Shown in pieces: positions 1 to 64,000 of a stretch of DNA of 64,000 nucleotides. The notes below the pieces were generated by a model. That model was not told the origin of the DNA. It made no database searches and saw only the letters and a list, made by a program, of their open reading frames with translations. How positions within the stretch are numbered: the first letter of the stretch is position 1; every line of letters begins with the position of its first letter. Source of the stretch: Bacteroidetes bacterium 2013_40CM_41_45 (GTDB taxonomy: Bacteria > Bacteroidota > Bacteroidia > AKYH767-A > 2013-40CM-41-45); contig NGFH01000001.1 of the NCBI GenBank assembly GCA_002215675.1, forward strand, positions 1-64,000, read 5' to 3'. A program made the translations under genes and the position numbers.

Positions 1-1946
1 TGATACCACTGATACGTATAACCGGGCCCTGTGTTGGCAGAGAGAATCGCAGGGTTATTGCTGCAAATCAAAACCGGGCCGCCGGGGGATATCACTGCCA
101 CCGGAAGCGGGTTTACCGTTACCGTTTGCGATGTTGAACCATTGCAGGTGTTGTTGTCGGTAACCGTTACCGTATAGGTTCCTGATGTGTTTACTGTAAT
201 GCTTGCTGAAGTTGAATTGTTCGACCAAAGGAATGATGTGCCTCCGCTTGCTGTTAACATAACAGAGCCTCCTTCACAGAAAGAGGTCGGGCCGTCCGGG
301 GTAATTACTGCAACCGGGTTCGGGTTCACCGTTACAGTGAATGAAATGGTTGCCGAGCATCCTTCGGCTGAATATCCTGTTACTGTATATATAGTTGTAG
401 TTTGAACTGAAGTAGTTACCTGCGAACTGTCCGGGCTATTGGGATTGCTCAATCCTGCCTGTGGAGACCAGTGGTAATACAGCGCTCCGGACATAGTGAG
501 CACTGCACTTCCTCCTGCACAATATACAGGATTGGCTGGCGATACTACCAGGGGAAGGGGATTAACAGTTACAGTAATCGAAGCAGTTGCCGAGCATCCG
601 TTGGCATCAGTACCCGTTATAGTATAAGGAGTTGTTACAACGGGCGATGCGGTGACAGAACTTCCCGTGCATGTATTCAGGTTTGTACAAGGCGACCATG
701 AATATGTGGATGCGCCTGAAGCGGAAAGGACTGTTGAAGCGCCCACACAAATGGAAGGAGCGGATGACGTAAGTATAACCGGAAGTGGATTAACAGTTAC
801 AGTCACTGAATCAGATGCGGTGTTGCCCGAAGAATCGGTGACAAGCACATAATATGTAGTAGTAGCCATAGGGCAAACCTGGAATGGTCCCGGCCCTGTT
901 CCGATATTGGGAGTCCATGAATAGGTATAGGGAGGAATGCCTCCTGATGTAGTTGCGGAAACGTTCGTGCAATTTCCGGAACACACCGCAGCGTTGCCGG
1001 ACGCATTAACGTTAAGCGGAAAATTAGCTGAAGAACTATAGGCAAGAATCATTGCCCAATGCGCATTATCAGAATTAGCATGTGTAAATCCGAAGGTAAA
1101 TGAGGTGCTGTTATTAACAATCAGCGCCTGTGCATTGGAAGTCACATCTGCCGCATTCATCGCCTGGTTGGCATTGTCGTCTCCCAATCCAAACAAGGTG
1201 GAGTTCTGGTAGTAAAAATTTGAAACCGGCCCTCCGCAATTACCGCTGTTGATATCAGGGCCATAAATTGTTCCCAGTGGAGTTGCGTTAAGTGTCACGT
1301 TGTCGGCATCACCGCTTCCGCACATATATCCCCCAAATAACATGACACCAATCTGCGAAGACGTTATAAAAGGATTAGTAACATTAACGTTGTATGTTAC
1401 CGAAGGACTAAAATCAATATTGTTCACAAGAATTGCGGTGGCAACCGGCTGCAATGCAGGATTATCATATGCGATGTATAAATAAAAATCATTGTACCGA
1501 TTGTTTGGCCCCGAAGTGTTGGGTATAACCAACGTGTAATTCACCGTGGACGGGTTGATGGATGAAGTCACATCAATAGCATGGGTGCCCGAGTTTCCCC
1601 CGTAATTAACGGATTGAAATGTTGGCGAAACCTGGTTTGAATTATCAAACGTGAATGGATTTCCGTTCAGGGTAACGGTAAGCGCAGCAGCATTGCCATG
1701 CCGTCCGGCCATCAGGTATGCTTTATGAATTGAACTTCCGGGTTGGATAAAAACAGAAAAATTACCTGTGCCTCCTGTGCTATAGTCAGGAGAGTAACCG
1801 CCCCCGGTAACACCGCCATTAAAGGCTGCTTCATAAAAAAGTACCTGGGCTGCAGGGCGGCCGCCCGCCAGTAAAAACAGTAACCCGAAAATGCATAGAT
1901 TTTTCATGGCCGAATTAAATTTGTAATCATTATAAAATGTTTTCAT
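1..1946 (-). CDS. Partial secreted protein with tandem Ig-like/PKD-type repeats; C-terminus lies outside the window
   Basis: Missing from the ORF track because it is open at the window edge. Reverse-strand translation starts at 1946 (MKTFYNDYKFNSAMKNLCIFGLLFLLAGGRPAAQVLFYEAAFNGG; alternative Met at 1907) and stays open to position 1. It contains SWTPNIGTGPGPFQVCP, NPLPVILTSS and SGTYTVTVTD repeats. Confidence 0.85.
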   Translation of the reverse strand, partial: MKTFYNDYKFNSAMKNLCIFGLLFLLAGGRPAAQVLFYEAAFNGGVTGGGYSPDYSTGGTGNFSVFIQPGSSIHKAYLMAGRHGNAAALTVTLNGNPFTFDNSNQVSPTFQSVNYGGNSGTHAIDVTSSINPSTVNYTLVIPNTSGPNNRYNDFYLYIAYDNPALQPVATAILVNNIDFSPSVTYNVNVTNPFITSSQIGVMLFGGYMCGSGDADNVTLNATPLGTIYGPDINSGNCGGPVSNFYYQNSTLFGLGDDNANQAMNAADVTSNAQALIVNNSTSFTFGFTHANSDNAHWAMILAYSSSANFPLNVNASGNAAVCSGNCTNVSATTSGGIPPYTYSWTPNIGTGPGPFQVCPMATTTYYVLVTDSSGNTASDSVTVTVNPLPVILTSSAPSICVGASTVLSASGASTYSWSPCTNLNTCTGSSVTASPVVTTPYTITGTDANGCSATASITVTVNPLPLVVSPANPVYCAGGSAVLTMSGALYYHWSPQAGLSNPNSPDSSQVTTSVQTTTIYTVTGYSAEGCSATISFTVTVNPNPVAVITPDGPTSFCEGGSVMLTASGGTSFLWSNNSTSASITVNTSGTYTVTVTDNNTCNGSTSQTVTVNPLPVAVISPGGPVLICSNNPAILSANTGPGYTYQWY

Positions 1947-2011
1947 AAGTCTGATATTACGTTTTAAAAACAATTCATTTCATATAGAAGACAATATAAA
2001 TGCGGGTTATG

Positions 2012-5000
2012 TTACAGCTTCACCAGCTTAAATATTTCTCTTTTCTCACCCACAATGATTTCAATATGGTAAACTCCCTTGCTCAGTGTTTCTCCCATCT
2101 CAGTGGTTTCAGAAATTATCTTGTCAGAAAATATTAACCTGCCTGTGGCATCACTTAGGTTCAGGTGAATTATTTCCCCGTTGTAATTCTCAACATTTAC
2201 AATGAACGAACTGTTGAAAGGATTAGGATAGAGGGATACGTTTATTTCATCATCCATAACCGGGCTCCTGCGTTGATAATACAAAGAGCATGGACCGATG
2301 CAGTCGTATTGGTGATGTTCCAGGTGATGGGGAATGGCCGATGGAGCAACACAGATAGTCTGCGGGTTGCCCGGATTGCCTTCAGGTACATGGCACAGAA
2401 TAATTTTCTTTTTGCCCTGCCCGCAACGAATGTCAACAACATTAATGTCGATTTGTGATTCAGGTGATGATGCTGAAGCACAGCCGCTCGAATCGTAGGC
2501 CGTTACACTATATGCTCCCGGTGCAGTTATCGAAATACTTTGTGTCACTTCATTGGTCGACCAAAGATACGAAGCGGCAGGCGGTACTGAATTGGCTGTG
2601 AGTGTTACACTCTGAGGGCCGTAGCCAATATAGATAGTGTTTTGCAGGCAACCGATGGTTGGTGACGATGTTATGGTGACCACAGGCCCGTTGCCGCTTA
2701 AGGTTAATACGGCAGTCTCCGTCCATCTAAAACAGCCGGTTAATGCATCAATAATCTTCACCTGGTAGCTGCCGGCTGTAGTAGCAAAGTAACCGGAAGT
2801 GTTTGCTGACGGAATCAGGATATTATCATGGTACCATTCGTAAATAAGCCCTGAACCGGTGTTGGCATTCAGCATGATTCCCGGCACGTTGCACAAGCTT
2901 ATATTTCCATTGGGAGTAAGGGATGCCGGAGGATTCGGATTTACCGTAACGATTGCAGAAGCAGTACCGCGGCAACCGTTAGTATCGGTAGCAATTACTG
3001 TATATGTTCCGCCGGTATTCGCTGTAATGCTCGAAGAAATTGAAGCATCAGACCAAAGGTAACTTACTCCCCCGCTCGCTGTAAGTATAACGTCCTCTCC
3101 CGGACAGAATGAAAGTGGTCCGTCGGGAGTGATAATGGCTATTGGATTTGGATTGACAATAACCATAAATGTGATGGAGGCAGAACAACCTTCCGCCGAA
3201 AACCCTGTTACCGTATATGTTGTGGAAGAAGCAGGTGTTGCCGTTACGGTTGTGCTGTCAGGTCCGTTGGGATTGCTTAATCCTGTCTGTGGAAGCCAAT
3301 GGTAATTAACAGCACCGGACATGGTGAGCACTACGCTGTCTCCATAACAAACTGCAGGCGCAGGAGGCGAAACTACGAGTGGTAGCGGATTCACGGTTAC
3401 CGTAACTGAAGCAGTTGCCGAACATCCATTAGCATCGGTTCCTATAACGGTGTAAGGTGTTGTTACAGGTGGTGATGCGGTAACAGAACTTCCAGTGCAT
3501 GTATTCAGGTCTGTACACGGTGACCATGAATATAGGGACGCACCCGCAGCCGTAAGGGGTGCCGAGCTGCCAACACAAATTGGAGAAGGTGATGAAGTAA
3601 GGATTACAGGCAAAGGATTAACGTAGATGGTAGCATAGGCGGTGTCCGTAGCGCCAGCAGAATCAACTACGATAACCGAATAAGCTGTGACGGCAGAAGG
3701 GCATACCTGGTATGGCCCGGGGCCATTGCCGATATTGGGAGTCCATGAATACGTATAGGGAGGAGTGCCGCCTGATGCTGTTGCTGAAATATTTGTGCAG
3801 CTGCCTGTACACACATCAGAGTAGCCCGTTAGTGCCGCATTTATTCCGCAGCTCAGAATGGTGATGGTGGTATCAGCCGAATCGGTATAGCAGGTATAAT
3901 TTACTGCCAGCGTTACATTGTACGTCCCGGGTCCGGAAAAAGCATGGCTCGGGCTATTGAGCGAAGAATTGTTATTCGGGCCTGAGAGCGGGTCGCCAAA
4001 ATTCCAGGAAACGGAAACTACGTTATTCCCAATGGCTGTACACGAATTGGTGTTGTTGGTCGCAGAGGAGGTGAACCCAAAACTTGCCACAAGGCAGCTC
4101 ACTGCAGACACTGAATCATTGATAAGGGGCGGCTGTCTCAGGTAGCTCGCAATAAAATTAGGCAAGCCAAATCTGGCTGATGTTCCTGCCGTCAGCAGTA
4201 CGCCATTATTAACAAAGTTACACCCTACTCCGGGAACATCTGGATTATTGATGACAGCAAGATAGTTACTAGTAACCCGGCACAGATACATTTTATTATC
4301 GGGGCCGACTTGCAACGCACCGAAAGTACTTGTCCCTGAAGCAATCAATTGCTTAGAGGCTTTGATAGCGCTGTCTGAACCTCCACATAAATTCCACTGG
4401 TATAAATGCCCCGGGTTTGTTTCCGTACTCGAATATAATAAGGTTCCGTTCGGTGAAAATTCTGTGCCATAATGCCTGTCTGTTGAATCCAGAACAAACC
4501 CGTTAGAGACGATTCCCGTTGTATTACTAAAATCAAAAAGCTCAATATAGTTTGCCCAATCTACACCGCCCGAAAGTTTAGAACCATCCGGCGACACTTT
4601 CAGATAGCCTATGGTATAGTTAGAATTACCTGTGTGTATGGTTCCTGTGCTGCTAAGAACCGGGGTGGCACTGATACCTGCAGAGGTCACAAGGTACGAC
4701 CGGAACTGGTTGGAATTCCAATCGTGTGTTACAACCCACACATCAACATTATTGCAATGTCTTACCCCGGTAATTTTCTCCGTTGACGGAGTCCAGAGTA
4801 ATATATTTTTGTTTGCCGTCACGTCTCCAAATCCCGCCTGCAGTGTCATATCCACTTCAGACCAGCGGAGACCATTAGGGCCTGCGTTATTAGCTGCGGT
4901 GAAAATATAATAGATGTTAGCGCTCCCGGGCCTTTGTACAATTACACCCGACTGCGTGGTTGAAGGATTTCCCATAAGCCCAAAGCCGTTGGGCATCTGC

Positions 5001-5260
5001 ACATGATTGCGGTTCCACACTGTTATTCCGTCTGTATAAAAAAGGAGATTGCCAAGATAATCGGAAATAGCAGCGCATCCTTCATTCGTATTTAGTAATC
5101 CGCCGGCGACTGCAACCGGATTTCCTGTTTGAAACGACACCCCGGCGTTTACACCAAAATACCACCAGTTTGCCTGCCCCTGCGAAAAAATATTTGCAGA
5201 GAAAAATAAGGATATTGTTATAATGGAAAATAGTTTTTTGTTGAATGTTAACGTTTTCAT
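2012..5260 (-). CDS. Secreted Ig-like/PKD repeat protein with T9SS type A C-terminal sorting domain
   Basis: 1082 aa. Signal peptide MKTLTFNKKLFSIITISLFFSANIFSQ, PKD and Ig-like repeats, C-terminal VSLYPNPFNSSFIVN...LSKGVYHIEIIVGEKREIFKLVKL. Confidence 0.9.
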   Translation of the reverse strand: MKTLTFNKKLFSIITISLFFSANIFSQGQANWWYFGVNAGVSFQTGNPVAVAGGLLNTNEGCAAISDYLGNLLFYTDGITVWNRNHVQMPNGFGLMGNPSTTQSGVIVQRPGSANIYYIFTAANNAGPNGLRWSEVDMTLQAGFGDVTANKNILLWTPSTEKITGVRHCNNVDVWVVTHDWNSNQFRSYLVTSAGISATPVLSSTGTIHTGNSNYTIGYLKVSPDGSKLSGGVDWANYIELFDFSNTTGIVSNGFVLDSTDRHYGTEFSPNGTLLYSSTETNPGHLYQWNLCGGSDSAIKASKQLIASGTSTFGALQVGPDNKMYLCRVTSNYLAVINNPDVPGVGCNFVNNGVLLTAGTSARFGLPNFIASYLRQPPLINDSVSAVSCLVASFGFTSSATNNTNSCTAIGNNVVSVSWNFGDPLSGPNNNSSLNSPSHAFSGPGTYNVTLAVNYTCYTDSADTTITILSCGINAALTGYSDVCTGSCTNISATASGGTPPYTYSWTPNIGNGPGPYQVCPSAVTAYSVIVVDSAGATDTAYATIYVNPLPVILTSSPSPICVGSSAPLTAAGASLYSWSPCTDLNTCTGSSVTASPPVTTPYTVIGTDANGCSATASVTVTVNPLPLVVSPPAPAVCYGDSVVLTMSGAVNYHWLPQTGLSNPNGPDSTTVTATPASSTTYTVTGFSAEGCSASITFMVIVNPNPIAIITPDGPLSFCPGEDVILTASGGVSYLWSDASISSSITANTGGTYTVIATDTNGCRGTASAIVTVNPNPPASLTPNGNISLCNVPGIMLNANTGSGLIYEWYHDNILIPSANTSGYFATTAGSYQVKIIDALTGCFRWTETAVLTLSGNGPVVTITSSPTIGCLQNTIYIGYGPQSVTLTANSVPPAASYLWSTNEVTQSISITAPGAYSVTAYDSSGCASASSPESQIDINVVDIRCGQGKKKIILCHVPEGNPGNPQTICVAPSAIPHHLEHHQYDCIGPCSLYYQRRSPVMDDEINVSLYPNPFNSSFIVNVENYNGEIIHLNLSDATGRLIFSDKIISETTEMGETLSKGVYHIEIIVGEKREIFKLVKL

Positions 5261-5490
5261 TTGTCAGGTATTTATGGCAGTTTTGGTTTCTGCCGATTAG
5301 ATGATGAGCTAAGTAAAGTATTTAAATTAATATAAACAAAACTATTTGGCAAAAACCCGTATTACATTGGTAAAACATAAATTCCAAAGCATTTTAAATC
5401 AGGTATGCCCCGCCATATCTACGTTATAAGGTATTTCGGCTGGTATCAAAACATTCATCATTTCAACAATAAATTTCCCAGCCACCTTCG

Positions 5491-5498
5491 TATCTTTG
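5491..5498 (+). promoter_or_regulatory. Bacteroidota -7 element TATCTTTG upstream of the PurF-like gene
   Basis: TATCTTTG matches TAnnTTTG, 16 nt upstream of the ATG at 5515. Confidence 0.55.
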
Positions 5499-5514
5499 CG
5501 CTGTAACTTCAACA

Positions 5515-7416
5515 ATGACAGACATCATCCATCACGAATGCGGAATTGCACTGATTCGCCTGCTGCAGCCGCTTGAATACTACCAGAATAAGTACGGTAC
5601 TGTTTCCTATGGCATCAACAAGCTTTACTTGCTTATGGAAAAGCAGCACAACCGCGGACAAGATGGTGTTGGAGTAGCTGCAATACGGCTGGATGCCAAA
5701 GAGGGAAGCCAGTATATTATGCGCGAACGTTCTACATCGCGCCATGCGCTGGGCGAAGTATTTGACGTTATTCTTTCTGAAATAAAAAGTGTGAGAGATT
5801 CGGGAAATGGAAAAGAAAACGATGCGCAATGGATGAAAAATAAAGCGCGGTTTATCTGCGAACTGTATATGGGGCACCTGCGCTACGGCACCTACGGGAA
5901 AAACGGCATAGAAAACTGCCACCCGTTTATGAGGGAGAACAACTGGATGACGCGCAACCTGGTGCTGGCCGGAAATTTTAATCTTACCAATGTTGACGAT
6001 TTATTTAACCAGCTTGTAGAGCTTGGGCAGCATCCGAAAAATAAATCGGACACCGTTACCGTGCTTGAAAAAATCGGGCACTTTCTTGACGAGGAAAACG
6101 AAGAGCTTTTCCGTAAGTACAAGATGATGGCAAAAAATAACCGCGATATTTCACCGCTTATTGCCAAGCATTTAAATATTCAAAAAATACTTACCCGTGC
6201 CGCCAAGAACTGGGATGGCGGGTATGCTATTACCGGAATGATTGGTCATGGCGATGCATTTGTGATGCGCGACCCGCACGGTATTCGCCCCGCTTACTGG
6301 TACCGCGATGATGAAGTGGTAGTAGTGACTTCAGAGCGCCCGCCCATTCAAACCGCATTCAATGTTCCTATAGAATCTATCCGGGAAGTAACTCCGGGCC
6401 ATGCGCTCATCATAAAAAAAGACGGGCATGTAAGCGAGCAGCAATTCCGTGAGCCGCAGCAACGAAAGGCATGTTCTTTTGAGCGGATTTATTTTTCGCG
6501 CGGCAGCGATGCCGATATTTACAAAGAGCGGAAAGAACTCGGGCGGCTGCTTTGTCCTTCCATTCTTAAAGCGGTTGACAAAGATTTACGTCACACGGTT
6601 TTTTCCTTTATCCCTAATACAGCTGAAGTTGCTTTTTACGGCATGCTCAAAGGCATGGAAGATTACCTGAAAGAAGTGAAGAAGAAAAAAATCCTGAAAG
6701 AAGGAAAAGAGCTGACGGAAGAAAAACTTTCAGAAATCCTTTCCATCCGGCCGCGCGTGGAGAAAATAGCCGTCAAAGATGCCAAGCTGCGGACATTTAT
6801 TACCGATGATTCGCACCGCAATGAACTGGTGGCGCACGTGTATGACATCACCTACGAAACATTGCGAAGAGGGGAAGACAATCTTGTTGTGATTGATGAT
6901 TCTATTGTTCGCGGCACTACGCTGCGAAACAGTATTGTAAAAATTCTTGACCGGCTCCATCCGAAAAATATAATTATTGTTTCATCGGCACCTCAAATCC
7001 GCTACCCCGATTGTTACGGAATTGATATGGCGAAAATCGGTGACCTGGTTGCATTCCGCGCTGCCATTGCTTTGCTTGAAGATAATAACATGGAGCACAT
7101 TATTGACGAAGTGCACGAACAATGCAAAGAAGCGTTGCAGTCCTCTGCACCCATTGAAATTAATCCCGTTAAATCGATTTACAAACCGTTTACTGCCGAG
7201 CAGATTTCAGAAAAAATTGCTGCGCTTGTCCATCCTGAAGGTTTGAATGCAGGGCTCCAGGTGATTTACCAAAAAATTGAAGACCTCCATGCTGCCTGTC
7301 CCAATCATAAAGGTGATTGGTATTTTACAGGCGATTACCCGACACCCGGTGGCAATAAAGTTGTCTGCCGCGCTTTTTTAAATTTCATGCGCGGGGTAAA
7401 CGAGAGGGCATACTAA
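5515..7416 (+). CDS. Amidophosphoribosyltransferase-like class II glutamine amidotransferase (PurF family)
   Basis: 633 aa. MTDIIHHECGIALIRLL (Ntn Cys after a short propeptide), QHNRGQDGVGVA, PRPP loop VVIDDSIVRGTTLRNSI. Confidence 0.85.
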   Translation: MTDIIHHECGIALIRLLQPLEYYQNKYGTVSYGINKLYLLMEKQHNRGQDGVGVAAIRLDAKEGSQYIMRERSTSRHALGEVFDVILSEIKSVRDSGNGKENDAQWMKNKARFICELYMGHLRYGTYGKNGIENCHPFMRENNWMTRNLVLAGNFNLTNVDDLFNQLVELGQHPKNKSDTVTVLEKIGHFLDEENEELFRKYKMMAKNNRDISPLIAKHLNIQKILTRAAKNWDGGYAITGMIGHGDAFVMRDPHGIRPAYWYRDDEVVVVTSERPPIQTAFNVPIESIREVTPGHALIIKKDGHVSEQQFREPQQRKACSFERIYFSRGSDADIYKERKELGRLLCPSILKAVDKDLRHTVFSFIPNTAEVAFYGMLKGMEDYLKEVKKKKILKEGKELTEEKLSEILSIRPRVEKIAVKDAKLRTFITDDSHRNELVAHVYDITYETLRRGEDNLVVIDDSIVRGTTLRNSIVKILDRLHPKNIIIVSSAPQIRYPDCYGIDMAKIGDLVAFRAAIALLEDNNMEHIIDEVHEQCKEALQSSAPIEINPVKSIYKPFTAEQISEKIAALVHPEGLNAGLQVIYQKIEDLHAACPNHKGDWYFTGDYPTPGGNKVVCRAFLNFMRGVNERAY

Positions 7417-7440
7417 TAGTCAGGAGTATTTAGTTCGGAG

Positions 7441-7483
7441 TCCTGACGCTTTCGGTCAGGATGCTGACATTTATCGTCAGCAT
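7441..7483. repeat. Two back-to-back hairpins: TCCTGAC-GCTTTCG-GTCAGGA and ATGCTGAC-ATTTATC-GTCAGCAT
   Basis: Perfect 7-bp (7441-7461) and 8-bp (7461-7483) stems between two + strand genes. The second has the same arms as the hairpin at 35749. Confidence 0.7.
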
Positions 7484-7529
7484 TCGGAGGATAAAACAAC
7501 ATTACATCCGGTAGATTATCTTCGCCCTG

Positions 7530-8678
7530 ATGACAGAAAAAAAGTACAGCCAGTTGCGGGCCATGTTTGCTATTACCCGTGCCAGCTTTCGCGCTACGCT
7601 GCGCAGTCCATCCGCAGTGATTTTTACTCTTGTCTTTCCTCTTGTGTTTATTGTAGTGTTCGGTTTTATCCGCCCGGGAAACATTAGCCTGGATGTGGGA
7701 GTACGCCCGGAATGTGATACTGCCGGAATCATATTTCAGTCATTGAAAAATATTCCCGGTGTACGTTTGCAAACCGGAAAAACCACTGAAGATTTGGAGA
7801 AGCTACTCTTCAAAGGACGCATAGATGCTATTCTGTACATCACGAAAGATTCAACAAAAAACCCTCCCGTTCAAATCGTTAACCTTTCTGTTTCGCGTGC
7901 TACACGCGATAACGGTGCAGTTGTAAAATCGATTATCGGCAGCGTGATTGATAAATATAATCTTACGGTAATGAACAGGATAGTGGAGCACAGCAAAAAT
8001 TATATTCCATCTGAATTTGCCAATGCGGTGATGACTGCCGAGCTAAAAGAAAATGTTTTGGAAGGAAGAACATATCATATGATTGATTTTATTCTTCCCG
8101 GGCAGCTTGGTTTTGCTATACTCGGTTCGGGTGTTTTCGGAACTGCGTTTGTGTTTTTCAATATGCGCCAGACCATGGTGCTTAAACGTTTTTTTGCAAC
8201 GCCTGTCAGGCGCTCCAATATTCTTATTGGTGAAACTATCAGCCGTATTGTGTTTCAGCTGATGGCTGCATTGGTGTTAATCCTTGTCGGGAAATTTGTT
8301 TTTGGTTTTACCCTTGTTCACGGTGCTGTAACGGCTGCGCAAATGCTGTTGTTCGCCATGCTTGGATTGATTGTCTTTATGGGGTTTGGATTTTTTATTT
8401 CTGGCATCGCCCCTAATGAAAGCGTCATTCCGCCTATTGCCAATATTGTTACGCTGCCGCAGTTTTTGCTCTCGGGAACTTTTTTTTCCACCGAAGCTTT
8501 TCCATCCTGGCTGCAGGCCATCAGCAACGTTTTGCCTCTCACCTATCTGAACGAAGGACTGCGCAAAATTGCTTTCGAAGGCGCGGCTTTGTGGGATGTG
8601 CGGTTTCATATGTTCGTGCTTCTTCTTTGGGGAATCGGAATATATCTGCTTGCTGCCAAATTTTTCAGGTGGGAATAA
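7530..8678 (+). CDS. ABC-2 type transporter permease
   Basis: 382 aa. N-terminal TM, large extracytoplasmic loop, then six TM segments; typical ABC-2 permease layout. Confidence 0.8.
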   Translation: MTEKKYSQLRAMFAITRASFRATLRSPSAVIFTLVFPLVFIVVFGFIRPGNISLDVGVRPECDTAGIIFQSLKNIPGVRLQTGKTTEDLEKLLFKGRIDAILYITKDSTKNPPVQIVNLSVSRATRDNGAVVKSIIGSVIDKYNLTVMNRIVEHSKNYIPSEFANAVMTAELKENVLEGRTYHMIDFILPGQLGFAILGSGVFGTAFVFFNMRQTMVLKRFFATPVRRSNILIGETISRIVFQLMAALVLILVGKFVFGFTLVHGAVTAAQMLLFAMLGLIVFMGFGFFISGIAPNESVIPPIANIVTLPQFLLSGTFFSTEAFPSWLQAISNVLPLTYLNEGLRKIAFEGAALWDVRFHMFVLLLWGIGIYLLAAKFFRWE

Positions 8679-8683
8679 AAATA

Positions 8684-8708
8684 GGTTTGAGGTTTGAGGT
8701 TTGAGGTT
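8684..8708 (+). repeat. Heptanucleotide tandem array (ggtttga)3.6
   Basis: ggtttgaggtttgaggtttgaggtt, 5 nt after the permease stop codon. Confidence 0.9.
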
Positions 8709-8742
8709 AAAATATCATCTCTTGCATTTCGTATATTCGTCC

Positions 8743-8758
8743 GTCAGCTGACGGATTC
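8743..8758. repeat. Perfect 16-nt palindrome TCCGTCAGCTGACGGA
   Basis: Read directly, just upstream of the ATG at 8764. A near-identical copy is at 39729. Confidence 0.75.
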
Positions 8759-8763
8759 GCACC

Positions 8764-9633
8764 ATGGAACAGGAAAAAAAACCGCGCAAACTAATTTACA
8801 GAAAGCTCAGCAATAAGTACCGGCTTGTGGTTATGAATGACGAGACGCTTGAAGAACGCGCCTCGTTCCGGCTGGCGCCTATGAATGTTTTTGTATCGGT
8901 CGGATTTATTTTCATCATACTTATTACAGCAACTATTTATCTTATTGCGTTCACCGGTTTGCGCGAATATATTCCCGGGTATGCAGATCCTGGTATGAAG
9001 AGAAAAGTCTTTCAGCTCAATCAAAAAACAGATTCGTTGCAGCGTGTGCTGGACTCACGTGAGTTGTATATGAGCAACATCAAAAATATTATGAATGGCA
9101 AAGTTGAAGGAAAACCGGAAAATAAATCCAACGCGTCTGTGCAGGCAAAGTATGATACGCTCCGAAGCCTTCCCAAGTCGAGAGAGGATTCTCTCTTTCG
9201 TCTTGAAATGGAGCGGCAGGATAAGGAGACCTTGAAAGGTTCAGCAGAAAAAAACGGGATTGGTGTTTTCTTTTTCTTTTCTCCTGTTAAGGGAACCATA
9301 ACTTCCGGTTTTGACGTCCGCGAAAAGCATTATGGGATTGATATTGTAGCCCCGGAGAATGAAGCTATCAAAGCTGCATCTGACGGAACGGTTGTATTTG
9401 CAAATTTCACTACCGAAACAGGATACGTAATTGCAATACAGCATGGCAATAATCTCCTTACTATGTATAAGCACAATTCTTCTCTCTTAAAAAAAACGGG
9501 AGACAGTGTGAAGGCGGGTGATGTGATTGCCATCATTGGTAACACGGGCGAACATACCACCGGGCCTCACCTTCACTTTGAATTGTGGTATAACGGAACA
9601 CCTGTTGACCCGCAGAAGTATGTTACCTTCTGA
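8764..9633 (+). CDS. M23 family metallopeptidase (LytM-like), membrane-anchored
   Basis: 289 aa. One TM, then FDVREKHYGIDIVAP...GPHLHFELWYNGTPVDPQKY. Confidence 0.9.
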   Translation: MEQEKKPRKLIYRKLSNKYRLVVMNDETLEERASFRLAPMNVFVSVGFIFIILITATIYLIAFTGLREYIPGYADPGMKRKVFQLNQKTDSLQRVLDSRELYMSNIKNIMNGKVEGKPENKSNASVQAKYDTLRSLPKSREDSLFRLEMERQDKETLKGSAEKNGIGVFFFFSPVKGTITSGFDVREKHYGIDIVAPENEAIKAASDGTVVFANFTTETGYVIAIQHGNNLLTMYKHNSSLLKKTGDSVKAGDVIAIIGNTGEHTTGPHLHFELWYNGTPVDPQKYVTF

Positions 9634-9650
9634 GACGGACAGTTGAAGTT

Positions 9651-11147
9651 ATGAGTTTACTTACAGCATCTGCAAGAATATTTGCAGCCTACACCGCTTC
9701 CCGTGTTCGAAAACGGAGCGCAAATGCTTTAACCACTCAGCAGAAAATTTTTCGTTCGCTGGTTGAAACAGGAAGCAAAACTTTTTTTGGAAAGGAACAC
9801 GGAATGAATTCTCTGATGCGCTATGATGAATTCAGAAAAAATATTCCTGTGAGAGGCTATGAAGGAATCCGGAAATACATAGAGAAAATTATTAATGGCG
9901 AAAGCGCTGTATTGTGGAAGGGAAAGCCGATGTATTTATCTAAAACATCGGGCACAACATCGGGAGTAAAATATATTCCCATCACGAAGGATTCTTTGCC
10001 CAATCATATCGGCACCACGCGCGAGGCGCTGGCAATGTATATCCATGAAACCGGCAAGACAGACTTCCTCAAAGGCAAGCTGATTTTTTTATCAGGCAGC
10101 CCTGAACTTGATTCTAAAAATGGAATTCCAACAGGGAGATTATCAGGAATCGTGAATCATCATGTGCCTGCGTACCTGAAGCGAAATCAATTGCCATCAT
10201 ACAAAACAAACTGCATCGAAGATTGGGAAGAGAAAGTGGAAAAAATCTGCGATGAAACTATCGGGCAGAATATGTCTCTCATCAGCGGCATTCCGCCCTG
10301 GGTGCAGATGTATTTTGATAAAATTACAGAGCGCACAGGAAAAAAAATCAAAGATACCTTCCCGGGATTTTCTCTTTTTGTTTATGGCGGAGTGAACTAT
10401 GAGCCATACAGGAAAAAACTGGAAGACAGCATCGGCAAAAAAGTGGATGCTATTGAATTATATCCCGCTTCTGAAGGGTTCATTGCTTACCAGGATTCTC
10501 AGAAGAGAAACGATTTACTGTTGAATACAGATTCGGGAATCTTTTATGAATTTATTCCTGTCTCAGAATATTTTGAGCCGAATCCACTGCGAGTTTCATT
10601 AAGTGATGTAAAGACCGGGATTAATTATACAATTGTGCTGAGCACCAATGCCGGCCTGTGGGCATACTCATTAGGCGACACGGTAAAATTCACTTCCATA
10701 AATCCTTACCGTATTTTAATCACAGGCAGAATCTCTCAATATATTTCTGCATTCGGAGAGCATGTAATTGTGGAGGAAGTGGAACAAGCTCTGCTTAAAA
10801 CGGTTTCGGAATTTCATGCCGAAGTGGTTGAATTCACCGTTGCCCCACAGGTCAATCCACAAGGCGAGCTTCCCTATCATGAGTGGTTCATCGAATTTTC
10901 CAAACCACCCGATGATATTAAGAAATTCGGTTCAGCGCTTGATGAATCACTTCAGCAGAAAAACATTTATTACCGCGATTTGATTGCAGGGAAAATAATA
11001 CAACCGCTGAAAATCCGTTTATTACAAAAAGACTCCTTTATCCGTTATATGAAATCCATTGGTAAACTGGGCGGGCAAAATAAAGTGCCCCGGCTTGCAA
11101 ACGACCGGAAAATTGCAGATGAAATTGCGCATTATGGTCTCCGTTAG
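9651..11147 (+). CDS. GH3 auxin-responsive promoter family protein (acyl-adenylating enzyme superfamily)
   Basis: 498 aa. SKTSGTTSGVKYIPIT, YPASEGF, YSLGDTVKF motifs. Confidence 0.85.
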   Translation: MSLLTASARIFAAYTASRVRKRSANALTTQQKIFRSLVETGSKTFFGKEHGMNSLMRYDEFRKNIPVRGYEGIRKYIEKIINGESAVLWKGKPMYLSKTSGTTSGVKYIPITKDSLPNHIGTTREALAMYIHETGKTDFLKGKLIFLSGSPELDSKNGIPTGRLSGIVNHHVPAYLKRNQLPSYKTNCIEDWEEKVEKICDETIGQNMSLISGIPPWVQMYFDKITERTGKKIKDTFPGFSLFVYGGVNYEPYRKKLEDSIGKKVDAIELYPASEGFIAYQDSQKRNDLLLNTDSGIFYEFIPVSEYFEPNPLRVSLSDVKTGINYTIVLSTNAGLWAYSLGDTVKFTSINPYRILITGRISQYISAFGEHVIVEEVEQALLKTVSEFHAEVVEFTVAPQVNPQGELPYHEWFIEFSKPPDDIKKFGSALDESLQQKNIYYRDLIAGKIIQPLKIRLLQKDSFIRYMKSIGKLGGQNKVPRLANDRKIADEIAHYGLR

Positions 11148-11218
11148 TACTTTTTTTATTTGTACATTAGCTATTCGTACCCAATACTTATTTTCGGCAA
11201 CTTAAAATTTTCTAGATT

Positions 11219-12373
11219 TTGAAAAAACGTATCGCTATACTCGGTTCAACGGGAAGCATTGGAAAGCAGGCGCTTGAAGTGATTGAAAGCCAGCCGCAGC
11301 ATTTCAGCGTTGAAGTCCTCACCTCAAACAACAATGCCGAACTTCTGATTGAGCAGGCAAGAAAATTTAATCCCAACGCTGTTGTTATAGCCGATGAAAA
11401 AAAATACGCGGAAGTAAAAAAAGCGCTTGAACCAACCGGCATTAAAGTTTTTGCGGGTAATGATTCGTTGTCACAAATCGTTTCTCTCGATTCTATTGAT
11501 ATTGTATTAACCGCGCTGGTAGGTTTTGCAGGATTGAAGCCCACGCTTGAGGCAATCAAAGCAGGAAAAGATATTGCACTTGCTAACAAGGAAACACTTG
11601 TTGTTGCAGGAGAACTTGTAACCACGCTGGCTAAAGAAAAGCAGACGCTGATTATACCGGTTGATTCGGAGCACTCGGCAATTTTTCAATGCCTGGTTGG
11701 TGAAACAGGAAACCGGGTTGAAAAAATTTACCTTACCGCATCGGGGGGACCTTTCCGCGGCAAAGACAAAAATTTCCTGAGCGCCGTCACCCGCGAACAG
11801 GCTTTGAAGCATCCTAACTGGACGATGGGCAATAAAATCACTATCGATTCTGCTACGCTTATGAATAAAGGACTTGAGATGATTGAAGCAAGGTGGTTGT
11901 TCGGCCTAAATCAATCACAGATTGATGTTGTGATTCATCCTCAATCTATAATTCACTCCATCGTTCAATTTGAAGATGGCTCCATGAAGGCGCAAATGGG
12001 TTTGCCTGATATGAAACTGCCGATTCAATATGCCCTTGGTTTTCCCCGAAGAATAAAATCCGGTTTCAAACGTTTTGATATCACTTCAAATTCTACTCTT
12101 ACGTTTGAAAAGCCCGATACAATAACTTTCCGTAACCTTGCGCTCGCACAGGAAGCATTAAGCCGGGGCGGAAATTTGCCATGTATTCTCAATGCTGCAA
12201 ACGAAGTGGCAGTGGAAGCATTTCTTAAAAGCCAGGTTGGTTTTTTAGAAATGAGTGAAATGATAGAAGATTGTATGCATAAAATTTCTTTCATCCATAA
12301 CCCGACTCTGGAGGATTATATGATGACGGATGGCGAAACGAGGAAACGCGCAACAGAACTGCTGCCGGCATAG
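11219..12373 (+). CDS. dxr: 1-deoxy-D-xylulose 5-phosphate reductoisomerase (TTG start)
   Basis: 384 aa. KKRIAILGSTGSIGKQALEVI, ALANKETLVVAGE, PVDSEHSAIFQCL, NHPNWTMGNKITIDSATLMNKGLE-like block. Confidence 0.95.
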   Translation: MKKRIAILGSTGSIGKQALEVIESQPQHFSVEVLTSNNNAELLIEQARKFNPNAVVIADEKKYAEVKKALEPTGIKVFAGNDSLSQIVSLDSIDIVLTALVGFAGLKPTLEAIKAGKDIALANKETLVVAGELVTTLAKEKQTLIIPVDSEHSAIFQCLVGETGNRVEKIYLTASGGPFRGKDKNFLSAVTREQALKHPNWTMGNKITIDSATLMNKGLEMIEARWLFGLNQSQIDVVIHPQSIIHSIVQFEDGSMKAQMGLPDMKLPIQYALGFPRRIKSGFKRFDITSNSTLTFEKPDTITFRNLALAQEALSRGGNLPCILNAANEVAVEAFLKSQVGFLEMSEMIEDCMHKISFIHNPTLEDYMMTDGETRKRATELLPA

Positions 12374-12431
12374 TACAACGGAGATTTGTTCACTCAATTT
12401 CCACTTTTTATTTTCAAATTACTTCAATTAA

Positions 12432-12459
12432 TAATCAATAAATAATAATCAATAATCAA
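12432..12459 (+). repeat. Heptanucleotide array (taatcaa)x4, one copy degenerate, ending 6 nt before the rseP ATG
   Basis: taatcaa taaataa taatcaa taatcaa. Confidence 0.85.
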
Positions 12460-12465
12460 TCATAG

Positions 12466-13782
12466 ATGAACGGTTTGGTGATGGCTGCCCAGTTACTCCT
12501 GGGACTTTCTATTTTAGTAATCCTGCATGAATTCGGGCATTATATTGCTGCGCGCGCATTCGGAATACGGGTCGAAAAATTTTTTCTTTTTTTCGATGCG
12601 TGGGGCATAAAACTTTTTAGCATTAAAAAAGGCGATACCGAGTATGGCATCGGCTGGCTGCCGCTTGGGGGCTATGTGAAAATTTCAGGAATGATTGACG
12701 AGAGCATGGACAAGGAGCAGTTAAAACTACCGCCGCAGCCCTGGGAATTTCGTGCAAAGCCAGCATGGCAGCGCCTTATAGTAATGATTGGCGGCGTCAC
12801 CATGAATGTGATTCTTGGTGTTGCTATTTACAGCTATATACTTCTTCACTATTCCGGAAAATATCTTCCTATTGAAAATGTTACGGATGGAATCTATGCC
12901 TACGAACTTGGAAGAGATGCCGGGTTGCAAACCGGAGACAAAATTGTGAGCTTTAATGGCGAAAAGATAGAACGCTTTGAAGACCTTCTTGGCAGTAAAG
13001 TTTTGTTTGGCGGAAAATTTACCGTAAACCGCAATGGAAAGCTGCTGGATATAACTGTTCCGGGTGACCTTTATAAAACGGTTGGCAAAAAAGGAAAAGG
13101 AAGATTTATAGAAGCTCATAATTACGTTTTTTATGTCGACAGCGTTGCCAAAGATTCTCCTGCGGAAAAAGCGGGGTTGAAAAAGGGCGACAAAATCATT
13201 TCTGTTAATGATACATTAATAGATACGTATGGGTTTTTCAGGGAAATGATCGGAGCAAACAAAAACAAAATGGTCGCATTGAAAATTTCAAGAGGTGGTT
13301 CCATCATGCAACTGCAGCCGCAACTCGATTCCAATGCCGTGCTTGGAATTTTTGCGACTCCTCCTGATTACAAATTGGCTGATTATTCCATAGCCTCCGC
13401 ATTACGATACGGAAGCGCCGATGCATTCGAAACTCTTGTTGCCAATGCCAAAGGATTGAAGAAAATTTTTACGGGCGAAGAAGATGCCCGCGAATCGCTG
13501 CAGGGCCCCATAGGTATTGCTACCATTTACGGAAGCATCTGGGAGTGGCATCGTTTCTGGATTATCACAGGGCTGCTCTCTATGATTCTTGCTTTCATGA
13601 ACATCCTTCCCATTCCTGCTCTCGATGGCGGGCATGTGATTTTCCTGGTTGTTGAAACGCTTACCGGGAAAAAATTCAGTGACAAATTCATGGAGAAGGC
13701 ACAGGTGGCCGGAATGATTATCCTGATTTCCCTTATGGTATTTGCCACCGGAAACGATATCTGGAAACATATTATCAGGTAA
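12466..13782 (+). CDS. rseP: RIP metalloprotease RseP (site-2 protease)
   Basis: 438 aa. HEFGHYIAAR, PDZ domains, NILPIPALDGGHVIF. Confidence 0.93.
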   Translation: MNGLVMAAQLLLGLSILVILHEFGHYIAARAFGIRVEKFFLFFDAWGIKLFSIKKGDTEYGIGWLPLGGYVKISGMIDESMDKEQLKLPPQPWEFRAKPAWQRLIVMIGGVTMNVILGVAIYSYILLHYSGKYLPIENVTDGIYAYELGRDAGLQTGDKIVSFNGEKIERFEDLLGSKVLFGGKFTVNRNGKLLDITVPGDLYKTVGKKGKGRFIEAHNYVFYVDSVAKDSPAEKAGLKKGDKIISVNDTLIDTYGFFREMIGANKNKMVALKISRGGSIMQLQPQLDSNAVLGIFATPPDYKLADYSIASALRYGSADAFETLVANAKGLKKIFTGEEDARESLQGPIGIATIYGSIWEWHRFWIITGLLSMILAFMNILPIPALDGGHVIFLVVETLTGKKFSDKFMEKAQVAGMIILISLMVFATGNDIWKHIIR

Positions 13783-13831
13783 ATAAGTTAAACCTGTTTG
13801 CCGACAGGCATTATAGCGTTTACTTATTTAC
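13779..13831. repeat. Nested inverted repeat: outer GTAAATAAGT/ACTTATTTAC, inner CCTGT-N6-ACAGG
   Basis: Fills the rseP to 13837 spacer. The right arm ends 5 nt before the next ATG. Confidence 0.8.
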
Positions 13832-13836
13832 TTTAG

Positions 13837-14589
13837 ATGAGAACCCTTCTGAAAATTGCGTTGCTCTTTATTGGGCTCGAAGTATTACCTTCTTTCACAA
13901 GTGTACTTCCGGGCGACTCTTCAAAAACCATTTTGCTTATTCCTTATCAGCCCCTGATGCATATTTCCGATGCCGATGCCGATATAGCGGAACAGTCTAA
14001 AATAAATGTGCGCCAGGTACGGGTGGTTATGCGCAATGCGCTGATAGAAAGGCTGACTTTTGCGCTGCGTGACAATTTTTATGTAAGACAGCTGACAGAA
14101 ATAGGAACTGCAAAAGAAAAAGATGATTTGAGAAATTTTTATGATTCAGAAAGTTTTTATTTAAGCAGCCGCGATACCAGCATGAGAAATACTGCAACTG
14201 TTTCTTCTGATTCTGAGAATCCTTACTTCGGCATCTTCAAGAAAAGTTCTTCTCCTGATTACGCTTCGTCATATATGAGTGTATCTCTCGGTAAGCCAAT
14301 TCTTTTTAGGGAGCTTTCTTCAGAATACAAAGCAGGTTATTTCCTGGTGCTTACCCAGTTTGAAATCAAAACGCATTACCACGAATGTATTGATATTCCC
14401 AATCATGTTTTCCGCAGAGAATTCCTGGTTCATTTTTCAGTTTTCGATGCTGAAGGAAAACAAACCGGTGGAACTGCAGTAAGCTACGATGCCGGTTCGG
14501 ACATGGACAGCATAAATAAAATTACCGGCAATATTTTCCCTGAGCTGGCGGTAAAAATATGCAGATACGTTTCTGCGGCAACACAATAG
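13837..14589 (+). CDS. Hypothetical secreted protein
   Basis: 250 aa. N-terminal signal peptide; no family recognised. Confidence 0.7.
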   Translation: MRTLLKIALLFIGLEVLPSFTSVLPGDSSKTILLIPYQPLMHISDADADIAEQSKINVRQVRVVMRNALIERLTFALRDNFYVRQLTEIGTAKEKDDLRNFYDSESFYLSSRDTSMRNTATVSSDSENPYFGIFKKSSSPDYASSYMSVSLGKPILFRELSSEYKAGYFLVLTQFEIKTHYHECIDIPNHVFRREFLVHFSVFDAEGKQTGGTAVSYDAGSDMDSINKITGNIFPELAVKICRYVSAATQ

Positions 14590-14667
14590 TTGTTCCCTCC
14601 GTCTTAGTTTAAATATTTTTTTGTCGCGTAGATTGTTTTATACCTTTACGCGGCACGTTTAATTTTT

Positions 14668-17031
14668 ATGTTGCGAAAATTACCGCTTCTTATTCTTAAG
14701 CAAAGAGTAGCTGCATTGGTGCTGCTGCTGGCCATAACAGTGCTGATGGTGATGGAAGCTGAGCAGGTGAAGTTCTCGTACGAAGGTGCAAAGCTTCTGC
14801 CTGCCGATAATCCCGTTTACAGGGAATATCTTTCCTTCAAAAAAACATTCGGTGAAGACGGTAGTGTAATGGTGATTGGCTTTGAAGGTGAAAATATTTT
14901 TCGCCTGGGTGCTTTTGCTAACCTGTATGACCTGAGCAATGAAATAAAAAAAATTGACGGGATACAGGAAGTTGTTTCTGTTGCCAAATGCTATCACGTA
15001 ATCCGTAATGATTCGCTTCAAAGGCTTGAACTAAAGCCGCTGCCGGATAAAAAACCATCAACACAGGAGGAAGTCAATGCCATTGTCGACACCATCAAAT
15101 CACTTCCGTTTTACAAGGGACTTTTGCTCAGCGACTCAGGCAGCGTTTCGCTTATGGCCATAACATTTAACCAGGATAAGTTAAATACAAAAAACCGCAT
15201 TGACATTGTAAAAAGTATCAAAGAAAAAACCGATGCTTTTTGCGCCATATACCAGATTCCGGTACATTATTCCGGCTTGCCTTTCATACGCACCGCTGTG
15301 ACGGAGAAAATTGTCGGCGAGATGAAATTTTTTATTCTTATTGCCATCCTTGTAACTGCTGTCATCCTTTTTATTTTTTTCAGAAACATTCTTGCCGTAA
15401 TCTTTCCGCTCATTGTCGTTTGCATTGGAGTGGTTTGGTCATTCGGTACGCTGCATTTATTCGGATACAAAATCACTATTCTTACATCGCTCATTGCTCC
15501 ACTTATTATTGTTATTGGCGTTCCCAATTGTGTTTTCCTGCTCAATAAATACCAGCACGAATTCGGGCTTCATGGAAATAAAATTAAAGCGCTTGCCCGT
15601 ACTATCGAGAAAATAGGAGTAACTACTTTTTTTGCCAACATCACAACCGCTATAGGTTTTTTTGTTTTCTATTTTACACGAAGCGAAGTGCTTATGGAAT
15701 TCGGAATCATTGCCGCGCTCAACGTGATGCTCACCTGGCTCATCGCCTTGCTGTTTATTCCTGTTGTTTATAGTTTTCTTCCTGCACCCAAAGAAAAACA
15801 CATACGGCATCTTCAGAGAAAACTGTTGGTGCGCATACTTGGAAAAATTGATTCCTGGGTGCATCGGTACAGGAGAAGAATATACGCTGTAGTGTTTGCG
15901 GCGCTGGCTGTAGCATTTTTGGGCATTACTAAAATTACTACCACCGGTTACGTGGTAGATGACTTGCCTTCTGATGACCCTATCTACATGGACATGAAAT
16001 TTTTTGAGCACCATTTTAAGGGTGTCATCCCATTTGAGGTAAGTATTGATACCAGGAAAAACGGGGGAGCCGTTAAGATTGGAACACTGTCGAAAATCAA
16101 TCATCTTCAGAAAATACTTGCCGGGTATCCTGAATTTTCAAAACCGGTTTCGGTTCTTGAAGCAATAAAATTTTCGTACCAGGGGTTGAATAACGGAGAC
16201 CCGCGCTATTACATACTTCCTAACGTGCAGGAATTAGCGAAGCTGTCCGGGTATTCGGCAACGGCAAAAGAAAACCAGAAAATGTTCCGCTCGTTGATTG
16301 ACAGCTCGCGGCAGAAAACGCGCGTGAGCATCCAGATGGCTGACATCGGCACACATCGCATGAAAAAATTAGTGAAAGAACTGGAGCCGCGCATTGATTC
16401 TATATTCGATTCTTCCGGCTTCGATGTAAAAATTACCGGTAACAGCATGGTATTTCTGAGCAGCAATGATTACCTGGTCATCAACCTAAAGGAAAGTGTT
16501 GTGCTTGCTATTCTTCTCATAGCGCTGGTGATGCTTATTTTGTTTCGTTCTTTCAGAATGATTATTATTTCAATTCTTCCAGGGCTTATTCCGATTGTCA
16601 TCACCGCAGGCCTAATGGGATTCTATGGCATCCCGCTCAAACCATCCACCATTCTTATCTTCAGCATTGCGTTTGGAATCGCCTCTGACGGTACCATGTA
16701 TTTTCTCACAAAATACCGGCAGGAGCTGAAGCATCATGACTTCAGCATTTCGCGCACCGTTTCAAAAAGCATCAGTGAAACAGGCATCAGCATGATTTAT
16801 ACTACGGTAATTCTTTTCTGTGGCTTTGGAATTTTTGTTGCGTCCGGTTTCGGAGGAACGCAAGCACTGGGAATACTAATTTCCATAACACTTTTGCTCG
16901 CATTATTTTCCAACCTGATATTTCTTCCTGCATTATTACTTTCGCTTGAGAAAAAATTGATGACCAAAGCATTTATGCAGGAACCGCTGGTGCAGATTTA
17001 TGATGAAGAGGAAGATGCCGAGTTTAAATAA
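14668..17031 (+). CDS. MMPL/RND family transporter
   Basis: 787 aa. Two six-TM units each with a large periplasmic loop; SIAFGIASDGTMYFLTKYRQE. Confidence 0.88.
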   Translation: MLRKLPLLILKQRVAALVLLLAITVLMVMEAEQVKFSYEGAKLLPADNPVYREYLSFKKTFGEDGSVMVIGFEGENIFRLGAFANLYDLSNEIKKIDGIQEVVSVAKCYHVIRNDSLQRLELKPLPDKKPSTQEEVNAIVDTIKSLPFYKGLLLSDSGSVSLMAITFNQDKLNTKNRIDIVKSIKEKTDAFCAIYQIPVHYSGLPFIRTAVTEKIVGEMKFFILIAILVTAVILFIFFRNILAVIFPLIVVCIGVVWSFGTLHLFGYKITILTSLIAPLIIVIGVPNCVFLLNKYQHEFGLHGNKIKALARTIEKIGVTTFFANITTAIGFFVFYFTRSEVLMEFGIIAALNVMLTWLIALLFIPVVYSFLPAPKEKHIRHLQRKLLVRILGKIDSWVHRYRRRIYAVVFAALAVAFLGITKITTTGYVVDDLPSDDPIYMDMKFFEHHFKGVIPFEVSIDTRKNGGAVKIGTLSKINHLQKILAGYPEFSKPVSVLEAIKFSYQGLNNGDPRYYILPNVQELAKLSGYSATAKENQKMFRSLIDSSRQKTRVSIQMADIGTHRMKKLVKELEPRIDSIFDSSGFDVKITGNSMVFLSSNDYLVINLKESVVLAILLIALVMLILFRSFRMIIISILPGLIPIVITAGLMGFYGIPLKPSTILIFSIAFGIASDGTMYFLTKYRQELKHHDFSISRTVSKSISETGISMIYTTVILFCGFGIFVASGFGGTQALGILISITLLLALFSNLIFLPALLLSLEKKLMTKAFMQEPLVQIYDEEEDAEFK

Positions 17032-17055
17032 CAGAATAACCTATAACTTTCGCCC

Positions 17056-17919
17056 ATGAAAGGAATTATTCTTGCCGGAGGAAGCGGCACACGCCTGCAT
17101 CCGCTTACACTTGCCATGAGCAAGCAGCTTATGCCCGTGTATGACAAGCCGATGATTTACTACCCGCTTTCTGTTTTGCTTATGGCGGGCATAAACGATA
17201 TTCTCATTATCTCCACTCCGCAAGACCTTCCGCATTTTAAAAAGTTGCTGAACGACGGTTCATCCATAGGATGTAAATTTTCTTATGCCGAGCAGGCAGT
17301 TCCTAACGGGCTGGCACAGGCATTTGTTATCGGGAAAAGTTTTATCGGGAAAGAAAAAGTTGCATTGATACTGGGTGATAATATTTTTTATGGTACCGGT
17401 TTGCAGCAATTAATCCGGCAAAATGTAAACCCCGATGGAGGCGTTGTATTTGCCTATCACGTTTCTGACCCGGAACGGTATGGTGTGGTCGAGTTTGATA
17501 AAAACAGCCGTGCTATTTCCATAGAAGAAAAACCTAAACAACCGAAATCCAATTACGCGGTCCCCGGATTATATTTGTATGACAACAGTGTGGTTGAAAT
17601 AGCTGCGAAACTTAAACCGAGCGCACGCGGTGAATATGAAATCACCGATGTAAATAAAGAATACCTGAAGCAAAACAAACTGCAGGTCGCCATTCTTGAT
17701 AAGGGTACGGCATGGCTTGATACGGGAACTTTTGCTTCGTTGATGCAGGCATCGCAGTTTGTACAGGTAATTGAAGACCGGCAGGGGCAAAAAATCGGGT
17801 GTATTGAAGAAGTGGCATACCGCGCCGGTTTTATAAATAAGGAACAATTAAGAAAAATTGCAGAGCCGCTGCTTAAAAGCGGGTATGGAAAATACCTGCA
17901 AAACGTGGCGGATGAATAG
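17056..17919 (+). CDS. rfbA: Glucose-1-phosphate thymidylyltransferase
   Basis: 287 aa. [39 protein letters not shown]. Confidence 0.95.
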
Positions 17920-17998
17920 TGTTTAGCGCTTAAATGTCCCTGGCACATAGTTCTATAGGGAGAATTCGTAAATTCGTGCCCGACAGCCAATTGACAGA

Positions 17999-18940
17999 AT
18001 GAAAACAAAAATATTGGTAACAGGCGGAGCGGGGTTCATCGGCAGCTCTCTTGCGGCGCGCCTGGCAGAAAATCCTGACAACCTTATCGTAATAGTCGAT
18101 AACCTGCTTACCGGTAGAACGAGTTTTATTCCTAAATCGGTTCACAACAATGTTCGTTTTATTAAAGCTGATGTTAACGACTGGCAAGATGTATCCGGAA
18201 TATTTTATGCTTATGCATTTGATTATGTATTTCACTATGCAGCCATTGTAGGCGTAAAAAGAACATTGACCATTCCTGTAAAAGTTCTCAACGACATTAC
18301 CGGCATTCACAATATTCTAAGCTTATGCAAAAACACAGGGGTAAAACGAATCTTCTATTCATCATCTTCTGAAGTCTATGGTGAACCTGTGGAGTTTCCG
18401 CAAAATGAACATACTACTCCGCTCAATTCCCGTCTGCCATATGCTATTGTAAAGAATGTGGGCGAGGCATACCTGCGCTCCTATTATAAAGAGTATGGGT
18501 TGAGCTTTTCTATTTTCAGGTTGTTCAATACATATGGGCCAAGGCAAAGCATCGACTTTGTAATCTCAAAATTTCTTACGGCTGCGCTGCAACATAAAGA
18601 CCTTACTATTTATGGTGACGGCAGCCAGACACGAACCTTCTGCTACATTGATGACCATTGCGAGGCCGTGCTCAATTTGTTTTACAACAATCTTTTTGTG
18701 AACGATGTAGTCAACATCGGTAACGATAATGAAATCAGCATGCTCGACCTTGCAAAATTGATAATACGCGTTACCGGAAGCAATTCTAAAATTGTTCATC
18801 TCCCTAAGCTTGAAGAGGGCGACATGACCAGGCGCAGGCCCGACATCACAAAAATGCATCAGCTTTTACAGAGAGATCTGACTCCGCTTGAAGATGGAAT
18901 CAAAACTATTATCCATGCAGGAGAGTTTATCCATTCCTGA
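17999..18940 (+). CDS. NAD-dependent epimerase/dehydratase (SDR family)
   Basis: 313 aa. ILVTGGAGFIGSSLA, SSSSEVYGEP, YAIVK. Confidence 0.9.
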   Translation: MKTKILVTGGAGFIGSSLAARLAENPDNLIVIVDNLLTGRTSFIPKSVHNNVRFIKADVNDWQDVSGIFYAYAFDYVFHYAAIVGVKRTLTIPVKVLNDITGIHNILSLCKNTGVKRIFYSSSSEVYGEPVEFPQNEHTTPLNSRLPYAIVKNVGEAYLRSYYKEYGLSFSIFRLFNTYGPRQSIDFVISKFLTAALQHKDLTIYGDGSQTRTFCYIDDHCEAVLNLFYNNLFVNDVVNIGNDNEISMLDLAKLIIRVTGSNSKIVHLPKLEEGDMTRRRPDITKMHQLLQRDLTPLEDGIKTIIHAGEFIHS

Positions 18941-19922
18941 TACCGAGGTGCGCGATGCCGGATTTTTCCGAAATCGCATAGAGGAAAACCTGCTTAAAGC
19001 GATCGGCCATTCCTCTCCTGAAGAACTGTATGCCCCCATGCGGTACATGCTTTCCCTCGGCGGCAAGCGAATGCGCCCGGTGCTTTTGCTCATGAGCAAC
19101 GAAATGTTTGGTGGCAATTTCGAGGAAGCGATGCCTGCTGCTCTTGCTGTTGAAATGTTCCACAACTTTACACTGTTGCATGACGACATAATGGACAAAG
19201 CGCCTACACGCAGAGCTCAGCAAACCGTTCATGAAAAATGGAACAGCAATACGGCAATTCTGTCCGGTGATGCCTTGTTTGTTCAGTCGGTGCTTGAAAT
19301 GGGAAAGTGCGATGAGGAAAAGCGCGGCGCTGTGCTCCGTCTTTTTCTAAACTCCGCGCTTAAAGTTTGCGAGGGACAGCAGCTGGACATGAATTTTGAA
19401 AAGCGGAATGATGTTTCGCTGGAAGAATATATTTCAATGATTCGCCTGAAGACGGCTGTGCTCATTGCTGCATCGCTGCAAATTGGGGCAATGCTTGCAG
19501 ATGCTTCCCCGGAAGAGCAAAAAAATATTCATGCCTTCGGTGAAAATATCGGAATTGCATTTCAGCTGCATGATGATTTACTGGATATGTATGGCGATGA
19601 AAAGAAAACCGGAAAGCAAACAGGAGGAGATATTCTTGCCAGCAAAAAAACGTTTCTGCTCATAAAAGCATTGGAACTTGCCGATGACTCGCATCGGGGT
19701 GAGATCCGCAACCTGCTCTCCAACAAGCAGCTTTTGCCGGAAATAAAAATAAAACTGATGAAAAATATTTTTGACCGCCTTGCCGTAAAAGAGCATGCCA
19801 CTAAAAGCATTAATGAATATTTCTCCAACGCATTTTCTGTGCTTGAAAAAATTAATGCGGATGAGGAGAGAAAAAAAATATTGCGCGATTATGTGGAGGG
19901 GATGAGAGGAAGAGAAGAGTAA
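18888..19922 (+). CDS. Polyprenyl synthetase family protein; overlaps the 3' end of the epimerase gene (start may be 18915)
   Basis: 344 aa. GGKRMRPVLLLM, LLHDDIMDKAPTRR, QLHDDLLDMYGD. Confidence 0.9.
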   Translation: MKMESKLLSMQESLSIPDTEVRDAGFFRNRIEENLLKAIGHSSPEELYAPMRYMLSLGGKRMRPVLLLMSNEMFGGNFEEAMPAALAVEMFHNFTLLHDDIMDKAPTRRAQQTVHEKWNSNTAILSGDALFVQSVLEMGKCDEEKRGAVLRLFLNSALKVCEGQQLDMNFEKRNDVSLEEYISMIRLKTAVLIAASLQIGAMLADASPEEQKNIHAFGENIGIAFQLHDDLLDMYGDEKKTGKQTGGDILASKKTFLLIKALELADDSHRGEIRNLLSNKQLLPEIKIKLMKNIFDRLAVKEHATKSINEYFSNAFSVLEKINADEERKKILRDYVEGMRGREE

Positions 19923-20606
19923 TTATTTGCTTTTACCAAGCTGTTTCATCAAATCCCAAATCGCAAAAAGTATTACCGTTTCTCCGGCGCAAAACAACAG
20001 CCAGTTAAAACTCTGCGGCACAAAACGCGCGACTGCATCCTGCAGTTTTTCTGAAGCTGTAGAATAGGCAAGCATCGTATAATCCTGGACAAAAGAAACC
20101 AGCACGAGCAGCGAACCGCAAACAAGAAGCCATAGCTGAAGCCGGGAAAATTTTACGGAATATTTTTTTGAGGAATAGAAAAATATTATTCCCGCAAGGA
20201 GCAGCATGGTTACAGAACAAATTACGGGAGCAACTACCGGTGACGCCCACACAACGGGAATCAGGAACAGAACATCCCACTCAAAAAAACCACCAGGCCA
20301 CCCGAGCGACATCTTCAGCAATAGATAATACACCAAATCCCAGACAGCAAATCCCCAGATAAACCCTGCAAAGCGAAGCATTGATTTTTGAAACGCGGCG
20401 GCGGCAACTGCAAAAAGCATAAGCAATGTTGCCGCTTCGCGGATGAGCTCGGTAAAAAAAATTGAAGGTTCGAACGTTTTTAGAGGAAACAAAGCCAGTT
20501 CGCCCGGGTAATAAATCTTACGGAGATATATCACCACAGAACCCTCCACAATTCCAAATGCCGCTGCAAAAAGAGTGAGCCAGAAAAGCTTGTCACGAAT
20601 GGTCAT
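19923..20606 (-). CDS. Hypothetical multi-pass membrane protein
   Basis: 227 aa, about six hydrophobic segments. Confidence 0.7.
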   Translation of the reverse strand: MTIRDKLFWLTLFAAAFGIVEGSVVIYLRKIYYPGELALFPLKTFEPSIFFTELIREAATLLMLFAVAAAAFQKSMLRFAGFIWGFAVWDLVYYLLLKMSLGWPGGFFEWDVLFLIPVVWASPVVAPVICSVTMLLLAGIIFFYSSKKYSVKFSRLQLWLLVCGSLLVLVSFVQDYTMLAYSTASEKLQDAVARFVPQSFNWLLFCAGETVILFAIWDLMKQLGKSK

Positions 20607-20618
20607 GATATCAAAAAA

Positions 20619-20695
20619 GTTATTTGTTATCAGTTATCCGTTAACGGAAAATCAAATATAAAATTACAGATAACTAATAATGGATAACGAATAAC
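20619..20695. repeat. Inverted heptamer arrays (GTTATNN)x4 and (NNATAAC)x4
   Basis: gttattt gttatca gttatcc gttaacg at 20619-20646; agataac taataat ggataac gaataac at 20668-20695. Fills the spacer between two - strand genes. Confidence 0.85.
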
Positions 20696-20698
20696 GAT

Positions 20699-22450
20699 TC
20701 AATCCACATCCAGGTCGAAAAGTTTTTTCATCTCGTTCAGCTTCGGGTTGCGCTCTGCCAACCATTTGAATTTGTCAGCCGCCGAGTATGGCTTGTCGAT
20801 CTTGTTTTCATCCTTCGCCACTTCTATGTTGAGCGTGAGAGAAGGCCTCCCCATTGACTTTCGCAGGTGTTCCATCAAATCGGGTTTAAGCAGGTTGAAA
20901 TCTTTTTCAAGGGAAGCATTATCCACCAAAAAAGAAATCGCCTGCTCATCGCTCCACTTGGGTTTTCGTTTCGTCATGGCAGAATGCAGGGCCATTTTGC
21001 CTTGTTTAAAAAGTTTTTCGCCAAAAATATTCCACAACTGCTGAAGAGGGGGCTTAGCCGTTTCACTTAGAACATCATCCAGTCCGCTCGCTTCTAAAAG
21101 TGAAGACGAAACTGCTTCAGAAGTTTGCGGCTGCTTTATAGATGACTCTTCCTTGATGGAAATAGTTTTCGGAACAACAGATAAACGTGCTTCTGCCGGT
21201 TTAACGGGCTGTGGTTCTTGTTCATGCGCAACAGAAGGCGTTGCAGGTTTTACATCATATGCTTTCTGCGATAGGACTGCTGCCTCGATTTTAGCTGCAG
21301 GTTCTTGTGCCTCTACGCTACTTTTTTTTTTCTCCTCCTCAACCGGAATTAAAGACGGCTTCGCCAGCATGCACATTTTAAGAAGTGAAAGTTCAACATG
21401 CAACCGCTGGTTCTGCGCAGAGCGATAACTTGTATCGCAGCGGTTTGCTTCTTCCAAAAGTGTAAATAACAAGGCCGGAGTACATTGCTGCGATTGGGAC
21501 AGATATTTTTCGCGTATGCCTTCGCTCACTTCAAGCAATTCAACGGTAACCGCGTCTTTACATACTAGCAGGTTACGGAAGTGAGACGATAAGCCAGCAA
21601 TAAAATGATGCCCGTCAAAACCGATCGCAAGAATTTCATCGAAAGTCCGAAGCACGGAGGAAGTATTTCCTGTCAGAATCTCCTCTGTTACCCGGAAAAA
21701 ATAATCATAGTCGAGAATATGCAGGTTATCTATGACCGATTTGTAGGTGAGTTTGTTTCCGCCAAAACTTACCAGCCGGTCGAAGATGGAAAGTGCATCG
21801 CGCAGTGCTCCGTCTGCTTTAAGAGCTATCATGTGAAGCGCATCTTTTTCTGCATTCACTCCTTCATTAGAAGCAATCAGCGCAAGATGGCTGGCAATGT
21901 CATCAACTGTTATTCTTCCGAAATCATAAATCTGGCAACGAGAAAGAATAGTCGGGATGATTTTATGCTTCTCGGTTGTCGCCAAAATAAATACAGCATA
22001 AGATGGCGGCTCTTCAAGGGTTTTCAGGAATGCATTGAACGCACTTCCCGAGAGCATGTGAACTTCGTCTATAATATAGACTTTATATTTTCCGCCTACC
22101 GGGGCGTAGCGAACCTGCTCAACGAGGGAACGGATATCTTCAACCGAATTATTGGAAGCGGCGTCAAGCTCAAAGATATTCAGTGACTGCCCGCTGTTGA
22201 ATGTCTCGCAGGATGTGCAGGTATTGCATGGTTCAAAATCAGGAGTAACATTCAGGCAGTTGATTGTCTTGGCAAGAATACGGGCGCAGGTGGTCTTCCC
22301 TACTCCGCGCGGGCCGGTGAAAAGAAATGCATGGGCAAGGTGATTATTGCGGATAGCATTTTTAAGGGTGGATGTAATAGCTTGCTGGCCAACAACGGTA
22401 TTAAACGTCATCGGGCGATACTTGCGGGCCGATACAACAAAATTTTCCAT
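20699..22450 (-). CDS. dnaX: DNA polymerase III subunit gamma/tau; the ORF extends to 22513 but MENFVVSARKYRP at 22450 is the likely start
   Basis: AFLFTGPRGVGKTTCARILAK, Cys cluster CNTCTSC, VYIIDEVHMLS. Confidence 0.95.
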   Translation of the reverse strand: MENFVVSARKYRPMTFNTVVGQQAITSTLKNAIRNNHLAHAFLFTGPRGVGKTTCARILAKTINCLNVTPDFEPCNTCTSCETFNSGQSLNIFELDAASNNSVEDIRSLVEQVRYAPVGGKYKVYIIDEVHMLSGSAFNAFLKTLEEPPSYAVFILATTEKHKIIPTILSRCQIYDFGRITVDDIASHLALIASNEGVNAEKDALHMIALKADGALRDALSIFDRLVSFGGNKLTYKSVIDNLHILDYDYFFRVTEEILTGNTSSVLRTFDEILAIGFDGHHFIAGLSSHFRNLLVCKDAVTVELLEVSEGIREKYLSQSQQCTPALLFTLLEEANRCDTSYRSAQNQRLHVELSLLKMCMLAKPSLIPVEEEKKKSSVEAQEPAAKIEAAVLSQKAYDVKPATPSVAHEQEPQPVKPAEARLSVVPKTISIKEESSIKQPQTSEAVSSSLLEASGLDDVLSETAKPPLQQLWNIFGEKLFKQGKMALHSAMTKRKPKWSDEQAISFLVDNASLEKDFNLLKPDLMEHLRKSMGRPSLTLNIEVAKDENKIDKPYSAADKFKWLAERNPKLNEMKKLFDLDVD

Positions 22451-22463
22451 GGGTGAAGGGGAA

Positions 22464-22471
22464 CAAATGTA
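22464..22471 (-). promoter_or_regulatory. -7 element TACATTTG upstream of dnaX
   Basis: Reverse-strand TACATTTG, 13 nt before the proposed ATG. Confidence 0.45.
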
Positions 22472-22511
22472 AATTTTTATCCCTATAAATTTCAGGACGA
22501 AATAAAAAGAC

Positions 22512-22534
22512 AAAAGCCCCGATACGAGGCTTTT
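22512..22534 (-). terminator. Rho-independent terminator downstream of the 22558-23532 gene
   Basis: Reverse strand AAAAGCC..GGCTTTT stem followed by a T-rich tract. Confidence 0.75.
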
Positions 22535-22557
22535 ATCTTTTTTAATGAAAGCAAAAA

Positions 22558-23532
22558 TTAGAATGTTCTTACTACACTGTAAGGATTGCCATTTACTGTA
22601 AACGTAATTAAAACATACAAATCACATCCATTGCTGATATTACCGCTGGCATCACTTCCGAAATCAAGATGGCGGGTTGGGTGCCCGGAGCGGGTGAAGT
22701 CCAACGAACCAATATAGAAAGGATGGCGGCCATTAATGTTGCACGCCGATCCAAAATCGCGAATCATCATGCTTGTAACGTTCACAGAAAACGACTCGGT
22801 GACATTATTATATACCCTGGTTCCTGTTGCGCTGCCGGTGATGCCAACTCTGGCCTGCAACCAATCAATCGGAATATTATCATTCGCCGGGAAGTTTACA
22901 AAATCGCTGGCCGGACAAACAGAACTTGTGTTCAGCAATTCCTTTGTGCGGTCGCAGCTCCAGCTAATTACAGCACCGCTCGGCCTGGTAATACTGATAT
23001 CAGCCGTTATGTGCCATGTTTCGTTTGTAGTAGAAGGATTATAGGTATTAGGGTTACCACCGTTGGTTGTGTTGGTTATGGTTTTATTGATGATGTTTAC
23101 CTGGTTTCCGTCAACAACATAATTGTTGGAAGTTACTGTACAACTGAATCCCGGGTCGCGATAATGCCGCGAGCCAACAGGTGAAGCAGAATAATTGAAG
23201 GTAAGAACACCGCTTCTGGTCCGCCCGTCAATACAGGTATTACCGTTAAAAGTAACGGTAACAATATGGGTTACGGAATCGCGGACAACGGTTGCGCAAG
23301 AGGACAACACCGCAGAAGCATCTGCCAATCTAAAATTGCCGAGCGAAGTGTTACCATCGGTCGCCTGGCTGCCTATGGCAATGATGTCGCTCGAAACATT
23401 TTCTGCCACGGCATTGTCTTCTGCCGACGAAGTGTCTTTATCAACTTCTACTGATTGCTCTTTCTTGCATCCCGAGAGGGCAATAACTGCAAGTGCAGCT
23501 AAAAATAGTGATTTAAATAGATACTTTTTCAT
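22558..23532 (-). CDS. Hypothetical lipoprotein
   Basis: 324 aa. MKKYLFKSLFLAALAVIALSGCKKEQ lipobox. Confidence 0.8.
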   Translation of the reverse strand: MKKYLFKSLFLAALAVIALSGCKKEQSVEVDKDTSSAEDNAVAENVSSDIIAIGSQATDGNTSLGNFRLADASAVLSSCATVVRDSVTHIVTVTFNGNTCIDGRTRSGVLTFNYSASPVGSRHYRDPGFSCTVTSNNYVVDGNQVNIINKTITNTTNGGNPNTYNPSTTNETWHITADISITRPSGAVISWSCDRTKELLNTSSVCPASDFVNFPANDNIPIDWLQARVGITGSATGTRVYNNVTESFSVNVTSMMIRDFGSACNINGRHPFYIGSLDFTRSGHPTRHLDFGSDASGNISNGCDLYVLITFTVNGNPYSVVRTF

Positions 23533-23714
23533 TGTATTCTTTTTTTAGGAGTTAATTATTTGTCTCTTTGATTTGCGCCAGGGCAGAGGGTTTAACGCTT
23601 ATGAAAAATTTTTGTTTAAAACTGTGTTGGTAAATAGAAATGCAAAGAAAAGCCACTCCGTTCATTAAAAAATACTTTTGAACGTTTTACGTTGAAACTG
23701 AAATTTAAGTCGCA

Positions 23715-26700
23715 GTGAAGATATTTTTAAGCACCCTTTGCCTCATGGCATTTTCATGCTTTTACCTGGCAGCGCAAAGGACGTATATTTATATAGACCC
23801 TGAATTGCCATACAAAACCGGCCTGGAACTTTTTGAAAAACAAAAATATGCTGCAGCACAAAAAGAATTTGCAAAAATTTCCGAGAGCAAGGAGCTAATC
23901 CCGTTAAACACCCTGGCAGAGGCGGAATATTATTATGCCGTCTGTGCTATGGAGCTTCATAATAAGGATGCTGAATACCTGTTGGTGAAATTCACCGAAC
24001 ATCATAAGGAAAGTCCGCGGGTAAATATGGCGCGGTTTTACCTGGGAAAATTGTTCTACCGCCAGAAAAATTACCGCAAAGCAGCGCAATGGTTTGCCGA
24101 AACAGATGTTACAGATTTTAATGAAGAGGATTTAGCGGAATATCATTTCCACAACGGCTATGCAAATTATAACCTGGGCGAATATGAAAAAGCTTCTAAA
24201 TCGTTTGCAGAAATAAAGGACAAGGACACAAAATATTCTGCTGCTGCCGGGTATTACTACTCCCACATTGCTTACCTGAACAAAAATTACGAGACAGCCC
24301 TCCAGGGTTTTTTGAAACTAAAGGACTCTGAAAATTTCGGCCCTGTTGTTCCGTTTTATATTGCCCAAATTTATTTTCTCCAGCAAAAATACGATGCACT
24401 GCTCGAGTATGCTGTTCCTCTTCTTGATTCGGGCAGCGTGAAAAACCGGGCGGATATGCTGCGCCTTGTTTCCGAAGCGTATTATAAAAAGTCAATGTTT
24501 GACAAGGCAATTCCCGGACTGGAAGAATACATTTCTCTTTCACCTAATGAAAACCGGACGGATTTTTACGAGCTTGCTTATTGCTATTACAAAACGGGCA
24601 ATTGCAAAAAAGCAATCGAGAATTTCAAAAAAGTAACCGACCTTAATGATTCACTTGCGCAAAACGCCTACTACCACCTTGCCGACTGTTTCCTGAAAAG
24701 CGGGGATAAGAGCAGCGCAAGAAATGCATTCCTCGCGGCTTCGAAAATGAAATATGATAATACTATTACTGAAGATGCCATGTTCAGCTATGCAAAACTC
24801 ACATATGAAACCTCGCTGCAGCCGGCAGCCATCGATGCATTCAGGAACTTTATAAAAACGTATCCCGAATCTCCACGCATGGATGAAGCCAACGAAATGC
24901 TGGTGAGCATTTTTACAACAACCAAAAATTACCGCGATGCGCTTACGACCATCGAGTCCATTAAAAACAAAACGCCAAAAATAAAAGCAGCATATCAGAA
25001 AGTTGCTTATTACCGGGGAGCAGAATTATTCAGCGATAATAAAACGGCTGATGCCATTGTGCTCTTTGATGCCGCTATCCATGAACCGGCGGATGCTAAA
25101 GTTTCCGCGATGGCAATTTACTGGAAAGGCGAATCACAATACAGGCAAAATGAATTCGACAACGCCATAAAATCCTATACCGATTTTATGTACAGTCCGC
25201 CCGCCGTAACCATGAACAATTACAATACAGCGAATTACAACATAGGGTACTGTTATTTTAAGAAAGAAGATTATGCTAATGCGCTGGTATGGTTCAGAAA
25301 ATTTATCCGCGAAAAAAATCCGAATGACGCTGCGCGGTATAATGATGCACTGCTAAGAATTGCCGATGGATTTTTTGTGGAGAAAGATTATCCGGGCGCC
25401 ATGGATTATTACGACCGGGCCGTTAGCGGCAAAACAAAATCAGCCGACTATGCACATTTCCAGAAGGGAATTATCCTGGGGCTTCTTGGAAAGAACAAGG
25501 AAAAAATTGATGCGCTTGAGAATATCCTCACTAAATATTCTTCCTCGCCTTACTTTGATGACGCACTTTATGAAACCGCATTTGCAAATTTTCAAAGCGG
25601 TAACGGCAGCGAAGCACTGAATGGTTATAAAAAAATAGCGAGTGATTATCCGCAGAGCAGCTATGTAAAAAAAGCGCTGTTGGGTGAGGGGCTTGTTTAT
25701 TACAACAACAAAGAAGACGAACTGGCGCTGCAGACCTACAAGCAAGTGATTACGCAATACCCATCAAGCGGGGAAGCAAGAGAAGCGCTGGCACAGATTG
25801 AAAATCTTTATGTAAAGATGAACAAGGTTGATGAATATCTGGCTTATGCCAAAACTATTCCTTCGCTGAGCATCACTAGCGGCAAGCAAGACACCCTCAC
25901 CTACCGGTCGGCTGAACTGCGATACACCGGTGGCGATTGTGATAAGGCGATTGCAGAGTTTGAAAATTATCTTTCAAAATATCCCAACGGAAGCTTTGCC
26001 CTTAATGCTTCTTTCTACCAGGGGCAATGTTACTACCAGCAGTCGAAATACGATGAGGCTTTGCAGGGCTTTTTGGTCGTGCTCAACGCGCAGAATAATT
26101 CTTTCACCGAAAAATCGTTACTCAACTGCGCTGCTATAAATTTCAAAATAAAAAAGCAGTATGCCGATGCGCTTACATTTTATTCGCACCTCGAATCATC
26201 TGCCGACTTTCCTGAAAATATAACATCTGCTATTGCCGGGCAAATGCGCTGCCATTTTCTTCTTCAGCACTATGAGCAAACCATTGCACAGGCGCAAAAG
26301 CTGCTCGGCATGACAGATGTTTCTCCCGAACTGCTTAATGAAACACATCTTCTTTATGGTGAATCATCCTACTACATGAATGACTTTACCACAGCGCAGC
26401 AGCAGTTGTCTTTTCTCTCAAAACTTCCCGGCAGTGAAGCCGTTGCTCAATCAAAATATTATCTCGCGCTGATTAATTTTCAGTTAAAGAATTATAAGGA
26501 AAGTCATAAAATTTGTTTTGAAGTAATAAACCAAACCCCGTCTTACGATTACTGGGTGACTAAAAGTTTTATACTGCTTGCTGATAACTATGCTGCCGTT
26601 GGCGATACGTTCCAGGCAATGGAGACATACAAAAGTGTCATGGAAAATTATGAACGTGCTCCGTCAGACCCGGACGACCTGAGAGAAATTGCAAAACAAA

Positions 26701-26783
26701 AGGCCGATGCTATTAAACCAAAGGGGCCTGCGCAAAAGAAACAGGATGAATTTATTGATAAGGATGAGGAGGAATTGAAATGA
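23715..26783 (+). CDS. Tetratricopeptide repeat protein (GTG start)
   Basis: 1022 aa with many TPR/Sel-like repeats and a signal peptide. Confidence 0.88.
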   Translation: MKIFLSTLCLMAFSCFYLAAQRTYIYIDPELPYKTGLELFEKQKYAAAQKEFAKISESKELIPLNTLAEAEYYYAVCAMELHNKDAEYLLVKFTEHHKESPRVNMARFYLGKLFYRQKNYRKAAQWFAETDVTDFNEEDLAEYHFHNGYANYNLGEYEKASKSFAEIKDKDTKYSAAAGYYYSHIAYLNKNYETALQGFLKLKDSENFGPVVPFYIAQIYFLQQKYDALLEYAVPLLDSGSVKNRADMLRLVSEAYYKKSMFDKAIPGLEEYISLSPNENRTDFYELAYCYYKTGNCKKAIENFKKVTDLNDSLAQNAYYHLADCFLKSGDKSSARNAFLAASKMKYDNTITEDAMFSYAKLTYETSLQPAAIDAFRNFIKTYPESPRMDEANEMLVSIFTTTKNYRDALTTIESIKNKTPKIKAAYQKVAYYRGAELFSDNKTADAIVLFDAAIHEPADAKVSAMAIYWKGESQYRQNEFDNAIKSYTDFMYSPPAVTMNNYNTANYNIGYCYFKKEDYANALVWFRKFIREKNPNDAARYNDALLRIADGFFVEKDYPGAMDYYDRAVSGKTKSADYAHFQKGIILGLLGKNKEKIDALENILTKYSSSPYFDDALYETAFANFQSGNGSEALNGYKKIASDYPQSSYVKKALLGEGLVYYNNKEDELALQTYKQVITQYPSSGEAREALAQIENLYVKMNKVDEYLAYAKTIPSLSITSGKQDTLTYRSAELRYTGGDCDKAIAEFENYLSKYPNGSFALNASFYQGQCYYQQSKYDEALQGFLVVLNAQNNSFTEKSLLNCAAINFKIKKQYADALTFYSHLESSADFPENITSAIAGQMRCHFLLQHYEQTIAQAQKLLGMTDVSPELLNETHLLYGESSYYMNDFTTAQQQLSFLSKLPGSEAVAQSKYYLALINFQLKNYKESHKICFEVINQTPSYDYWVTKSFILLADNYAAVGDTFQAMETYKSVMENYERAPSDPDDLREIAKQKADAIKPKGPAQKKQDEFIDKDEEELK

Positions 26784-26818
26784 GAATTAGGGTAATTCGT
26801 CAATTTGAAAATTTGAAA

Positions 26819-28480
26819 ATGAGTCGCATATTTATAAATTGGTTTTTCACTGCATTGTTAATTCTCGCGGGGTCAACCTGTTTGGCGCAAACTAAAGATT
26901 TGGGAGAGCAGCAATATGTTGTGGTTAAGGATTATAAACCCGTGCTTGCAGAGTCTTTTAAAATTTCTGATGCTCCCGGCAAGGATACTTCAACATCAAC
27001 ACCTCCTTCACTTACCTATTCTATTTCATCACATCCTGCTCCCACCTCGCTTGAAGTATCGCCCATTAAGCCGGTTAAAATTAAAGACGAAAGTATTTCC
27101 AAACTATATCACTCGCTGGCAAAAATCGGGGTAGGTAATTATGGCACAACGTATGGTGAGGTATTCGTAAACAGCACCCGCTCCAAGACATCTTCCCTGG
27201 GATTTCATTACAAACATTTTTCTGCTTCTCCGGGATTGAAAGATGTGGGCTCGGCGGGATTCAGCGACAATAGCGCTTCGCTGTACGGAAAACTTTTTCT
27301 GGACCGTTCGGTTTTTTCTGCGGACTTAAATTATGACCGGAATGTGGTCCACTACTATGGCTTCAACACGAACGATACAATGTTCGACAAAGCAGACACA
27401 AAGCAACGTTTCGGCAATTTTAATATTGCGGTGGGGCTTAAAAGCAACAACATTGAAACAAAGGACCACCTGGACCATGACGTAAGCATTACATACAATA
27501 CGCTCAGCGATTTGTTTGATGCAACTGAAAATAATGTGCGCGTACAGGGAAGCGTTGGTAAAAATTATTCCGGAAGATATTTTATGGTGAAGAGCTTTTA
27601 TGATTATAACGGCTATTCACGCACCGGCTATGATAACTCACACGGATTATTCTCCATTGCACCCTCGGCTCTTTTGGTGAATGACGGTAAACTAAACCTG
27701 ACTGCAGGCCTACGCCTGGATATTGATAATACTTTTATCTCTGCTGTGCATTTTTATCCCGAAGGAAATGTAAGTTATACCATTGGCGGAAACATCATTA
27801 CATTTTTTGCTTCGCTCAGTGGTGGCGTTGAAAAGAATACGCTTCGTTCACTTACCCTTACCAATCCGTACATCGCAACAAATGACCTCGGCCTGCTGCT
27901 TCGTTATTCCAACAACCAAACCGATTTTCACGGAGGGGTGAAAGGAAATTTCAACAATAAAATATTTTTTGCTGCAGATGCGCGGTTCCTCGATACGGAA
28001 CGGCTTCCGTTGTTCGTCAACAGTTCATTTGCTGAAGGGATTCCGAAAATGAAAGTGATTTATGACGATGCAACGCAAACCCAGGTGCATGCAGAAGTTG
28101 CTTACCATTCAGCAGAAAAATTGCGGCTGTCTCTTTCAGTCCTGCATATTATTTATGACATGCTGCACGAAGAAAAACCATGGCATCTGCCTGCCACAAC
28201 TGTTACTGTAAGTGGCAATTATAATCTTGGAGGAAAAATATTTGTGACCACTGATATATTTTTCCGTGGCAACACTTTTGCGCCTGACCCTGAAATACCG
28301 GGCGGCATTATCAAACTGGATTCGTGGACAGATGTAAATTTTGGAGCTGAGTACCGCTATTCAAAAGTGCTTTCGGTTTTTGTCAAACTGAACAACCTCG
28401 GTTTTTCGCGTTATTATTTATGGAACAGCTATCCAACCGAGAGGTTAAATGTACTGGGCGGGTTGACGTATGCATTTTAA
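26819..28480 (+). CDS. Outer membrane beta-barrel/TonB-dependent receptor-like protein; the ORF from 26780 is probably over-extended
   Basis: MSRIFINWFFTALLILAGSTCLAQ signal peptide at 26819. Alternating beta-strand pattern; C-terminal GLTYAF. Confidence 0.75.
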   Translation: MSRIFINWFFTALLILAGSTCLAQTKDLGEQQYVVVKDYKPVLAESFKISDAPGKDTSTSTPPSLTYSISSHPAPTSLEVSPIKPVKIKDESISKLYHSLAKIGVGNYGTTYGEVFVNSTRSKTSSLGFHYKHFSASPGLKDVGSAGFSDNSASLYGKLFLDRSVFSADLNYDRNVVHYYGFNTNDTMFDKADTKQRFGNFNIAVGLKSNNIETKDHLDHDVSITYNTLSDLFDATENNVRVQGSVGKNYSGRYFMVKSFYDYNGYSRTGYDNSHGLFSIAPSALLVNDGKLNLTAGLRLDIDNTFISAVHFYPEGNVSYTIGGNIITFFASLSGGVEKNTLRSLTLTNPYIATNDLGLLLRYSNNQTDFHGGVKGNFNNKIFFAADARFLDTERLPLFVNSSFAEGIPKMKVIYDDATQTQVHAEVAYHSAEKLRLSLSVLHIIYDMLHEEKPWHLPATTVTVSGNYNLGGKIFVTTDIFFRGNTFAPDPEIPGGIIKLDSWTDVNFGAEYRYSKVLSVFVKLNNLGFSRYYLWNSYPTERLNVLGGLTYAF

Positions 28481-28506
28481 ATTTTGGCTGAACCCGCCTC
28501 TAAATA

Positions 28507-28538
28507 AAAAACCTCCCCGAAAATTCAGGGAGGTTTTT
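28507..28538. terminator. Bidirectional terminator between convergent genes
   Basis: AAAAACCTCCC-N10-GGGAGGTTTTT, perfect 11-bp stem. Confidence 0.92.
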
Positions 28539-28556
28539 CTACGTATCTATAAAATA

Positions 28557-30461
28557 TTATTTTGACACTACAAAACGCTGGGTAACAACCCGGCTTTCTG
28601 TTTTAATGCTGATGAAATAAATTCCGGCATCAAGCCCGCGAATATTGAAGCGTGCCCGCCCGCTGAAATTATTTCCTGTTTCCTTAACGGTTTTGCCAAG
28701 AACATCGGTGATAGTCACAGTAGCATTTGCATTGTCAACGCCATTGACATAAACCGTGATTTCATCTGATGCCGGATTAGGGAATACTCTTATGCTATTA
28801 TCTTTTGCCGGTGATTCGGGAACGCCTACAAACAACGCATCATCAAACTGTATGTTGTTAAAATAGTAGAACGTTGCAGGGTCTTCTCCCGAGCCGGACA
28901 CATTCGGGCGCGCAACAACAACAGGCACAAGTGAGGCATTATTAGAATTGTTTCTTAATGATGCTACAGAAACGGAAGGATAATAAGATGGGAAACCACT
29001 GAGGTGCGGGTCCCACACAAGGTCACCAAGGGTGAAATCTGTAGTCGGAGACCACATTCCGTTAGTTACATCGAGCCCCTTTCCCCAAAGTTCAGGTTGT
29101 GAATTATCACCACCGGTAACTATGGGATCAGAGTCCGACCATATAAAAAATACTTTGTCGCCGGAGGGCGACCTGGATAGTTGAGGACGATTATCTGTGG
29201 TGTAGCTGCCGGTAGCTGCAGCAGCAACATTTCCGCGGAACGTCTGAACGCTGTCTGCAATGGTGGCAGTCCAGGTTGATGATGAATTGTTATATGAGAA
29301 ATCAAACAAGTTTAATGTTAAACCACTTTCGAGGGAATGACCCACTCCTGAACCAATAACAGTGGCGTAGTGGGGGTTTCCATACATATCAACAACTATA
29401 TCAGCGTCAAAAGCAGTTGAAGGAATGCCTGAGCCACCCGGATCCATAGTAGCCATTACAGAAGGGAATGATGTAAGGTCAAGGTGAATAGGCCCCGTCC
29501 AGTTTGCACCGCCATTGGTGGTGCGATAAAAGATAGGTTCATAAACCTGGTTTGCATTTGGGATTACATCAGCCGAAGTTGCAACCCATCCATTCATTCC
29601 CGAAGGGTCAAAACCAATTACAGGGGTAATATTAAATGTGGCTGCTCCGTCAAAAGTCAGTGGTAAATTTAAATGCTGCGTAATAGACCACTCTACATCT
29701 CTAGTGAGTGGATTCCAAATGCCTTTATAAAGTATAAGAATAGAATCAGCAGCTCCAAGGTCATCAAAATCTACGGCCCAAAATTCTCCCGGAAGTCCGT
29801 TACAAAGTGATGCGGTAATTCCGACATTGGCATTGTTTTGCACGACATTGGTTTCTGTCCAGGTCGAAGTATCACCATTCGATTTAAATACACCTGTAGC
29901 ACTGCCGTCCCAGGTATCAGCTGTAGTGGAGCCATTGTGCCATGTCCCGAAGTACACTCCCCATAAGCTGTCTTGTATTGTGTTTGCGGGAGGATTATAG
30001 AAAGCAACCATGGGATAACGGGAGTTGATTCCGCCAACTAACTCGTCTGCTAATGGATTCAAAGGACCATTGTCATTGCTAAATGAAGCACCTTTGTCTT
30101 TGGAAATATCGTACCGGTACTGCGACTTGGTAAGTCCGAAAACAGCCGGGTCTTGGCGATGAATGAAAACCACTGTGCTCAAAGCATCATTGGCAGCCAC
30201 CACATTACATTCGCCACTTAAAACAGTTAAAATATTTGCAGACGAACCCAGGTTTACATAAGAAATGGAATTGAGTGCTTTACTTCCCTGCTGATAACTC
30301 ATCTGCGATTTAGCGGGCTGCTGGGCGGCAATAAAACTTTTTGCCTTGTAAGGTGCATCAATCATAAAACTCTTGTCAGGAGCTTTTAACGGCTTGGTGC
30401 TTTGTGAAAAGCTATAGCCGGCACAGGTAAGAGCAAGAATTGACAAAGTAATTTTTTTCAT
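28557..30461 (-). CDS. T9SS C-terminal target domain protein
   Basis: 634 aa. Signal peptide; C-terminal IRVFPNPASDEITVYVNG...LDAGIYFISIKTESRVVTQRFVVSK. Confidence 0.88.
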   Translation of the reverse strand: MKKITLSILALTCAGYSFSQSTKPLKAPDKSFMIDAPYKAKSFIAAQQPAKSQMSYQQGSKALNSISYVNLGSSANILTVLSGECNVVAANDALSTVVFIHRQDPAVFGLTKSQYRYDISKDKGASFSNDNGPLNPLADELVGGINSRYPMVAFYNPPANTIQDSLWGVYFGTWHNGSTTADTWDGSATGVFKSNGDTSTWTETNVVQNNANVGITASLCNGLPGEFWAVDFDDLGAADSILILYKGIWNPLTRDVEWSITQHLNLPLTFDGAATFNITPVIGFDPSGMNGWVATSADVIPNANQVYEPIFYRTTNGGANWTGPIHLDLTSFPSVMATMDPGGSGIPSTAFDADIVVDMYGNPHYATVIGSGVGHSLESGLTLNLFDFSYNNSSSTWTATIADSVQTFRGNVAAAATGSYTTDNRPQLSRSPSGDKVFFIWSDSDPIVTGGDNSQPELWGKGLDVTNGMWSPTTDFTLGDLVWDPHLSGFPSYYPSVSVASLRNNSNNASLVPVVVARPNVSGSGEDPATFYYFNNIQFDDALFVGVPESPAKDNSIRVFPNPASDEITVYVNGVDNANATVTITDVLGKTVKETGNNFSGRARFNIRGLDAGIYFISIKTESRVVTQRFVVSK

Positions 30462-30585
30462 GATAAGTGATTTTTAAGTTAGACGATTCATTGACTATGA
30501 TGATGTAAAATTTTTATTAAGGGGAAACAAAAGTAGAAAGAAATAATTAATGGCAAAAAAGAAGAGGGGAAACAGGGTTCTGATG

Positions 30586-32010
30586 CTATTTTACTCTGCT
30601 CAATTTCACCATGTTAGCCGTTCCGCGCTCCGAAAGAGGGATGCTTGCAATATTGACAAGAATGTCGTTTTCCTGGAGAATTTTCTTCTCTTTTAAAATC
30701 TTCTGTATGTCAGAAATGGTTTCGTCTGTGCTTACATAACGGTCGTAATAGAATCCCCGCACACCCCAGACTAAACTCAAAACAGTAAGCAGCGGGAGGT
30801 TATCTGTAAAGATAATTACGCTTGCTGATGGCCGTTGCGAGGTCACCCGAAAAGCCGTATAACCGGAGCGTGTCATACCTGCAATTACTTTCGCTCCCAC
30901 CTGAGATGCCATCGCACATGCACTGAAGCAAACCGAATCTGAAATGAAGGTCGGAGAGTCTGCAGCTGGCTGGTGCAGTCGGTTATACTTGTAATTCTTT
31001 TTCTCAACGGTGGCAATGATGTTTTGCATGTACTCCACTGCTTTCACCGGGAACTTGCCAATCGAAGTTTCTCCGCTCAGCATCACTGCATCCGCACCGT
31101 CAATCACCGAATTTGCAACATCGTTTACTTCAGCGCGCGTAGGACTGTAGTTTGTAATCATACTCTCCATCATCTGCGTTGCAATAATGACAGGGCGCGA
31201 TGCCTGCAAACATTTCTTCACCAGCATTTTCTGAATCAGCGGAACTTCTTCCATCGGCATCTCCACTCCCAAATCCCCGCGGGCTACCATTACTGCATCG
31301 GATTCCCTGATAATATTATCAATATCATTCAGCGCTTCTGGCTTTTCTATTTTGGCAATGACTTTTGTGAAGTTCCCTTTCTTGGAAATGATCTCTTTAA
31401 GTATGTGAATGTCCTGAGCAGTTCTTACAAATGATAATCCAATCCAATCAACATTTTGTTCCAGGGCAAATGATAAATCTTCGTGGTCTTTTTCCGTGAG
31501 TGATGGCAATGAAATTTTTGTATGTGGCAGGTTCACGCCTTTTCGCGGCAAAAGAGTTCCTCCGTTCACCACTACTGCCTTCACGGTATTCTCCATGTTG
31601 GTTTCAATAGCGGTAAGCTGAATTTTGCCGTCATCAATAAGGATATTTTCTCCAGCCTGCACATCGTGCGGAAATCGGTCGTAGTTAATGTGGATTTTTT
31701 CTTTTGTACCGGGAGTGTCATCGGTGGTAAGAATGATGCTCTCCCCTATCTCCAGTTCAATTGAGCCGCCTACAATATCGCCCACGCGAATTTTCGGTCC
31801 CTGTAAATCAACAAGCACAGCTGCATTGTGATTATGCTTCGCATTCAGCTTTCTGATGTCAGAAATTACCTGGCTGAATTCTCCATAGGTTCCATGTGAT
31901 GAGTTAAGGCGAAACACATCCACACCGGCAATCAATAGCTCCTCTAGTATTTTTTCAGATGAAGATGCGGGGCCTATGGTGGCTATAACTTTGGTACGAT
32001 TGAACAGCAT
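30586..32010 (-). CDS. pyk: Pyruvate kinase
   Basis: 474 aa. RTKVIATIGPASSS, VARGDLGVEMP, TRAEVNDVANSVIDGADAVMLSGETSIGKFP. Confidence 0.97.
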   Translation of the reverse strand: MLFNRTKVIATIGPASSSEKILEELLIAGVDVFRLNSSHGTYGEFSQVISDIRKLNAKHNHNAAVLVDLQGPKIRVGDIVGGSIELEIGESIILTTDDTPGTKEKIHINYDRFPHDVQAGENILIDDGKIQLTAIETNMENTVKAVVVNGGTLLPRKGVNLPHTKISLPSLTEKDHEDLSFALEQNVDWIGLSFVRTAQDIHILKEIISKKGNFTKVIAKIEKPEALNDIDNIIRESDAVMVARGDLGVEMPMEEVPLIQKMLVKKCLQASRPVIIATQMMESMITNYSPTRAEVNDVANSVIDGADAVMLSGETSIGKFPVKAVEYMQNIIATVEKKNYKYNRLHQPAADSPTFISDSVCFSACAMASQVGAKVIAGMTRSGYTAFRVTSQRPSASVIIFTDNLPLLTVLSLVWGVRGFYYDRYVSTDETISDIQKILKEKKILQENDILVNIASIPLSERGTANMVKLSRVK

Positions 32011-32088
32011 ATATAAGTTGACTAAGTTAATTAAGTCAAATGGTTAATTTAGGTTTCAAAAATTATTTTTTGATTAATAATTCACTCA

Positions 32089-32511
32089 TCAAAAAATAAA
32101 CCGCTCTCCCGTCTTGATTTTTTCCGGTTCCAGATGATATGCTCCCAGCACAACGGGAATAGTGCGCAGCTGTTTTTCAAGCTGTAACATCTCGTGCATC
32201 GGTACAGGTTCCCGCACCATAAAAAAGTAATCGATATTTTTGTATTCGGCAATAAACAATCCGTTTGATGTTTTATTTGTAAGAATAAAATATTCATTCC
32301 CGAAACCATCCTTGTATTCGAAACGCGATGTTTTGATTTTGTCTTTTCCTTTGTTGAGTGTCAGTTCCAAATCTCCGGTGCGTTCAAGCGAAAGATTCAA
32401 TGCATGGTTCAGTTCAAAGCATAAACGGTAATCGTGGTGCTGACAAATAATACCAAACAGCATAAAATCATAAGCCGCCTTTGTGTCTGTCTTTAAAACA
32501 TGCTTAGCCAT
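32089..32511 (-). CDS. IPExxxVDY family protein
   Basis: 140 aa. Conserved position between rnc and pyk in Bacteroidota; NIDYFFMV motif region. Confidence 0.75.
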   Translation of the reverse strand: MAKHVLKTDTKAAYDFMLFGIICQHHDYRLCFELNHALNLSLERTGDLELTLNKGKDKIKTSRFEYKDGFGNEYFILTNKTSNGLFIAEYKNIDYFFMVREPVPMHEMLQLEKQLRTIPVVLGAYHLEPEKIKTGERFIF

Positions 32512-32658
32512 AGTACGAATAACGGGTGCGAATAACGAATGGTTGCGAATTTACGAATTACGAATCCAGTGCTAATTGGAGCGCATTCGTAAACCTGCCT
32601 GCCATTGCGCTGGCCAAAGAATTGGCAGGCAGGTTCGAAAAGATTAGTTATTCGTACT
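32512..32658. repeat. 147-bp palindromic spacer element: 12-bp terminal inverted repeats, 7-nt-like array, and a central 13-bp stem hairpin
   Basis: AGTACGAATAAC (32512-32523) and GTTATTCGTACT (32647-32658); AACCTGCCTGCCA (32592-32604) and TGGCAGGCAGGTT (32623-32635). Confidence 0.9.
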
Positions 32659-33420
32659 CTATATGCCAAGGGCTTTGCACGCCATCTCCGAAGCAGTTTC
32701 CTCCGCACGCTTTTTGGAGAAGTCCTCGCCTTTGCCCGACTCGTTGCCGCCTACGAAAACAATTACACGGAAAAGTTTTTTGCCCCCGCTTTCAAATTCT
32801 TCAAAGAGCTCGAACAAAACTTTTTTCTTTTCGCGCTGGGACCAATTAATAAGACGGCTCTTGAAGCTCAGCTCTGTTCTTTGCAGTTCATCCAGGTCAA
32901 CATGGTGGCGGATGATGCGGTCGAGAATAAATTCTTTTGCCCTGTTATAGCCATAATCTATATACACTGCCCCGATAAGAGCTTCAAAGGCATCACCATA
33001 TGTTGAACGATGGAGCTGCTGCGCATTTCCCTGCGTGTTGATGAAAAAATCCATGCCTGTTTTTTTTGCAAGCCGTCCCAGGTGCTCGCGGTTTACCAGC
33101 TTGGAGCGCATCTCGGTTAAAAATCCTTCTTCCTGAAAAGGAAATTTTTTGAAAAGCATCTCAGCAATCACTGCACCCAGTATGGCATCACCCAGGTATT
33201 CCAACCGCTCATTGCTCGACTTCGTTCCATTGGCAGCGCCCGACACAAAAGTGTGGGGGGTGAAGGCAAGCTTGTAGAGCGAAACATTAAGCGGAACAAA
33301 ACCCAAAAGATTTTTCAGCGAGCGGACAAACTTGCGCTCACGTGATAAATACAGATTGTACGCGGCTCTAAATAAGTTCAACAGTGAAAAAAACTTTCCG
33401 AATTCTATGTAGAAAGTCAT
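32659..33420 (-). CDS. rnc: Ribonuclease III
   Basis: 253 aa. NERLEYLGDAILGAVIAE, GDAFEALIGAVYIDYGY. Confidence 0.95.
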   Translation of the reverse strand: MTFYIEFGKFFSLLNLFRAAYNLYLSRERKFVRSLKNLLGFVPLNVSLYKLAFTPHTFVSGAANGTKSSNERLEYLGDAILGAVIAEMLFKKFPFQEEGFLTEMRSKLVNREHLGRLAKKTGMDFFINTQGNAQQLHRSTYGDAFEALIGAVYIDYGYNRAKEFILDRIIRHHVDLDELQRTELSFKSRLINWSQREKKKVLFELFEEFESGGKKLFRVIVFVGGNESGKGEDFSKKRAEETASEMACKALGI

Positions 33421-33421
33421 T

Positions 33422-33491
33422 GGTCATTGGTCATTGGTCATTGGTTTTTTGGAACCTTAATTTTAATGACTAATGGCTAATGGCTAATGAC
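33422..33491. repeat. Inverted heptamer arrays (ggtcatt)x3 and (taatgrc)x4 flanking a spacer
   Basis: 33422-33442 ggtcatt x3; 33464-33491 taatgac taatggc taatggc taatgac. Spans the rnc-fabF spacer. Confidence 0.9.
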
Positions 33492-33505
33492 TATTTATCT
33501 TCTAT

Positions 33506-34756
33506 TCATTCATACTTCTTAAAAATCACACTTGCATTATGCCCTCCAAACCCAAAGGTATTGCTTAATGCAGCACGCACGGTTCTCTTCTGCGCTTTAT
33601 TGAATGTAAAGTTAAGCCGTGAGTCAAACTGGGGGTCATCGGTAAAGTGATTTATCGTTGGGGGAATAATTCCTTCTCTAATCGCCATGATAGATGCGAT
33701 GGATTCTATAGCTCCTGCTGCTCCCAGCAAATGTCCCGTCATGGATTTGGTCGAGCTTATGTTCAGCTTGAAAGCGCTGTCGCCAAACACGCTGATGATT
33801 GCTTTTGTTTCGCTGATGTCGCCCAGCGGTGTGGATGTGCCGTGAACGTTGATGTAGTCAATATCTTCCGGTTTCATTTGTGCATCTTCCAATGCCATAC
33901 GCATTACGTTAAGTGCGCCAAGCCCTTCGGGATGCGGAGCAGTAATATGATATGCATCTGCCGATAGGCCGCCCCCCACTATTTCAGCATAAATTTTTGC
34001 ACCTCTTTTCTTGGCGTGTTCCAGGTCTTCAAGGATGATACAGCCCGCACCTTCACCCAACACAAAACCATCCCTGTCCAAATCAAACGGACGTGAAGCC
34101 GTTTCAGGTGAATCATTTCTTTCACTCAAGGCATGCATGGCGTTGAATCCTCCTATACCTGCCTCGGTGATAGCCGCTTCCGAACCGCCCGAAACAAAAA
34201 TATCTGCCTTGCCCAGTCGGATATAATTGAATGAATCAATCAGTGCATGAGTTGACGAGGCGCAGGCAGAAACAGTGGAAAAATTCGGTCCGCGAAAACC
34301 GTAGCGTATGGAGATATGACCCGGGGCAATGTCCGCTATCATCTTGGGAATAAAGAATGGATTGAAGCGTGGCGTGCCGTCACCTTTGGCAAAGTTGCTC
34401 ACCTCTTCCTGGAACGTCCTAAGCCCACCAATACCCGCACCCCATATTACTCCCGTCCTGTCAGGATTCACTTTAGCAGGCTCAATGCCGGCATCTTTCA
34501 GCGCTTCATCGGTGCTGCCAATGGCAAAATGGACAAACGGGTCCATCTTGCGGGCTTCTTTGCGGTCTAATAAAGTTCCGGGGTCAAAGTTCTTTACCTC
34601 GCAGGCAAAGCGCGTCTTGAATTTTGAGGCATCAAAACGCTGTATGGGTGCGGCTCCGCTTTTTCCGCCAATAAGTCCTTCCCAATACTCTTTCAGGGAA
34701 TTACCCAGCGGGGTAATGGCGCCAAGGCCGGTTACTACAACCCTTCGCAGTTCCAT
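33506..34756 (-). CDS. fabF: Beta-ketoacyl-ACP synthase II
   Basis: 416 aa. RRVVVTGLGAITPLG, VSACASSTHAL, NVHGTSTPLGD, NTFGFGGHN. Confidence 0.97.
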   Translation of the reverse strand: MELRRVVVTGLGAITPLGNSLKEYWEGLIGGKSGAAPIQRFDASKFKTRFACEVKNFDPGTLLDRKEARKMDPFVHFAIGSTDEALKDAGIEPAKVNPDRTGVIWGAGIGGLRTFQEEVSNFAKGDGTPRFNPFFIPKMIADIAPGHISIRYGFRGPNFSTVSACASSTHALIDSFNYIRLGKADIFVSGGSEAAITEAGIGGFNAMHALSERNDSPETASRPFDLDRDGFVLGEGAGCIILEDLEHAKKRGAKIYAEIVGGGLSADAYHITAPHPEGLGALNVMRMALEDAQMKPEDIDYINVHGTSTPLGDISETKAIISVFGDSAFKLNISSTKSMTGHLLGAAGAIESIASIMAIREGIIPPTINHFTDDPQFDSRLNFTFNKAQKRTVRAALSNTFGFGGHNASVIFKKYE

Positions 34757-34774
34757 GATATTGAACCGGAAGTG

Positions 34775-35014
34775 TTATTTACCGGCCGATTTTTCGATAT
34801 ATTCTATGGCTTGACCAACGGTAGAGATTTTCTCTGCCTGGTCGTCAGGTATGGCTATATTGAATTCCTTTTCAAACTCCATAATGAGTTCAACAGTGTC
34901 GAGCGAGTCGGCACCAAGGTCGTTGGTAAAGCTGGCTTCATTGGTAACTTCCTTTGCCTCAACGCCAAGCTTGTCAACAATAATGGATTTAACTTTTTCT
35001 GCAATATCAGACAT
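34775..35014 (-). CDS. acpP: Acyl carrier protein
   Basis: 79 aa. [20 protein letters not shown]. Confidence 0.97.
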
Positions 35015-35222
35015 GGTAAAAGTGGTTTAAAAGTTTGTGCAAAGTAAACAATTTGTAATTGATAAAAACAAATGAAAATATTTTGTTAAAAGTTTAGGAA
35101 ACAGCCTGTTGGATGTCTTACAATCCACCTGCCCGCTTTCCGGTCGCTGAAGCTCCCTACAATCGGGTTTAGCCGTCAGCGGTGGGAAGGCGCACAACCG
35201 TTTACATTATCATACCTCCAAC

Positions 35223-35284
35223 GACTTTAGGGACTTTTACGACACTTAATTATTTATGTCCTTAATGTCCCACGTGTCCTTGAA
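35223..35284. repeat. Inverted period-9 arrays (GACnnnnnn)x3 and (GTCnnnnnn)x3
   Basis: gac at 35223, 35232, 35241; gtc at 35258, 35267, 35276. Confidence 0.7.
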
Positions 35285-35319
35285 AAACTTGCATGGCAAA
35301 AATAATAGCACACTGATGA

Positions 35320-35360
35320 CCTGCCTGCCGATGCTAAAGCCCCGTGCTGTGGCAGGCAGG
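35320..35360. repeat. Hairpin CCTGCCTGCC..GGCAGGCAGG
   Basis: Perfect 10-bp stem, 21-nt loop; same core as 32592-32635. Confidence 0.85.
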
Positions 35361-35400
35361 CACGGAAAACAGGGATTGACGCGGATTTTTTCTGCTATTT

Positions 35401-35703
35401 TCATCCTCCTGCAACTCTATCACTTGGATTGGGTTTTTTTGATTTAATAATTATTTGAACAGTAAATATAATTAATGAAAATCCAATCATTAAGTGCGGA
35501 ATAAACGTTGGATAACTGCCCTGAAAAAATATTTGATAAAGAATTATTTCTGATAAGGTAATCAAAGTAAAAATAATAAAAGTAAATACCCAACTTAAAA
35601 TAGATTTTCTTTTCAAGGAGATGAAAATTGTTCGCAAGATTATGAAAAGCCCAATTATACTAGGGAGTAAAAACCACAAATAAAACTCTGGGCTTGAAAG
35701 CAT
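35401..35703 (-). CDS. Hypothetical membrane protein
   Basis: 100 aa, three hydrophobic segments; lies in a low-density region. Confidence 0.45.
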   Translation of the reverse strand: MLSSPEFYLWFLLPSIIGLFIILRTIFISLKRKSILSWVFTFIIFTLITLSEIILYQIFFQGSYPTFIPHLMIGFSLIIFTVQIIIKSKKPNPSDRVAGG

Positions 35704-35748
35704 TTTTACTTCTGTGTTTTCAGTACAAATATATCAAACAGCACTGTC

Positions 35749-35821
35749 ATGCTGACAAAGGTCAGCATCCCCTTGTTAGCGCTATTCTTACTTTCTTTTG
35801 CTTAGACCAAAAGAAAGTAAG
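35749..35821. repeat. Compound hairpin region: ATGCTGAC-AAAG-GTCAGCAT and CTTACTTTCTTTTG-N7-CAAAAGAAAGTAAG
   Basis: 8-bp stem at 35749-35768; perfect 14-bp stem at 35787-35800/35808-35821. Confidence 0.88.
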
Positions 35822-35962
35822 CAAAGAAAAGTCAAGCCAAAAAAATGGGTCATCCGCACATGCCCTATGCTTTCCTCCCTTTTTTGGCGGGCGGGCGCGC
35901 AAAAAAAATCACTCCGTAAGAGTGACATACATGTAGTCCTGCGGGGATGTTCACAAACTTTT

Positions 35963-35993
35963 TTTGAAATTTAATAATTGAAACGTAGGTTTG
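35963..35993 (+). promoter_or_regulatory. Bacteroidota sigma-70-type promoter TTTG-N19-TAGGTTTG
   Basis: TTTG 35963-35966, exactly 19 nt, TAGGTTTG 35986-35993; AT-rich 5' UTR before the ATG at 36031. Confidence 0.85.
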
Positions 35994-36030
35994 TTACCCG
36001 TAATAATTTTTAATCTATAAAATATAAAAA

Positions 36031-36297
36031 ATGCTATTCAAAGTAAATGTAGGTCATGCAGGTGTAATGACTTTGAAGGACGGCACCAAAGTAAACTATG
36101 GGGTAAAGAGAATTACTAACGATATGCAAACGATGGTGTACTACACAGGGAAGGGTTTGCGTGAAATGTTCAAGCCAAACATGAACGAAGAAGAAAAAGT
36201 AATTGCGACTGAATTGCAAAAGCTTGATGAAGGCTCCTTGATGAAGGTAGGAAATCTTGCGAAGATTTCTTTGACGGATATTAAAGAAATGGAATAA
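36031..36297 (+). CDS. Small protein of unknown function (88 aa)
   Basis: Canonical promoter and AT-rich leader ctataaaatataaaaaATG; Lys/Met-rich, no recognised domain. Confidence 0.75.
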   Translation: MLFKVNVGHAGVMTLKDGTKVNYGVKRITNDMQTMVYYTGKGLREMFKPNMNEEEKVIATELQKLDEGSLMKVGNLAKISLTDIKEME

Positions 36298-36348
36298 TTT
36301 TTCGACTAACTGCTAATGGCTTTTGGAAATTAAATGCGTCTTGCGTGT

Positions 36349-36978
36349 TCAAGACTCATTCTTTGTTAGATTCTTTTCATATTCCTTACAATCTTTTAAT
36401 AGCCTTAATATTTCTTCCTTTTCCTGGGTTAATGTACCTGGGATTTTTTCAACTGATTTTTTTACAGCCTCTAAATTATGTACTGCTTTTGAATCTAAAG
36501 ATTTTACTTTAGCTAGTATTGCGTTTACACAAGTTCGAATGAATCTTTCCTCTTCTAATGCAATACCGTTATCTAAAGCGGCAGCCCAGTAATAAATGGC
36601 ATGAGATTCTAATTTGCTAGACGTTGAATGAAGAGCTAGTGACCTGTTGATATTTTTTTCCATCCATAAGAATCTTCTGTCATATCTCAGGGTATGTTCT
36701 TCTACCGCTAGCGCAAGCTTCTCTTTCAGTATTCTTTGTATCTCCGGTTGTTTTTTTTCCAATTCCTCTTTAATAGCCTCGTTAATGTATTTGGTTGCGC
36801 CTTCTTTATTCCACCACCATTGATAAATTATAAGACCGCCTGCTATAGTCAACATTAGACCCGCGATGCCTAAAAGAGCATAAAGAGTATTTGTATAATA
36901 AGAATTCTGTTGCTCTAGTAAGGCTTTATACAGAGCAATAATTCGATCAGTGGATTGTGAGGAATCAATATTAATCAT
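36349..36978 (-). CDS. Hypothetical single-pass membrane protein with coiled-coil-like region
   Basis: 209 aa. TM YTNTLYALLGIAGLMLTIAGGLIIYQWWW followed by charged helices. Confidence 0.6.
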   Translation of the reverse strand: MINIDSSQSTDRIIALYKALLEQQNSYYTNTLYALLGIAGLMLTIAGGLIIYQWWWNKEGATKYINEAIKEELEKKQPEIQRILKEKLALAVEEHTLRYDRRFLWMEKNINRSLALHSTSSKLESHAIYYWAAALDNGIALEEERFIRTCVNAILAKVKSLDSKAVHNLEAVKKSVEKIPGTLTQEKEEILRLLKDCKEYEKNLTKNES

Positions 36979-37170
36979 AAAGTTAACTTTGTCGATGTAG
37001 GAGTGTCATTTAGACAAATGTATCATTTTGAGAGAACTCCGACCGTTCGTGCATAGACCTGATTGAGGGGAGCTCCCGCGACCCGAAAGCAGGACGGTAT
37101 GTTGTGAGAATTGGTGATGTTCATCTCCAATACTTCGACAAGCTCAGTATGGCAGGGTATTGATTCTTTC

Positions 37171-37226
37171 AACCAGAAACCAGAAACCAGAAACCAGAAA
37201 CCAGAAACCAGAAACCAGAAACTGAA
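37171..37226 (+). repeat. Heptanucleotide array (aaccaga)x7 plus one degenerate copy
   Basis: Seven exact units at 37171-37219, then aactgaa; directly upstream of the glyS promoter -7. Confidence 0.95.
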
Positions 37227-37234
37227 TACATTTG
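37227..37234 (+). promoter_or_regulatory. Putative -7 element TACATTTG directly before the glyS ATG
   Basis: TACATTTG followed by cggcATG; abuts the heptamer array. Confidence 0.5.
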
Positions 37235-37238
37235 CGGC

Positions 37239-38807
37239 ATGGCTAATTCCGAAGACCTTTTTAAAAACATTATATCCCACGCCAAAGAGTACGGGTTTAT
37301 TTTTCAGTCGTCAGAAATTTATGACGGGTTGAGCGCTGTGTACGATTACGGGCAAAATGGCTCGCTGCTGAAAAACAATATCCGCGAGTATTGGTGGAAG
37401 GCGATGGTGCAGCTCAACGAAAACATTACGGGTATTGACGCCGCTATTTTTATGCATCCTACTACGTGGAAAGCCAGCGGGCACGTGGATGCTTTTAACG
37501 ACCCGCTCATAGACAACCGCGACTCGAAGAAACGGTATCGTGCCGATGTGCTTATTGAAGAGCACGTTGCCAAAATTGAAGCCAAGATTGAGAAAGAAGT
37601 GGAGAAGGCGGCAAAGCGTTTTGAAAATTTTGATGCGGTGCTTTACCGCACTACTAACCCGCGCGTGGCAGAATACCAAAAAAAGATTGATGAAATAAAC
37701 CTGCGCTTTAAAACCGCCCTGGAGACGGGTGATTTGGCGGAAGTGAAACAGATTATTGTGGACTGCGAAATTGTAGACCCCGTGAGCGGCACGCGCAACT
37801 GGACGGACGTGCGGCAGTTTAACCTGATGTTCTCTACGCAGATGGGCTCGGTGACGGAAGACGCTAATGTCATTTACCTGCGCCCCGAAACCGCGCAGGG
37901 AATTTTTGTCAACTTTTTGAACGTGCAAAAAACGGGGCGCATGAAAATTCCGTTCGGCATTGCGCAGACGGGAAAGGCGTTCCGCAATGAAATTGTAGCG
38001 CGGCAGTTTATCTTCCGCATGCGGGAGTTTGAGCAGATGGAGATGCAATATTTTGTAAAGCCCGGAACAGAAATGGAATGGTACAACCGCTGGAAAGAAA
38101 AGCGGATGAACTGGCACCGCACTCTTGGCATCCCTGCAGAGAAATACCGCTTCCACGACCATCTGAAGCTGGCTCACTACGCCAACGCTGCCTGCGACAT
38201 AGAGTTTGAATTTCCGTTTGGCTTCAAAGAGTTGGAAGGTATTCACTCGCGAACGGATTTTGATTTAAAAAATCACGAAAAATTTTCAGGCAAAAAGCTC
38301 CAGTACTTCGACACAGACGACAACCAAAACTACATTCCTTACGTGGTGGAAACGTCTATTGGGCTTGACCGCATGTTTCTTGCCGTGCTTTCACATTCAT
38401 ACAAAGAAGAAAAATTCGCCTCAGCGAATCCGTCCTCTGGCGGACTGTCTGACGGCTCTAAACGCGTTGTGCTGCAAATTCCGCCTTTCCTTGCACCAAT
38501 AAAAGTTGGAGTGTTTCCACTAGTCGCCAAAGACGGCTTGCCCGAAAAAGCGCATGAGATTTTTAACACACTTCGCTACGAACAGCAATGTTTTTACGAG
38601 GAGAAAGATACCATCGGCAGGCGCTACCGCAGGCAGGATGCTATTGGCACTCCGTATTGCATCACCATCGACCACCAGACTTTACAGGATAACACCGTCA
38701 CCCTCCGCGACCGCGATACGATGCAACAGGAACGAATTAATGTGAGCGAAGTAAGCAGGGTTGTGAATGAGAAAGTGGATGTAAGGCAGTGGTTGAAGAG
38801 GTTGTAG
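37239..38807 (+). CDS. glyS: Glycyl-tRNA synthetase
   Basis: 522 aa. SSEIYDGLSAVYDYGQNGSLLKNNI, LRPETAQGIFVNF, IGRRYRRQDAIGTP. Confidence 0.95.
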   Translation: MANSEDLFKNIISHAKEYGFIFQSSEIYDGLSAVYDYGQNGSLLKNNIREYWWKAMVQLNENITGIDAAIFMHPTTWKASGHVDAFNDPLIDNRDSKKRYRADVLIEEHVAKIEAKIEKEVEKAAKRFENFDAVLYRTTNPRVAEYQKKIDEINLRFKTALETGDLAEVKQIIVDCEIVDPVSGTRNWTDVRQFNLMFSTQMGSVTEDANVIYLRPETAQGIFVNFLNVQKTGRMKIPFGIAQTGKAFRNEIVARQFIFRMREFEQMEMQYFVKPGTEMEWYNRWKEKRMNWHRTLGIPAEKYRFHDHLKLAHYANAACDIEFEFPFGFKELEGIHSRTDFDLKNHEKFSGKKLQYFDTDDNQNYIPYVVETSIGLDRMFLAVLSHSYKEEKFASANPSSGGLSDGSKRVVLQIPPFLAPIKVGVFPLVAKDGLPEKAHEIFNTLRYEQQCFYEEKDTIGRRYRRQDAIGTPYCITIDHQTLQDNTVTLRDRDTMQQERINVSEVSRVVNEKVDVRQWLKRL

Positions 38808-38813
38808 AGTGGT

Positions 38814-38841
38814 GAGTGATGATTGATGAATGATGAATTGC
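38814..38841 (+). repeat. Heptamer array gagtgat gattgat gaatgat gaattgc
   Basis: Period 7, 6 nt after the glyS stop codon. Confidence 0.75.
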
Positions 38842-38860
38842 TTGCGTTGCGAGATTGAAC

Positions 38861-38900
38861 GGATTCCTCATTCCGAGCGAACCCAGTGAGCGAGGAATCC
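38861..38900. repeat. Hairpin GGATTCCTC..GAGGAATCC
   Basis: Perfect 9-bp stem between convergent glyS and the methyltransferase gene. Confidence 0.8.
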
Positions 38901-38932
38901 CTCAAATTACCTTACAGAATATTATGAGCACA

Positions 38933-39691
38933 CTATTTTTCACCCCTAAAAATTATTTCCTCCCTATCCAGTTGATGCAACTTTATTTTTTCTTCGCCTA
39001 AATTTTTTGCATATTTAATTTCTTCAACTTTAAATCCGGCTTGCTGAAGTCGCGAGACAAAATCTCTTCTTCCGTAATACCGTACATGGTCCTCCTGTCC
39101 GAAAAGTTTTTTGCGCTCTTGGGGATTTGTGACTGAAGCATCTTCCAGCGTGTCATTTTCTGAAAACGGAACCTGGAGTAAAGCCACTCCTCCAGTTTTC
39201 AGAACACGAAATAATTCCTGCATCGCTTTTTTGTCATCTTCAACATGCTCCAGCACGTGGTAGCAGATAATGAGGTCGAAATAATTTTCCCCGAAGGGTA
39301 GCTGCGTTATATCAAAACGGTTTTTGATGAGGGGATTAAAAATATCGGTAGGATGATATTCTATATTTTTCATCGCCTGCAATTTTTTCCTGATTGCAGA
39401 CGAAGGAGAAAAATGAAGCACGCGAAAATTATTTTTCTCCCTGATTTTTATTTCGTTAACCAAGTAAAGCCATAAAAGGCGTTTGCGTTCTATGCTGCCG
39501 CAACGTGGGCAGAGATGGCTTTCTCCATTGTGTACAGGGATAAATTTGCTTGCATGAAATCCGCAAACGGGACATTGATACTTATTACCCGAATAAAAAA
39601 CAGAAATTAATTTCCGCAGAAACGGTTCTGACCGAAAGAAAAAATCTTTCGGCAAAATAGCTTTAGCAAAAGATTTCAGGAAAGAATACAC
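38933..39691 (-). CDS. Class I SAM-dependent methyltransferase with N-terminal zinc-ribbon-like motif
   Basis: 252 aa. CPVCGFHASKFIPVHNGESHLCPRCGS; LIICYHVLEHVEDDKKAMQELFRVLKTGGVALLQVP. Confidence 0.85.
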   Translation of the reverse strand: MYSFLKSFAKAILPKDFFFRSEPFLRKLISVFYSGNKYQCPVCGFHASKFIPVHNGESHLCPRCGSIERKRLLWLYLVNEIKIREKNNFRVLHFSPSSAIRKKLQAMKNIEYHPTDIFNPLIKNRFDITQLPFGENYFDLIICYHVLEHVEDDKKAMQELFRVLKTGGVALLQVPFSENDTLEDASVTNPQERKKLFGQEDHVRYYGRRDFVSRLQQAGFKVEEIKYAKNLGEEKIKLHQLDREEIIFRGEK

Positions 39692-39759
39692 GCAGCTAAC
39701 TTATGAAAAGTTGTATACGTGTGCCTCTCCGTCAGTTGACGGAAGGGATGGGAGGGGTG

Positions 39760-39945
39760 TTACTTTTTTTCGTCCTCGGGTTTTTCAATTCCTTTGGAAG
39801 CATCCTTAAATTCACGGATGCCCTTGCCAAGTCCGCGGGCAAGTTCAGGAATTTTCTTTCCGCCAAAGAGCAACAGCAGCGCAATAACGATGAGTATCAT
39901 TTCCTGCGTTCCAAACACTCCAAGCAATATGTTCAGGGTTGTCAT
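39760..39945 (-). CDS. tatA: Sec-independent protein translocase TatA/TatE family
   Basis: 61 aa. LIVIALLLLFGGKKIPELARGLGKGIREFKDA. Confidence 0.93.
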   Translation of the reverse strand: MTTLNILLGVFGTQEMILIVIALLLLFGGKKIPELARGLGKGIREFKDASKGIEKPEDEKK

Positions 39946-40025
39946 GTTTTAAAATTTTTACCAAAATTATGGCTTTTGTTCGATACACGAAAATAAACTT
40001 CGTTTAATCCTTTTTCATGAAGATT

Positions 40026-41567
40026 TTACCGGAATGTATCTGCAGAATTTACAATAGAGACCGACTTTACGTTTAAAGGGTAATTTTCAATTGATTTATC
40101 CTCTTCCAAAACCTCTTTCGGCAGAGCTGATTTCAGCACGTTTGAATAACTCATAGGTGAGGCAAGGTTGCTCTTGAGACTTTTTGCAAGCGGTTCGGCT
40201 TCGGTTTTATCAGTAACGATGGTAACACACATATTTTTTGTCTGCCAGTATTTTTTCATGGCATTGTTTACATCATCAAGAGTAACTTTTGCGAGAAGCG
40301 CATCCAGCTCACTGAGATAATTTTTGCGCCCGTAAAATTTAGAGTCCATTAAAAAGCCGAGTTGTTTTTGAGGAGTTTGTGCATAGAGTTTGCAGTAGCT
40401 GCGTAAAAATGTACGGGTCAGCTCAAAGTCTTCTTTCGTCATTCCATCATTGATGAGCTTATCCATTTCGTGTATTGCCATGCGTAGTGCAAAATGAGCA
40501 TGTCCTACATTAATCTTTCCCAGTTCCGGATACTGCGCCTTGAGTCCTTTTGCGGTTTGCACAGGACGAATCCAAATGGAAAAATAATTTGACCAGCGGG
40601 GAACTCCGGTCACAGGAAGCATATTTGAGCCGCCATTATCATACCATTCAATGTAGCTGTAATCGCCATAATTCATTGAACGGGCTTCACGGATTTTCTG
40701 ATAAAGGTGCGAATATGATTTGCGGTGCTCGCCCAGCCATGAATTGGCAACCATTAGCGCAGCAAATTCATCATTGCTGCGGGTAATATCCATTGGGAAG
40801 CCGGTAAATATTGCCGAACCTAATGCATTGTCTTTTGCAACGATTTCAACCTGGATTCCATCGGGCATTGCAGCTTTTCCTGCTAAAGGAAGTACAACCG
40901 CCGTGTTAGATAATTGGTTGACATCCGCTTTCAGCGTGTTCAGGAATTCGGGGGTGTAGTTTCCGGCAATGCCAATCATAACGTTGCCGCGGGTGAAATA
41001 ATTTTTGTAGTGATTTTTCACATCGTCAAGCGTAATGTTCTTTACACCTTCAGAAGTTCCTTCTACCATGTGCTGGTAATTGGTTCCCTTAAAAAGAAAA
41101 TCTTCCAATGCCTTCTTGCTGTATTCTTCATCGGATGAAGAACGAATCACCTGGTCAACATAATTCTGCTGGTTTGATTTTACACGCTTAAAGTCCTCCT
41201 CCGTAAAAGAAGGCGTCAGCATCAACCCTTTTACAATTTCATAAAAGGGGGTGAGAAAATCTTTATGCACGATAAAAGTAAAAACAGAAACTTCCTTATC
41301 GACCGAACTGCCGAACTCTGCAGCCCATGGATATACTTTGTCTTTGATTTGAGTGCTCGTCAAATCTTTTGTTCCTCCTTCAGTAATGAGTGAAGCTGTT
41401 AATTCAGTAAGCCCTTCTTTTCCTTTAGGGTCGCTGATGGAGCCGTTGCGGAACATTAGCTTAATGACGATAAGATTGGAGGCCGTGGTTTTGAGCTCAA
41501 CTACTTCCTGGGCAAGCGAGACAATGCTTGACAGCAGAAGAGTTATAAAAAGAAATTTTATTTTCAT
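40026..41567 (-). CDS. M16 family peptidase, predicted non-catalytic subunit
   Basis: 513 aa. M16 fold; GLTELTASLITEGGTKDL in place of HxxEH. Confidence 0.85.
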   Translation of the reverse strand: MKIKFLFITLLLSSIVSLAQEVVELKTTASNLIVIKLMFRNGSISDPKGKEGLTELTASLITEGGTKDLTSTQIKDKVYPWAAEFGSSVDKEVSVFTFIVHKDFLTPFYEIVKGLMLTPSFTEEDFKRVKSNQQNYVDQVIRSSSDEEYSKKALEDFLFKGTNYQHMVEGTSEGVKNITLDDVKNHYKNYFTRGNVMIGIAGNYTPEFLNTLKADVNQLSNTAVVLPLAGKAAMPDGIQVEIVAKDNALGSAIFTGFPMDITRSNDEFAALMVANSWLGEHRKSYSHLYQKIREARSMNYGDYSYIEWYDNGGSNMLPVTGVPRWSNYFSIWIRPVQTAKGLKAQYPELGKINVGHAHFALRMAIHEMDKLINDGMTKEDFELTRTFLRSYCKLYAQTPQKQLGFLMDSKFYGRKNYLSELDALLAKVTLDDVNNAMKKYWQTKNMCVTIVTDKTEAEPLAKSLKSNLASPMSYSNVLKSALPKEVLEEDKSIENYPLNVKSVSIVNSADTFR

Positions 41568-41592
41568 AGATGAAACAGGTTAAAGTTGAGGA

Positions 41593-42990
41593 TTAAAGTT
41601 TGGGTTTATCAATGGGTGTGCCGCCTGCAAACGGGCTGGTTGCCTCGGGTGAAATGGTGGCTATAGTAAGGGCCATTTTATCGAAATATTTTGTTGCCGC
41701 TTTGTTAAGGTCTTCGGCAGAAACTTTTTCATACATCGCATAACACCGGTTCAAAGATTCCGGGTCACCGGTAAGCCAGGTAAAATATGCGAGATTTTCT
41801 GCAATGGCATCGGGGCTGCTCATGCCCATTGCAAAGCTGTATTTGAGGTTCGATTTGGTTTCGGTGAGAAGCATGGAATCGAGCTTTTGGGTTTTCACGG
41901 CTTCCAATGCATTCATGATTTCATCTTTTACGTACTGCATGTCGGCAGCATTTACAAGCGTGGCATTTATGCTGAACAGGTACGGGTCCCTCGTAAAGAA
42001 TGCACCTCCATTAAATCTACGCACCTTTTGCTCTTTCACTACCAGTTTTTTGTAAAGCTCAGAACGCTCGCTGAACAAAGCGTATGAAATAATATCAAGG
42101 GCAAATACATCCGTATTCGTATCGGTGTAAGCCGGGCCTTTAAAATTGAGCTGCACAACGGGAGGAAAACCAGGGTTCTGGATATGACAATACCGGGTCT
42201 GTGTTTGAGGCGGCTCGGGTGATACATTCGTCACGAAATTTCCTTTTTCCCATTTGCCGTAATACTGTTCGGCCAGTTTTTCCACATCTGCATGTTTCAC
42301 ATCTCCAATAACCAACAGGGTGGTGTATTCCGGACGGTAAAAACGTTTAAAGAATTCAAGAGAATACTGATACTGATTCGGCATATCAACAACGTCTTTA
42401 AAAAAGCCCATCGTGGTGTGCTTATATGTGTGGGAAGTAAATGCCGTGTCGTTCATCGCTTCATCAAGCGCTTCCATGGGGTTCGAAGAATTTTTTGTGT
42501 ACTCGCCTTTCACTGCGCCTGCTTCGGCTTTAAAATCACCTTCGGAATATTTTAAATTCATAAAACGGTCGCTCTCCAGCTCAAACATTTTGTCAAGCAT
42601 GGTCGCATTGCCCGTCATATGATAAACGGTGCGGTCGAGCCAGGTGTTTGCATTGGCAGATGCCCCGATAGATTTTAATACCACATCATATTTGTCTTTG
42701 GGATATTTCTCCGTGCCCCGGAACATCATGTGCTCAAAGAAGTGAGCGAAGCCGGTCTTACCCGGTTCCACTTCATCGCGCGAGCCTACACGGACCACGG
42801 CATAAAATGCGGCGATACCCGGGCTGTCGTATTCAACGGTTGCCACTTTAAGCCCATTGGGCAACTCCTTTTGATAAATGGTGTAGGGAAGAATTTTTTC
42901 TTCCACGGGTTTTTGTTTTCCGCAACTGTTCAGAAGTATTCCGAGCGATGCGATGGTTATTACTGCAAAAAGTCTTTTCATTTTATTCAT
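41593..42990 (-). CDS. M16 family zinc peptidase, catalytic subunit (lipoprotein)
   Basis: 465 aa. Lipobox LLNSCGKQ; HFFEHMMFRGTEKYP (HxxEH). Confidence 0.92.
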   Translation of the reverse strand: MNKMKRLFAVITIASLGILLNSCGKQKPVEEKILPYTIYQKELPNGLKVATVEYDSPGIAAFYAVVRVGSRDEVEPGKTGFAHFFEHMMFRGTEKYPKDKYDVVLKSIGASANANTWLDRTVYHMTGNATMLDKMFELESDRFMNLKYSEGDFKAEAGAVKGEYTKNSSNPMEALDEAMNDTAFTSHTYKHTTMGFFKDVVDMPNQYQYSLEFFKRFYRPEYTTLLVIGDVKHADVEKLAEQYYGKWEKGNFVTNVSPEPPQTQTRYCHIQNPGFPPVVQLNFKGPAYTDTNTDVFALDIISYALFSERSELYKKLVVKEQKVRRFNGGAFFTRDPYLFSINATLVNAADMQYVKDEIMNALEAVKTQKLDSMLLTETKSNLKYSFAMGMSSPDAIAENLAYFTWLTGDPESLNRCYAMYEKVSAEDLNKAATKYFDKMALTIATISPEATSPFAGGTPIDKPKL

Positions 42991-43105
42991 ATCGGATAAG
43001 ATTAGGATATCAAACGGGCGGGCAAAAATATTATTTTATTCATTCGAGCCCTTCTGTTTGGTCGAGGTAAAGAAAAGGTTGGTCGAAAATGCACATATCG
43101 GGGCA

Positions 43106-43864
43106 TTATTCGTCCTTCCATTCTTTGCCGGTAAGGTTTAGAAATACATCTTCGAGTGATGCCTTCTTGATTTCTTTTTTGCGTTCAAACCCGCTGGCTA
43201 CCAGGTGGTCTATCAGCTTATCAGGAGTGTCTATAGAAACAATGTGTCCGCTGTCTATAATGGCAACGCGGTCACAAAGGTTTTCTGCTTCGTCCATATA
43301 GTGAGTGGTAAGCACAACGGTTGCTCCTTTATCGCGGATTTCGCGAATCAATCCCCAGAGGTTTCTGCGAGCCTGCGGGTCGAGCCCGGTGGTGGGTTCA
43401 TCGAGAAAAATAATTTTGGGTTTATTGATGAGCGTTGTTGCAATAGAGAAACGCTGTTTCTGTCCTCCTGAAAGTTCCTTGTATTTCGATTTGGCTTTGT
43501 CTTCCAATCCAACCAAATGAAGCATTACTTGTGCATCGACCATTTCGTTATACAACCCGGCAAACAAATAAATCAATTCAATAAGATTCAGATTGGGATA
43601 ATAGCCTGCCGACTGTAATTGCACTCCAATGGTTTGTTTGATGCGCTGTTTATCTTTATCAATAGACATTCCGTCAACATATACTTCGCCTGAAGTTTTT
43701 TCGCGGAGGGTTTCAATGATTTCCAGCGTAGTGGTTTTGCCAGCTCCATTGGGGCCAAGCAGCCCGAAAATTTCTCCCTCGTAAACATCAAACGATATTC
43801 CTTTTACCGCCTCCAGCTCTCCGTAGCGCTTTACAAGGTTGCCGACTTTTATTATCGTGTTCAT
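43106..43864 (-). CDS. ABC transporter ATP-binding protein
   Basis: 252 aa. GPNGAGKTTT, LSGGQKQRFSIATTLI, IIFLDEPTTGLD. Confidence 0.93.
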   Translation of the reverse strand: MNTIIKVGNLVKRYGELEAVKGISFDVYEGEIFGLLGPNGAGKTTTLEIIETLREKTSGEVYVDGMSIDKDKQRIKQTIGVQLQSAGYYPNLNLIELIYLFAGLYNEMVDAQVMLHLVGLEDKAKSKYKELSGGQKQRFSIATTLINKPKIIFLDEPTTGLDPQARRNLWGLIREIRDKGATVVLTTHYMDEAENLCDRVAIIDSGHIVSIDTPDKLIDHLVASGFERKKEIKKASLEDVFLNLTGKEWKDE

Positions 43865-44080
43865 GACTAAGCCGCAAAGAAAAGAAAATTAAAGAAGGTA
43901 TTAAGCAGCGGAAGACAAAGTCGAACATTCATTAAATACTCTTCCAAACAGGGGAGGTTTTTCCCCAATACGAAGACTTATTTAATCATGAGCCCCTCAC
44001 TCCAGTCTCTTAAATTGATGGCGAATGCTTATGGAATAGATCTTGAAGAAGTGTATGTCAATGTCTAAAACTCACGGCTC

Positions 44081-44629
44081 ATGAAAAAAATTACAAAGAT
44101 TATTGCATCAGTAATTTCCGGGGCAATAATTTCTTTAGCTGTCCATGCACAGGAAAATCTTCTTTCTTCGCAAGGTAGTCCCGTTGATAAGCAGATTTAC
44201 CAGGTAGGAATTGGTGCGCGCCTCGGCAGCGGGCTTACGGTAAAGCGCTTCCTTAATCCGTCAACAGCGCTCGAGGGAATCCTTAGCTTTGGCTATAACA
44301 CTTTACTGGTTACGGGTTTATATGAAAAACATCTTGACATAACTTCTGCCCGCGGTTTAAAATGGGTTTTTGGCTTGGGAGGGCATGTCGGATTTTTCCG
44401 TTATCTCGGATATTACTACTGGGTTTATGATTTTGGCAACCGTGTTTTTTATGAAAGGTCGCGTGACGCAACGGTGGCCGTTGCAGGTACCGATTTTATA
44501 GTAGGGCTCGATTATAAATTCAGGCGCGCTCCATTTAATGTTAGTCTTGATGCTAAACCCTTCATTGATTTCTATAAAGGAGAATACTCTTATTTTGATG
44601 GCGCTTTAAGCGTCAGGTTTGCTTTTTAA
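44081..44629 (+). CDS. Hypothetical outer-membrane beta-barrel protein
   Basis: 182 aa. Signal peptide ending VHAQ; C-terminal ALSVRFAF barrel ending. Confidence 0.75.
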   Translation: MKKITKIIASVISGAIISLAVHAQENLLSSQGSPVDKQIYQVGIGARLGSGLTVKRFLNPSTALEGILSFGYNTLLVTGLYEKHLDITSARGLKWVFGLGGHVGFFRYLGYYYWVYDFGNRVFYERSRDATVAVAGTDFIVGLDYKFRRAPFNVSLDAKPFIDFYKGEYSYFDGALSVRFAF

Positions 44630-44633
44630 GCCA

Positions 44634-44665
44634 AGCTCTTTTGTTGATAACAGAAGGGCTTTTTT
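44634..44665 (+). terminator. Rho-independent terminator
   Basis: AGCTCTT-N13-AAGGGCT stem (one G-U) followed by TTTTT. Confidence 0.65.
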
Positions 44666-44793
44666 GCTTCACTGACAGAAACCTTGTCTATCATTTATTC
44701 GTTACTTTAGCATTCCTGTTTCGAAATTGTGAAAGGATAATAAGTTTGCGGGAGATATTTCGTTGCGGATTCTAAAACTAAAAGTATGTTGCT

Positions 44794-47700
44794 ATGAAAC
44801 ATGCAACAACTGTAGTTGGTCACGCGCGGCAGAAGTGGATTCTTAAATCACTCTGTGTCATTACCCTATTATCATTTCAGCAATCAAAAGCGCAAACCGT
44901 TCTCTTTCAAACCAGCTTTGAAACGGGAGACCCGGTTCCACTTTACAGCTTAACCAACGGCAGTTATCTAACAACGTCATCCACTGAACCCTATACCGGG
45001 CTTGCCCATGCAGAACTTGTTGGCGGCTGCACAGGCGGTACTTCGGGTTGCTACAGCGCTTCCATTATTACTCCAACAGCATTAAATCTCCAGGCCGGAA
45101 AATATTATGAGGTTATTGTATACGGGAAAAATATTACCGGCACATGTTCCGTCAACAATTCGCTGAAGATTAAAAAAAGTGCAACTGCCACTAATACGGC
45201 CATGGTTGCAGCGACAGGTTCAGACCAGATATTGGGAACTTCAAACCAGCTTATTGTTTATGACATCTACAGAGGTATATTTACGGTAGCTGCCAATGAA
45301 ACTAAATACATAGGAATACAAATGTCTTTTGCGGGCTCGGGCGGCTGTGCCGGCTCCGGTTGGAGGATAGATGATTTTTCTATAACGGAATATAACGGGC
45401 CTCCCTGCTCCTATTACTGTTATACTGAAGGCATATACCCCGATGCGGGCTATATTTCACAGGTCAGCTTAAATACGTTGAACCGTCCCAGCGGATTTGA
45501 CGGCTATGCCTGCACCGGCATGAGCACTATTGTTCAGCGTACGCTGTCCTATAACCTTACTGTAATACGCTTCGATCCTTCCACCTATAATTTATATACG
45601 GCAGCATGGATTGATTATAACAGGAACGGAATTTTTACCGACCCAGGCGAACAGGTTATGATACCCGCAGCAAGCACTGCGAGTGGAAATCTGACTCGTG
45701 TTCAGAACATCACTGTACCCTTAACAGCAACACTGGGAATAACCAAGATGAGAGTGATGATGAAATATAATGTCGCTCCTACAGGACCTTGCGATGGTTC
45801 TTCTCCGTATTTTGATATTGAAGATTATGACGTAGACATTCAGCAGGAACCTATCCCCATGACATTTGTCTCCTGCACCGCAACCCAGGCAAATACAACA
45901 TCGGTTAATGCAGGCGCTTACCGGCAGGAAGTTATCGGGGTACAAATTGTTACCAATGGAGAGTTAAGTCCGCTGAGTGCTACCTCATTTAATTTTGCAA
46001 CAACGGGAACCACAAACCCTGCTAATAATATTTCCTTAGCGCAGCTCTGGTCAACAGGCACAAGCAATGCATTTGCTACCACCACGCAAGTAGGTTCAAC
46101 CGTTTTAAATCCCAATGGAAACTTTTCCATTGTAACTACATTTACTCTTGCCAAAGGCACAAATTATTTCTGGCTTACGTATGACGTGCCTGCAACTGCC
46201 CCGGGCGGCAATGTAATTGATGCATGGTGCAATTCTCTTACGGTGACTACGTTGAGAACGCCAACAGTTGCCAATCCTGCCGGCTGCAGAGCTATCATTG
46301 CAGCTACACCTATGGTGTACGTATCATCCACTACAAAACAAAATATATCTCCGGTCGCTATCGGGGATGCAAACCAGCAAATCATAGGGGTTGAGATTGC
46401 AGCGAATGGGGCTCTGAATCCTTTGTCTGCAACAAGCTTTACTTTTAATACTGCCGGAACAGGCGGAACAGTTACTAACCAAATTCAGAATGCCAAATTA
46501 TTTTTTACAGGAACCTCTTCTTTGTTTTCATGCGCAAACCAGGTCGGCAGTACCATAGCAGCACCGAACGGGGCATTTACCATTACTCCTTCTGCGGCAC
46601 AGGGAACTTTATTCAATGGAACTAATTATTTCTGGCTCAGCTATGATATTAAACCAACTGCAGTGTGCGCCTTAAATGCAGACGCCCAATGCAATTCTAT
46701 TACCATTGGAGGAACACCCTATACTCCTATTGTCACCGCTCCGCCTGGAGGAAGGCCGATTAACTGCGGAGTACCTTATTTCTCGCAGGGAAATTTGGTA
46801 ATGAATAATCTCTCCTCGTGGAATTCGCAACGCAACGGAAGTGGTTCTGCTCCTGCATCCTTTGCAGCGGGAAATGATTTCTATGTTCAGAACGGGCACA
46901 ACATGACCACTGCAGCCGATTTTGCCATTCCTAACCTGTATGTTGAAAGCGGAGGATACGTAACGGCAACCAACCTGCTTACCATGACCAATTTCAGGAT
47001 TTATTCTTACGGGATATTTGAACAAATTGCTGTAGCTCCCAATGCAAATTTCATCTCCAACTTTTGGATAGACGATAGCGGGACATGGATTCATAACAAT
47101 ACAGGCTGGCTGCCGGGAATTAATCGCTACTTCACAGCGAAGTCAATTCAGTGGTTCAAGCAAGTTGGCGGAGGAACTTTCCCCGTCAATACTGCCTGGG
47201 GAAATGTGATTATGGATATTGCAACCAACGGGAACTTTGTTATTAATGCCGGCTCTATCATTACGGTGCAGGGTAATTGGGAATGGAGAAAAACCGGCGC
47301 AAACAACTGGCTTGGAATAGCAGCGAGTAATACCCCAATCACTATTGGAGGCGACCTGATTTTTTCAGGGGGCAAGCTACGCGGAGCGTATGATACAACT
47401 GCTGCCGGAAATCAACCTGTAAATATTATCATCAATGTAGGCGGTAACTTAATCATGTCAGGAGGGACGCTCGAGGATTACGTGAGAGGAAATATTACGT
47501 CTTCCAGCTCTACGCTCAATCTCAAAGGCAACATTGAAATAACCGGAGGTACCTGGAATTATGTAAGAGCGACAAGCGGGCTTTCGCAAATCAACATCAT
47601 GAATGGAATTCTTTCTGCAACCTGGAAACAAACAGGCGGTAACATTACACTGAGTAATACCAATATTAAAAATTCTCCTCCCGGAAAAACACTTACACTC

Positions 47701-49266
47701 ATAGGAAATAAAATCGGAAATATTTCCACGGGCAGGACCCTGACCATAGAAACAGGAGCCAAACTAATGACAGGCAATTACCCGGTTACCGGCACCGGAA
47801 TTTTTGCGATGCAGGATAATTCAACACTGGGAATGGGAAGCATTGACGGAATTAATTCCAACCTTGCTTCAGCAACAGGCAACGTTCAAACATCGGGTGG
47901 GCGCAATTATCACTCAGGAGGAAATTATATTTATTACGAAGATAAAACTCCGCAAATCACAGGAGTGTTTACAACAGCACCTGCCTCTCTTACCGTAAGA
48001 AATCTTGAAATAAAAAAAGATGCCACAGCGCAAATTACCAGCATGAGTCAGAATCTTTCTGTAAGTGAAATAACTAAACTTACCTTGGGCGAATTGAACC
48101 TGAATCAGTTTGTGCTCACTGCGCTCAGCAACAACACCGGAGCCATTAATCGCAACGGAACAACTACGCTTGGTTACATTAAGAGCGAATCCAATCTTGC
48201 GGTTAACCCAAGCATTGTGCAATGGAACTTAGGAACATCGAACGGAGCGTATGTAATTCCTTTCGGTGTATCATCAACAGAATTCATTCCTCTTACTTTC
48301 CAGAAGACAGCAGGAAATTCGAACATACGTTTTTCAACGCGCGCAACTTCAACTACAGCAAACACACCCTGGGCAGGAGCAAGCAGTGTTGCAGCCGTAG
48401 CAAACATGAATCGCTACGGAGGAGATTCATCAGTAACATCTGTTATTGACCGTTGGTGGGACATAACTGCAATGTCCGGTTACAATTCCGTTACAGCCAA
48501 CGTTACTTTCTCCTATCGCGCAGCAGAAAATACTCTGCCGGTTTCACCTCCTTACCGCACAGGCCCTATTGCCGCGCAGCATTGGAACGGTTCTTCATGG
48601 GACCCGCCTGCTTGCAGCTCGTGCAATAGCGGAGTAACTTCGGGCATAGGAACGGTTACTGTTTCAGGAGCCAACACTTTTTCTCCCTGGATTCTTGTTG
48701 CGCAGCCGGCGCCTCTGCCCGTTGAACTCTTGTCATTTACAGCAGAAGTTGTATCCGATGGAGTTGAACTCCGTTGGTCAACTGCATCTGAAATCAACAA
48801 TGATTACTTCACCGTAGAACGCAGCAGCGATGCCGTTCATTTTGAAGACATATTAGAAAAAAAGGGAGCAGGAAACAGCAACCAGACGCTTTATTATTCG
48901 GCACTCGACAAAAATCCGCTGAATGGAATTTCGTATTATCGTCTCCGCCAGACTGATTTCGACGGCACATCATCGCGGTCTGATGTAGTAAGCGTATTTA
49001 TTGGAGGCAGTGAAAACATCATCGTATTTCCTAACCCGGCAGATGATTTTATCCGCATTATTTTTTCAGGCAATGTATCAGAAGAGTATAAAACAATAGA
49101 GCTCACAGATGTGCTTGGGAATACCATCATGAGTGAATCAAAAAAGTTTTCTGAAAAAGACAGGGTGAAGACCCTGAATACTGCAGACCTGAGCAAAGGC
49201 GTCTATTTAATCCGCATTACGAGCCCTTCAGGAATGTCCCTTGCAAAAAAAATTATGATTAACTGA
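44794..49266 (+). CDS. Large secreted T9SS cargo protein with GEVED-like and duplicated ~145-aa beta domains
   Basis: 1490 aa. Signal peptide, IDYNRNGIFTDPGEQV, two tandem modules ending NYFWLTYDV / NYFWLSYDI, C-terminal IIVFPNPADDFIRIIFSG...LSKGVYLIRITSPSG. Confidence 0.9.
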   Translation: MKHATTVVGHARQKWILKSLCVITLLSFQQSKAQTVLFQTSFETGDPVPLYSLTNGSYLTTSSTEPYTGLAHAELVGGCTGGTSGCYSASIITPTALNLQAGKYYEVIVYGKNITGTCSVNNSLKIKKSATATNTAMVAATGSDQILGTSNQLIVYDIYRGIFTVAANETKYIGIQMSFAGSGGCAGSGWRIDDFSITEYNGPPCSYYCYTEGIYPDAGYISQVSLNTLNRPSGFDGYACTGMSTIVQRTLSYNLTVIRFDPSTYNLYTAAWIDYNRNGIFTDPGEQVMIPAASTASGNLTRVQNITVPLTATLGITKMRVMMKYNVAPTGPCDGSSPYFDIEDYDVDIQQEPIPMTFVSCTATQANTTSVNAGAYRQEVIGVQIVTNGELSPLSATSFNFATTGTTNPANNISLAQLWSTGTSNAFATTTQVGSTVLNPNGNFSIVTTFTLAKGTNYFWLTYDVPATAPGGNVIDAWCNSLTVTTLRTPTVANPAGCRAIIAATPMVYVSSTTKQNISPVAIGDANQQIIGVEIAANGALNPLSATSFTFNTAGTGGTVTNQIQNAKLFFTGTSSLFSCANQVGSTIAAPNGAFTITPSAAQGTLFNGTNYFWLSYDIKPTAVCALNADAQCNSITIGGTPYTPIVTAPPGGRPINCGVPYFSQGNLVMNNLSSWNSQRNGSGSAPASFAAGNDFYVQNGHNMTTAADFAIPNLYVESGGYVTATNLLTMTNFRIYSYGIFEQIAVAPNANFISNFWIDDSGTWIHNNTGWLPGINRYFTAKSIQWFKQVGGGTFPVNTAWGNVIMDIATNGNFVINAGSIITVQGNWEWRKTGANNWLGIAASNTPITIGGDLIFSGGKLRGAYDTTAAGNQPVNIIINVGGNLIMSGGTLEDYVRGNITSSSSTLNLKGNIEITGGTWNYVRATSGLSQINIMNGILSATWKQTGGNITLSNTNIKNSPPGKTLTLIGNKIGNISTGRTLTIETGAKLMTGNYPVTGTGIFAMQDNSTLGMGSIDGINSNLASATGNVQTSGGRNYHSGGNYIYYEDKTPQITGVFTTAPASLTVRNLEIKKDATAQITSMSQNLSVSEITKLTLGELNLNQFVLTALSNNTGAINRNGTTTLGYIKSESNLAVNPSIVQWNLGTSNGAYVIPFGVSSTEFIPLTFQKTAGNSNIRFSTRATSTTANTPWAGASSVAAVANMNRYGGDSSVTSVIDRWWDITAMSGYNSVTANVTFSYRAAENTLPVSPPYRTGPIAAQHWNGSSWDPPACSSCNSGVTSGIGTVTVSGANTFSPWILVAQPAPLPVELLSFTAEVVSDGVELRWSTASEINNDYFTVERSSDAVHFEDILEKKGAGNSNQTLYYSALDKNPLNGISYYRLRQTDFDGTSSRSDVVSVFIGGSENIIVFPNPADDFIRIIFSGNVSEEYKTIELTDVLGNTIMSESKKFSEKDRVKTLNTADLSKGVYLIRITSPSGMSLAKKIMIN

Positions 49267-49354
49267 TTTTTTTCCTTCCCCCCGGGTCCCACTCATCAGG
49301 TGCTTATATTTATTCCCTTATTTTTAGCTCATTCGTATACCGGTTTTTTTACGT

Positions 49355-52300
49355 ATGAATTCTGAAAGGGAAAAAAATATTCTCAGGAAACTTGCCATTG
49401 CGACAGGAATTTTAGCTGCCGCTTTGTTTCTTACGGCATGGCTTACGGAAGAAACTTCGGAAGAGCAGCATGACCTGAATGCAATTGCCCATAGGGCTGA
49501 ATCAAATTTGCAGGCGCTGGAATCGGTGGTGCTCCGCACTGCCGATACCGTTTTATCCATGCGCAGCAGAGTTGAAATGATGTTTTTCTTTTCAGGCGCT
49601 CCATTGAATAGCCGGAAAGTTACACTGCTTGTTTATGAACACAATGAGCTACTTGCCTGGTCGGGAAGCGATGTAACATTTGCATCTGTAGAAAAAATTA
49701 TTGGCTCGGGGCAGAAATTTATGCACCTGCCCAACGGCTGGTACAGAGTTCTTACGCGTGATAAAGAGAAAAGAAGAGCGGTGATTTTTATTTCTGTTTA
49801 CAGTGAATACTCTTATCAAAATAAGTTTCTTGTCAACGGGTTTAATCCTGCTCTTCAAATTCCCAACGGAGTTTCACTTTCAAATACGGATTCAAAATTT
49901 GTTATTCACGCTGGCGGAGAAAAACTATTCGGTATAAGAGAATCGATATCTCCGGCAGCCGAAGAAAAATTTCCGCTTTCGGAATTACTTGAAACATCAG
50001 CCATTATAATGTTGCTGATTTGTTTTCTCTGTTGCGGAAGACTTCTGCTCTATCGTTCCCCTCCTGTCGCGATAATTCTTGCGGCAGCAATTATCGGGGC
50101 GCGCATTGCCATGGTTGTCTTTCATTTTCCCGAGCCGCTCTATCAAACTGCACTTTTCAGTCCAACGCTTTATGCAAGTTCTTTCTTATTCAACTCTCCG
50201 GGAGACCTGTTGCTTAACGTTCTGACCTTCCTTGTTGTCGCATTGATTTTTTTCCACCATGAGAATGTTATAAAGCTGTATGCTTCAGTGAAACCATCTG
50301 CGCCGGGTGCGGTAATTCATCTTTTCCTTCTTTCAACATTGCTGATAATTTCTTTTGCAGCAGTTCAATATTACGCCAGCGGGCTGATAATAAATTCAAA
50401 GATCTCTTTCGACCTCAGCAACATTCTTGAGCTGGATGCCTTCAGCGTTCTGGGGTTTTTTATGCTGGCTTTAATGATGGGGTTTTGTTTTTTGATTTTC
50501 CGTTTTGCAGCAGAAGTTATACGTCATTCGTTTCTTGCTGGTGAAAGAAAAAAGAGATACGCAGTTTCTTTAACAACACTGATTTTTTTTGCCGCGATAA
50601 CCATCACTTTCCCGGACGTATTTCCTGAGTTTGATGTTACAGATTTTGCGTTTTTGCTCGCACTATTCTTCTTGACGGAAGTTATGTTCATCAGGAAAAA
50701 ATTCCATGCCGTTTCTTATTCTATTGTTTTTCTCGTGCTGTTTTCGCTTTACTCTTCCGTACTGATTTCAGAATTTAATTCGAGGAAGCAGGATGAAAAC
50801 CTCATGGCTCTTGCACGTAAATTGGAAACGGGAAGAGACCATATCGCAGAACACTTGTTCGAGGAAATCGGCCCGGCACTTAAAGAGGATTCAGTAATCA
50901 TAAACATGCTGGCCGATAAGCGAAATGATTTGGCGCTGTTGCGGCTGCAGCAAATATATTTTTCCGGCTATTGGAGCAAATACAATATCGCTATAGCTGC
51001 AACGGGGGACACAGCAGCTACCCTTACGGCAGAAAAACTTATTCGTGAAAAAAGCAAAGCTGCTGCTGACACTGAATTATTTTTTATTGAAGATACCCCG
51101 GAGAACATTTCTTATATCGTCCATCTATATCCTTCGGAAGAAACGGACGTATATATTCTTTTCAGTGAAAAATTTATTCAAACTGAAAAAGGATTTCCAG
51201 AACTTTATCTGAGCGGTGATGCAGGCGCCGGCCGGGATTTGGAAAACTTTTCATTTGCACGTTACAACAATGGTAGTCTCATTTCGAGCTATGGAAGCTA
51301 TCCTTATTCTTCCCGTTTTTCTTTCAGCAATTCAAAAAATGAATTTGAATTCATTGATGAAAGCTCCTACAGACACCTGGTATATAAACCTAATGCGTCA
51401 ACATATGTAGTGGTGAGCAAACCCACTGAATCAGCGCTTTTCCCGTTTACCATCTTTTCATATATTATTTCCTTTTTTGCATTGCTTGTTCTGGCAATTT
51501 CCCTGATGATTCAATGGATAACTGCGGCAGAAACACAGCATATTTCTCTCCGGCAGCGAGTGCATGCGTCCATTATCCTTATTGTATTGATTTCATTTGT
51601 ACTCATCAGTTGGACAACCGTAAAATATGTTTCAGCAAGGTATGATAAGGAAATTGATGAACGCATCCGGGAAAAAATCACTTCTGCACATCATTCTCTT
51701 GAAAAAGAACTTCCTCCGCAAAACATGCTTTCAGATATTTTGTCTGATGAAAAAACACTCCTGCTCACAAGGCTTGCATTTAATATTCTGGCAGATTTTA
51801 ATTTGTATGACTTAAACGGGCGATTAATTTTTTCTTCGCAGCCCCGCCTTTATCAACAGGGAATTATTTCGGATAGAATGAATCCCGATGCTTTTCTTGA
51901 AATGGTTGTGAAAGGCAGAACGCAGTTTATACATCCCGAAAATATTGGCGGACTCAATTATATTGCCGCGTATGAACCCGTACGGAACCGAAATAATCAA
52001 ACGGAAGGATACATAGGATTGCCTTATTTCCAAAAGCAGGAAGAGCTTAAAAAAGAACTGTCTTCTTTTATCGGTTCGCTCATGAACCTGTATATGCTCT
52101 TGCTTGCGGCAGCATTGGGAGCAGCATATTTTATTTCTTCCCGCATTACCAGGCCGCTGCTGGTGTTGCAGGAAAAATTCGGGACTACACGCCTGGGTAA
52201 ACGTAACGAGCAAATAGAATGGAGGCGAAATGATGAAATAGGAAACCTGGTGAAACAGTATAATATAATGGTGGATGAGCTTGAGATAAGCGCAGAGCTG

Positions 52301-52984
52301 CTGGCGAGAAATGAGCGCGAGAGCGCATGGCGAGAAATGGCGAAGCAGGTAGCACACGAGATAAAAAACCCGCTCACGCCTATGAAGCTGAATATTCAGC
52401 TTCTGCAAAAAGCTATGGAAGAAAATTCTCCGCGGCTGAACGAACTTACGCAGAAGGTTTCCCGCTTGCTGATGGAACAGATTGATGCGCTTACGTCCAT
52501 TGCATCTTCATTTTCGTCTTTTGCACGAATGCCGTATGGCCGCAAAGAAAAAGTGAACTTGTATAAAGTTATTTCTTCTGTCGTCAGCCTGTACAATAAT
52601 TCATCGGCCTTTCAAATCATATTTAATGATGCCGGCAAAGAATATTTTATTCTTGCGGATAAGGAAGAACTTTCGCGGCTATTTGGCAACATTGTTAAAA
52701 ATGCAATTCAGTCAATTCCCGAGGGCAGAAAGGGAAAAGTCGAAATAAGAATTTGGGAAGAAAATAATCACTGCATTGCAGCAGTTTCAGATAACGGAAC
52801 CGGAATTCCGGTTGAACTTCAGTCAAAAATATTTATGCCAAACTTTACCACCAAGAGCGGAGGCATGGGATTAGGACTTGCTATTGTAAAAAGTATTGCC
52901 GAAAGCATGGGTGGAAAAGCATGGTTTGAAACACAAGAAGGAAAAGGAACAACTTTCTTCGTTGAAATGCCTGCTGTTACTTAA
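49355..52984 (+). CDS. Large membrane sensor histidine kinase (NtrY-like)
   Basis: 1209 aa. Many TM segments, HAMP, H-box MAKQVAHEIKNPLTPMKLNIQLL, G-box GGMGLGLAIVKSIAESMGG. Confidence 0.93.
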   Translation: MNSEREKNILRKLAIATGILAAALFLTAWLTEETSEEQHDLNAIAHRAESNLQALESVVLRTADTVLSMRSRVEMMFFFSGAPLNSRKVTLLVYEHNELLAWSGSDVTFASVEKIIGSGQKFMHLPNGWYRVLTRDKEKRRAVIFISVYSEYSYQNKFLVNGFNPALQIPNGVSLSNTDSKFVIHAGGEKLFGIRESISPAAEEKFPLSELLETSAIIMLLICFLCCGRLLLYRSPPVAIILAAAIIGARIAMVVFHFPEPLYQTALFSPTLYASSFLFNSPGDLLLNVLTFLVVALIFFHHENVIKLYASVKPSAPGAVIHLFLLSTLLIISFAAVQYYASGLIINSKISFDLSNILELDAFSVLGFFMLALMMGFCFLIFRFAAEVIRHSFLAGERKKRYAVSLTTLIFFAAITITFPDVFPEFDVTDFAFLLALFFLTEVMFIRKKFHAVSYSIVFLVLFSLYSSVLISEFNSRKQDENLMALARKLETGRDHIAEHLFEEIGPALKEDSVIINMLADKRNDLALLRLQQIYFSGYWSKYNIAIAATGDTAATLTAEKLIREKSKAAADTELFFIEDTPENISYIVHLYPSEETDVYILFSEKFIQTEKGFPELYLSGDAGAGRDLENFSFARYNNGSLISSYGSYPYSSRFSFSNSKNEFEFIDESSYRHLVYKPNASTYVVVSKPTESALFPFTIFSYIISFFALLVLAISLMIQWITAAETQHISLRQRVHASIILIVLISFVLISWTTVKYVSARYDKEIDERIREKITSAHHSLEKELPPQNMLSDILSDEKTLLLTRLAFNILADFNLYDLNGRLIFSSQPRLYQQGIISDRMNPDAFLEMVVKGRTQFIHPENIGGLNYIAAYEPVRNRNNQTEGYIGLPYFQKQEELKKELSSFIGSLMNLYMLLLAAALGAAYFISSRITRPLLVLQEKFGTTRLGKRNEQIEWRRNDEIGNLVKQYNIMVDELEISAELLARNERESAWREMAKQVAHEIKNPLTPMKLNIQLLQKAMEENSPRLNELTQKVSRLLMEQIDALTSIASSFSSFARMPYGRKEKVNLYKVISSVVSLYNNSSAFQIIFNDAGKEYFILADKEELSRLFGNIVKNAIQSIPEGRKGKVEIRIWEENNHCIAAVSDNGTGIPVELQSKIFMPNFTTKSGGMGLGLAIVKSIAESMGGKAWFETQEGKGTTFFVEMPAVT

Positions 52985-53002
52985 CGTTTTAGTATTCTTT
53001 TT

Positions 53003-53173
53003 TCAGCGGCTGAATGTTTTGGCCACAATCAGTATGATGACACAGATAAGAAGGCCGATTTTTGCAAGGAGAATTTTTGTCTCCATGCTTATGCCTGAAA
53101 ATCCGGGTTTCGGCTGCTGTTGTGCAGGCATTTCACTTTTGGCAGGTAGGTTGGTGGTGTAATTTTTTTCCAT
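53003..53173 (-). CDS. 56-aa single-pass membrane microprotein (not in the ORF track)
   Basis: Reverse-strand translation MEKNYTTNLPAKSEMPAQQQPKPGFSGISMETKILLAKIGLLICVIILIVAKTFSR, stop TGA. Confidence 0.6.
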   Translation of the reverse strand: MEKNYTTNLPAKSEMPAQQQPKPGFSGISMETKILLAKIGLLICVIILIVAKTFSR

Positions 53174-53259
53174 GGCAGTCAGGATTAAAAAAAATTCTGT
53201 GTAAAGTTTACTTTTATTTCAACATAAGGTTTTACTTTTTCCGTAAGCGGCAAAAAAAC

Positions 53260-53275
53260 ATCCGCCAAAGCGGAT
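53260..53275. repeat. Hairpin ATCCGC-CAAA-GCGGAT
   Basis: Perfect 6-bp stem in the spacer between the microprotein and the VIT1-like gene. Confidence 0.6.
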
Positions 53276-53313
53276 ATATCGTTTGTAAAATAATTAAGAT
53301 GAAAAGAAAAAAA

Positions 53314-54027
53314 TCAACCGCTAATCATTGCTGCAATAAAATATGCAGCAGCAGCAGCAATAATGCCTATCAAAGTAGTGCGTACGGCACCCATTAACGG
53401 TGGCTGACCGGTTGCTTTGCTTTTGTAATAACCAAACATGAGCAGGCAGATAACCGTCATTAAGGAGGAATAAATTAACCCTTCGTGTGGGGAAGCAGTG
53501 AGGATATAAGCAGAGAGCGGAACAATTCCCCCTACTATGTAAGCGAGTCCGATATTACGTGCACTTTGCCGCGCACGGTTGATATCCGGTTTATCGAGGC
53601 CCAGTTCGTATTTCATCATGAAATCAACCCACTTGTCATCGTCCTTGGCAAGCTCATCTACTATCTCGTGTTGTGATTTTTCACTTAGACCGTACTGCGC
53701 AAAAATTTCACGCACTTCTCTTTTTTCGGTTTCGTAGAACTCTTTTATTTCCCGGTATTCCCTTTTAAGCTCAGAGTTGTAATGGTCAACTTCGGTTTTA
53801 CCCGCAAGATAGCCGCCCAGTCCCATAGCGATGGAGCCAGCGACAATTTCAGCAAGCCCTGCCGTTACGATAATACTGTTATCCATGACCGCTCCGCTCA
53901 ATCCGGCAGCAAGAGCAAAAGGAACGGTGAGTCCGTCCGCCATGCCGATGACAATATCGCGCACGGTTGCGGTTTGCTCAAAGTGCTTTTCTACATGCTC
54001 CGCGTGATGATGAAGATGATAATCCAT
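53314..54027 (-). CDS. VIT1/CCC1 family iron/manganese transporter
   Basis: 237 aa. VIGMADGLTVPFALAAGLSGA, GSIAMGLGGYLAGKTE. Confidence 0.93.
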   Translation of the reverse strand: MDYHLHHHAEHVEKHFEQTATVRDIVIGMADGLTVPFALAAGLSGAVMDNSIIVTAGLAEIVAGSIAMGLGGYLAGKTEVDHYNSELKREYREIKEFYETEKREVREIFAQYGLSEKSQHEIVDELAKDDDKWVDFMMKYELGLDKPDINRARQSARNIGLAYIVGGIVPLSAYILTASPHEGLIYSSLMTVICLLMFGYYKSKATGQPPLMGAVRTTLIGIIAAAAAYFIAAMISG

Positions 54028-54029
54028 TT

Positions 54030-55004
54030 TCAGGCGGTTAATTTTTCAGCATCATAGTTCAAATCCGCTTTTTCAAAATCGTTGATGCCGGAAAAATCGA
54101 GCTGAGGAGAACCGTCATTTCCTTTCCCGATAATAGTAACAAACTTAGCTCCGTAAACAACCTGGTCGTATCTGTACGAGGTGCGGGTATGAACTGTATC
54201 GGCAAAGGTGTCGTCAAAAGCTTTGAAGAAAATCAGGAACTCCGCATCACGCGATTTAAGTTCACCAAAGCTCAAATCTTTCAGCGGGCTCTTTTCATCT
54301 ATCGGATGAACAATTGTCCAGCTCATCGAAAGCATGGTAATTTTATTGCGTTCCAGTTCAAGCGGAAAAAATTTTCTTATTTCTTTCCCATCTTCGCTTA
54401 CAACCATCGTCAGGACAACGGTCACCTCTGCATCGAGCAATTCACTGTGGCTTTTACTGGCAAAGCGAAACATCCACCCGTTGATTCCCTGGTAAGGTGC
54501 AACAACGGCATTCTGGCTAAAGACAAGACGTGCGCGCGGGCGCGAAAACCTTCCATACAATAATCCTGTTGCCAGAGCAAACCCGAGCAAGCCAACCATA
54601 GATTCGACAGATGCAATGGTACTGGCAAGATTTCCTGTCGGGTTTATTCTCCCGTAACCAAGCGTTGTAAGCGTCTGTGCTGAAAAGAAAAAAGCATCTT
54701 CAAATTTTTCAACCGGAGTTGTGCCCGTGACACCGGCAAGATTTTGCACCCCAATCAATTCATATAAACCCGCAAAAAAAAGATTCATAAGAATGTAGCT
54801 TCCCACCACAAGGAGATTGAATTTAGTCCATGACATGTTGGTAAGAGAATGATAGAACTGAATCTTCTCGAAAAAGTTAAGTCCTTTCTTGCGGACATTT
54901 GAGCTGCCATCGGGATGCATAAGCCGCTGGTTTCGTGAAACCACCTTGGTTCCGAAACCGAAATCGCGGAGCTCTTCTTCAGTTTTCTTTCTGTAAATTT
55001 TCAT
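54030..55004 (-). CDS. Inward-rectifier potassium channel (KirBac family)
   Basis: 324 aa. Two TM around selectivity filter QTLTTLGYGRINPTG, then Kir cytoplasmic Ig-like domain. Confidence 0.92.
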   Translation of the reverse strand: MKIYRKKTEEELRDFGFGTKVVSRNQRLMHPDGSSNVRKKGLNFFEKIQFYHSLTNMSWTKFNLLVVGSYILMNLFFAGLYELIGVQNLAGVTGTTPVEKFEDAFFFSAQTLTTLGYGRINPTGNLASTIASVESMVGLLGFALATGLLYGRFSRPRARLVFSQNAVVAPYQGINGWMFRFASKSHSELLDAEVTVVLTMVVSEDGKEIRKFFPLELERNKITMLSMSWTIVHPIDEKSPLKDLSFGELKSRDAEFLIFFKAFDDTFADTVHTRTSYRYDQVVYGAKFVTIIGKGNDGSPQLDFSGINDFEKADLNYDAEKLTA

Positions 55005-55070
55005 GGAGTAGTAATAACTAATGACGCGAAATTACAAATTCGCTACGATGGACTGCCTATCAAAGAATAT

Positions 55071-56081
55071 TCAGGAAACCATTTTCTCTTCAACCAGCTC
55101 CGCATCCGGTTTCGATTCATCGCTAAGCAAAACGTTACCTCTTTCTTTGCGCAGCAGGCGGTGGAAGAGAGAAATTTCTTTATCAAAAATAAAACGAAGC
55201 AAAAGCAATGTCCATGAAGTATGATACCGTAAGGTGTTGTAAAAAGCGGGAGCCGTTTTCCGTATTCGCGGCAGCTTATTCCAGGGGACAGATGGAAAAT
55301 CGTGATGCTCGTTGTGATAACCCACATTGAATGCTATAGAATTAAGAACACCGTAATAGCTGTAAGTTTCCTGCAGGCCTTTTGTAAGATAATGTTCCTG
55401 CACCCATCGCGCACCGAGCGGATGCAACCCTACTGAAAAGAAAAAACTCGCTACAAGAAATACGAATGCTTTTGGTCCAAGAAAAATAATTATGGCAGCA
55501 TCAAAAGAAAATTGCACGAGCCAATTCACTCCAACCCAAATGTCGAACTGCTTGATTTCTTTCGTCCGGAAAGTGCGCCCCACCTGGAATACAGGATACA
55601 GCAAAAGCCAAATCATTTTTCCCAGGAAAGAATTGTTGATGAGCCGTGCTTCCCACCAATCGGGCAGATCGGCATCCAGTTCATGAATTCCCTGGAACGA
55701 ATGATGCTTAATATGGTATCGCTTGAATGAAACCGAACTCGGAAACGTTTGAGGCAGGTTTGCAAAAATTCCGGACAGAATATTAAGAGCCGGCTTTTTA
55801 AAAAGAAGGTTATGCGCGCATTCATGAATCATGACAAATAACGAATGATTGGCAAATGCCCCCAAAAAATATGCAGCGGCAAAAACAATCCACCATGACG
55901 AATCTTTAACAAGATAAGCCATCACCACCATGAAAGAAACTAACCCGGCAATGGCAAAAAACGTATAAGGATTTTTGCCAATCAGGTGCCTTACCTGAGG
56001 ATGTTCTTTCAAAATACTTTTGGTACGGTCGCGGTGCGGTTCTCGCTCTTCAGAATAATAAAAATCGTTTCTTTTTGACAT
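55071..56081 (-). CDS. Fatty acid desaturase similar to sphingolipid delta-4 desaturase (DEGS1/DES1)
   Basis: 336 aa. Histidine boxes HECAH, HIKHH, HNEHH; QETYSYYGVLNSIAFNVGYHNEHHDFPSVPWNKLPRIRK; N-terminal YYSEEREPHRDRTKSILKEHPQVRHL. Confidence 0.88.
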   Translation of the reverse strand: MSKRNDFYYSEEREPHRDRTKSILKEHPQVRHLIGKNPYTFFAIAGLVSFMVVMAYLVKDSSWWIVFAAAYFLGAFANHSLFVMIHECAHNLLFKKPALNILSGIFANLPQTFPSSVSFKRYHIKHHSFQGIHELDADLPDWWEARLINNSFLGKMIWLLLYPVFQVGRTFRTKEIKQFDIWVGVNWLVQFSFDAAIIIFLGPKAFVFLVASFFFSVGLHPLGARWVQEHYLTKGLQETYSYYGVLNSIAFNVGYHNEHHDFPSVPWNKLPRIRKTAPAFYNTLRYHTSWTLLLLRFIFDKEISLFHRLLRKERGNVLLSDESKPDAELVEEKMVS

Positions 56082-56127
56082 TTATGATTTACAGGGCGTA
56101 AACGTAAGAAAAATTCGGCGGTTCCTC

Positions 56128-56685
56128 TCAGACTTGTCCAACTCCGCCTGAAATAACAAATTTAATCATATCGGGGCCCGATGCATCAATCTTGCGCACA
56201 TTTTCCCTCGGAAGAATTACCAATTCGCCCATAAAGCTGTAAGAGAATGGAAGATAAACAGCAACTTTTTCTTTCCCGAATCCCAATTGTTCCAATTCAT
56301 TGCTGGTGATGAACCCGATTCTTTCCGTATCTGAGTTTTTTTCAAGCTTAACGGCAACAGGGTGGTTAAAGCTTTTTTTCTCCCCGACAAATGCAGCAAT
56401 CAAATCCTTAACGGAAGTGAAAATGAGTTTTACCAACGGAGCCCGTTCCATAAGATGTTGTATGTACGCGAATAACGGATTGCCCAGAACGCGCATGCCG
56501 ATGTAACCGGCAACAGTTATAAAAACCAAAACGGCAATGATTCCCAGTCCCGGGATACGCAGGCTGGAAAGAAACGGTAAAAGATTATCTATCCAGTACA
56601 GCAACTGATAAAGGACATATATGGTTACAACAATGGGAACGACAAAAAGGAGTCCTTGCAGGAAGTAGTTGACAATTTTTTTCAT
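56128..56685 (-). CDS. DUF502 family membrane protein; the ORF runs to 56790 but MKKIVNYFLQG at 56685 is the likely start
   Basis: Two TM and NPLFAYIQHLMERAPLVKLIFTSVKDL. Confidence 0.85.
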   Translation of the reverse strand: MKKIVNYFLQGLLFVVPIVVTIYVLYQLLYWIDNLLPFLSSLRIPGLGIIAVLVFITVAGYIGMRVLGNPLFAYIQHLMERAPLVKLIFTSVKDLIAAFVGEKKSFNHPVAVKLEKNSDTERIGFITSNELEQLGFGKEKVAVYLPFSYSFMGELVILPRENVRKIDASGPDMIKFVISGGVGQV

Positions 56686-56740
56686 GGGATAAAATTTTGG
56701 AAATGAACTATTTTGAAACGAAATTATTATAAAAATGTTT

Positions 56741-57490
56741 TTACTGCAACGGAAACAAAACCGGCCTGGAAGGGCTTGCATCATTATCAAAAGAGGCTAC
56801 CTGCAGGTTGAGAAAATACATTCCGTCCGCAACAATAGAAGGAACATAAATTAATTCTGTAATGGTTGAATGAACTCTTGGGGCTGCAGGATAATTCCAG
56901 AAAGCGCGGTGCGCCAGCAGTTTTCCTCCGTCATCTTCTCTATCCATAGACGGGAGGTCAATGAGCAACTGTTTAATTCCCGCCTCACAAACAAATGCAG
57001 CCGCTTCATGATGAAGATAAGGAGGATTAGTTCCGGAATAATTTCTTGACTTTTTACTTTCATCATTAGGCAGTGTGCGGATGAGTAATGCATCAGGACG
57101 GTGATTCCCGATTTGTTTTTGAAGCTGCTCTTTCGAAATTATTCTATCGCCATTCCTTTGCTCCGGAGAAATGCTGATTAGTAAAGCGATAAAAAAAAAT
57201 TCTGTGAGGCAATCGTTGATGCTGTATTTTTCTTTTGTGATGTGGCCGATACATTCGGTGTGCGTTCCATTGCCGTGAGGGCTGAAAAAAATATTGTTCA
57301 CGTTGCACGAGCCGCCTCTCTGCACCGAACCCACAAAGGTGCCGCTCTCTGCTGCCTGGTACTTTATATCGGGCAAATGAAAAGCGCTGACATGAGGCTC
57401 TTGCTCTTCCTTTAACGGAATAGAAATATCCAGGGGCGATGAAAAATCAACACGGAATAATTTTCCGTTATGTTCAATGGTAGAAATCAT
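56741..57490 (-). CDS. Cyclase family protein (kynurenine formamidase-like)
   Basis: 249 aa. HGNGTHTECIGHI metal-binding motif. Confidence 0.82.
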   Translation of the reverse strand: MISTIEHNGKLFRVDFSSPLDISIPLKEEQEPHVSAFHLPDIKYQAAESGTFVGSVQRGGSCNVNNIFFSPHGNGTHTECIGHITKEKYSINDCLTEFFFIALLISISPEQRNGDRIISKEQLQKQIGNHRPDALLIRTLPNDESKKSRNYSGTNPPYLHHEAAAFVCEAGIKQLLIDLPSMDREDDGGKLLAHRAFWNYPAAPRVHSTITELIYVPSIVADGMYFLNLQVASFDNDASPSRPVLFPLQ

Positions 57491-57525
57491 CTTTGCTAAA
57501 ATAGAAGGAAAAAATCAACAATAAA

Positions 57526-58278
57526 CTAAGCTGGAATCTGCATCGCTTCTTCCATCAATTCCATTTCAAAAAGCGTTGCAATATTTTTTTTCAGGATTGA
57601 TTTTACATCTTCAATATTGACTTCTTGTCCAAGCTCTTTTTGCATTGAAGTAACTTCTTTATCGGCAATGCCGCAAGGGATAATGTTATTAAAATAACCT
57701 AAGTCGGTATTCACATTGAATGCAAAACCATGCATAGTAACCCAGCGCGAACAGCGAACACCAAACGAACAAATTTTTCGTGGAGATTTACTTTCCGCGT
57801 CCCCGCCTGCCGAAGTGTTCGGCACGTAGGCAGGTATCCAAACACCTGTGAGCCCATTTATTCTTCCTGCATTGATATTGTATTCTTTTAACGTGCAAAT
57901 GACTGCTTCTTCTAAGTATCGCAGGTATTTATGTATGTCTGTGAAAAACAAATCAAGGTTCAGAATCGGGTAACCTACAATCTGGCCCGGGCCATGATAT
58001 GTAATATCGCCACCTCGGTTGTTTTTGTAAAAAGCCGCGTCAACTCTTCTGAGTTCCCCGTCATGAATGAGTAGGTTTTTTTCATCTCCGTTTCTGCCAA
58101 GAGTGTAGACGTGGGGGTGCTCGCAAAAAAGTAAGTGGTTAGGAGTTCGGTGTTCGGAGACAGGAAAATCGCGCTGTTCAAGTTTCTGCTGAACAATTTC
58201 ATTGAAAAGCTTTTCCTGGTAATCCCAGCAAACTTTGTAGTCAATTAATCCTAAATCCTGAAAAAAAACCTTTTGCAT
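57526..58278 (-). CDS. lipB: Octanoyltransferase LipB
   Basis: 250 aa. RGGDITYHGPGQIVGYPI, KICSFGVRCSRWVTMHGFAFNVNTDL. Confidence 0.93.
   Translation of the reverse strand: MQKVFFQDLGLIDYKVCWDYQEKLFNEIVQQKLEQRDFPVSEHRTPNHLLFCEHPHVYTLGRNGDEKNLLIHDGELRRVDAAFYKNNRGGDITYHGPGQIVGYPILNLDLFFTDIHKYLRYLEEAVICTLKEYNINAGRINGLTGVWIPAYVPNTSAGGDAESKSPRKICSFGVRCSRWVTMHGFAFNVNTDLGYFNNIIPCGIADKEVTSMQKELGQEVNIEDVKSILKKNIATLFEMELMEEAMQIPA
57806..57834. repeat. Palindromic element inside the lipB CDS
   Basis: CCTGCC...GGCAGG outer arms with inner CCGAA-GTG-TTCGG; encodes PAYVPNTSAGG. Confidence 0.75.
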
Positions 58279-58282
58279 GGAG

Positions 58283-58290
58283 CAAAGGTA
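58283..58290 (-). promoter_or_regulatory. -7 element TACCTTTG directly before the lipB ATG (possible leaderless mRNA)
   Basis: Reverse strand TACCTTTGCTCCATGCAA. Confidence 0.6.
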
Positions 58291-58343
58291 CGGAGGAGAA
58301 TAGTTCCTAGATGAAAGTCGCTTTTAGATTTAAAAAAAGCGTT

Positions 58344-59327
58344 TTAGTTCTTCCCTAACTCGCTTTTCAGCACATCAATAATTTTCACCTCAACAGGGTC
58401 AATTCCTTTTTTTTCTGCAAGGAAAAGAGAAACCCAGTCGGTGAGATGGATAAGATAAATGCTTTGCTCAAGCATTGAATTGCCTTTGCTCCAGATTTCC
58501 TTTATATGTGGAGTGTGTTTCGCAAAAACTTTTTTGCTGAATTCAATACGCATTTGCGTGCGCTGGAAATCGGTTTTGTTTCTAAGAATCACAACGGCTA
58601 AATCATTTCTTCCACCTGCCCAGCCGACCAATTCGTTGTGGTTCATTTCCGGCAGGATGTGATGCCAGCAAAGCATTTTGCTATTTTCGTTCAGCTGCTG
58701 CCGGAAGCGCGTGGCTACACCATTGTAACCATCTACAGCATACAGCACCGGAATTTTATTATGAAGAAATTCTGCAACGGCAGTCGCTTCTTCCCGCATC
58801 TTTTTTTCTTCTGCATCAATCAAATCGGCGGCACTGTTCAGCTGCTTTTCAAAATCAGTTCTAATCAGTTGAAACTTTTTCAAAATGAAAAACAATTGGG
58901 TGAGTGAGTATGCCAATGCAGCCCGGGGAGGAGAACCACCGGGAATAGTAATGAGGTCACAGTTATTTTGTTTCGCCATCTCTGCAATTTTTCCTCCCGA
59001 TGTGACACATACAATTTTTGCTTTCGCTTTCAACGCAGCTTCCATCGCATGAATCGTTTCCTCCGTATTGCCTGAATAAGAAGAAACTATCACCAGCGAA
59101 TTTTCATTTACAAAAGCAGGAATAAAATAATCTTTGTTCACAACGACCGGAACCGGGCACTCTCCCGCAACAATTTCAGAAACAATAGTTCCGCCTATGC
59201 CGCTGCCGCCAAGTCCGGTAATAACAATATTGCGGATTGCGGATTGCGGATTGCGGATTGTTGCGTTCGCGCCAATCTTTATAGCTTCCCGCAATTGTTT
59301 TGAAAAATTTTCAATGAGGGTTTTCAT
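58344..59327 (-). CDS. SIS-domain bifunctional phosphoglucose/phosphomannose isomerase-like protein; likely start MKTLIENFSKQ at 59327
   Basis: VITGLGGSGIGGTIVSEI, VIVSSYSGNTEETIHAMEAAL, HNELVGW. Confidence 0.88.
   Translation of the reverse strand: MKTLIENFSKQLREAIKIGANATIRNPQSAIRNIVITGLGGSGIGGTIVSEIVAGECPVPVVVNKDYFIPAFVNENSLVIVSSYSGNTEETIHAMEAALKAKAKIVCVTSGGKIAEMAKQNNCDLITIPGGSPPRAALAYSLTQLFFILKKFQLIRTDFEKQLNSAADLIDAEEKKMREEATAVAEFLHNKIPVLYAVDGYNGVATRFRQQLNENSKMLCWHHILPEMNHNELVGWAGGRNDLAVVILRNKTDFQRTQMRIEFSKKVFAKHTPHIKEIWSKGNSMLEQSIYLIHLTDWVSLFLAEKKGIDPVEVKIIDVLKSELGKN
59229..59260. repeat. Heptanucleotide array (attgcgg)x4.6 inside the SIS isomerase CDS
   Basis: attgcgg x4 plus attg; on the coding strand encodes the RNPQSAI-type peptide. 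Confidence 0.93.
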
Positions 59328-59456
59328 CCGGCTGTAAAAATAAGAATAGAACACGGATGACACGGAAAGGATGGATTCGAAACTAATAACTTTAACCTGC
59401 TTAGCCGTGAGAGATATTTTTGAAAACGTATTTTCGTCTACTCAAAGCTATCCCAT

Positions 59457-60932
59457 ATGAGCAGCAAAACTAACCTGAGTGCTCTGCCTGTACTTATCTC
59501 CGTTTTTTTCTTCTGGGGATTTGTGGCAGCAAGCAACGACATTCTCATTCCTGTTTTCAAGGAGAAATTAAATCTTGAACAGTGGCAGAGTCAGATGATT
59601 TCGTTCGCCTTTTATGTGGCGTATACCGTTGGCTCGCTTATTTATTTTTCTGTATCACGTGCAAGCGGTGGGGATATCCTGAACAAGATTGGTTACAAAA
59701 ATGGTATTGCGCTGGGGCTTGTTATCTCTGCGCTCGGAACATTGCTGTTTTATCCTGCCGCGCAGTCTTCTTCCTTCGGGTTAATGATTAGCGGCTTATT
59801 TATTGTCGGCCTTGGATTTTCCCTTCAGCAAACCGCTGCCAACCCTCTCACTATTACCATCGGCAACCCGAAAAAAGGCGCGCAGCGTTTGAGTTTGGCA
59901 GGAGGCATTAACAATATCGGTACAACGATTGGGCCGGTCATTGTCAGCCTGGCGATTTTCGGCTCGCTGGCGCCCGGGCAAAAATTAGAAACTCTTGAAT
60001 CGGTGAAAACGCCCTACCTTATTTTAGGCGCTGCATTTTTAGTTGTGGCTCTTATCTTTAAGCTCTCTTCTCTCCCAAATTATATAGAGCATGAAGATGT
60101 GAAGCAGGGGAATGAAAGTAATTCTTCCCGAAAAAGTGCGTTGAGCTATCCGCAATTGTGGCTAGGTATGATTGCCATATTCCTGTATGTAGGAGTGGAA
60201 GTTTCAACCGCATCCAATCTTCCTGAGTTTATGCGGCAGCATATACACATTACCACTGACAGGGTAGCGCCCTACGTTTCACTCTTTTGGGCGAGCTTGA
60301 TGATTGGCCGATGGACAAACGCTGTTGGCGCATTTGATTTAAGCAAAGGCGCAAAGCACGTATTTAGATTCCTGATGCCGTATCTAGCTTTTCTTGTTTT
60401 TCTTTTGGTGAACAAAATTGCCGAGCACGATATTACACCGTTTTATCTTTACACGTTTATTATTGTCTCCATTATCGCTGCTGATATTTTAAGCCAGGGA
60501 AATCCCGCACGCCAGCTTATTATTTTTTCGCTGTGCGGAATCACAGCACTTCTTATCGGCATTATGGCTGACGGAATGACAAGCGTATATGCATTTATCA
60601 GTGTCGGATTGTTTTGCTCCACGTTATGGCCGTGTATATTCACGCTTGCAATTGCAGGATTGGGCAAGCACACCAACGAAGGTTCCGGATTTTTAATCAT
60701 GATGATTATGGGCGGAGGATTTGTAAGTTTGTTCCAGGGATGGCTTGCAAAAGATGAATTGCTTGGAATACAATGGAGTTACTTAGTAGGCATTGCCTGT
60801 TTTGCATATCTTTTCTATTATGGATGGAAAACAAGTAACATTCTCAAGGCGCAAGGCATAGAGTATGAAACTTCAGCCAAAAAACTTCCTCAGGAGGTCA
60901 CAGCGGAAAAACAGCAGGCGGGCGTGGCTTAG
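59457..60932 (+). CDS. Sugar MFS transporter (FucP/NagP-like)
   Basis: 491 aa, 12 TM. LFFWGFVAASNDILIPVFKEKLNLEQWQSQMISFAFYVAY, QQTAANPLTITIGNPKKGAQRLSLAGGINNIGTTIGP. Confidence 0.88.
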   Translation: MSSKTNLSALPVLISVFFFWGFVAASNDILIPVFKEKLNLEQWQSQMISFAFYVAYTVGSLIYFSVSRASGGDILNKIGYKNGIALGLVISALGTLLFYPAAQSSSFGLMISGLFIVGLGFSLQQTAANPLTITIGNPKKGAQRLSLAGGINNIGTTIGPVIVSLAIFGSLAPGQKLETLESVKTPYLILGAAFLVVALIFKLSSLPNYIEHEDVKQGNESNSSRKSALSYPQLWLGMIAIFLYVGVEVSTASNLPEFMRQHIHITTDRVAPYVSLFWASLMIGRWTNAVGAFDLSKGAKHVFRFLMPYLAFLVFLLVNKIAEHDITPFYLYTFIIVSIIAADILSQGNPARQLIIFSLCGITALLIGIMADGMTSVYAFISVGLFCSTLWPCIFTLAIAGLGKHTNEGSGFLIMMIMGGGFVSLFQGWLAKDELLGIQWSYLVGIACFAYLFYYGWKTSNILKAQGIEYETSAKKLPQEVTAEKQQAGVA

Positions 60933-60969
60933 TGTTTTGTTGAACTGATAAGGGCATAGGAGAACAGCC

Positions 60970-61899
60970 ATGATTCGACTTGCAGCCGGCATTGATATAG
61001 GGGGAACAAACTCCCGTTTCGGGATTGTAGATGCAAATGGAAAAATTCTTGCGCACGATTCTATAAACACCACTGATTTCCCTGATGCAAAAAAACTGGC
61101 AAAAACTATTGCTCACAAAATCTCTGACCTTCTCCCGAATGATTCTGAACTTGCAGGCGTAGGAATCGGAGCTCCCAACGGAAATTTTTTCAAAGGCACT
61201 ATTGAATTCGCCCCAAACCTGCAATGGAAGGGCGTGGTGCCATTGGCAAAATATTTTTCTTCTGCATTACACTGCAAGGCGATTCTTACCAACGATGCCA
61301 AGGCAGCGGCTTTGGGGGAAATGCTTTTCGGAGGTGCAAAAGGAATGAAAGATTTTATTTTTATCACGCTTGGAACGGGGCTGGGCAGCGGCATTGTTGT
61401 GAACGGAGAATTAGTTTACGGCCACGATGGTTTTGCGGGCGAAGTCGGTCATGTAATTATGATTCCGGGCGGACGGATTTGCGGATGCGGTAGAAAAGGG
61501 TGTCTTGAAAAATATTGCTCTGCTACCGGTATCGTTACAACTTACAGGGAAAAATTATCAGTTACCCGGAAGAAAATCAGTGACGAAGTGGATTCAAAAT
61601 ATATTTATGAGCGCGCACAGCAGGGCGAGCAGGCAGCTATAGATTCTTTTAACTATACGGGAGAAATGCTTGGGCTTGCCCTGGCAAACAGCGTGGCATA
61701 CACAAGACCTGAAGCTATTTTTCTTTTTGGCGGACTGGCGCAGGCAGGAAAACTTATCTTTAATCCTGTGAGAAAGAACTTTGAAAAAAATCTCCTGCAG
61801 ATTTACAAGGGAAAAATAAAGATTCTTCCCTCCAAGCTCAAAGAAGATGATGCAGCAATACTGGGAGCAGCATCTTTAGTATGGAAAGAAGTCAAATGA
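60970..61899 (+). CDS. ROK family sugar kinase
   Basis: 309 aa. AGIDIGGTNSRFGIV, GHVIMIPGGRICGCGRKGCLEKYCSA. Confidence 0.92.
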   Translation: MIRLAAGIDIGGTNSRFGIVDANGKILAHDSINTTDFPDAKKLAKTIAHKISDLLPNDSELAGVGIGAPNGNFFKGTIEFAPNLQWKGVVPLAKYFSSALHCKAILTNDAKAAALGEMLFGGAKGMKDFIFITLGTGLGSGIVVNGELVYGHDGFAGEVGHVIMIPGGRICGCGRKGCLEKYCSATGIVTTYREKLSVTRKKISDEVDSKYIYERAQQGEQAAIDSFNYTGEMLGLALANSVAYTRPEAIFLFGGLAQAGKLIFNPVRKNFEKNLLQIYKGKIKILPSKLKEDDAAILGAASLVWKEVK

Positions 61900-63539
61900 A
61901 AAAAATTTTATTTCTTCTTTTTCTTATTCCGGCTGCATGTTTTTCGCAACGCAGCAAAAATATGCTGCCTGTAATTCCGCAACCTTATGAGGTAAGTGTA
62001 GACTCCGGAAGTTTTCAATTCACCGACAGTACCGTTATCGTAATTCCGCAATTTATTATTGAAGGCGAGGGGAAATATTTACAATCCCGGCTGGAAAATC
62101 TTTTCGGAAAGAAATTGCGAATCGAAAATGCAACTCTCCTAAAGGGAAAATATATTTTGCTTCAACAGGTTGATATGGATGTAAAAACAGGTGATTACTA
62201 CCGCCTTAACATTACCGACAGTTCTATAAACATTTACGGAAAGGGAAATGAAGGCATTTTTTGGGGAATACAAACATTGCTTCAATTGTTGGGAGCAAAC
62301 GATTCATCTCTAAAAATTCCCTGCTGCCGGATTTATGATTATCCCCGTTACTCCTGGCGTGGGATGCACCTGGATGTATGCCGTCATTTTTTTACCAAAG
62401 AAGAAGTAAAAAAATACCTTGACCTGCTTGCGTTCTACAAGTTCAACATTTTTCACTGGCACCTTACCGATGACCAGGGGTGGCGGATTGAAATAAAAAA
62501 ATACCCGCTGCTTACACAAATTGGTTCGGTCAGGAAAGAAACCGTTATCGGCAAGCCAAGCGATACAGCAAAATATGACGGCAAACCATACGGAGGGTTT
62601 TATAACCAGGATGATATAAAAGAAATAGTTGCATACGCGCAGGAAAGGCACATCACCATCGTTCCTGAAATTGAAATGCCCGGCCATGCGCTTGCTGCAT
62701 TGTCTGCATATCCTCAATTTTCCTGTTGCATGGAGCCATTGGAACCTGCAACTACATGGGGCGTTTTTGATGACGTGTATTGCGCAGGCAATGATTCCAC
62801 ATTTGAATTCCTTGAGAATATTTTAAGCGAAGTCTGTGAATTATTTCCCGGAAAATATATTCATATTGGTGGAGATGAATGTCCTAAAGACCGTTGGATG
62901 CTTTGCGAAAAATGCCAGCGTAGAATTAAAACTGAAAACCTGAAAGACGAACATGAATTGCAAAGTTACTTCATCGGGCGCATTGAAAAATTTCTGAACT
63001 CAAAAGGAAAACAAATCATAGGATGGGACGAAATACTTGAAGGCGGGCTTGCTCCCAATGCAGCCGTAATGAGCTGGCGCGGAACAGATGGAGGTATTGA
63101 AGCAGCAAAACAAAAACATTATGTAGTGATGTCGCCCGGCAAGCCGTGTTATTTCGACCATTATCAGTCAAAAAACAAAAAGAGTGAACCGCTTGCCATA
63201 GGCGGTTATAATCCGCTTGATTCTGTTTATCTTTATGAGCCAACTCCTTCGCAGCTTAAAGAAGATGAAAAAAATTATATTTTGGGAGCGCAGGGAAATG
63301 TATGGACAGAATATATAACGGACTTCAGCCATGTTGAATACATGTCTGTGCCACGAATGTGCGCATTGGCCGAAGTGCTTTGGACACCTGCTGCAAAAAA
63401 GGATTTTAAAAATTTTATTGTCCGGCTAAAAAATCATTCAAAGCTTTTAGACAGGATGAACGTGAATTATGCAAAACATTTTTTAAAAATACGAACCCTA
63501 TGGCGACACGAAGAAGTTTTATCAAATGGTCTGCGATGA
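61896..63539 (+). CDS. Beta-N-acetylhexosaminidase (GH20); the ORF track starts at 61881
   Basis: Signal peptide MKKILFLLFLIPAACFSQ; SWRGMHLDVCRHFF, HWHLTDDQGWRIEIKKYP, IHIGGDECPK. Confidence 0.94.
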   Translation: MKKILFLLFLIPAACFSQRSKNMLPVIPQPYEVSVDSGSFQFTDSTVIVIPQFIIEGEGKYLQSRLENLFGKKLRIENATLLKGKYILLQQVDMDVKTGDYYRLNITDSSINIYGKGNEGIFWGIQTLLQLLGANDSSLKIPCCRIYDYPRYSWRGMHLDVCRHFFTKEEVKKYLDLLAFYKFNIFHWHLTDDQGWRIEIKKYPLLTQIGSVRKETVIGKPSDTAKYDGKPYGGFYNQDDIKEIVAYAQERHITIVPEIEMPGHALAALSAYPQFSCCMEPLEPATTWGVFDDVYCAGNDSTFEFLENILSEVCELFPGKYIHIGGDECPKDRWMLCEKCQRRIKTENLKDEHELQSYFIGRIEKFLNSKGKQIIGWDEILEGGLAPNAAVMSWRGTDGGIEAAKQKHYVVMSPGKPCYFDHYQSKNKKSEPLAIGGYNPLDSVYLYEPTPSQLKEDEKNYILGAQGNVWTEYITDFSHVEYMSVPRMCALAEVLWTPAAKKDFKNFIVRLKNHSKLLDRMNVNYAKHFLKIRTLWRHEEVLSNGLR

Positions 63540-64000
63540 GCGCAGCAATGGTTTCAATCAGTAAGTCTTATGCAAAAAAAGTTTCCGTTGAAGGAAGCGG
63601 AAGCAAACCCATTGTAATCTCAACCTGGAAGCATGGTATTGATGCCAATGTGGACGCGTGGAAAATTCTTTCCACCGGAGGTAAAGCGCTCGATGCTGTT
63701 GAAAAAGGTGTGATGAATACGGAAAGCGATTTGGGCAACCGCAGCGTAGGGTTGGGTGGCTTGCCAGACCGTGACGGACATGTGACGCTGGATGCCTGCA
63801 TTATGGATGATAAAGGAAATTGCGGCTCAGTTTGTTTTCTTGAACACATCAAGCATCCCATTTCGGTGGCACGAATGGTGATGGAAAAAACTCCGCACGT
63901 TATGCTGGCGGGTGAGGGGGCATTGAAATTTGCTCTTGACAACGGCTTCACAAAAGAAAAATTCGACCGGACACCTGAGGCAGATAAGGCGTGGAAAGAG
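63500..64000 (+). CDS. Partial N4-(beta-N-acetylglucosaminyl)-L-asparaginase / Ntn-type asparaginase, cut by the window end
   Basis: Open at the edge. MATRRSFIKWSAMSAAMVSISKSYAKK (Tat-like leader), ISTWKHGIDANVDAWKILSTGGKALDAVEKGV, VGLGGLPDRDGHVTLDACIMD. Confidence 0.88.
   Translation, partial: MATRRSFIKWSAMSAAMVSISKSYAKKVSVEGSGSKPIVISTWKHGIDANVDAWKILSTGGKALDAVEKGVMNTESDLGNRSVGLGGLPDRDGHVTLDACIMDDKGNCGSVCFLEHIKHPISVARMVMEKTPHVMLAGEGALKFALDNGFTKEKFDRTPEADKAWKE

Follow-up and report, generated by a model that had tools for sequence, protein, structure and literature searches.

Inverted pairs of heptanucleotide arrays between genes of a Bacteroidota genome and of other Bacteroidia

Heptamer repeats described in bacteria

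Direct repeats of TAACTGA were reported in marine Beggiatoaceae, Cyanobacteria and five Bacteroidetes (MacGregor 2015, PMC4679880); TAACTGA with other adjoining heptamers was found in Gramella, Aequorivita, Flexibacter, Elizabethkingia and Paludibacter, and one set in Flexibacter litoralis lies just after a stop codon in reverse orientation (PMC4679880). Heptamer tandem repeats were therefore already on record in Bacteroidota, although the initial annotation of the DNA analysed here knew of no equivalent in this phylum. Our repeats, whose commonest unit is ATAACNN, resemble TAACTGA in having the same core (TAACTGA is a rotation of ATAACTG), in forming short and mostly intergenic arrays, and in a forward orientation close upstream of start codons, which is seen in unpaired ATAAC arrays located 25 nt or less from a start (13 forward, 1 backward, with approximate start calls). 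However, TAACTGA is one fixed unit and nearly always direct (one indirect case was reported), whereas here the NN positions are free (TG in 6 of 152 ATAACNN steps) and two facing arrays form a layout common to many unrelated units.

Heptanucleotides were reported to be the commonest long simple repeats in most genomes studied (Mrazek 2007, as cited in PMC4679880 and PMC4692102). Such repeats show an excess of period 7, diverse units and mostly noncoding positions, which fits the AACCAGA, AGGTTTG and ATTGCGG arrays of our genome, while the ATAACNN arrays lack the slippage pattern of like neighbours and are paired in inverted orientation. The GGGNATC/GGGGAYT heptamer repeats of Xanthomonas and Nostoc are intergenic (Rehm 2015, PMC4692102) and also combine fixed and variable positions, but they are G-rich and read as quadruplex formers, whereas ours are AT-rich and have no G-runs. 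Another likeness is found in parS of pSM19035, with contiguous 7-bp sites, direct or inverted, of which about four are needed (at least four for full activity; PMC9499535); this is a plasmid centromere with a known binder, while our arrays are dispersed in the chromosome and have no known binder. Enterobacterial REP sequences are likewise intergenic palindromes, found also between genes of one operon, but here no palindrome sequence is common to the copies, there is no matching Y1 (RAYT) transposase pattern, and the stem is made of tandem heptads.

The analogy drawn by the initial annotation with the short tandemly repeated repetitive sequences (STRRs) of heterocystous cyanobacteria is fair, since several 7-nt units occur in dispersed short tandem arrays (43 unit classes here). 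The host is of another phylum, however, and not a heterocystous one, the closest relatives of its fabF being Bacteroidota. The GTCATTG unit at 33416 is a rotated form of TTGGTCA, which we take to be an STRR unit; a literature search for TTGGTCA in that role found nothing. We know of no inverted pairing among STRRs. While 7-base repeats in bacteria and heptamers in Bacteroidota are already known, no description of the paired inverted layout was found in the literature (compare the inverted array pairs noted in Xanthomonas, PMC4692102).

Period-7 arrays in the genome and in the window

Genome counts were made on 1.65 Mb, half of the genome. Period-7 arrays, with mismatches allowed, numbered 100, against 0-16 for other periods from 4 to 13 and 0-3 in six dinucleotide shuffles; none was found in 200 kb of E. 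coli K-12. Exact runs, defined as at least 12 consecutive matches, numbered 42 at period 7 (23 of them noncoding) and 0-5 at periods 4-6 and 8-13. This excess over other periods and shuffles, as in heptanucleotide long simple sequence repeats, is the sharp genome-wide peak that had been anticipated from the window. The 100 arrays fall into 43 rotation/strand unit classes, in agreement with the earlier claim that the units are diverse and cannot be traced to a single mobile consensus, although 29 of the arrays are ATAACNN and the classes therefore cannot all be counted as independent. Some arrays sit in ORFs; the noncoding ones are dominated by ATAACNN, a spaced motif whose dominance the initial annotation had overlooked. 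The window, that is the whole stretch of 64,000 nucleotides analysed, is just modestly rich in arrays (10.9 per 100 kb vs 5.9 in the rest).

TRF and direct reading confirmed the listed window arrays, five as clear and three as degenerate. Two weak two-unit loci had also been proposed; 32546-32565 was called by TRF with a score of only 33, and 36305 received no call at score 30. Among the single arrays, AGGTTTG is exact with 3.7 copies (TRF, 8683-8708), and an ABC-2 permease gene (7530-8678) ends 4 nt before it; an inverted partner was looked for and not found. An exact AACCAGA array of 7.4 copies (37171-37222) ends 16 nt before glyS (37239-38807), and the AACCAGA triplet occurs at no other locus of the genome. 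The ATTGCGG array (59229-59260, minus strand) is exact with 4.6 copies and lies within the reading frame of a phosphoglucose/phosphomannose isomerase gene (58344-59363), where it encodes TIRNPQSAIRN right before the first conserved strand. In these three arrays, as in the exact GTCATTG array, adjacent units are alike, as from slippage, and the three look like ordinary slippage-born heptanucleotide repeats. A degenerate array of AATCAAT (12426-12460, 82% matches) is followed after 5 nt by an RseP-like protease gene (12466-13782), and one of TGAATGA (38813-38838, 89% matches) comes after glyS.

Two of the listed loci are inverted pairs, a layout that the initial annotation overlooked. At 20619-20695, the left arm GTTATTT GTTATCA GTTAT (20619-20637) faces the right arm ATAACTA ATAATGG ATAACGA ATAAC (20670-20695), in which one unit is degenerate; TRF reports a degenerate array at 20618-20643 (78% matches), and the pair is predicted to fold as RNA on either strand with about -17 kcal/mol. 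Upstream, at 3 nt, is dnaX (20699-22513, minus strand, NF011531), and downstream, at 12 nt, a 227-aa ORF that matched no family (19923-20606, minus strand). At 33416-33493, an exact GTCATTG array of 4.3 copies (33416-33445) faces a near-exact one (91%) of TAATGAC/TAATGGC (TAATGRC), also of 4.3 copies (33464-33493), with a predicted fold of -19.1 kcal/mol. Its upstream neighbour is fabF (33506-34756, minus strand) and its downstream neighbour rnc, encoding RNase III (32659-33420, minus strand), whose true start is uncertain and may fall inside or after the array. Such a pair was absent from the gap between fabF and the next gene in 80 relatives. At the Rfam gathering score, only tRNAs were matched in the window and in L031, L034, L041 and L067.

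Inverted pairs across Bacteroidia

In the Bacteroidia DNA analysed, a pair consists of two arrays of one heptad (7, sometimes 8 nt) in opposite orientations, filling the gap between two genes. Adjacent heptad arrays of any unit lying 8-100 bp apart were inverted matches in 40 of 63 cases and direct matches in one, while random array pairs match about 2% each way; the inverted matches span many different units. For ATAACNN, 24 complete pairs were inverted and none everted or direct. Their arms lie 17-42 nt apart and contain 3-4 contiguous heptads each, and the spacers and NN differ among copies, so that only the cores are common. The arm order GTTAT..ATAAC was found in 18 of 295 genomes and the everted order in 1 of 295; both orders pair equally, and therefore folding alone does not explain the fixed order. 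The placement of ATAAC facing starts and GTTAT following stops in complete pairs follows from this arm order and was not used as evidence. RNA folding z averages -4.2 for the pairs, a consequence of the inverted layout itself.

Pairs were found between usually co-transcribed genes, namely groES/groEL, atpA/atpG and nusA/infB. Co-directional gaps hold 20 of 22 pairs in this genome but 11 of 20 in four other lineages, where 5 of 20 lie between divergent and 4 of 20 between convergent genes. A co-directional bias was therefore rejected as a general rule, and an action between two cistrons of the same mRNA would not account for the divergent and convergent sites. Turnover at orthologous junctions is rapid: within one genus, three species have a GTTATNN pair in the groES/groEL gap where two have a GATTTNNN pair of period 8, and the atpA/atpG gap contains a pair in two species and measures 9 nt in four. 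Other palindromic insertions were found at neighbouring junctions of this genus.

Within ATAACNN arrays, adjacent units mismatch in 0-6% at the core positions versus 49% and 15% at NN. Adjacent NN were identical in 13 of 73 cases (0.137 expected), no more alike than chance and without the like neighbours of heptanucleotide simple repeats. Between related species, the core had changed at 2 of 100 positions, NN at 5 of 26 and other aligned positions at 11 of 110. With a fixed core and adjacent NN that behave as if independent, simple slippage does not explain these arrays; the process generating 7-mers that was suggested initially, if it is slippage alone, fails for ATAACNN. NN did not covary between the arms (31 Watson-Crick pairs vs 33.0 in shuffles), indicating that pairing is confined to the cores, and base pairing via NN was rejected. 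Lineage dialects were observed, with ATAACTC in G019 and ATAACTT/ATAACTC in G084 and G122. Non-ATAAC arrays showed little or no preference for one orientation at gene edges (9 to 5 at starts, 9 to 7 at stops). An RRM-domain RNA-binding protein was rejected as the array reader because this genome has no RRM match; family relatives with few or no such arrays have one or two.

Possible origins and roles of the arrays

We give a probability of roughly 0.4 to a reading, drawn from sequence comparison, with two populations of arrays: slippage-born single exact arrays, and inverted-pair stem-loops that would be gained, lost and rebuilt fast while selection keeps their cores. The stem would consist of successive 5-bp helices with unpaired steps of 2 nt between them, and pairs could arise and turn over by local duplication and inverted copying. 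Selection on the cores would most likely reflect action of the stem-loop in the transcript, putatively by separating or stabilising neighbouring cistrons, as REP palindromes can. We counted in favour of stem-loops the inverted bias (40 vs 1), the ATAACNN pairs (24/0/0), core conservation, junction turnover, co-transcribed neighbours and folding z, and against them the lack of NN covariation, the fixed arm order and the divergent or convergent placement in other lineages. More tentatively, many Bacteroidia may share intergenic stem-loops of conserved architecture (two inverted 7-8 nt arrays) whose unit is free and exchangeable in both arms at an orthologous junction; some process would write matching heptads into both arms, and selection would keep them at gene boundaries.

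All arrays could instead be a mutational signature without function, produced by slippage in 7-nt steps (the polymerase-footprint idea of Mrazek) and by template switching that copies arrays inverted, and tolerated only outside genes. This would agree with the variety of units, the exact single arrays, the dialects of individual lineages, the fast turnover seen at one junction and the occurrence of some arrays in ORFs, but it seems unlikely given the independent NN beside a fixed core, a core that changes more slowly between species than NN and the aligned remainder, and the fixed arm order; the lack of a peak in 200 kb of E. coli also makes a general polymerase footprint insufficient. ATAACNN pairs might also be operators, bound by a protein that recognises 5-bp cores spaced every 7 bp in two rows facing each other, by analogy with ParB (omega) of pSM19035, whose parS wants at least four contiguous heptads, direct or inverted, for full activity (PMC9499535). 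Five fixed and two free positions, 3-4 contiguous heptads per arm, the fixed arm order and the context independence in other lineages would suit such a protein. Even so, we find it improbable, since pairs with unrelated units share the layout and the unit was swapped in both arms at groES/groEL within one genus, which a single sequence-specific protein would not tolerate; no binder was found.

There is a small chance that the pairs represent REP- or MITE-like palindromes, mobile but non-autonomous, inserting into intergenic gaps, as the occupied and 9-nt atpA/atpG sites and the palindromic insertions nearby could suggest. However, spacers and NN have no recognisable sequence common to the copies, and the distribution of Y1 transposases does not follow that of the pairs: this genome has a single match, whose matched stretch is interrupted by a stop, and genomes lacking pairs have comparable numbers. 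RAYT/REP mobility found no support. Very improbable, finally, are barriers of stop codons in all frames, in which three units of a heptad containing TAA or TGA suffice to stop every frame. Such barriers would agree with the stop held in every unit of ATAACNN and CAATGAC, with a period that is not a multiple of 3, and with the forward bias of unpaired ATAAC arrays near starts (13 to 1), but the A and C that flank TAA show almost the same conservation as the stop itself, the AACCAGA, ATTGCGG and AAATCCG units have no stop, and unpaired ATAAC arrays after stop codons follow no orientation rule (8 and 8). With so much of the ATAAC core conserved, a stop-codon barrier alone was rejected.

An over-representation of 7-nt repeats in bacteria has been on record since 2007, and to our knowledge no cause of it has been put to the test. 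That many heptad arrays are paired, inverted and flexible in sequence sets new constraints, simple slippage being hard to reconcile with one family. Within one genus, the orthologous groES/groEL and atpA/atpG gaps are short, occupied or re-written, which makes both the birth and the function of the pairs directly testable.

Period-7 arrays in the window and the genome

Period-7 arrays were confirmed at the loci listed in the initial annotation by Tandem Repeats Finder and direct reading (four exact, one near-exact and three degenerate), but two loci described there as weak were marginal. The array at 8683-8708 is preceded by an ABC-2 permease gene, those at 12426-12460 and 37171-37222 are followed by an RseP-like protease gene and glyS, respectively, and those at 20619-20695 and 33416-33493 are flanked by dnaX and a small ORF, and by fabF and rnc. 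An exact ATTGCGG array (59229-59260) lies in frame within the phosphoglucose/phosphomannose isomerase gene, and its product, TIRNPQSAIRN, is located directly ahead of the first conserved strand. A 7-nt unit is not a whole number of codons, so one unit gained or lost would shift the frame; the array could be regarded as a possible contingency locus.

A period spectrum flat at 7, which by the initial annotation would have refuted its proposal, was not observed; period 7 showed a clear excess over other periods and shuffles. In the 1.65 of 3.38 Mb covered, 42 exact period-7 runs were found, whereas periods 4-6 and 8-13 each gave 0-5. Allowing mismatches there were 100, compared with 0-16 at other periods from 4 to 13 and 0-3 in shuffles; 60 of the 100 were noncoding by simple ORF calls, which absorb stop-free arrays and thus inflate the share assigned to ORFs. 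Autocorrelation of noncoding DNA rose locally at lags of 7, 14 and 21. No period-7 arrays were detected in 200 kb of E. coli, and a weaker peak was present near fabF in 80 Bacteroidota relatives (up to 21 kb each; 27 arrays, 22 noncoding). Heptamer repeats have been reported in Bacteroidota before (MacGregor 2015, PMC4679880), so that the phenomenon as framed in the initial annotation was already known.

The ATAACNN family and its inverted pairs

One unit class, ATAACNN, with two free bases (NN) after the core, dominates: ATAAC-2 nt-ATAAC occurs 152 times (both strands, overlaps counted), compared with 4-10 times when the spacing is neither 7 nor its double. In arrays detected by period only, neighbouring units mismatched at 49% and 15% for the two NN bases and at 0-6% within the core. 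Neighbouring units shared the same NN in 13/73 cases (fraction predicted under independence, 0.137), whereas recent slippage would leave like neighbours, indicating a spaced motif rather than a plain microsatellite. At loci L245-L254 of two other genomes, G084 and G122, NN alternates between TC and TT in a 14-nt higher-order repeat, and adjacent NN were identical in only 3/16 and 0/12 cases (about 0.5 expected).

The arrays form pairs composed of [GTTATNN]n, a spacer of 17-42 nt and [NNATAAC]n, usually with three or four heptads per arm. All 24 complete pairs were inverted, with none everted (ATAAC first) or direct. Across the class, the inverted pair was found in 18/295 genomes and the everted in 1/295, so the order is nearly exclusive. 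Where two arrays were separated by 8-100 bp anywhere in the Bacteroidia DNA analysed, ATAAC-unit neighbours were inverted in 25 cases, direct in none and unrelated in 3, and the remaining neighbours were inverted in 15, direct in 1 and unrelated in 19; random pairs from different loci matched at about 2% in each orientation, and shuffled-flank tests agreed with the inverted matching. Matched arms with other units include GTCATTG/TAATGAC (in the window), GAAAGGT/ACCTTTC, TGAGATA/TCTCAAA and TGAGTTT/AAACTCA, indicating that the arms of one element match while the unit is free. The step is not strictly 7 either, since 5/6 noncoding period-8 arrays in relatives have an inverted partner; Mucilaginibacter examples are L125:4255-4345, L122:13971-13999 and L136:13830-13866. 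RNA folding of the elements gave a mean z of -4.2, which follows from the inverted design and is not independent evidence, and no covariation between arms was seen at the NN bases.

Inverted pairs are also known among heptamer arrays of Xanthomonas (PMC4692102), whose units, in contrast, are G-rich. Apart from these, the literature searched (subscription journals mostly outside coverage) yielded no free-unit inverted architecture, no description of independence between neighbouring NN and no precedent for unit exchange at orthologous junctions.

Placement and turnover

In this genome both neighbours were called for 22 pairs, of which 20 separate co-directional genes, such as nusA and infB, often 0-16 nt from the preceding stop and the following start (gene starts are approximate). 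Pairs in G084/G122, G180, G093 and G125 were also close to gene edges, in 11 co-directional, 5 divergent and 4 convergent gaps, at loci selected for holding a pair and not for gene order. Within pairs, ATAAC facing starts and GTTAT after stops is a geometric consequence of arm order, so only unpaired arms, some of which may have degenerate partners, give independent evidence of orientation; these divided 13 to 1 near starts and evenly, 8 and 8, near stops.

ATAACNN triplets were scarce or absent in same-family relatives (0-9 matches, with an equally high reversed control in two), and 117 were found in a genome from a different family of the order, almost only ATAACTC among the matches listed. 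Orthologous junctions were compared within one genus of another family. At groES/groEL, three species have a GTTATNN pair and two a period-8 GATTTNNN pair; the atpA/atpG gap measures 9 nt in four species and 60-78 nt, with a pair, in two. Over three comparisons of orthologous elements, changes affected 2/100 core, 5/26 NN and 11/110 other aligned positions plus gaps, a contrast biased towards core conservation because only one sequence of each pair was used to identify the cores. In genus g25, orthologous gene junctions in and after the atp operon (L228/L229/L231/L226) also differ in whether they hold further palindromic insertions, for example GTCATTGCGAGC..GCAATGAC and TGAACTTGTTTCAG..CTGAAACAAGTTCA.

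The present genome also repeats a palindrome, TAGGGTTTTCCCTA or TAGGGAAAACCCTA, at 36- and 22-base steps in several, mostly noncoding places (L009:16362-16433, L010:15294-15368, L022:18646-18723, L023:179-256, L025:11316-11389 and L040:18419-18490), which resembles a regulatory or repeat element with three sites, distinct from the heptads.

Origin of the pairs

Slippage with a 7-nt step, Mrazek's proposal as quoted in PMC4679880, fits in part: the exact single arrays AACCAGA, AGGTTTG and ATTGCGG are compatible with it, as is rapid turnover, but it leaves the NN pattern unaccounted for and is at odds with the fixed arm order and the conserved core. Recognition by a protein that binds DNA at heptad sites, as ParB of pSM19035 does (PMC9499535), would account for the arm order and the 5+2 pattern, but not for the unit exchange at one junction. 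Mobile palindromes could likewise explain occupied and short sites, but the copies lack shared sequence and the Y1 transposase family is not distributed as the elements are. RRM proteins were excluded as a general reader of the arrays by the distribution of RRM_1, which had no match in this whole genome and one or two in 7/7 same-family relatives tested.

With low to moderate confidence, we favour a reading of the pairs as stem-loop elements that local duplication and inverted copying would remake; the stem-loop formed by the inverted heptad arrays would act at the level of the transcript.
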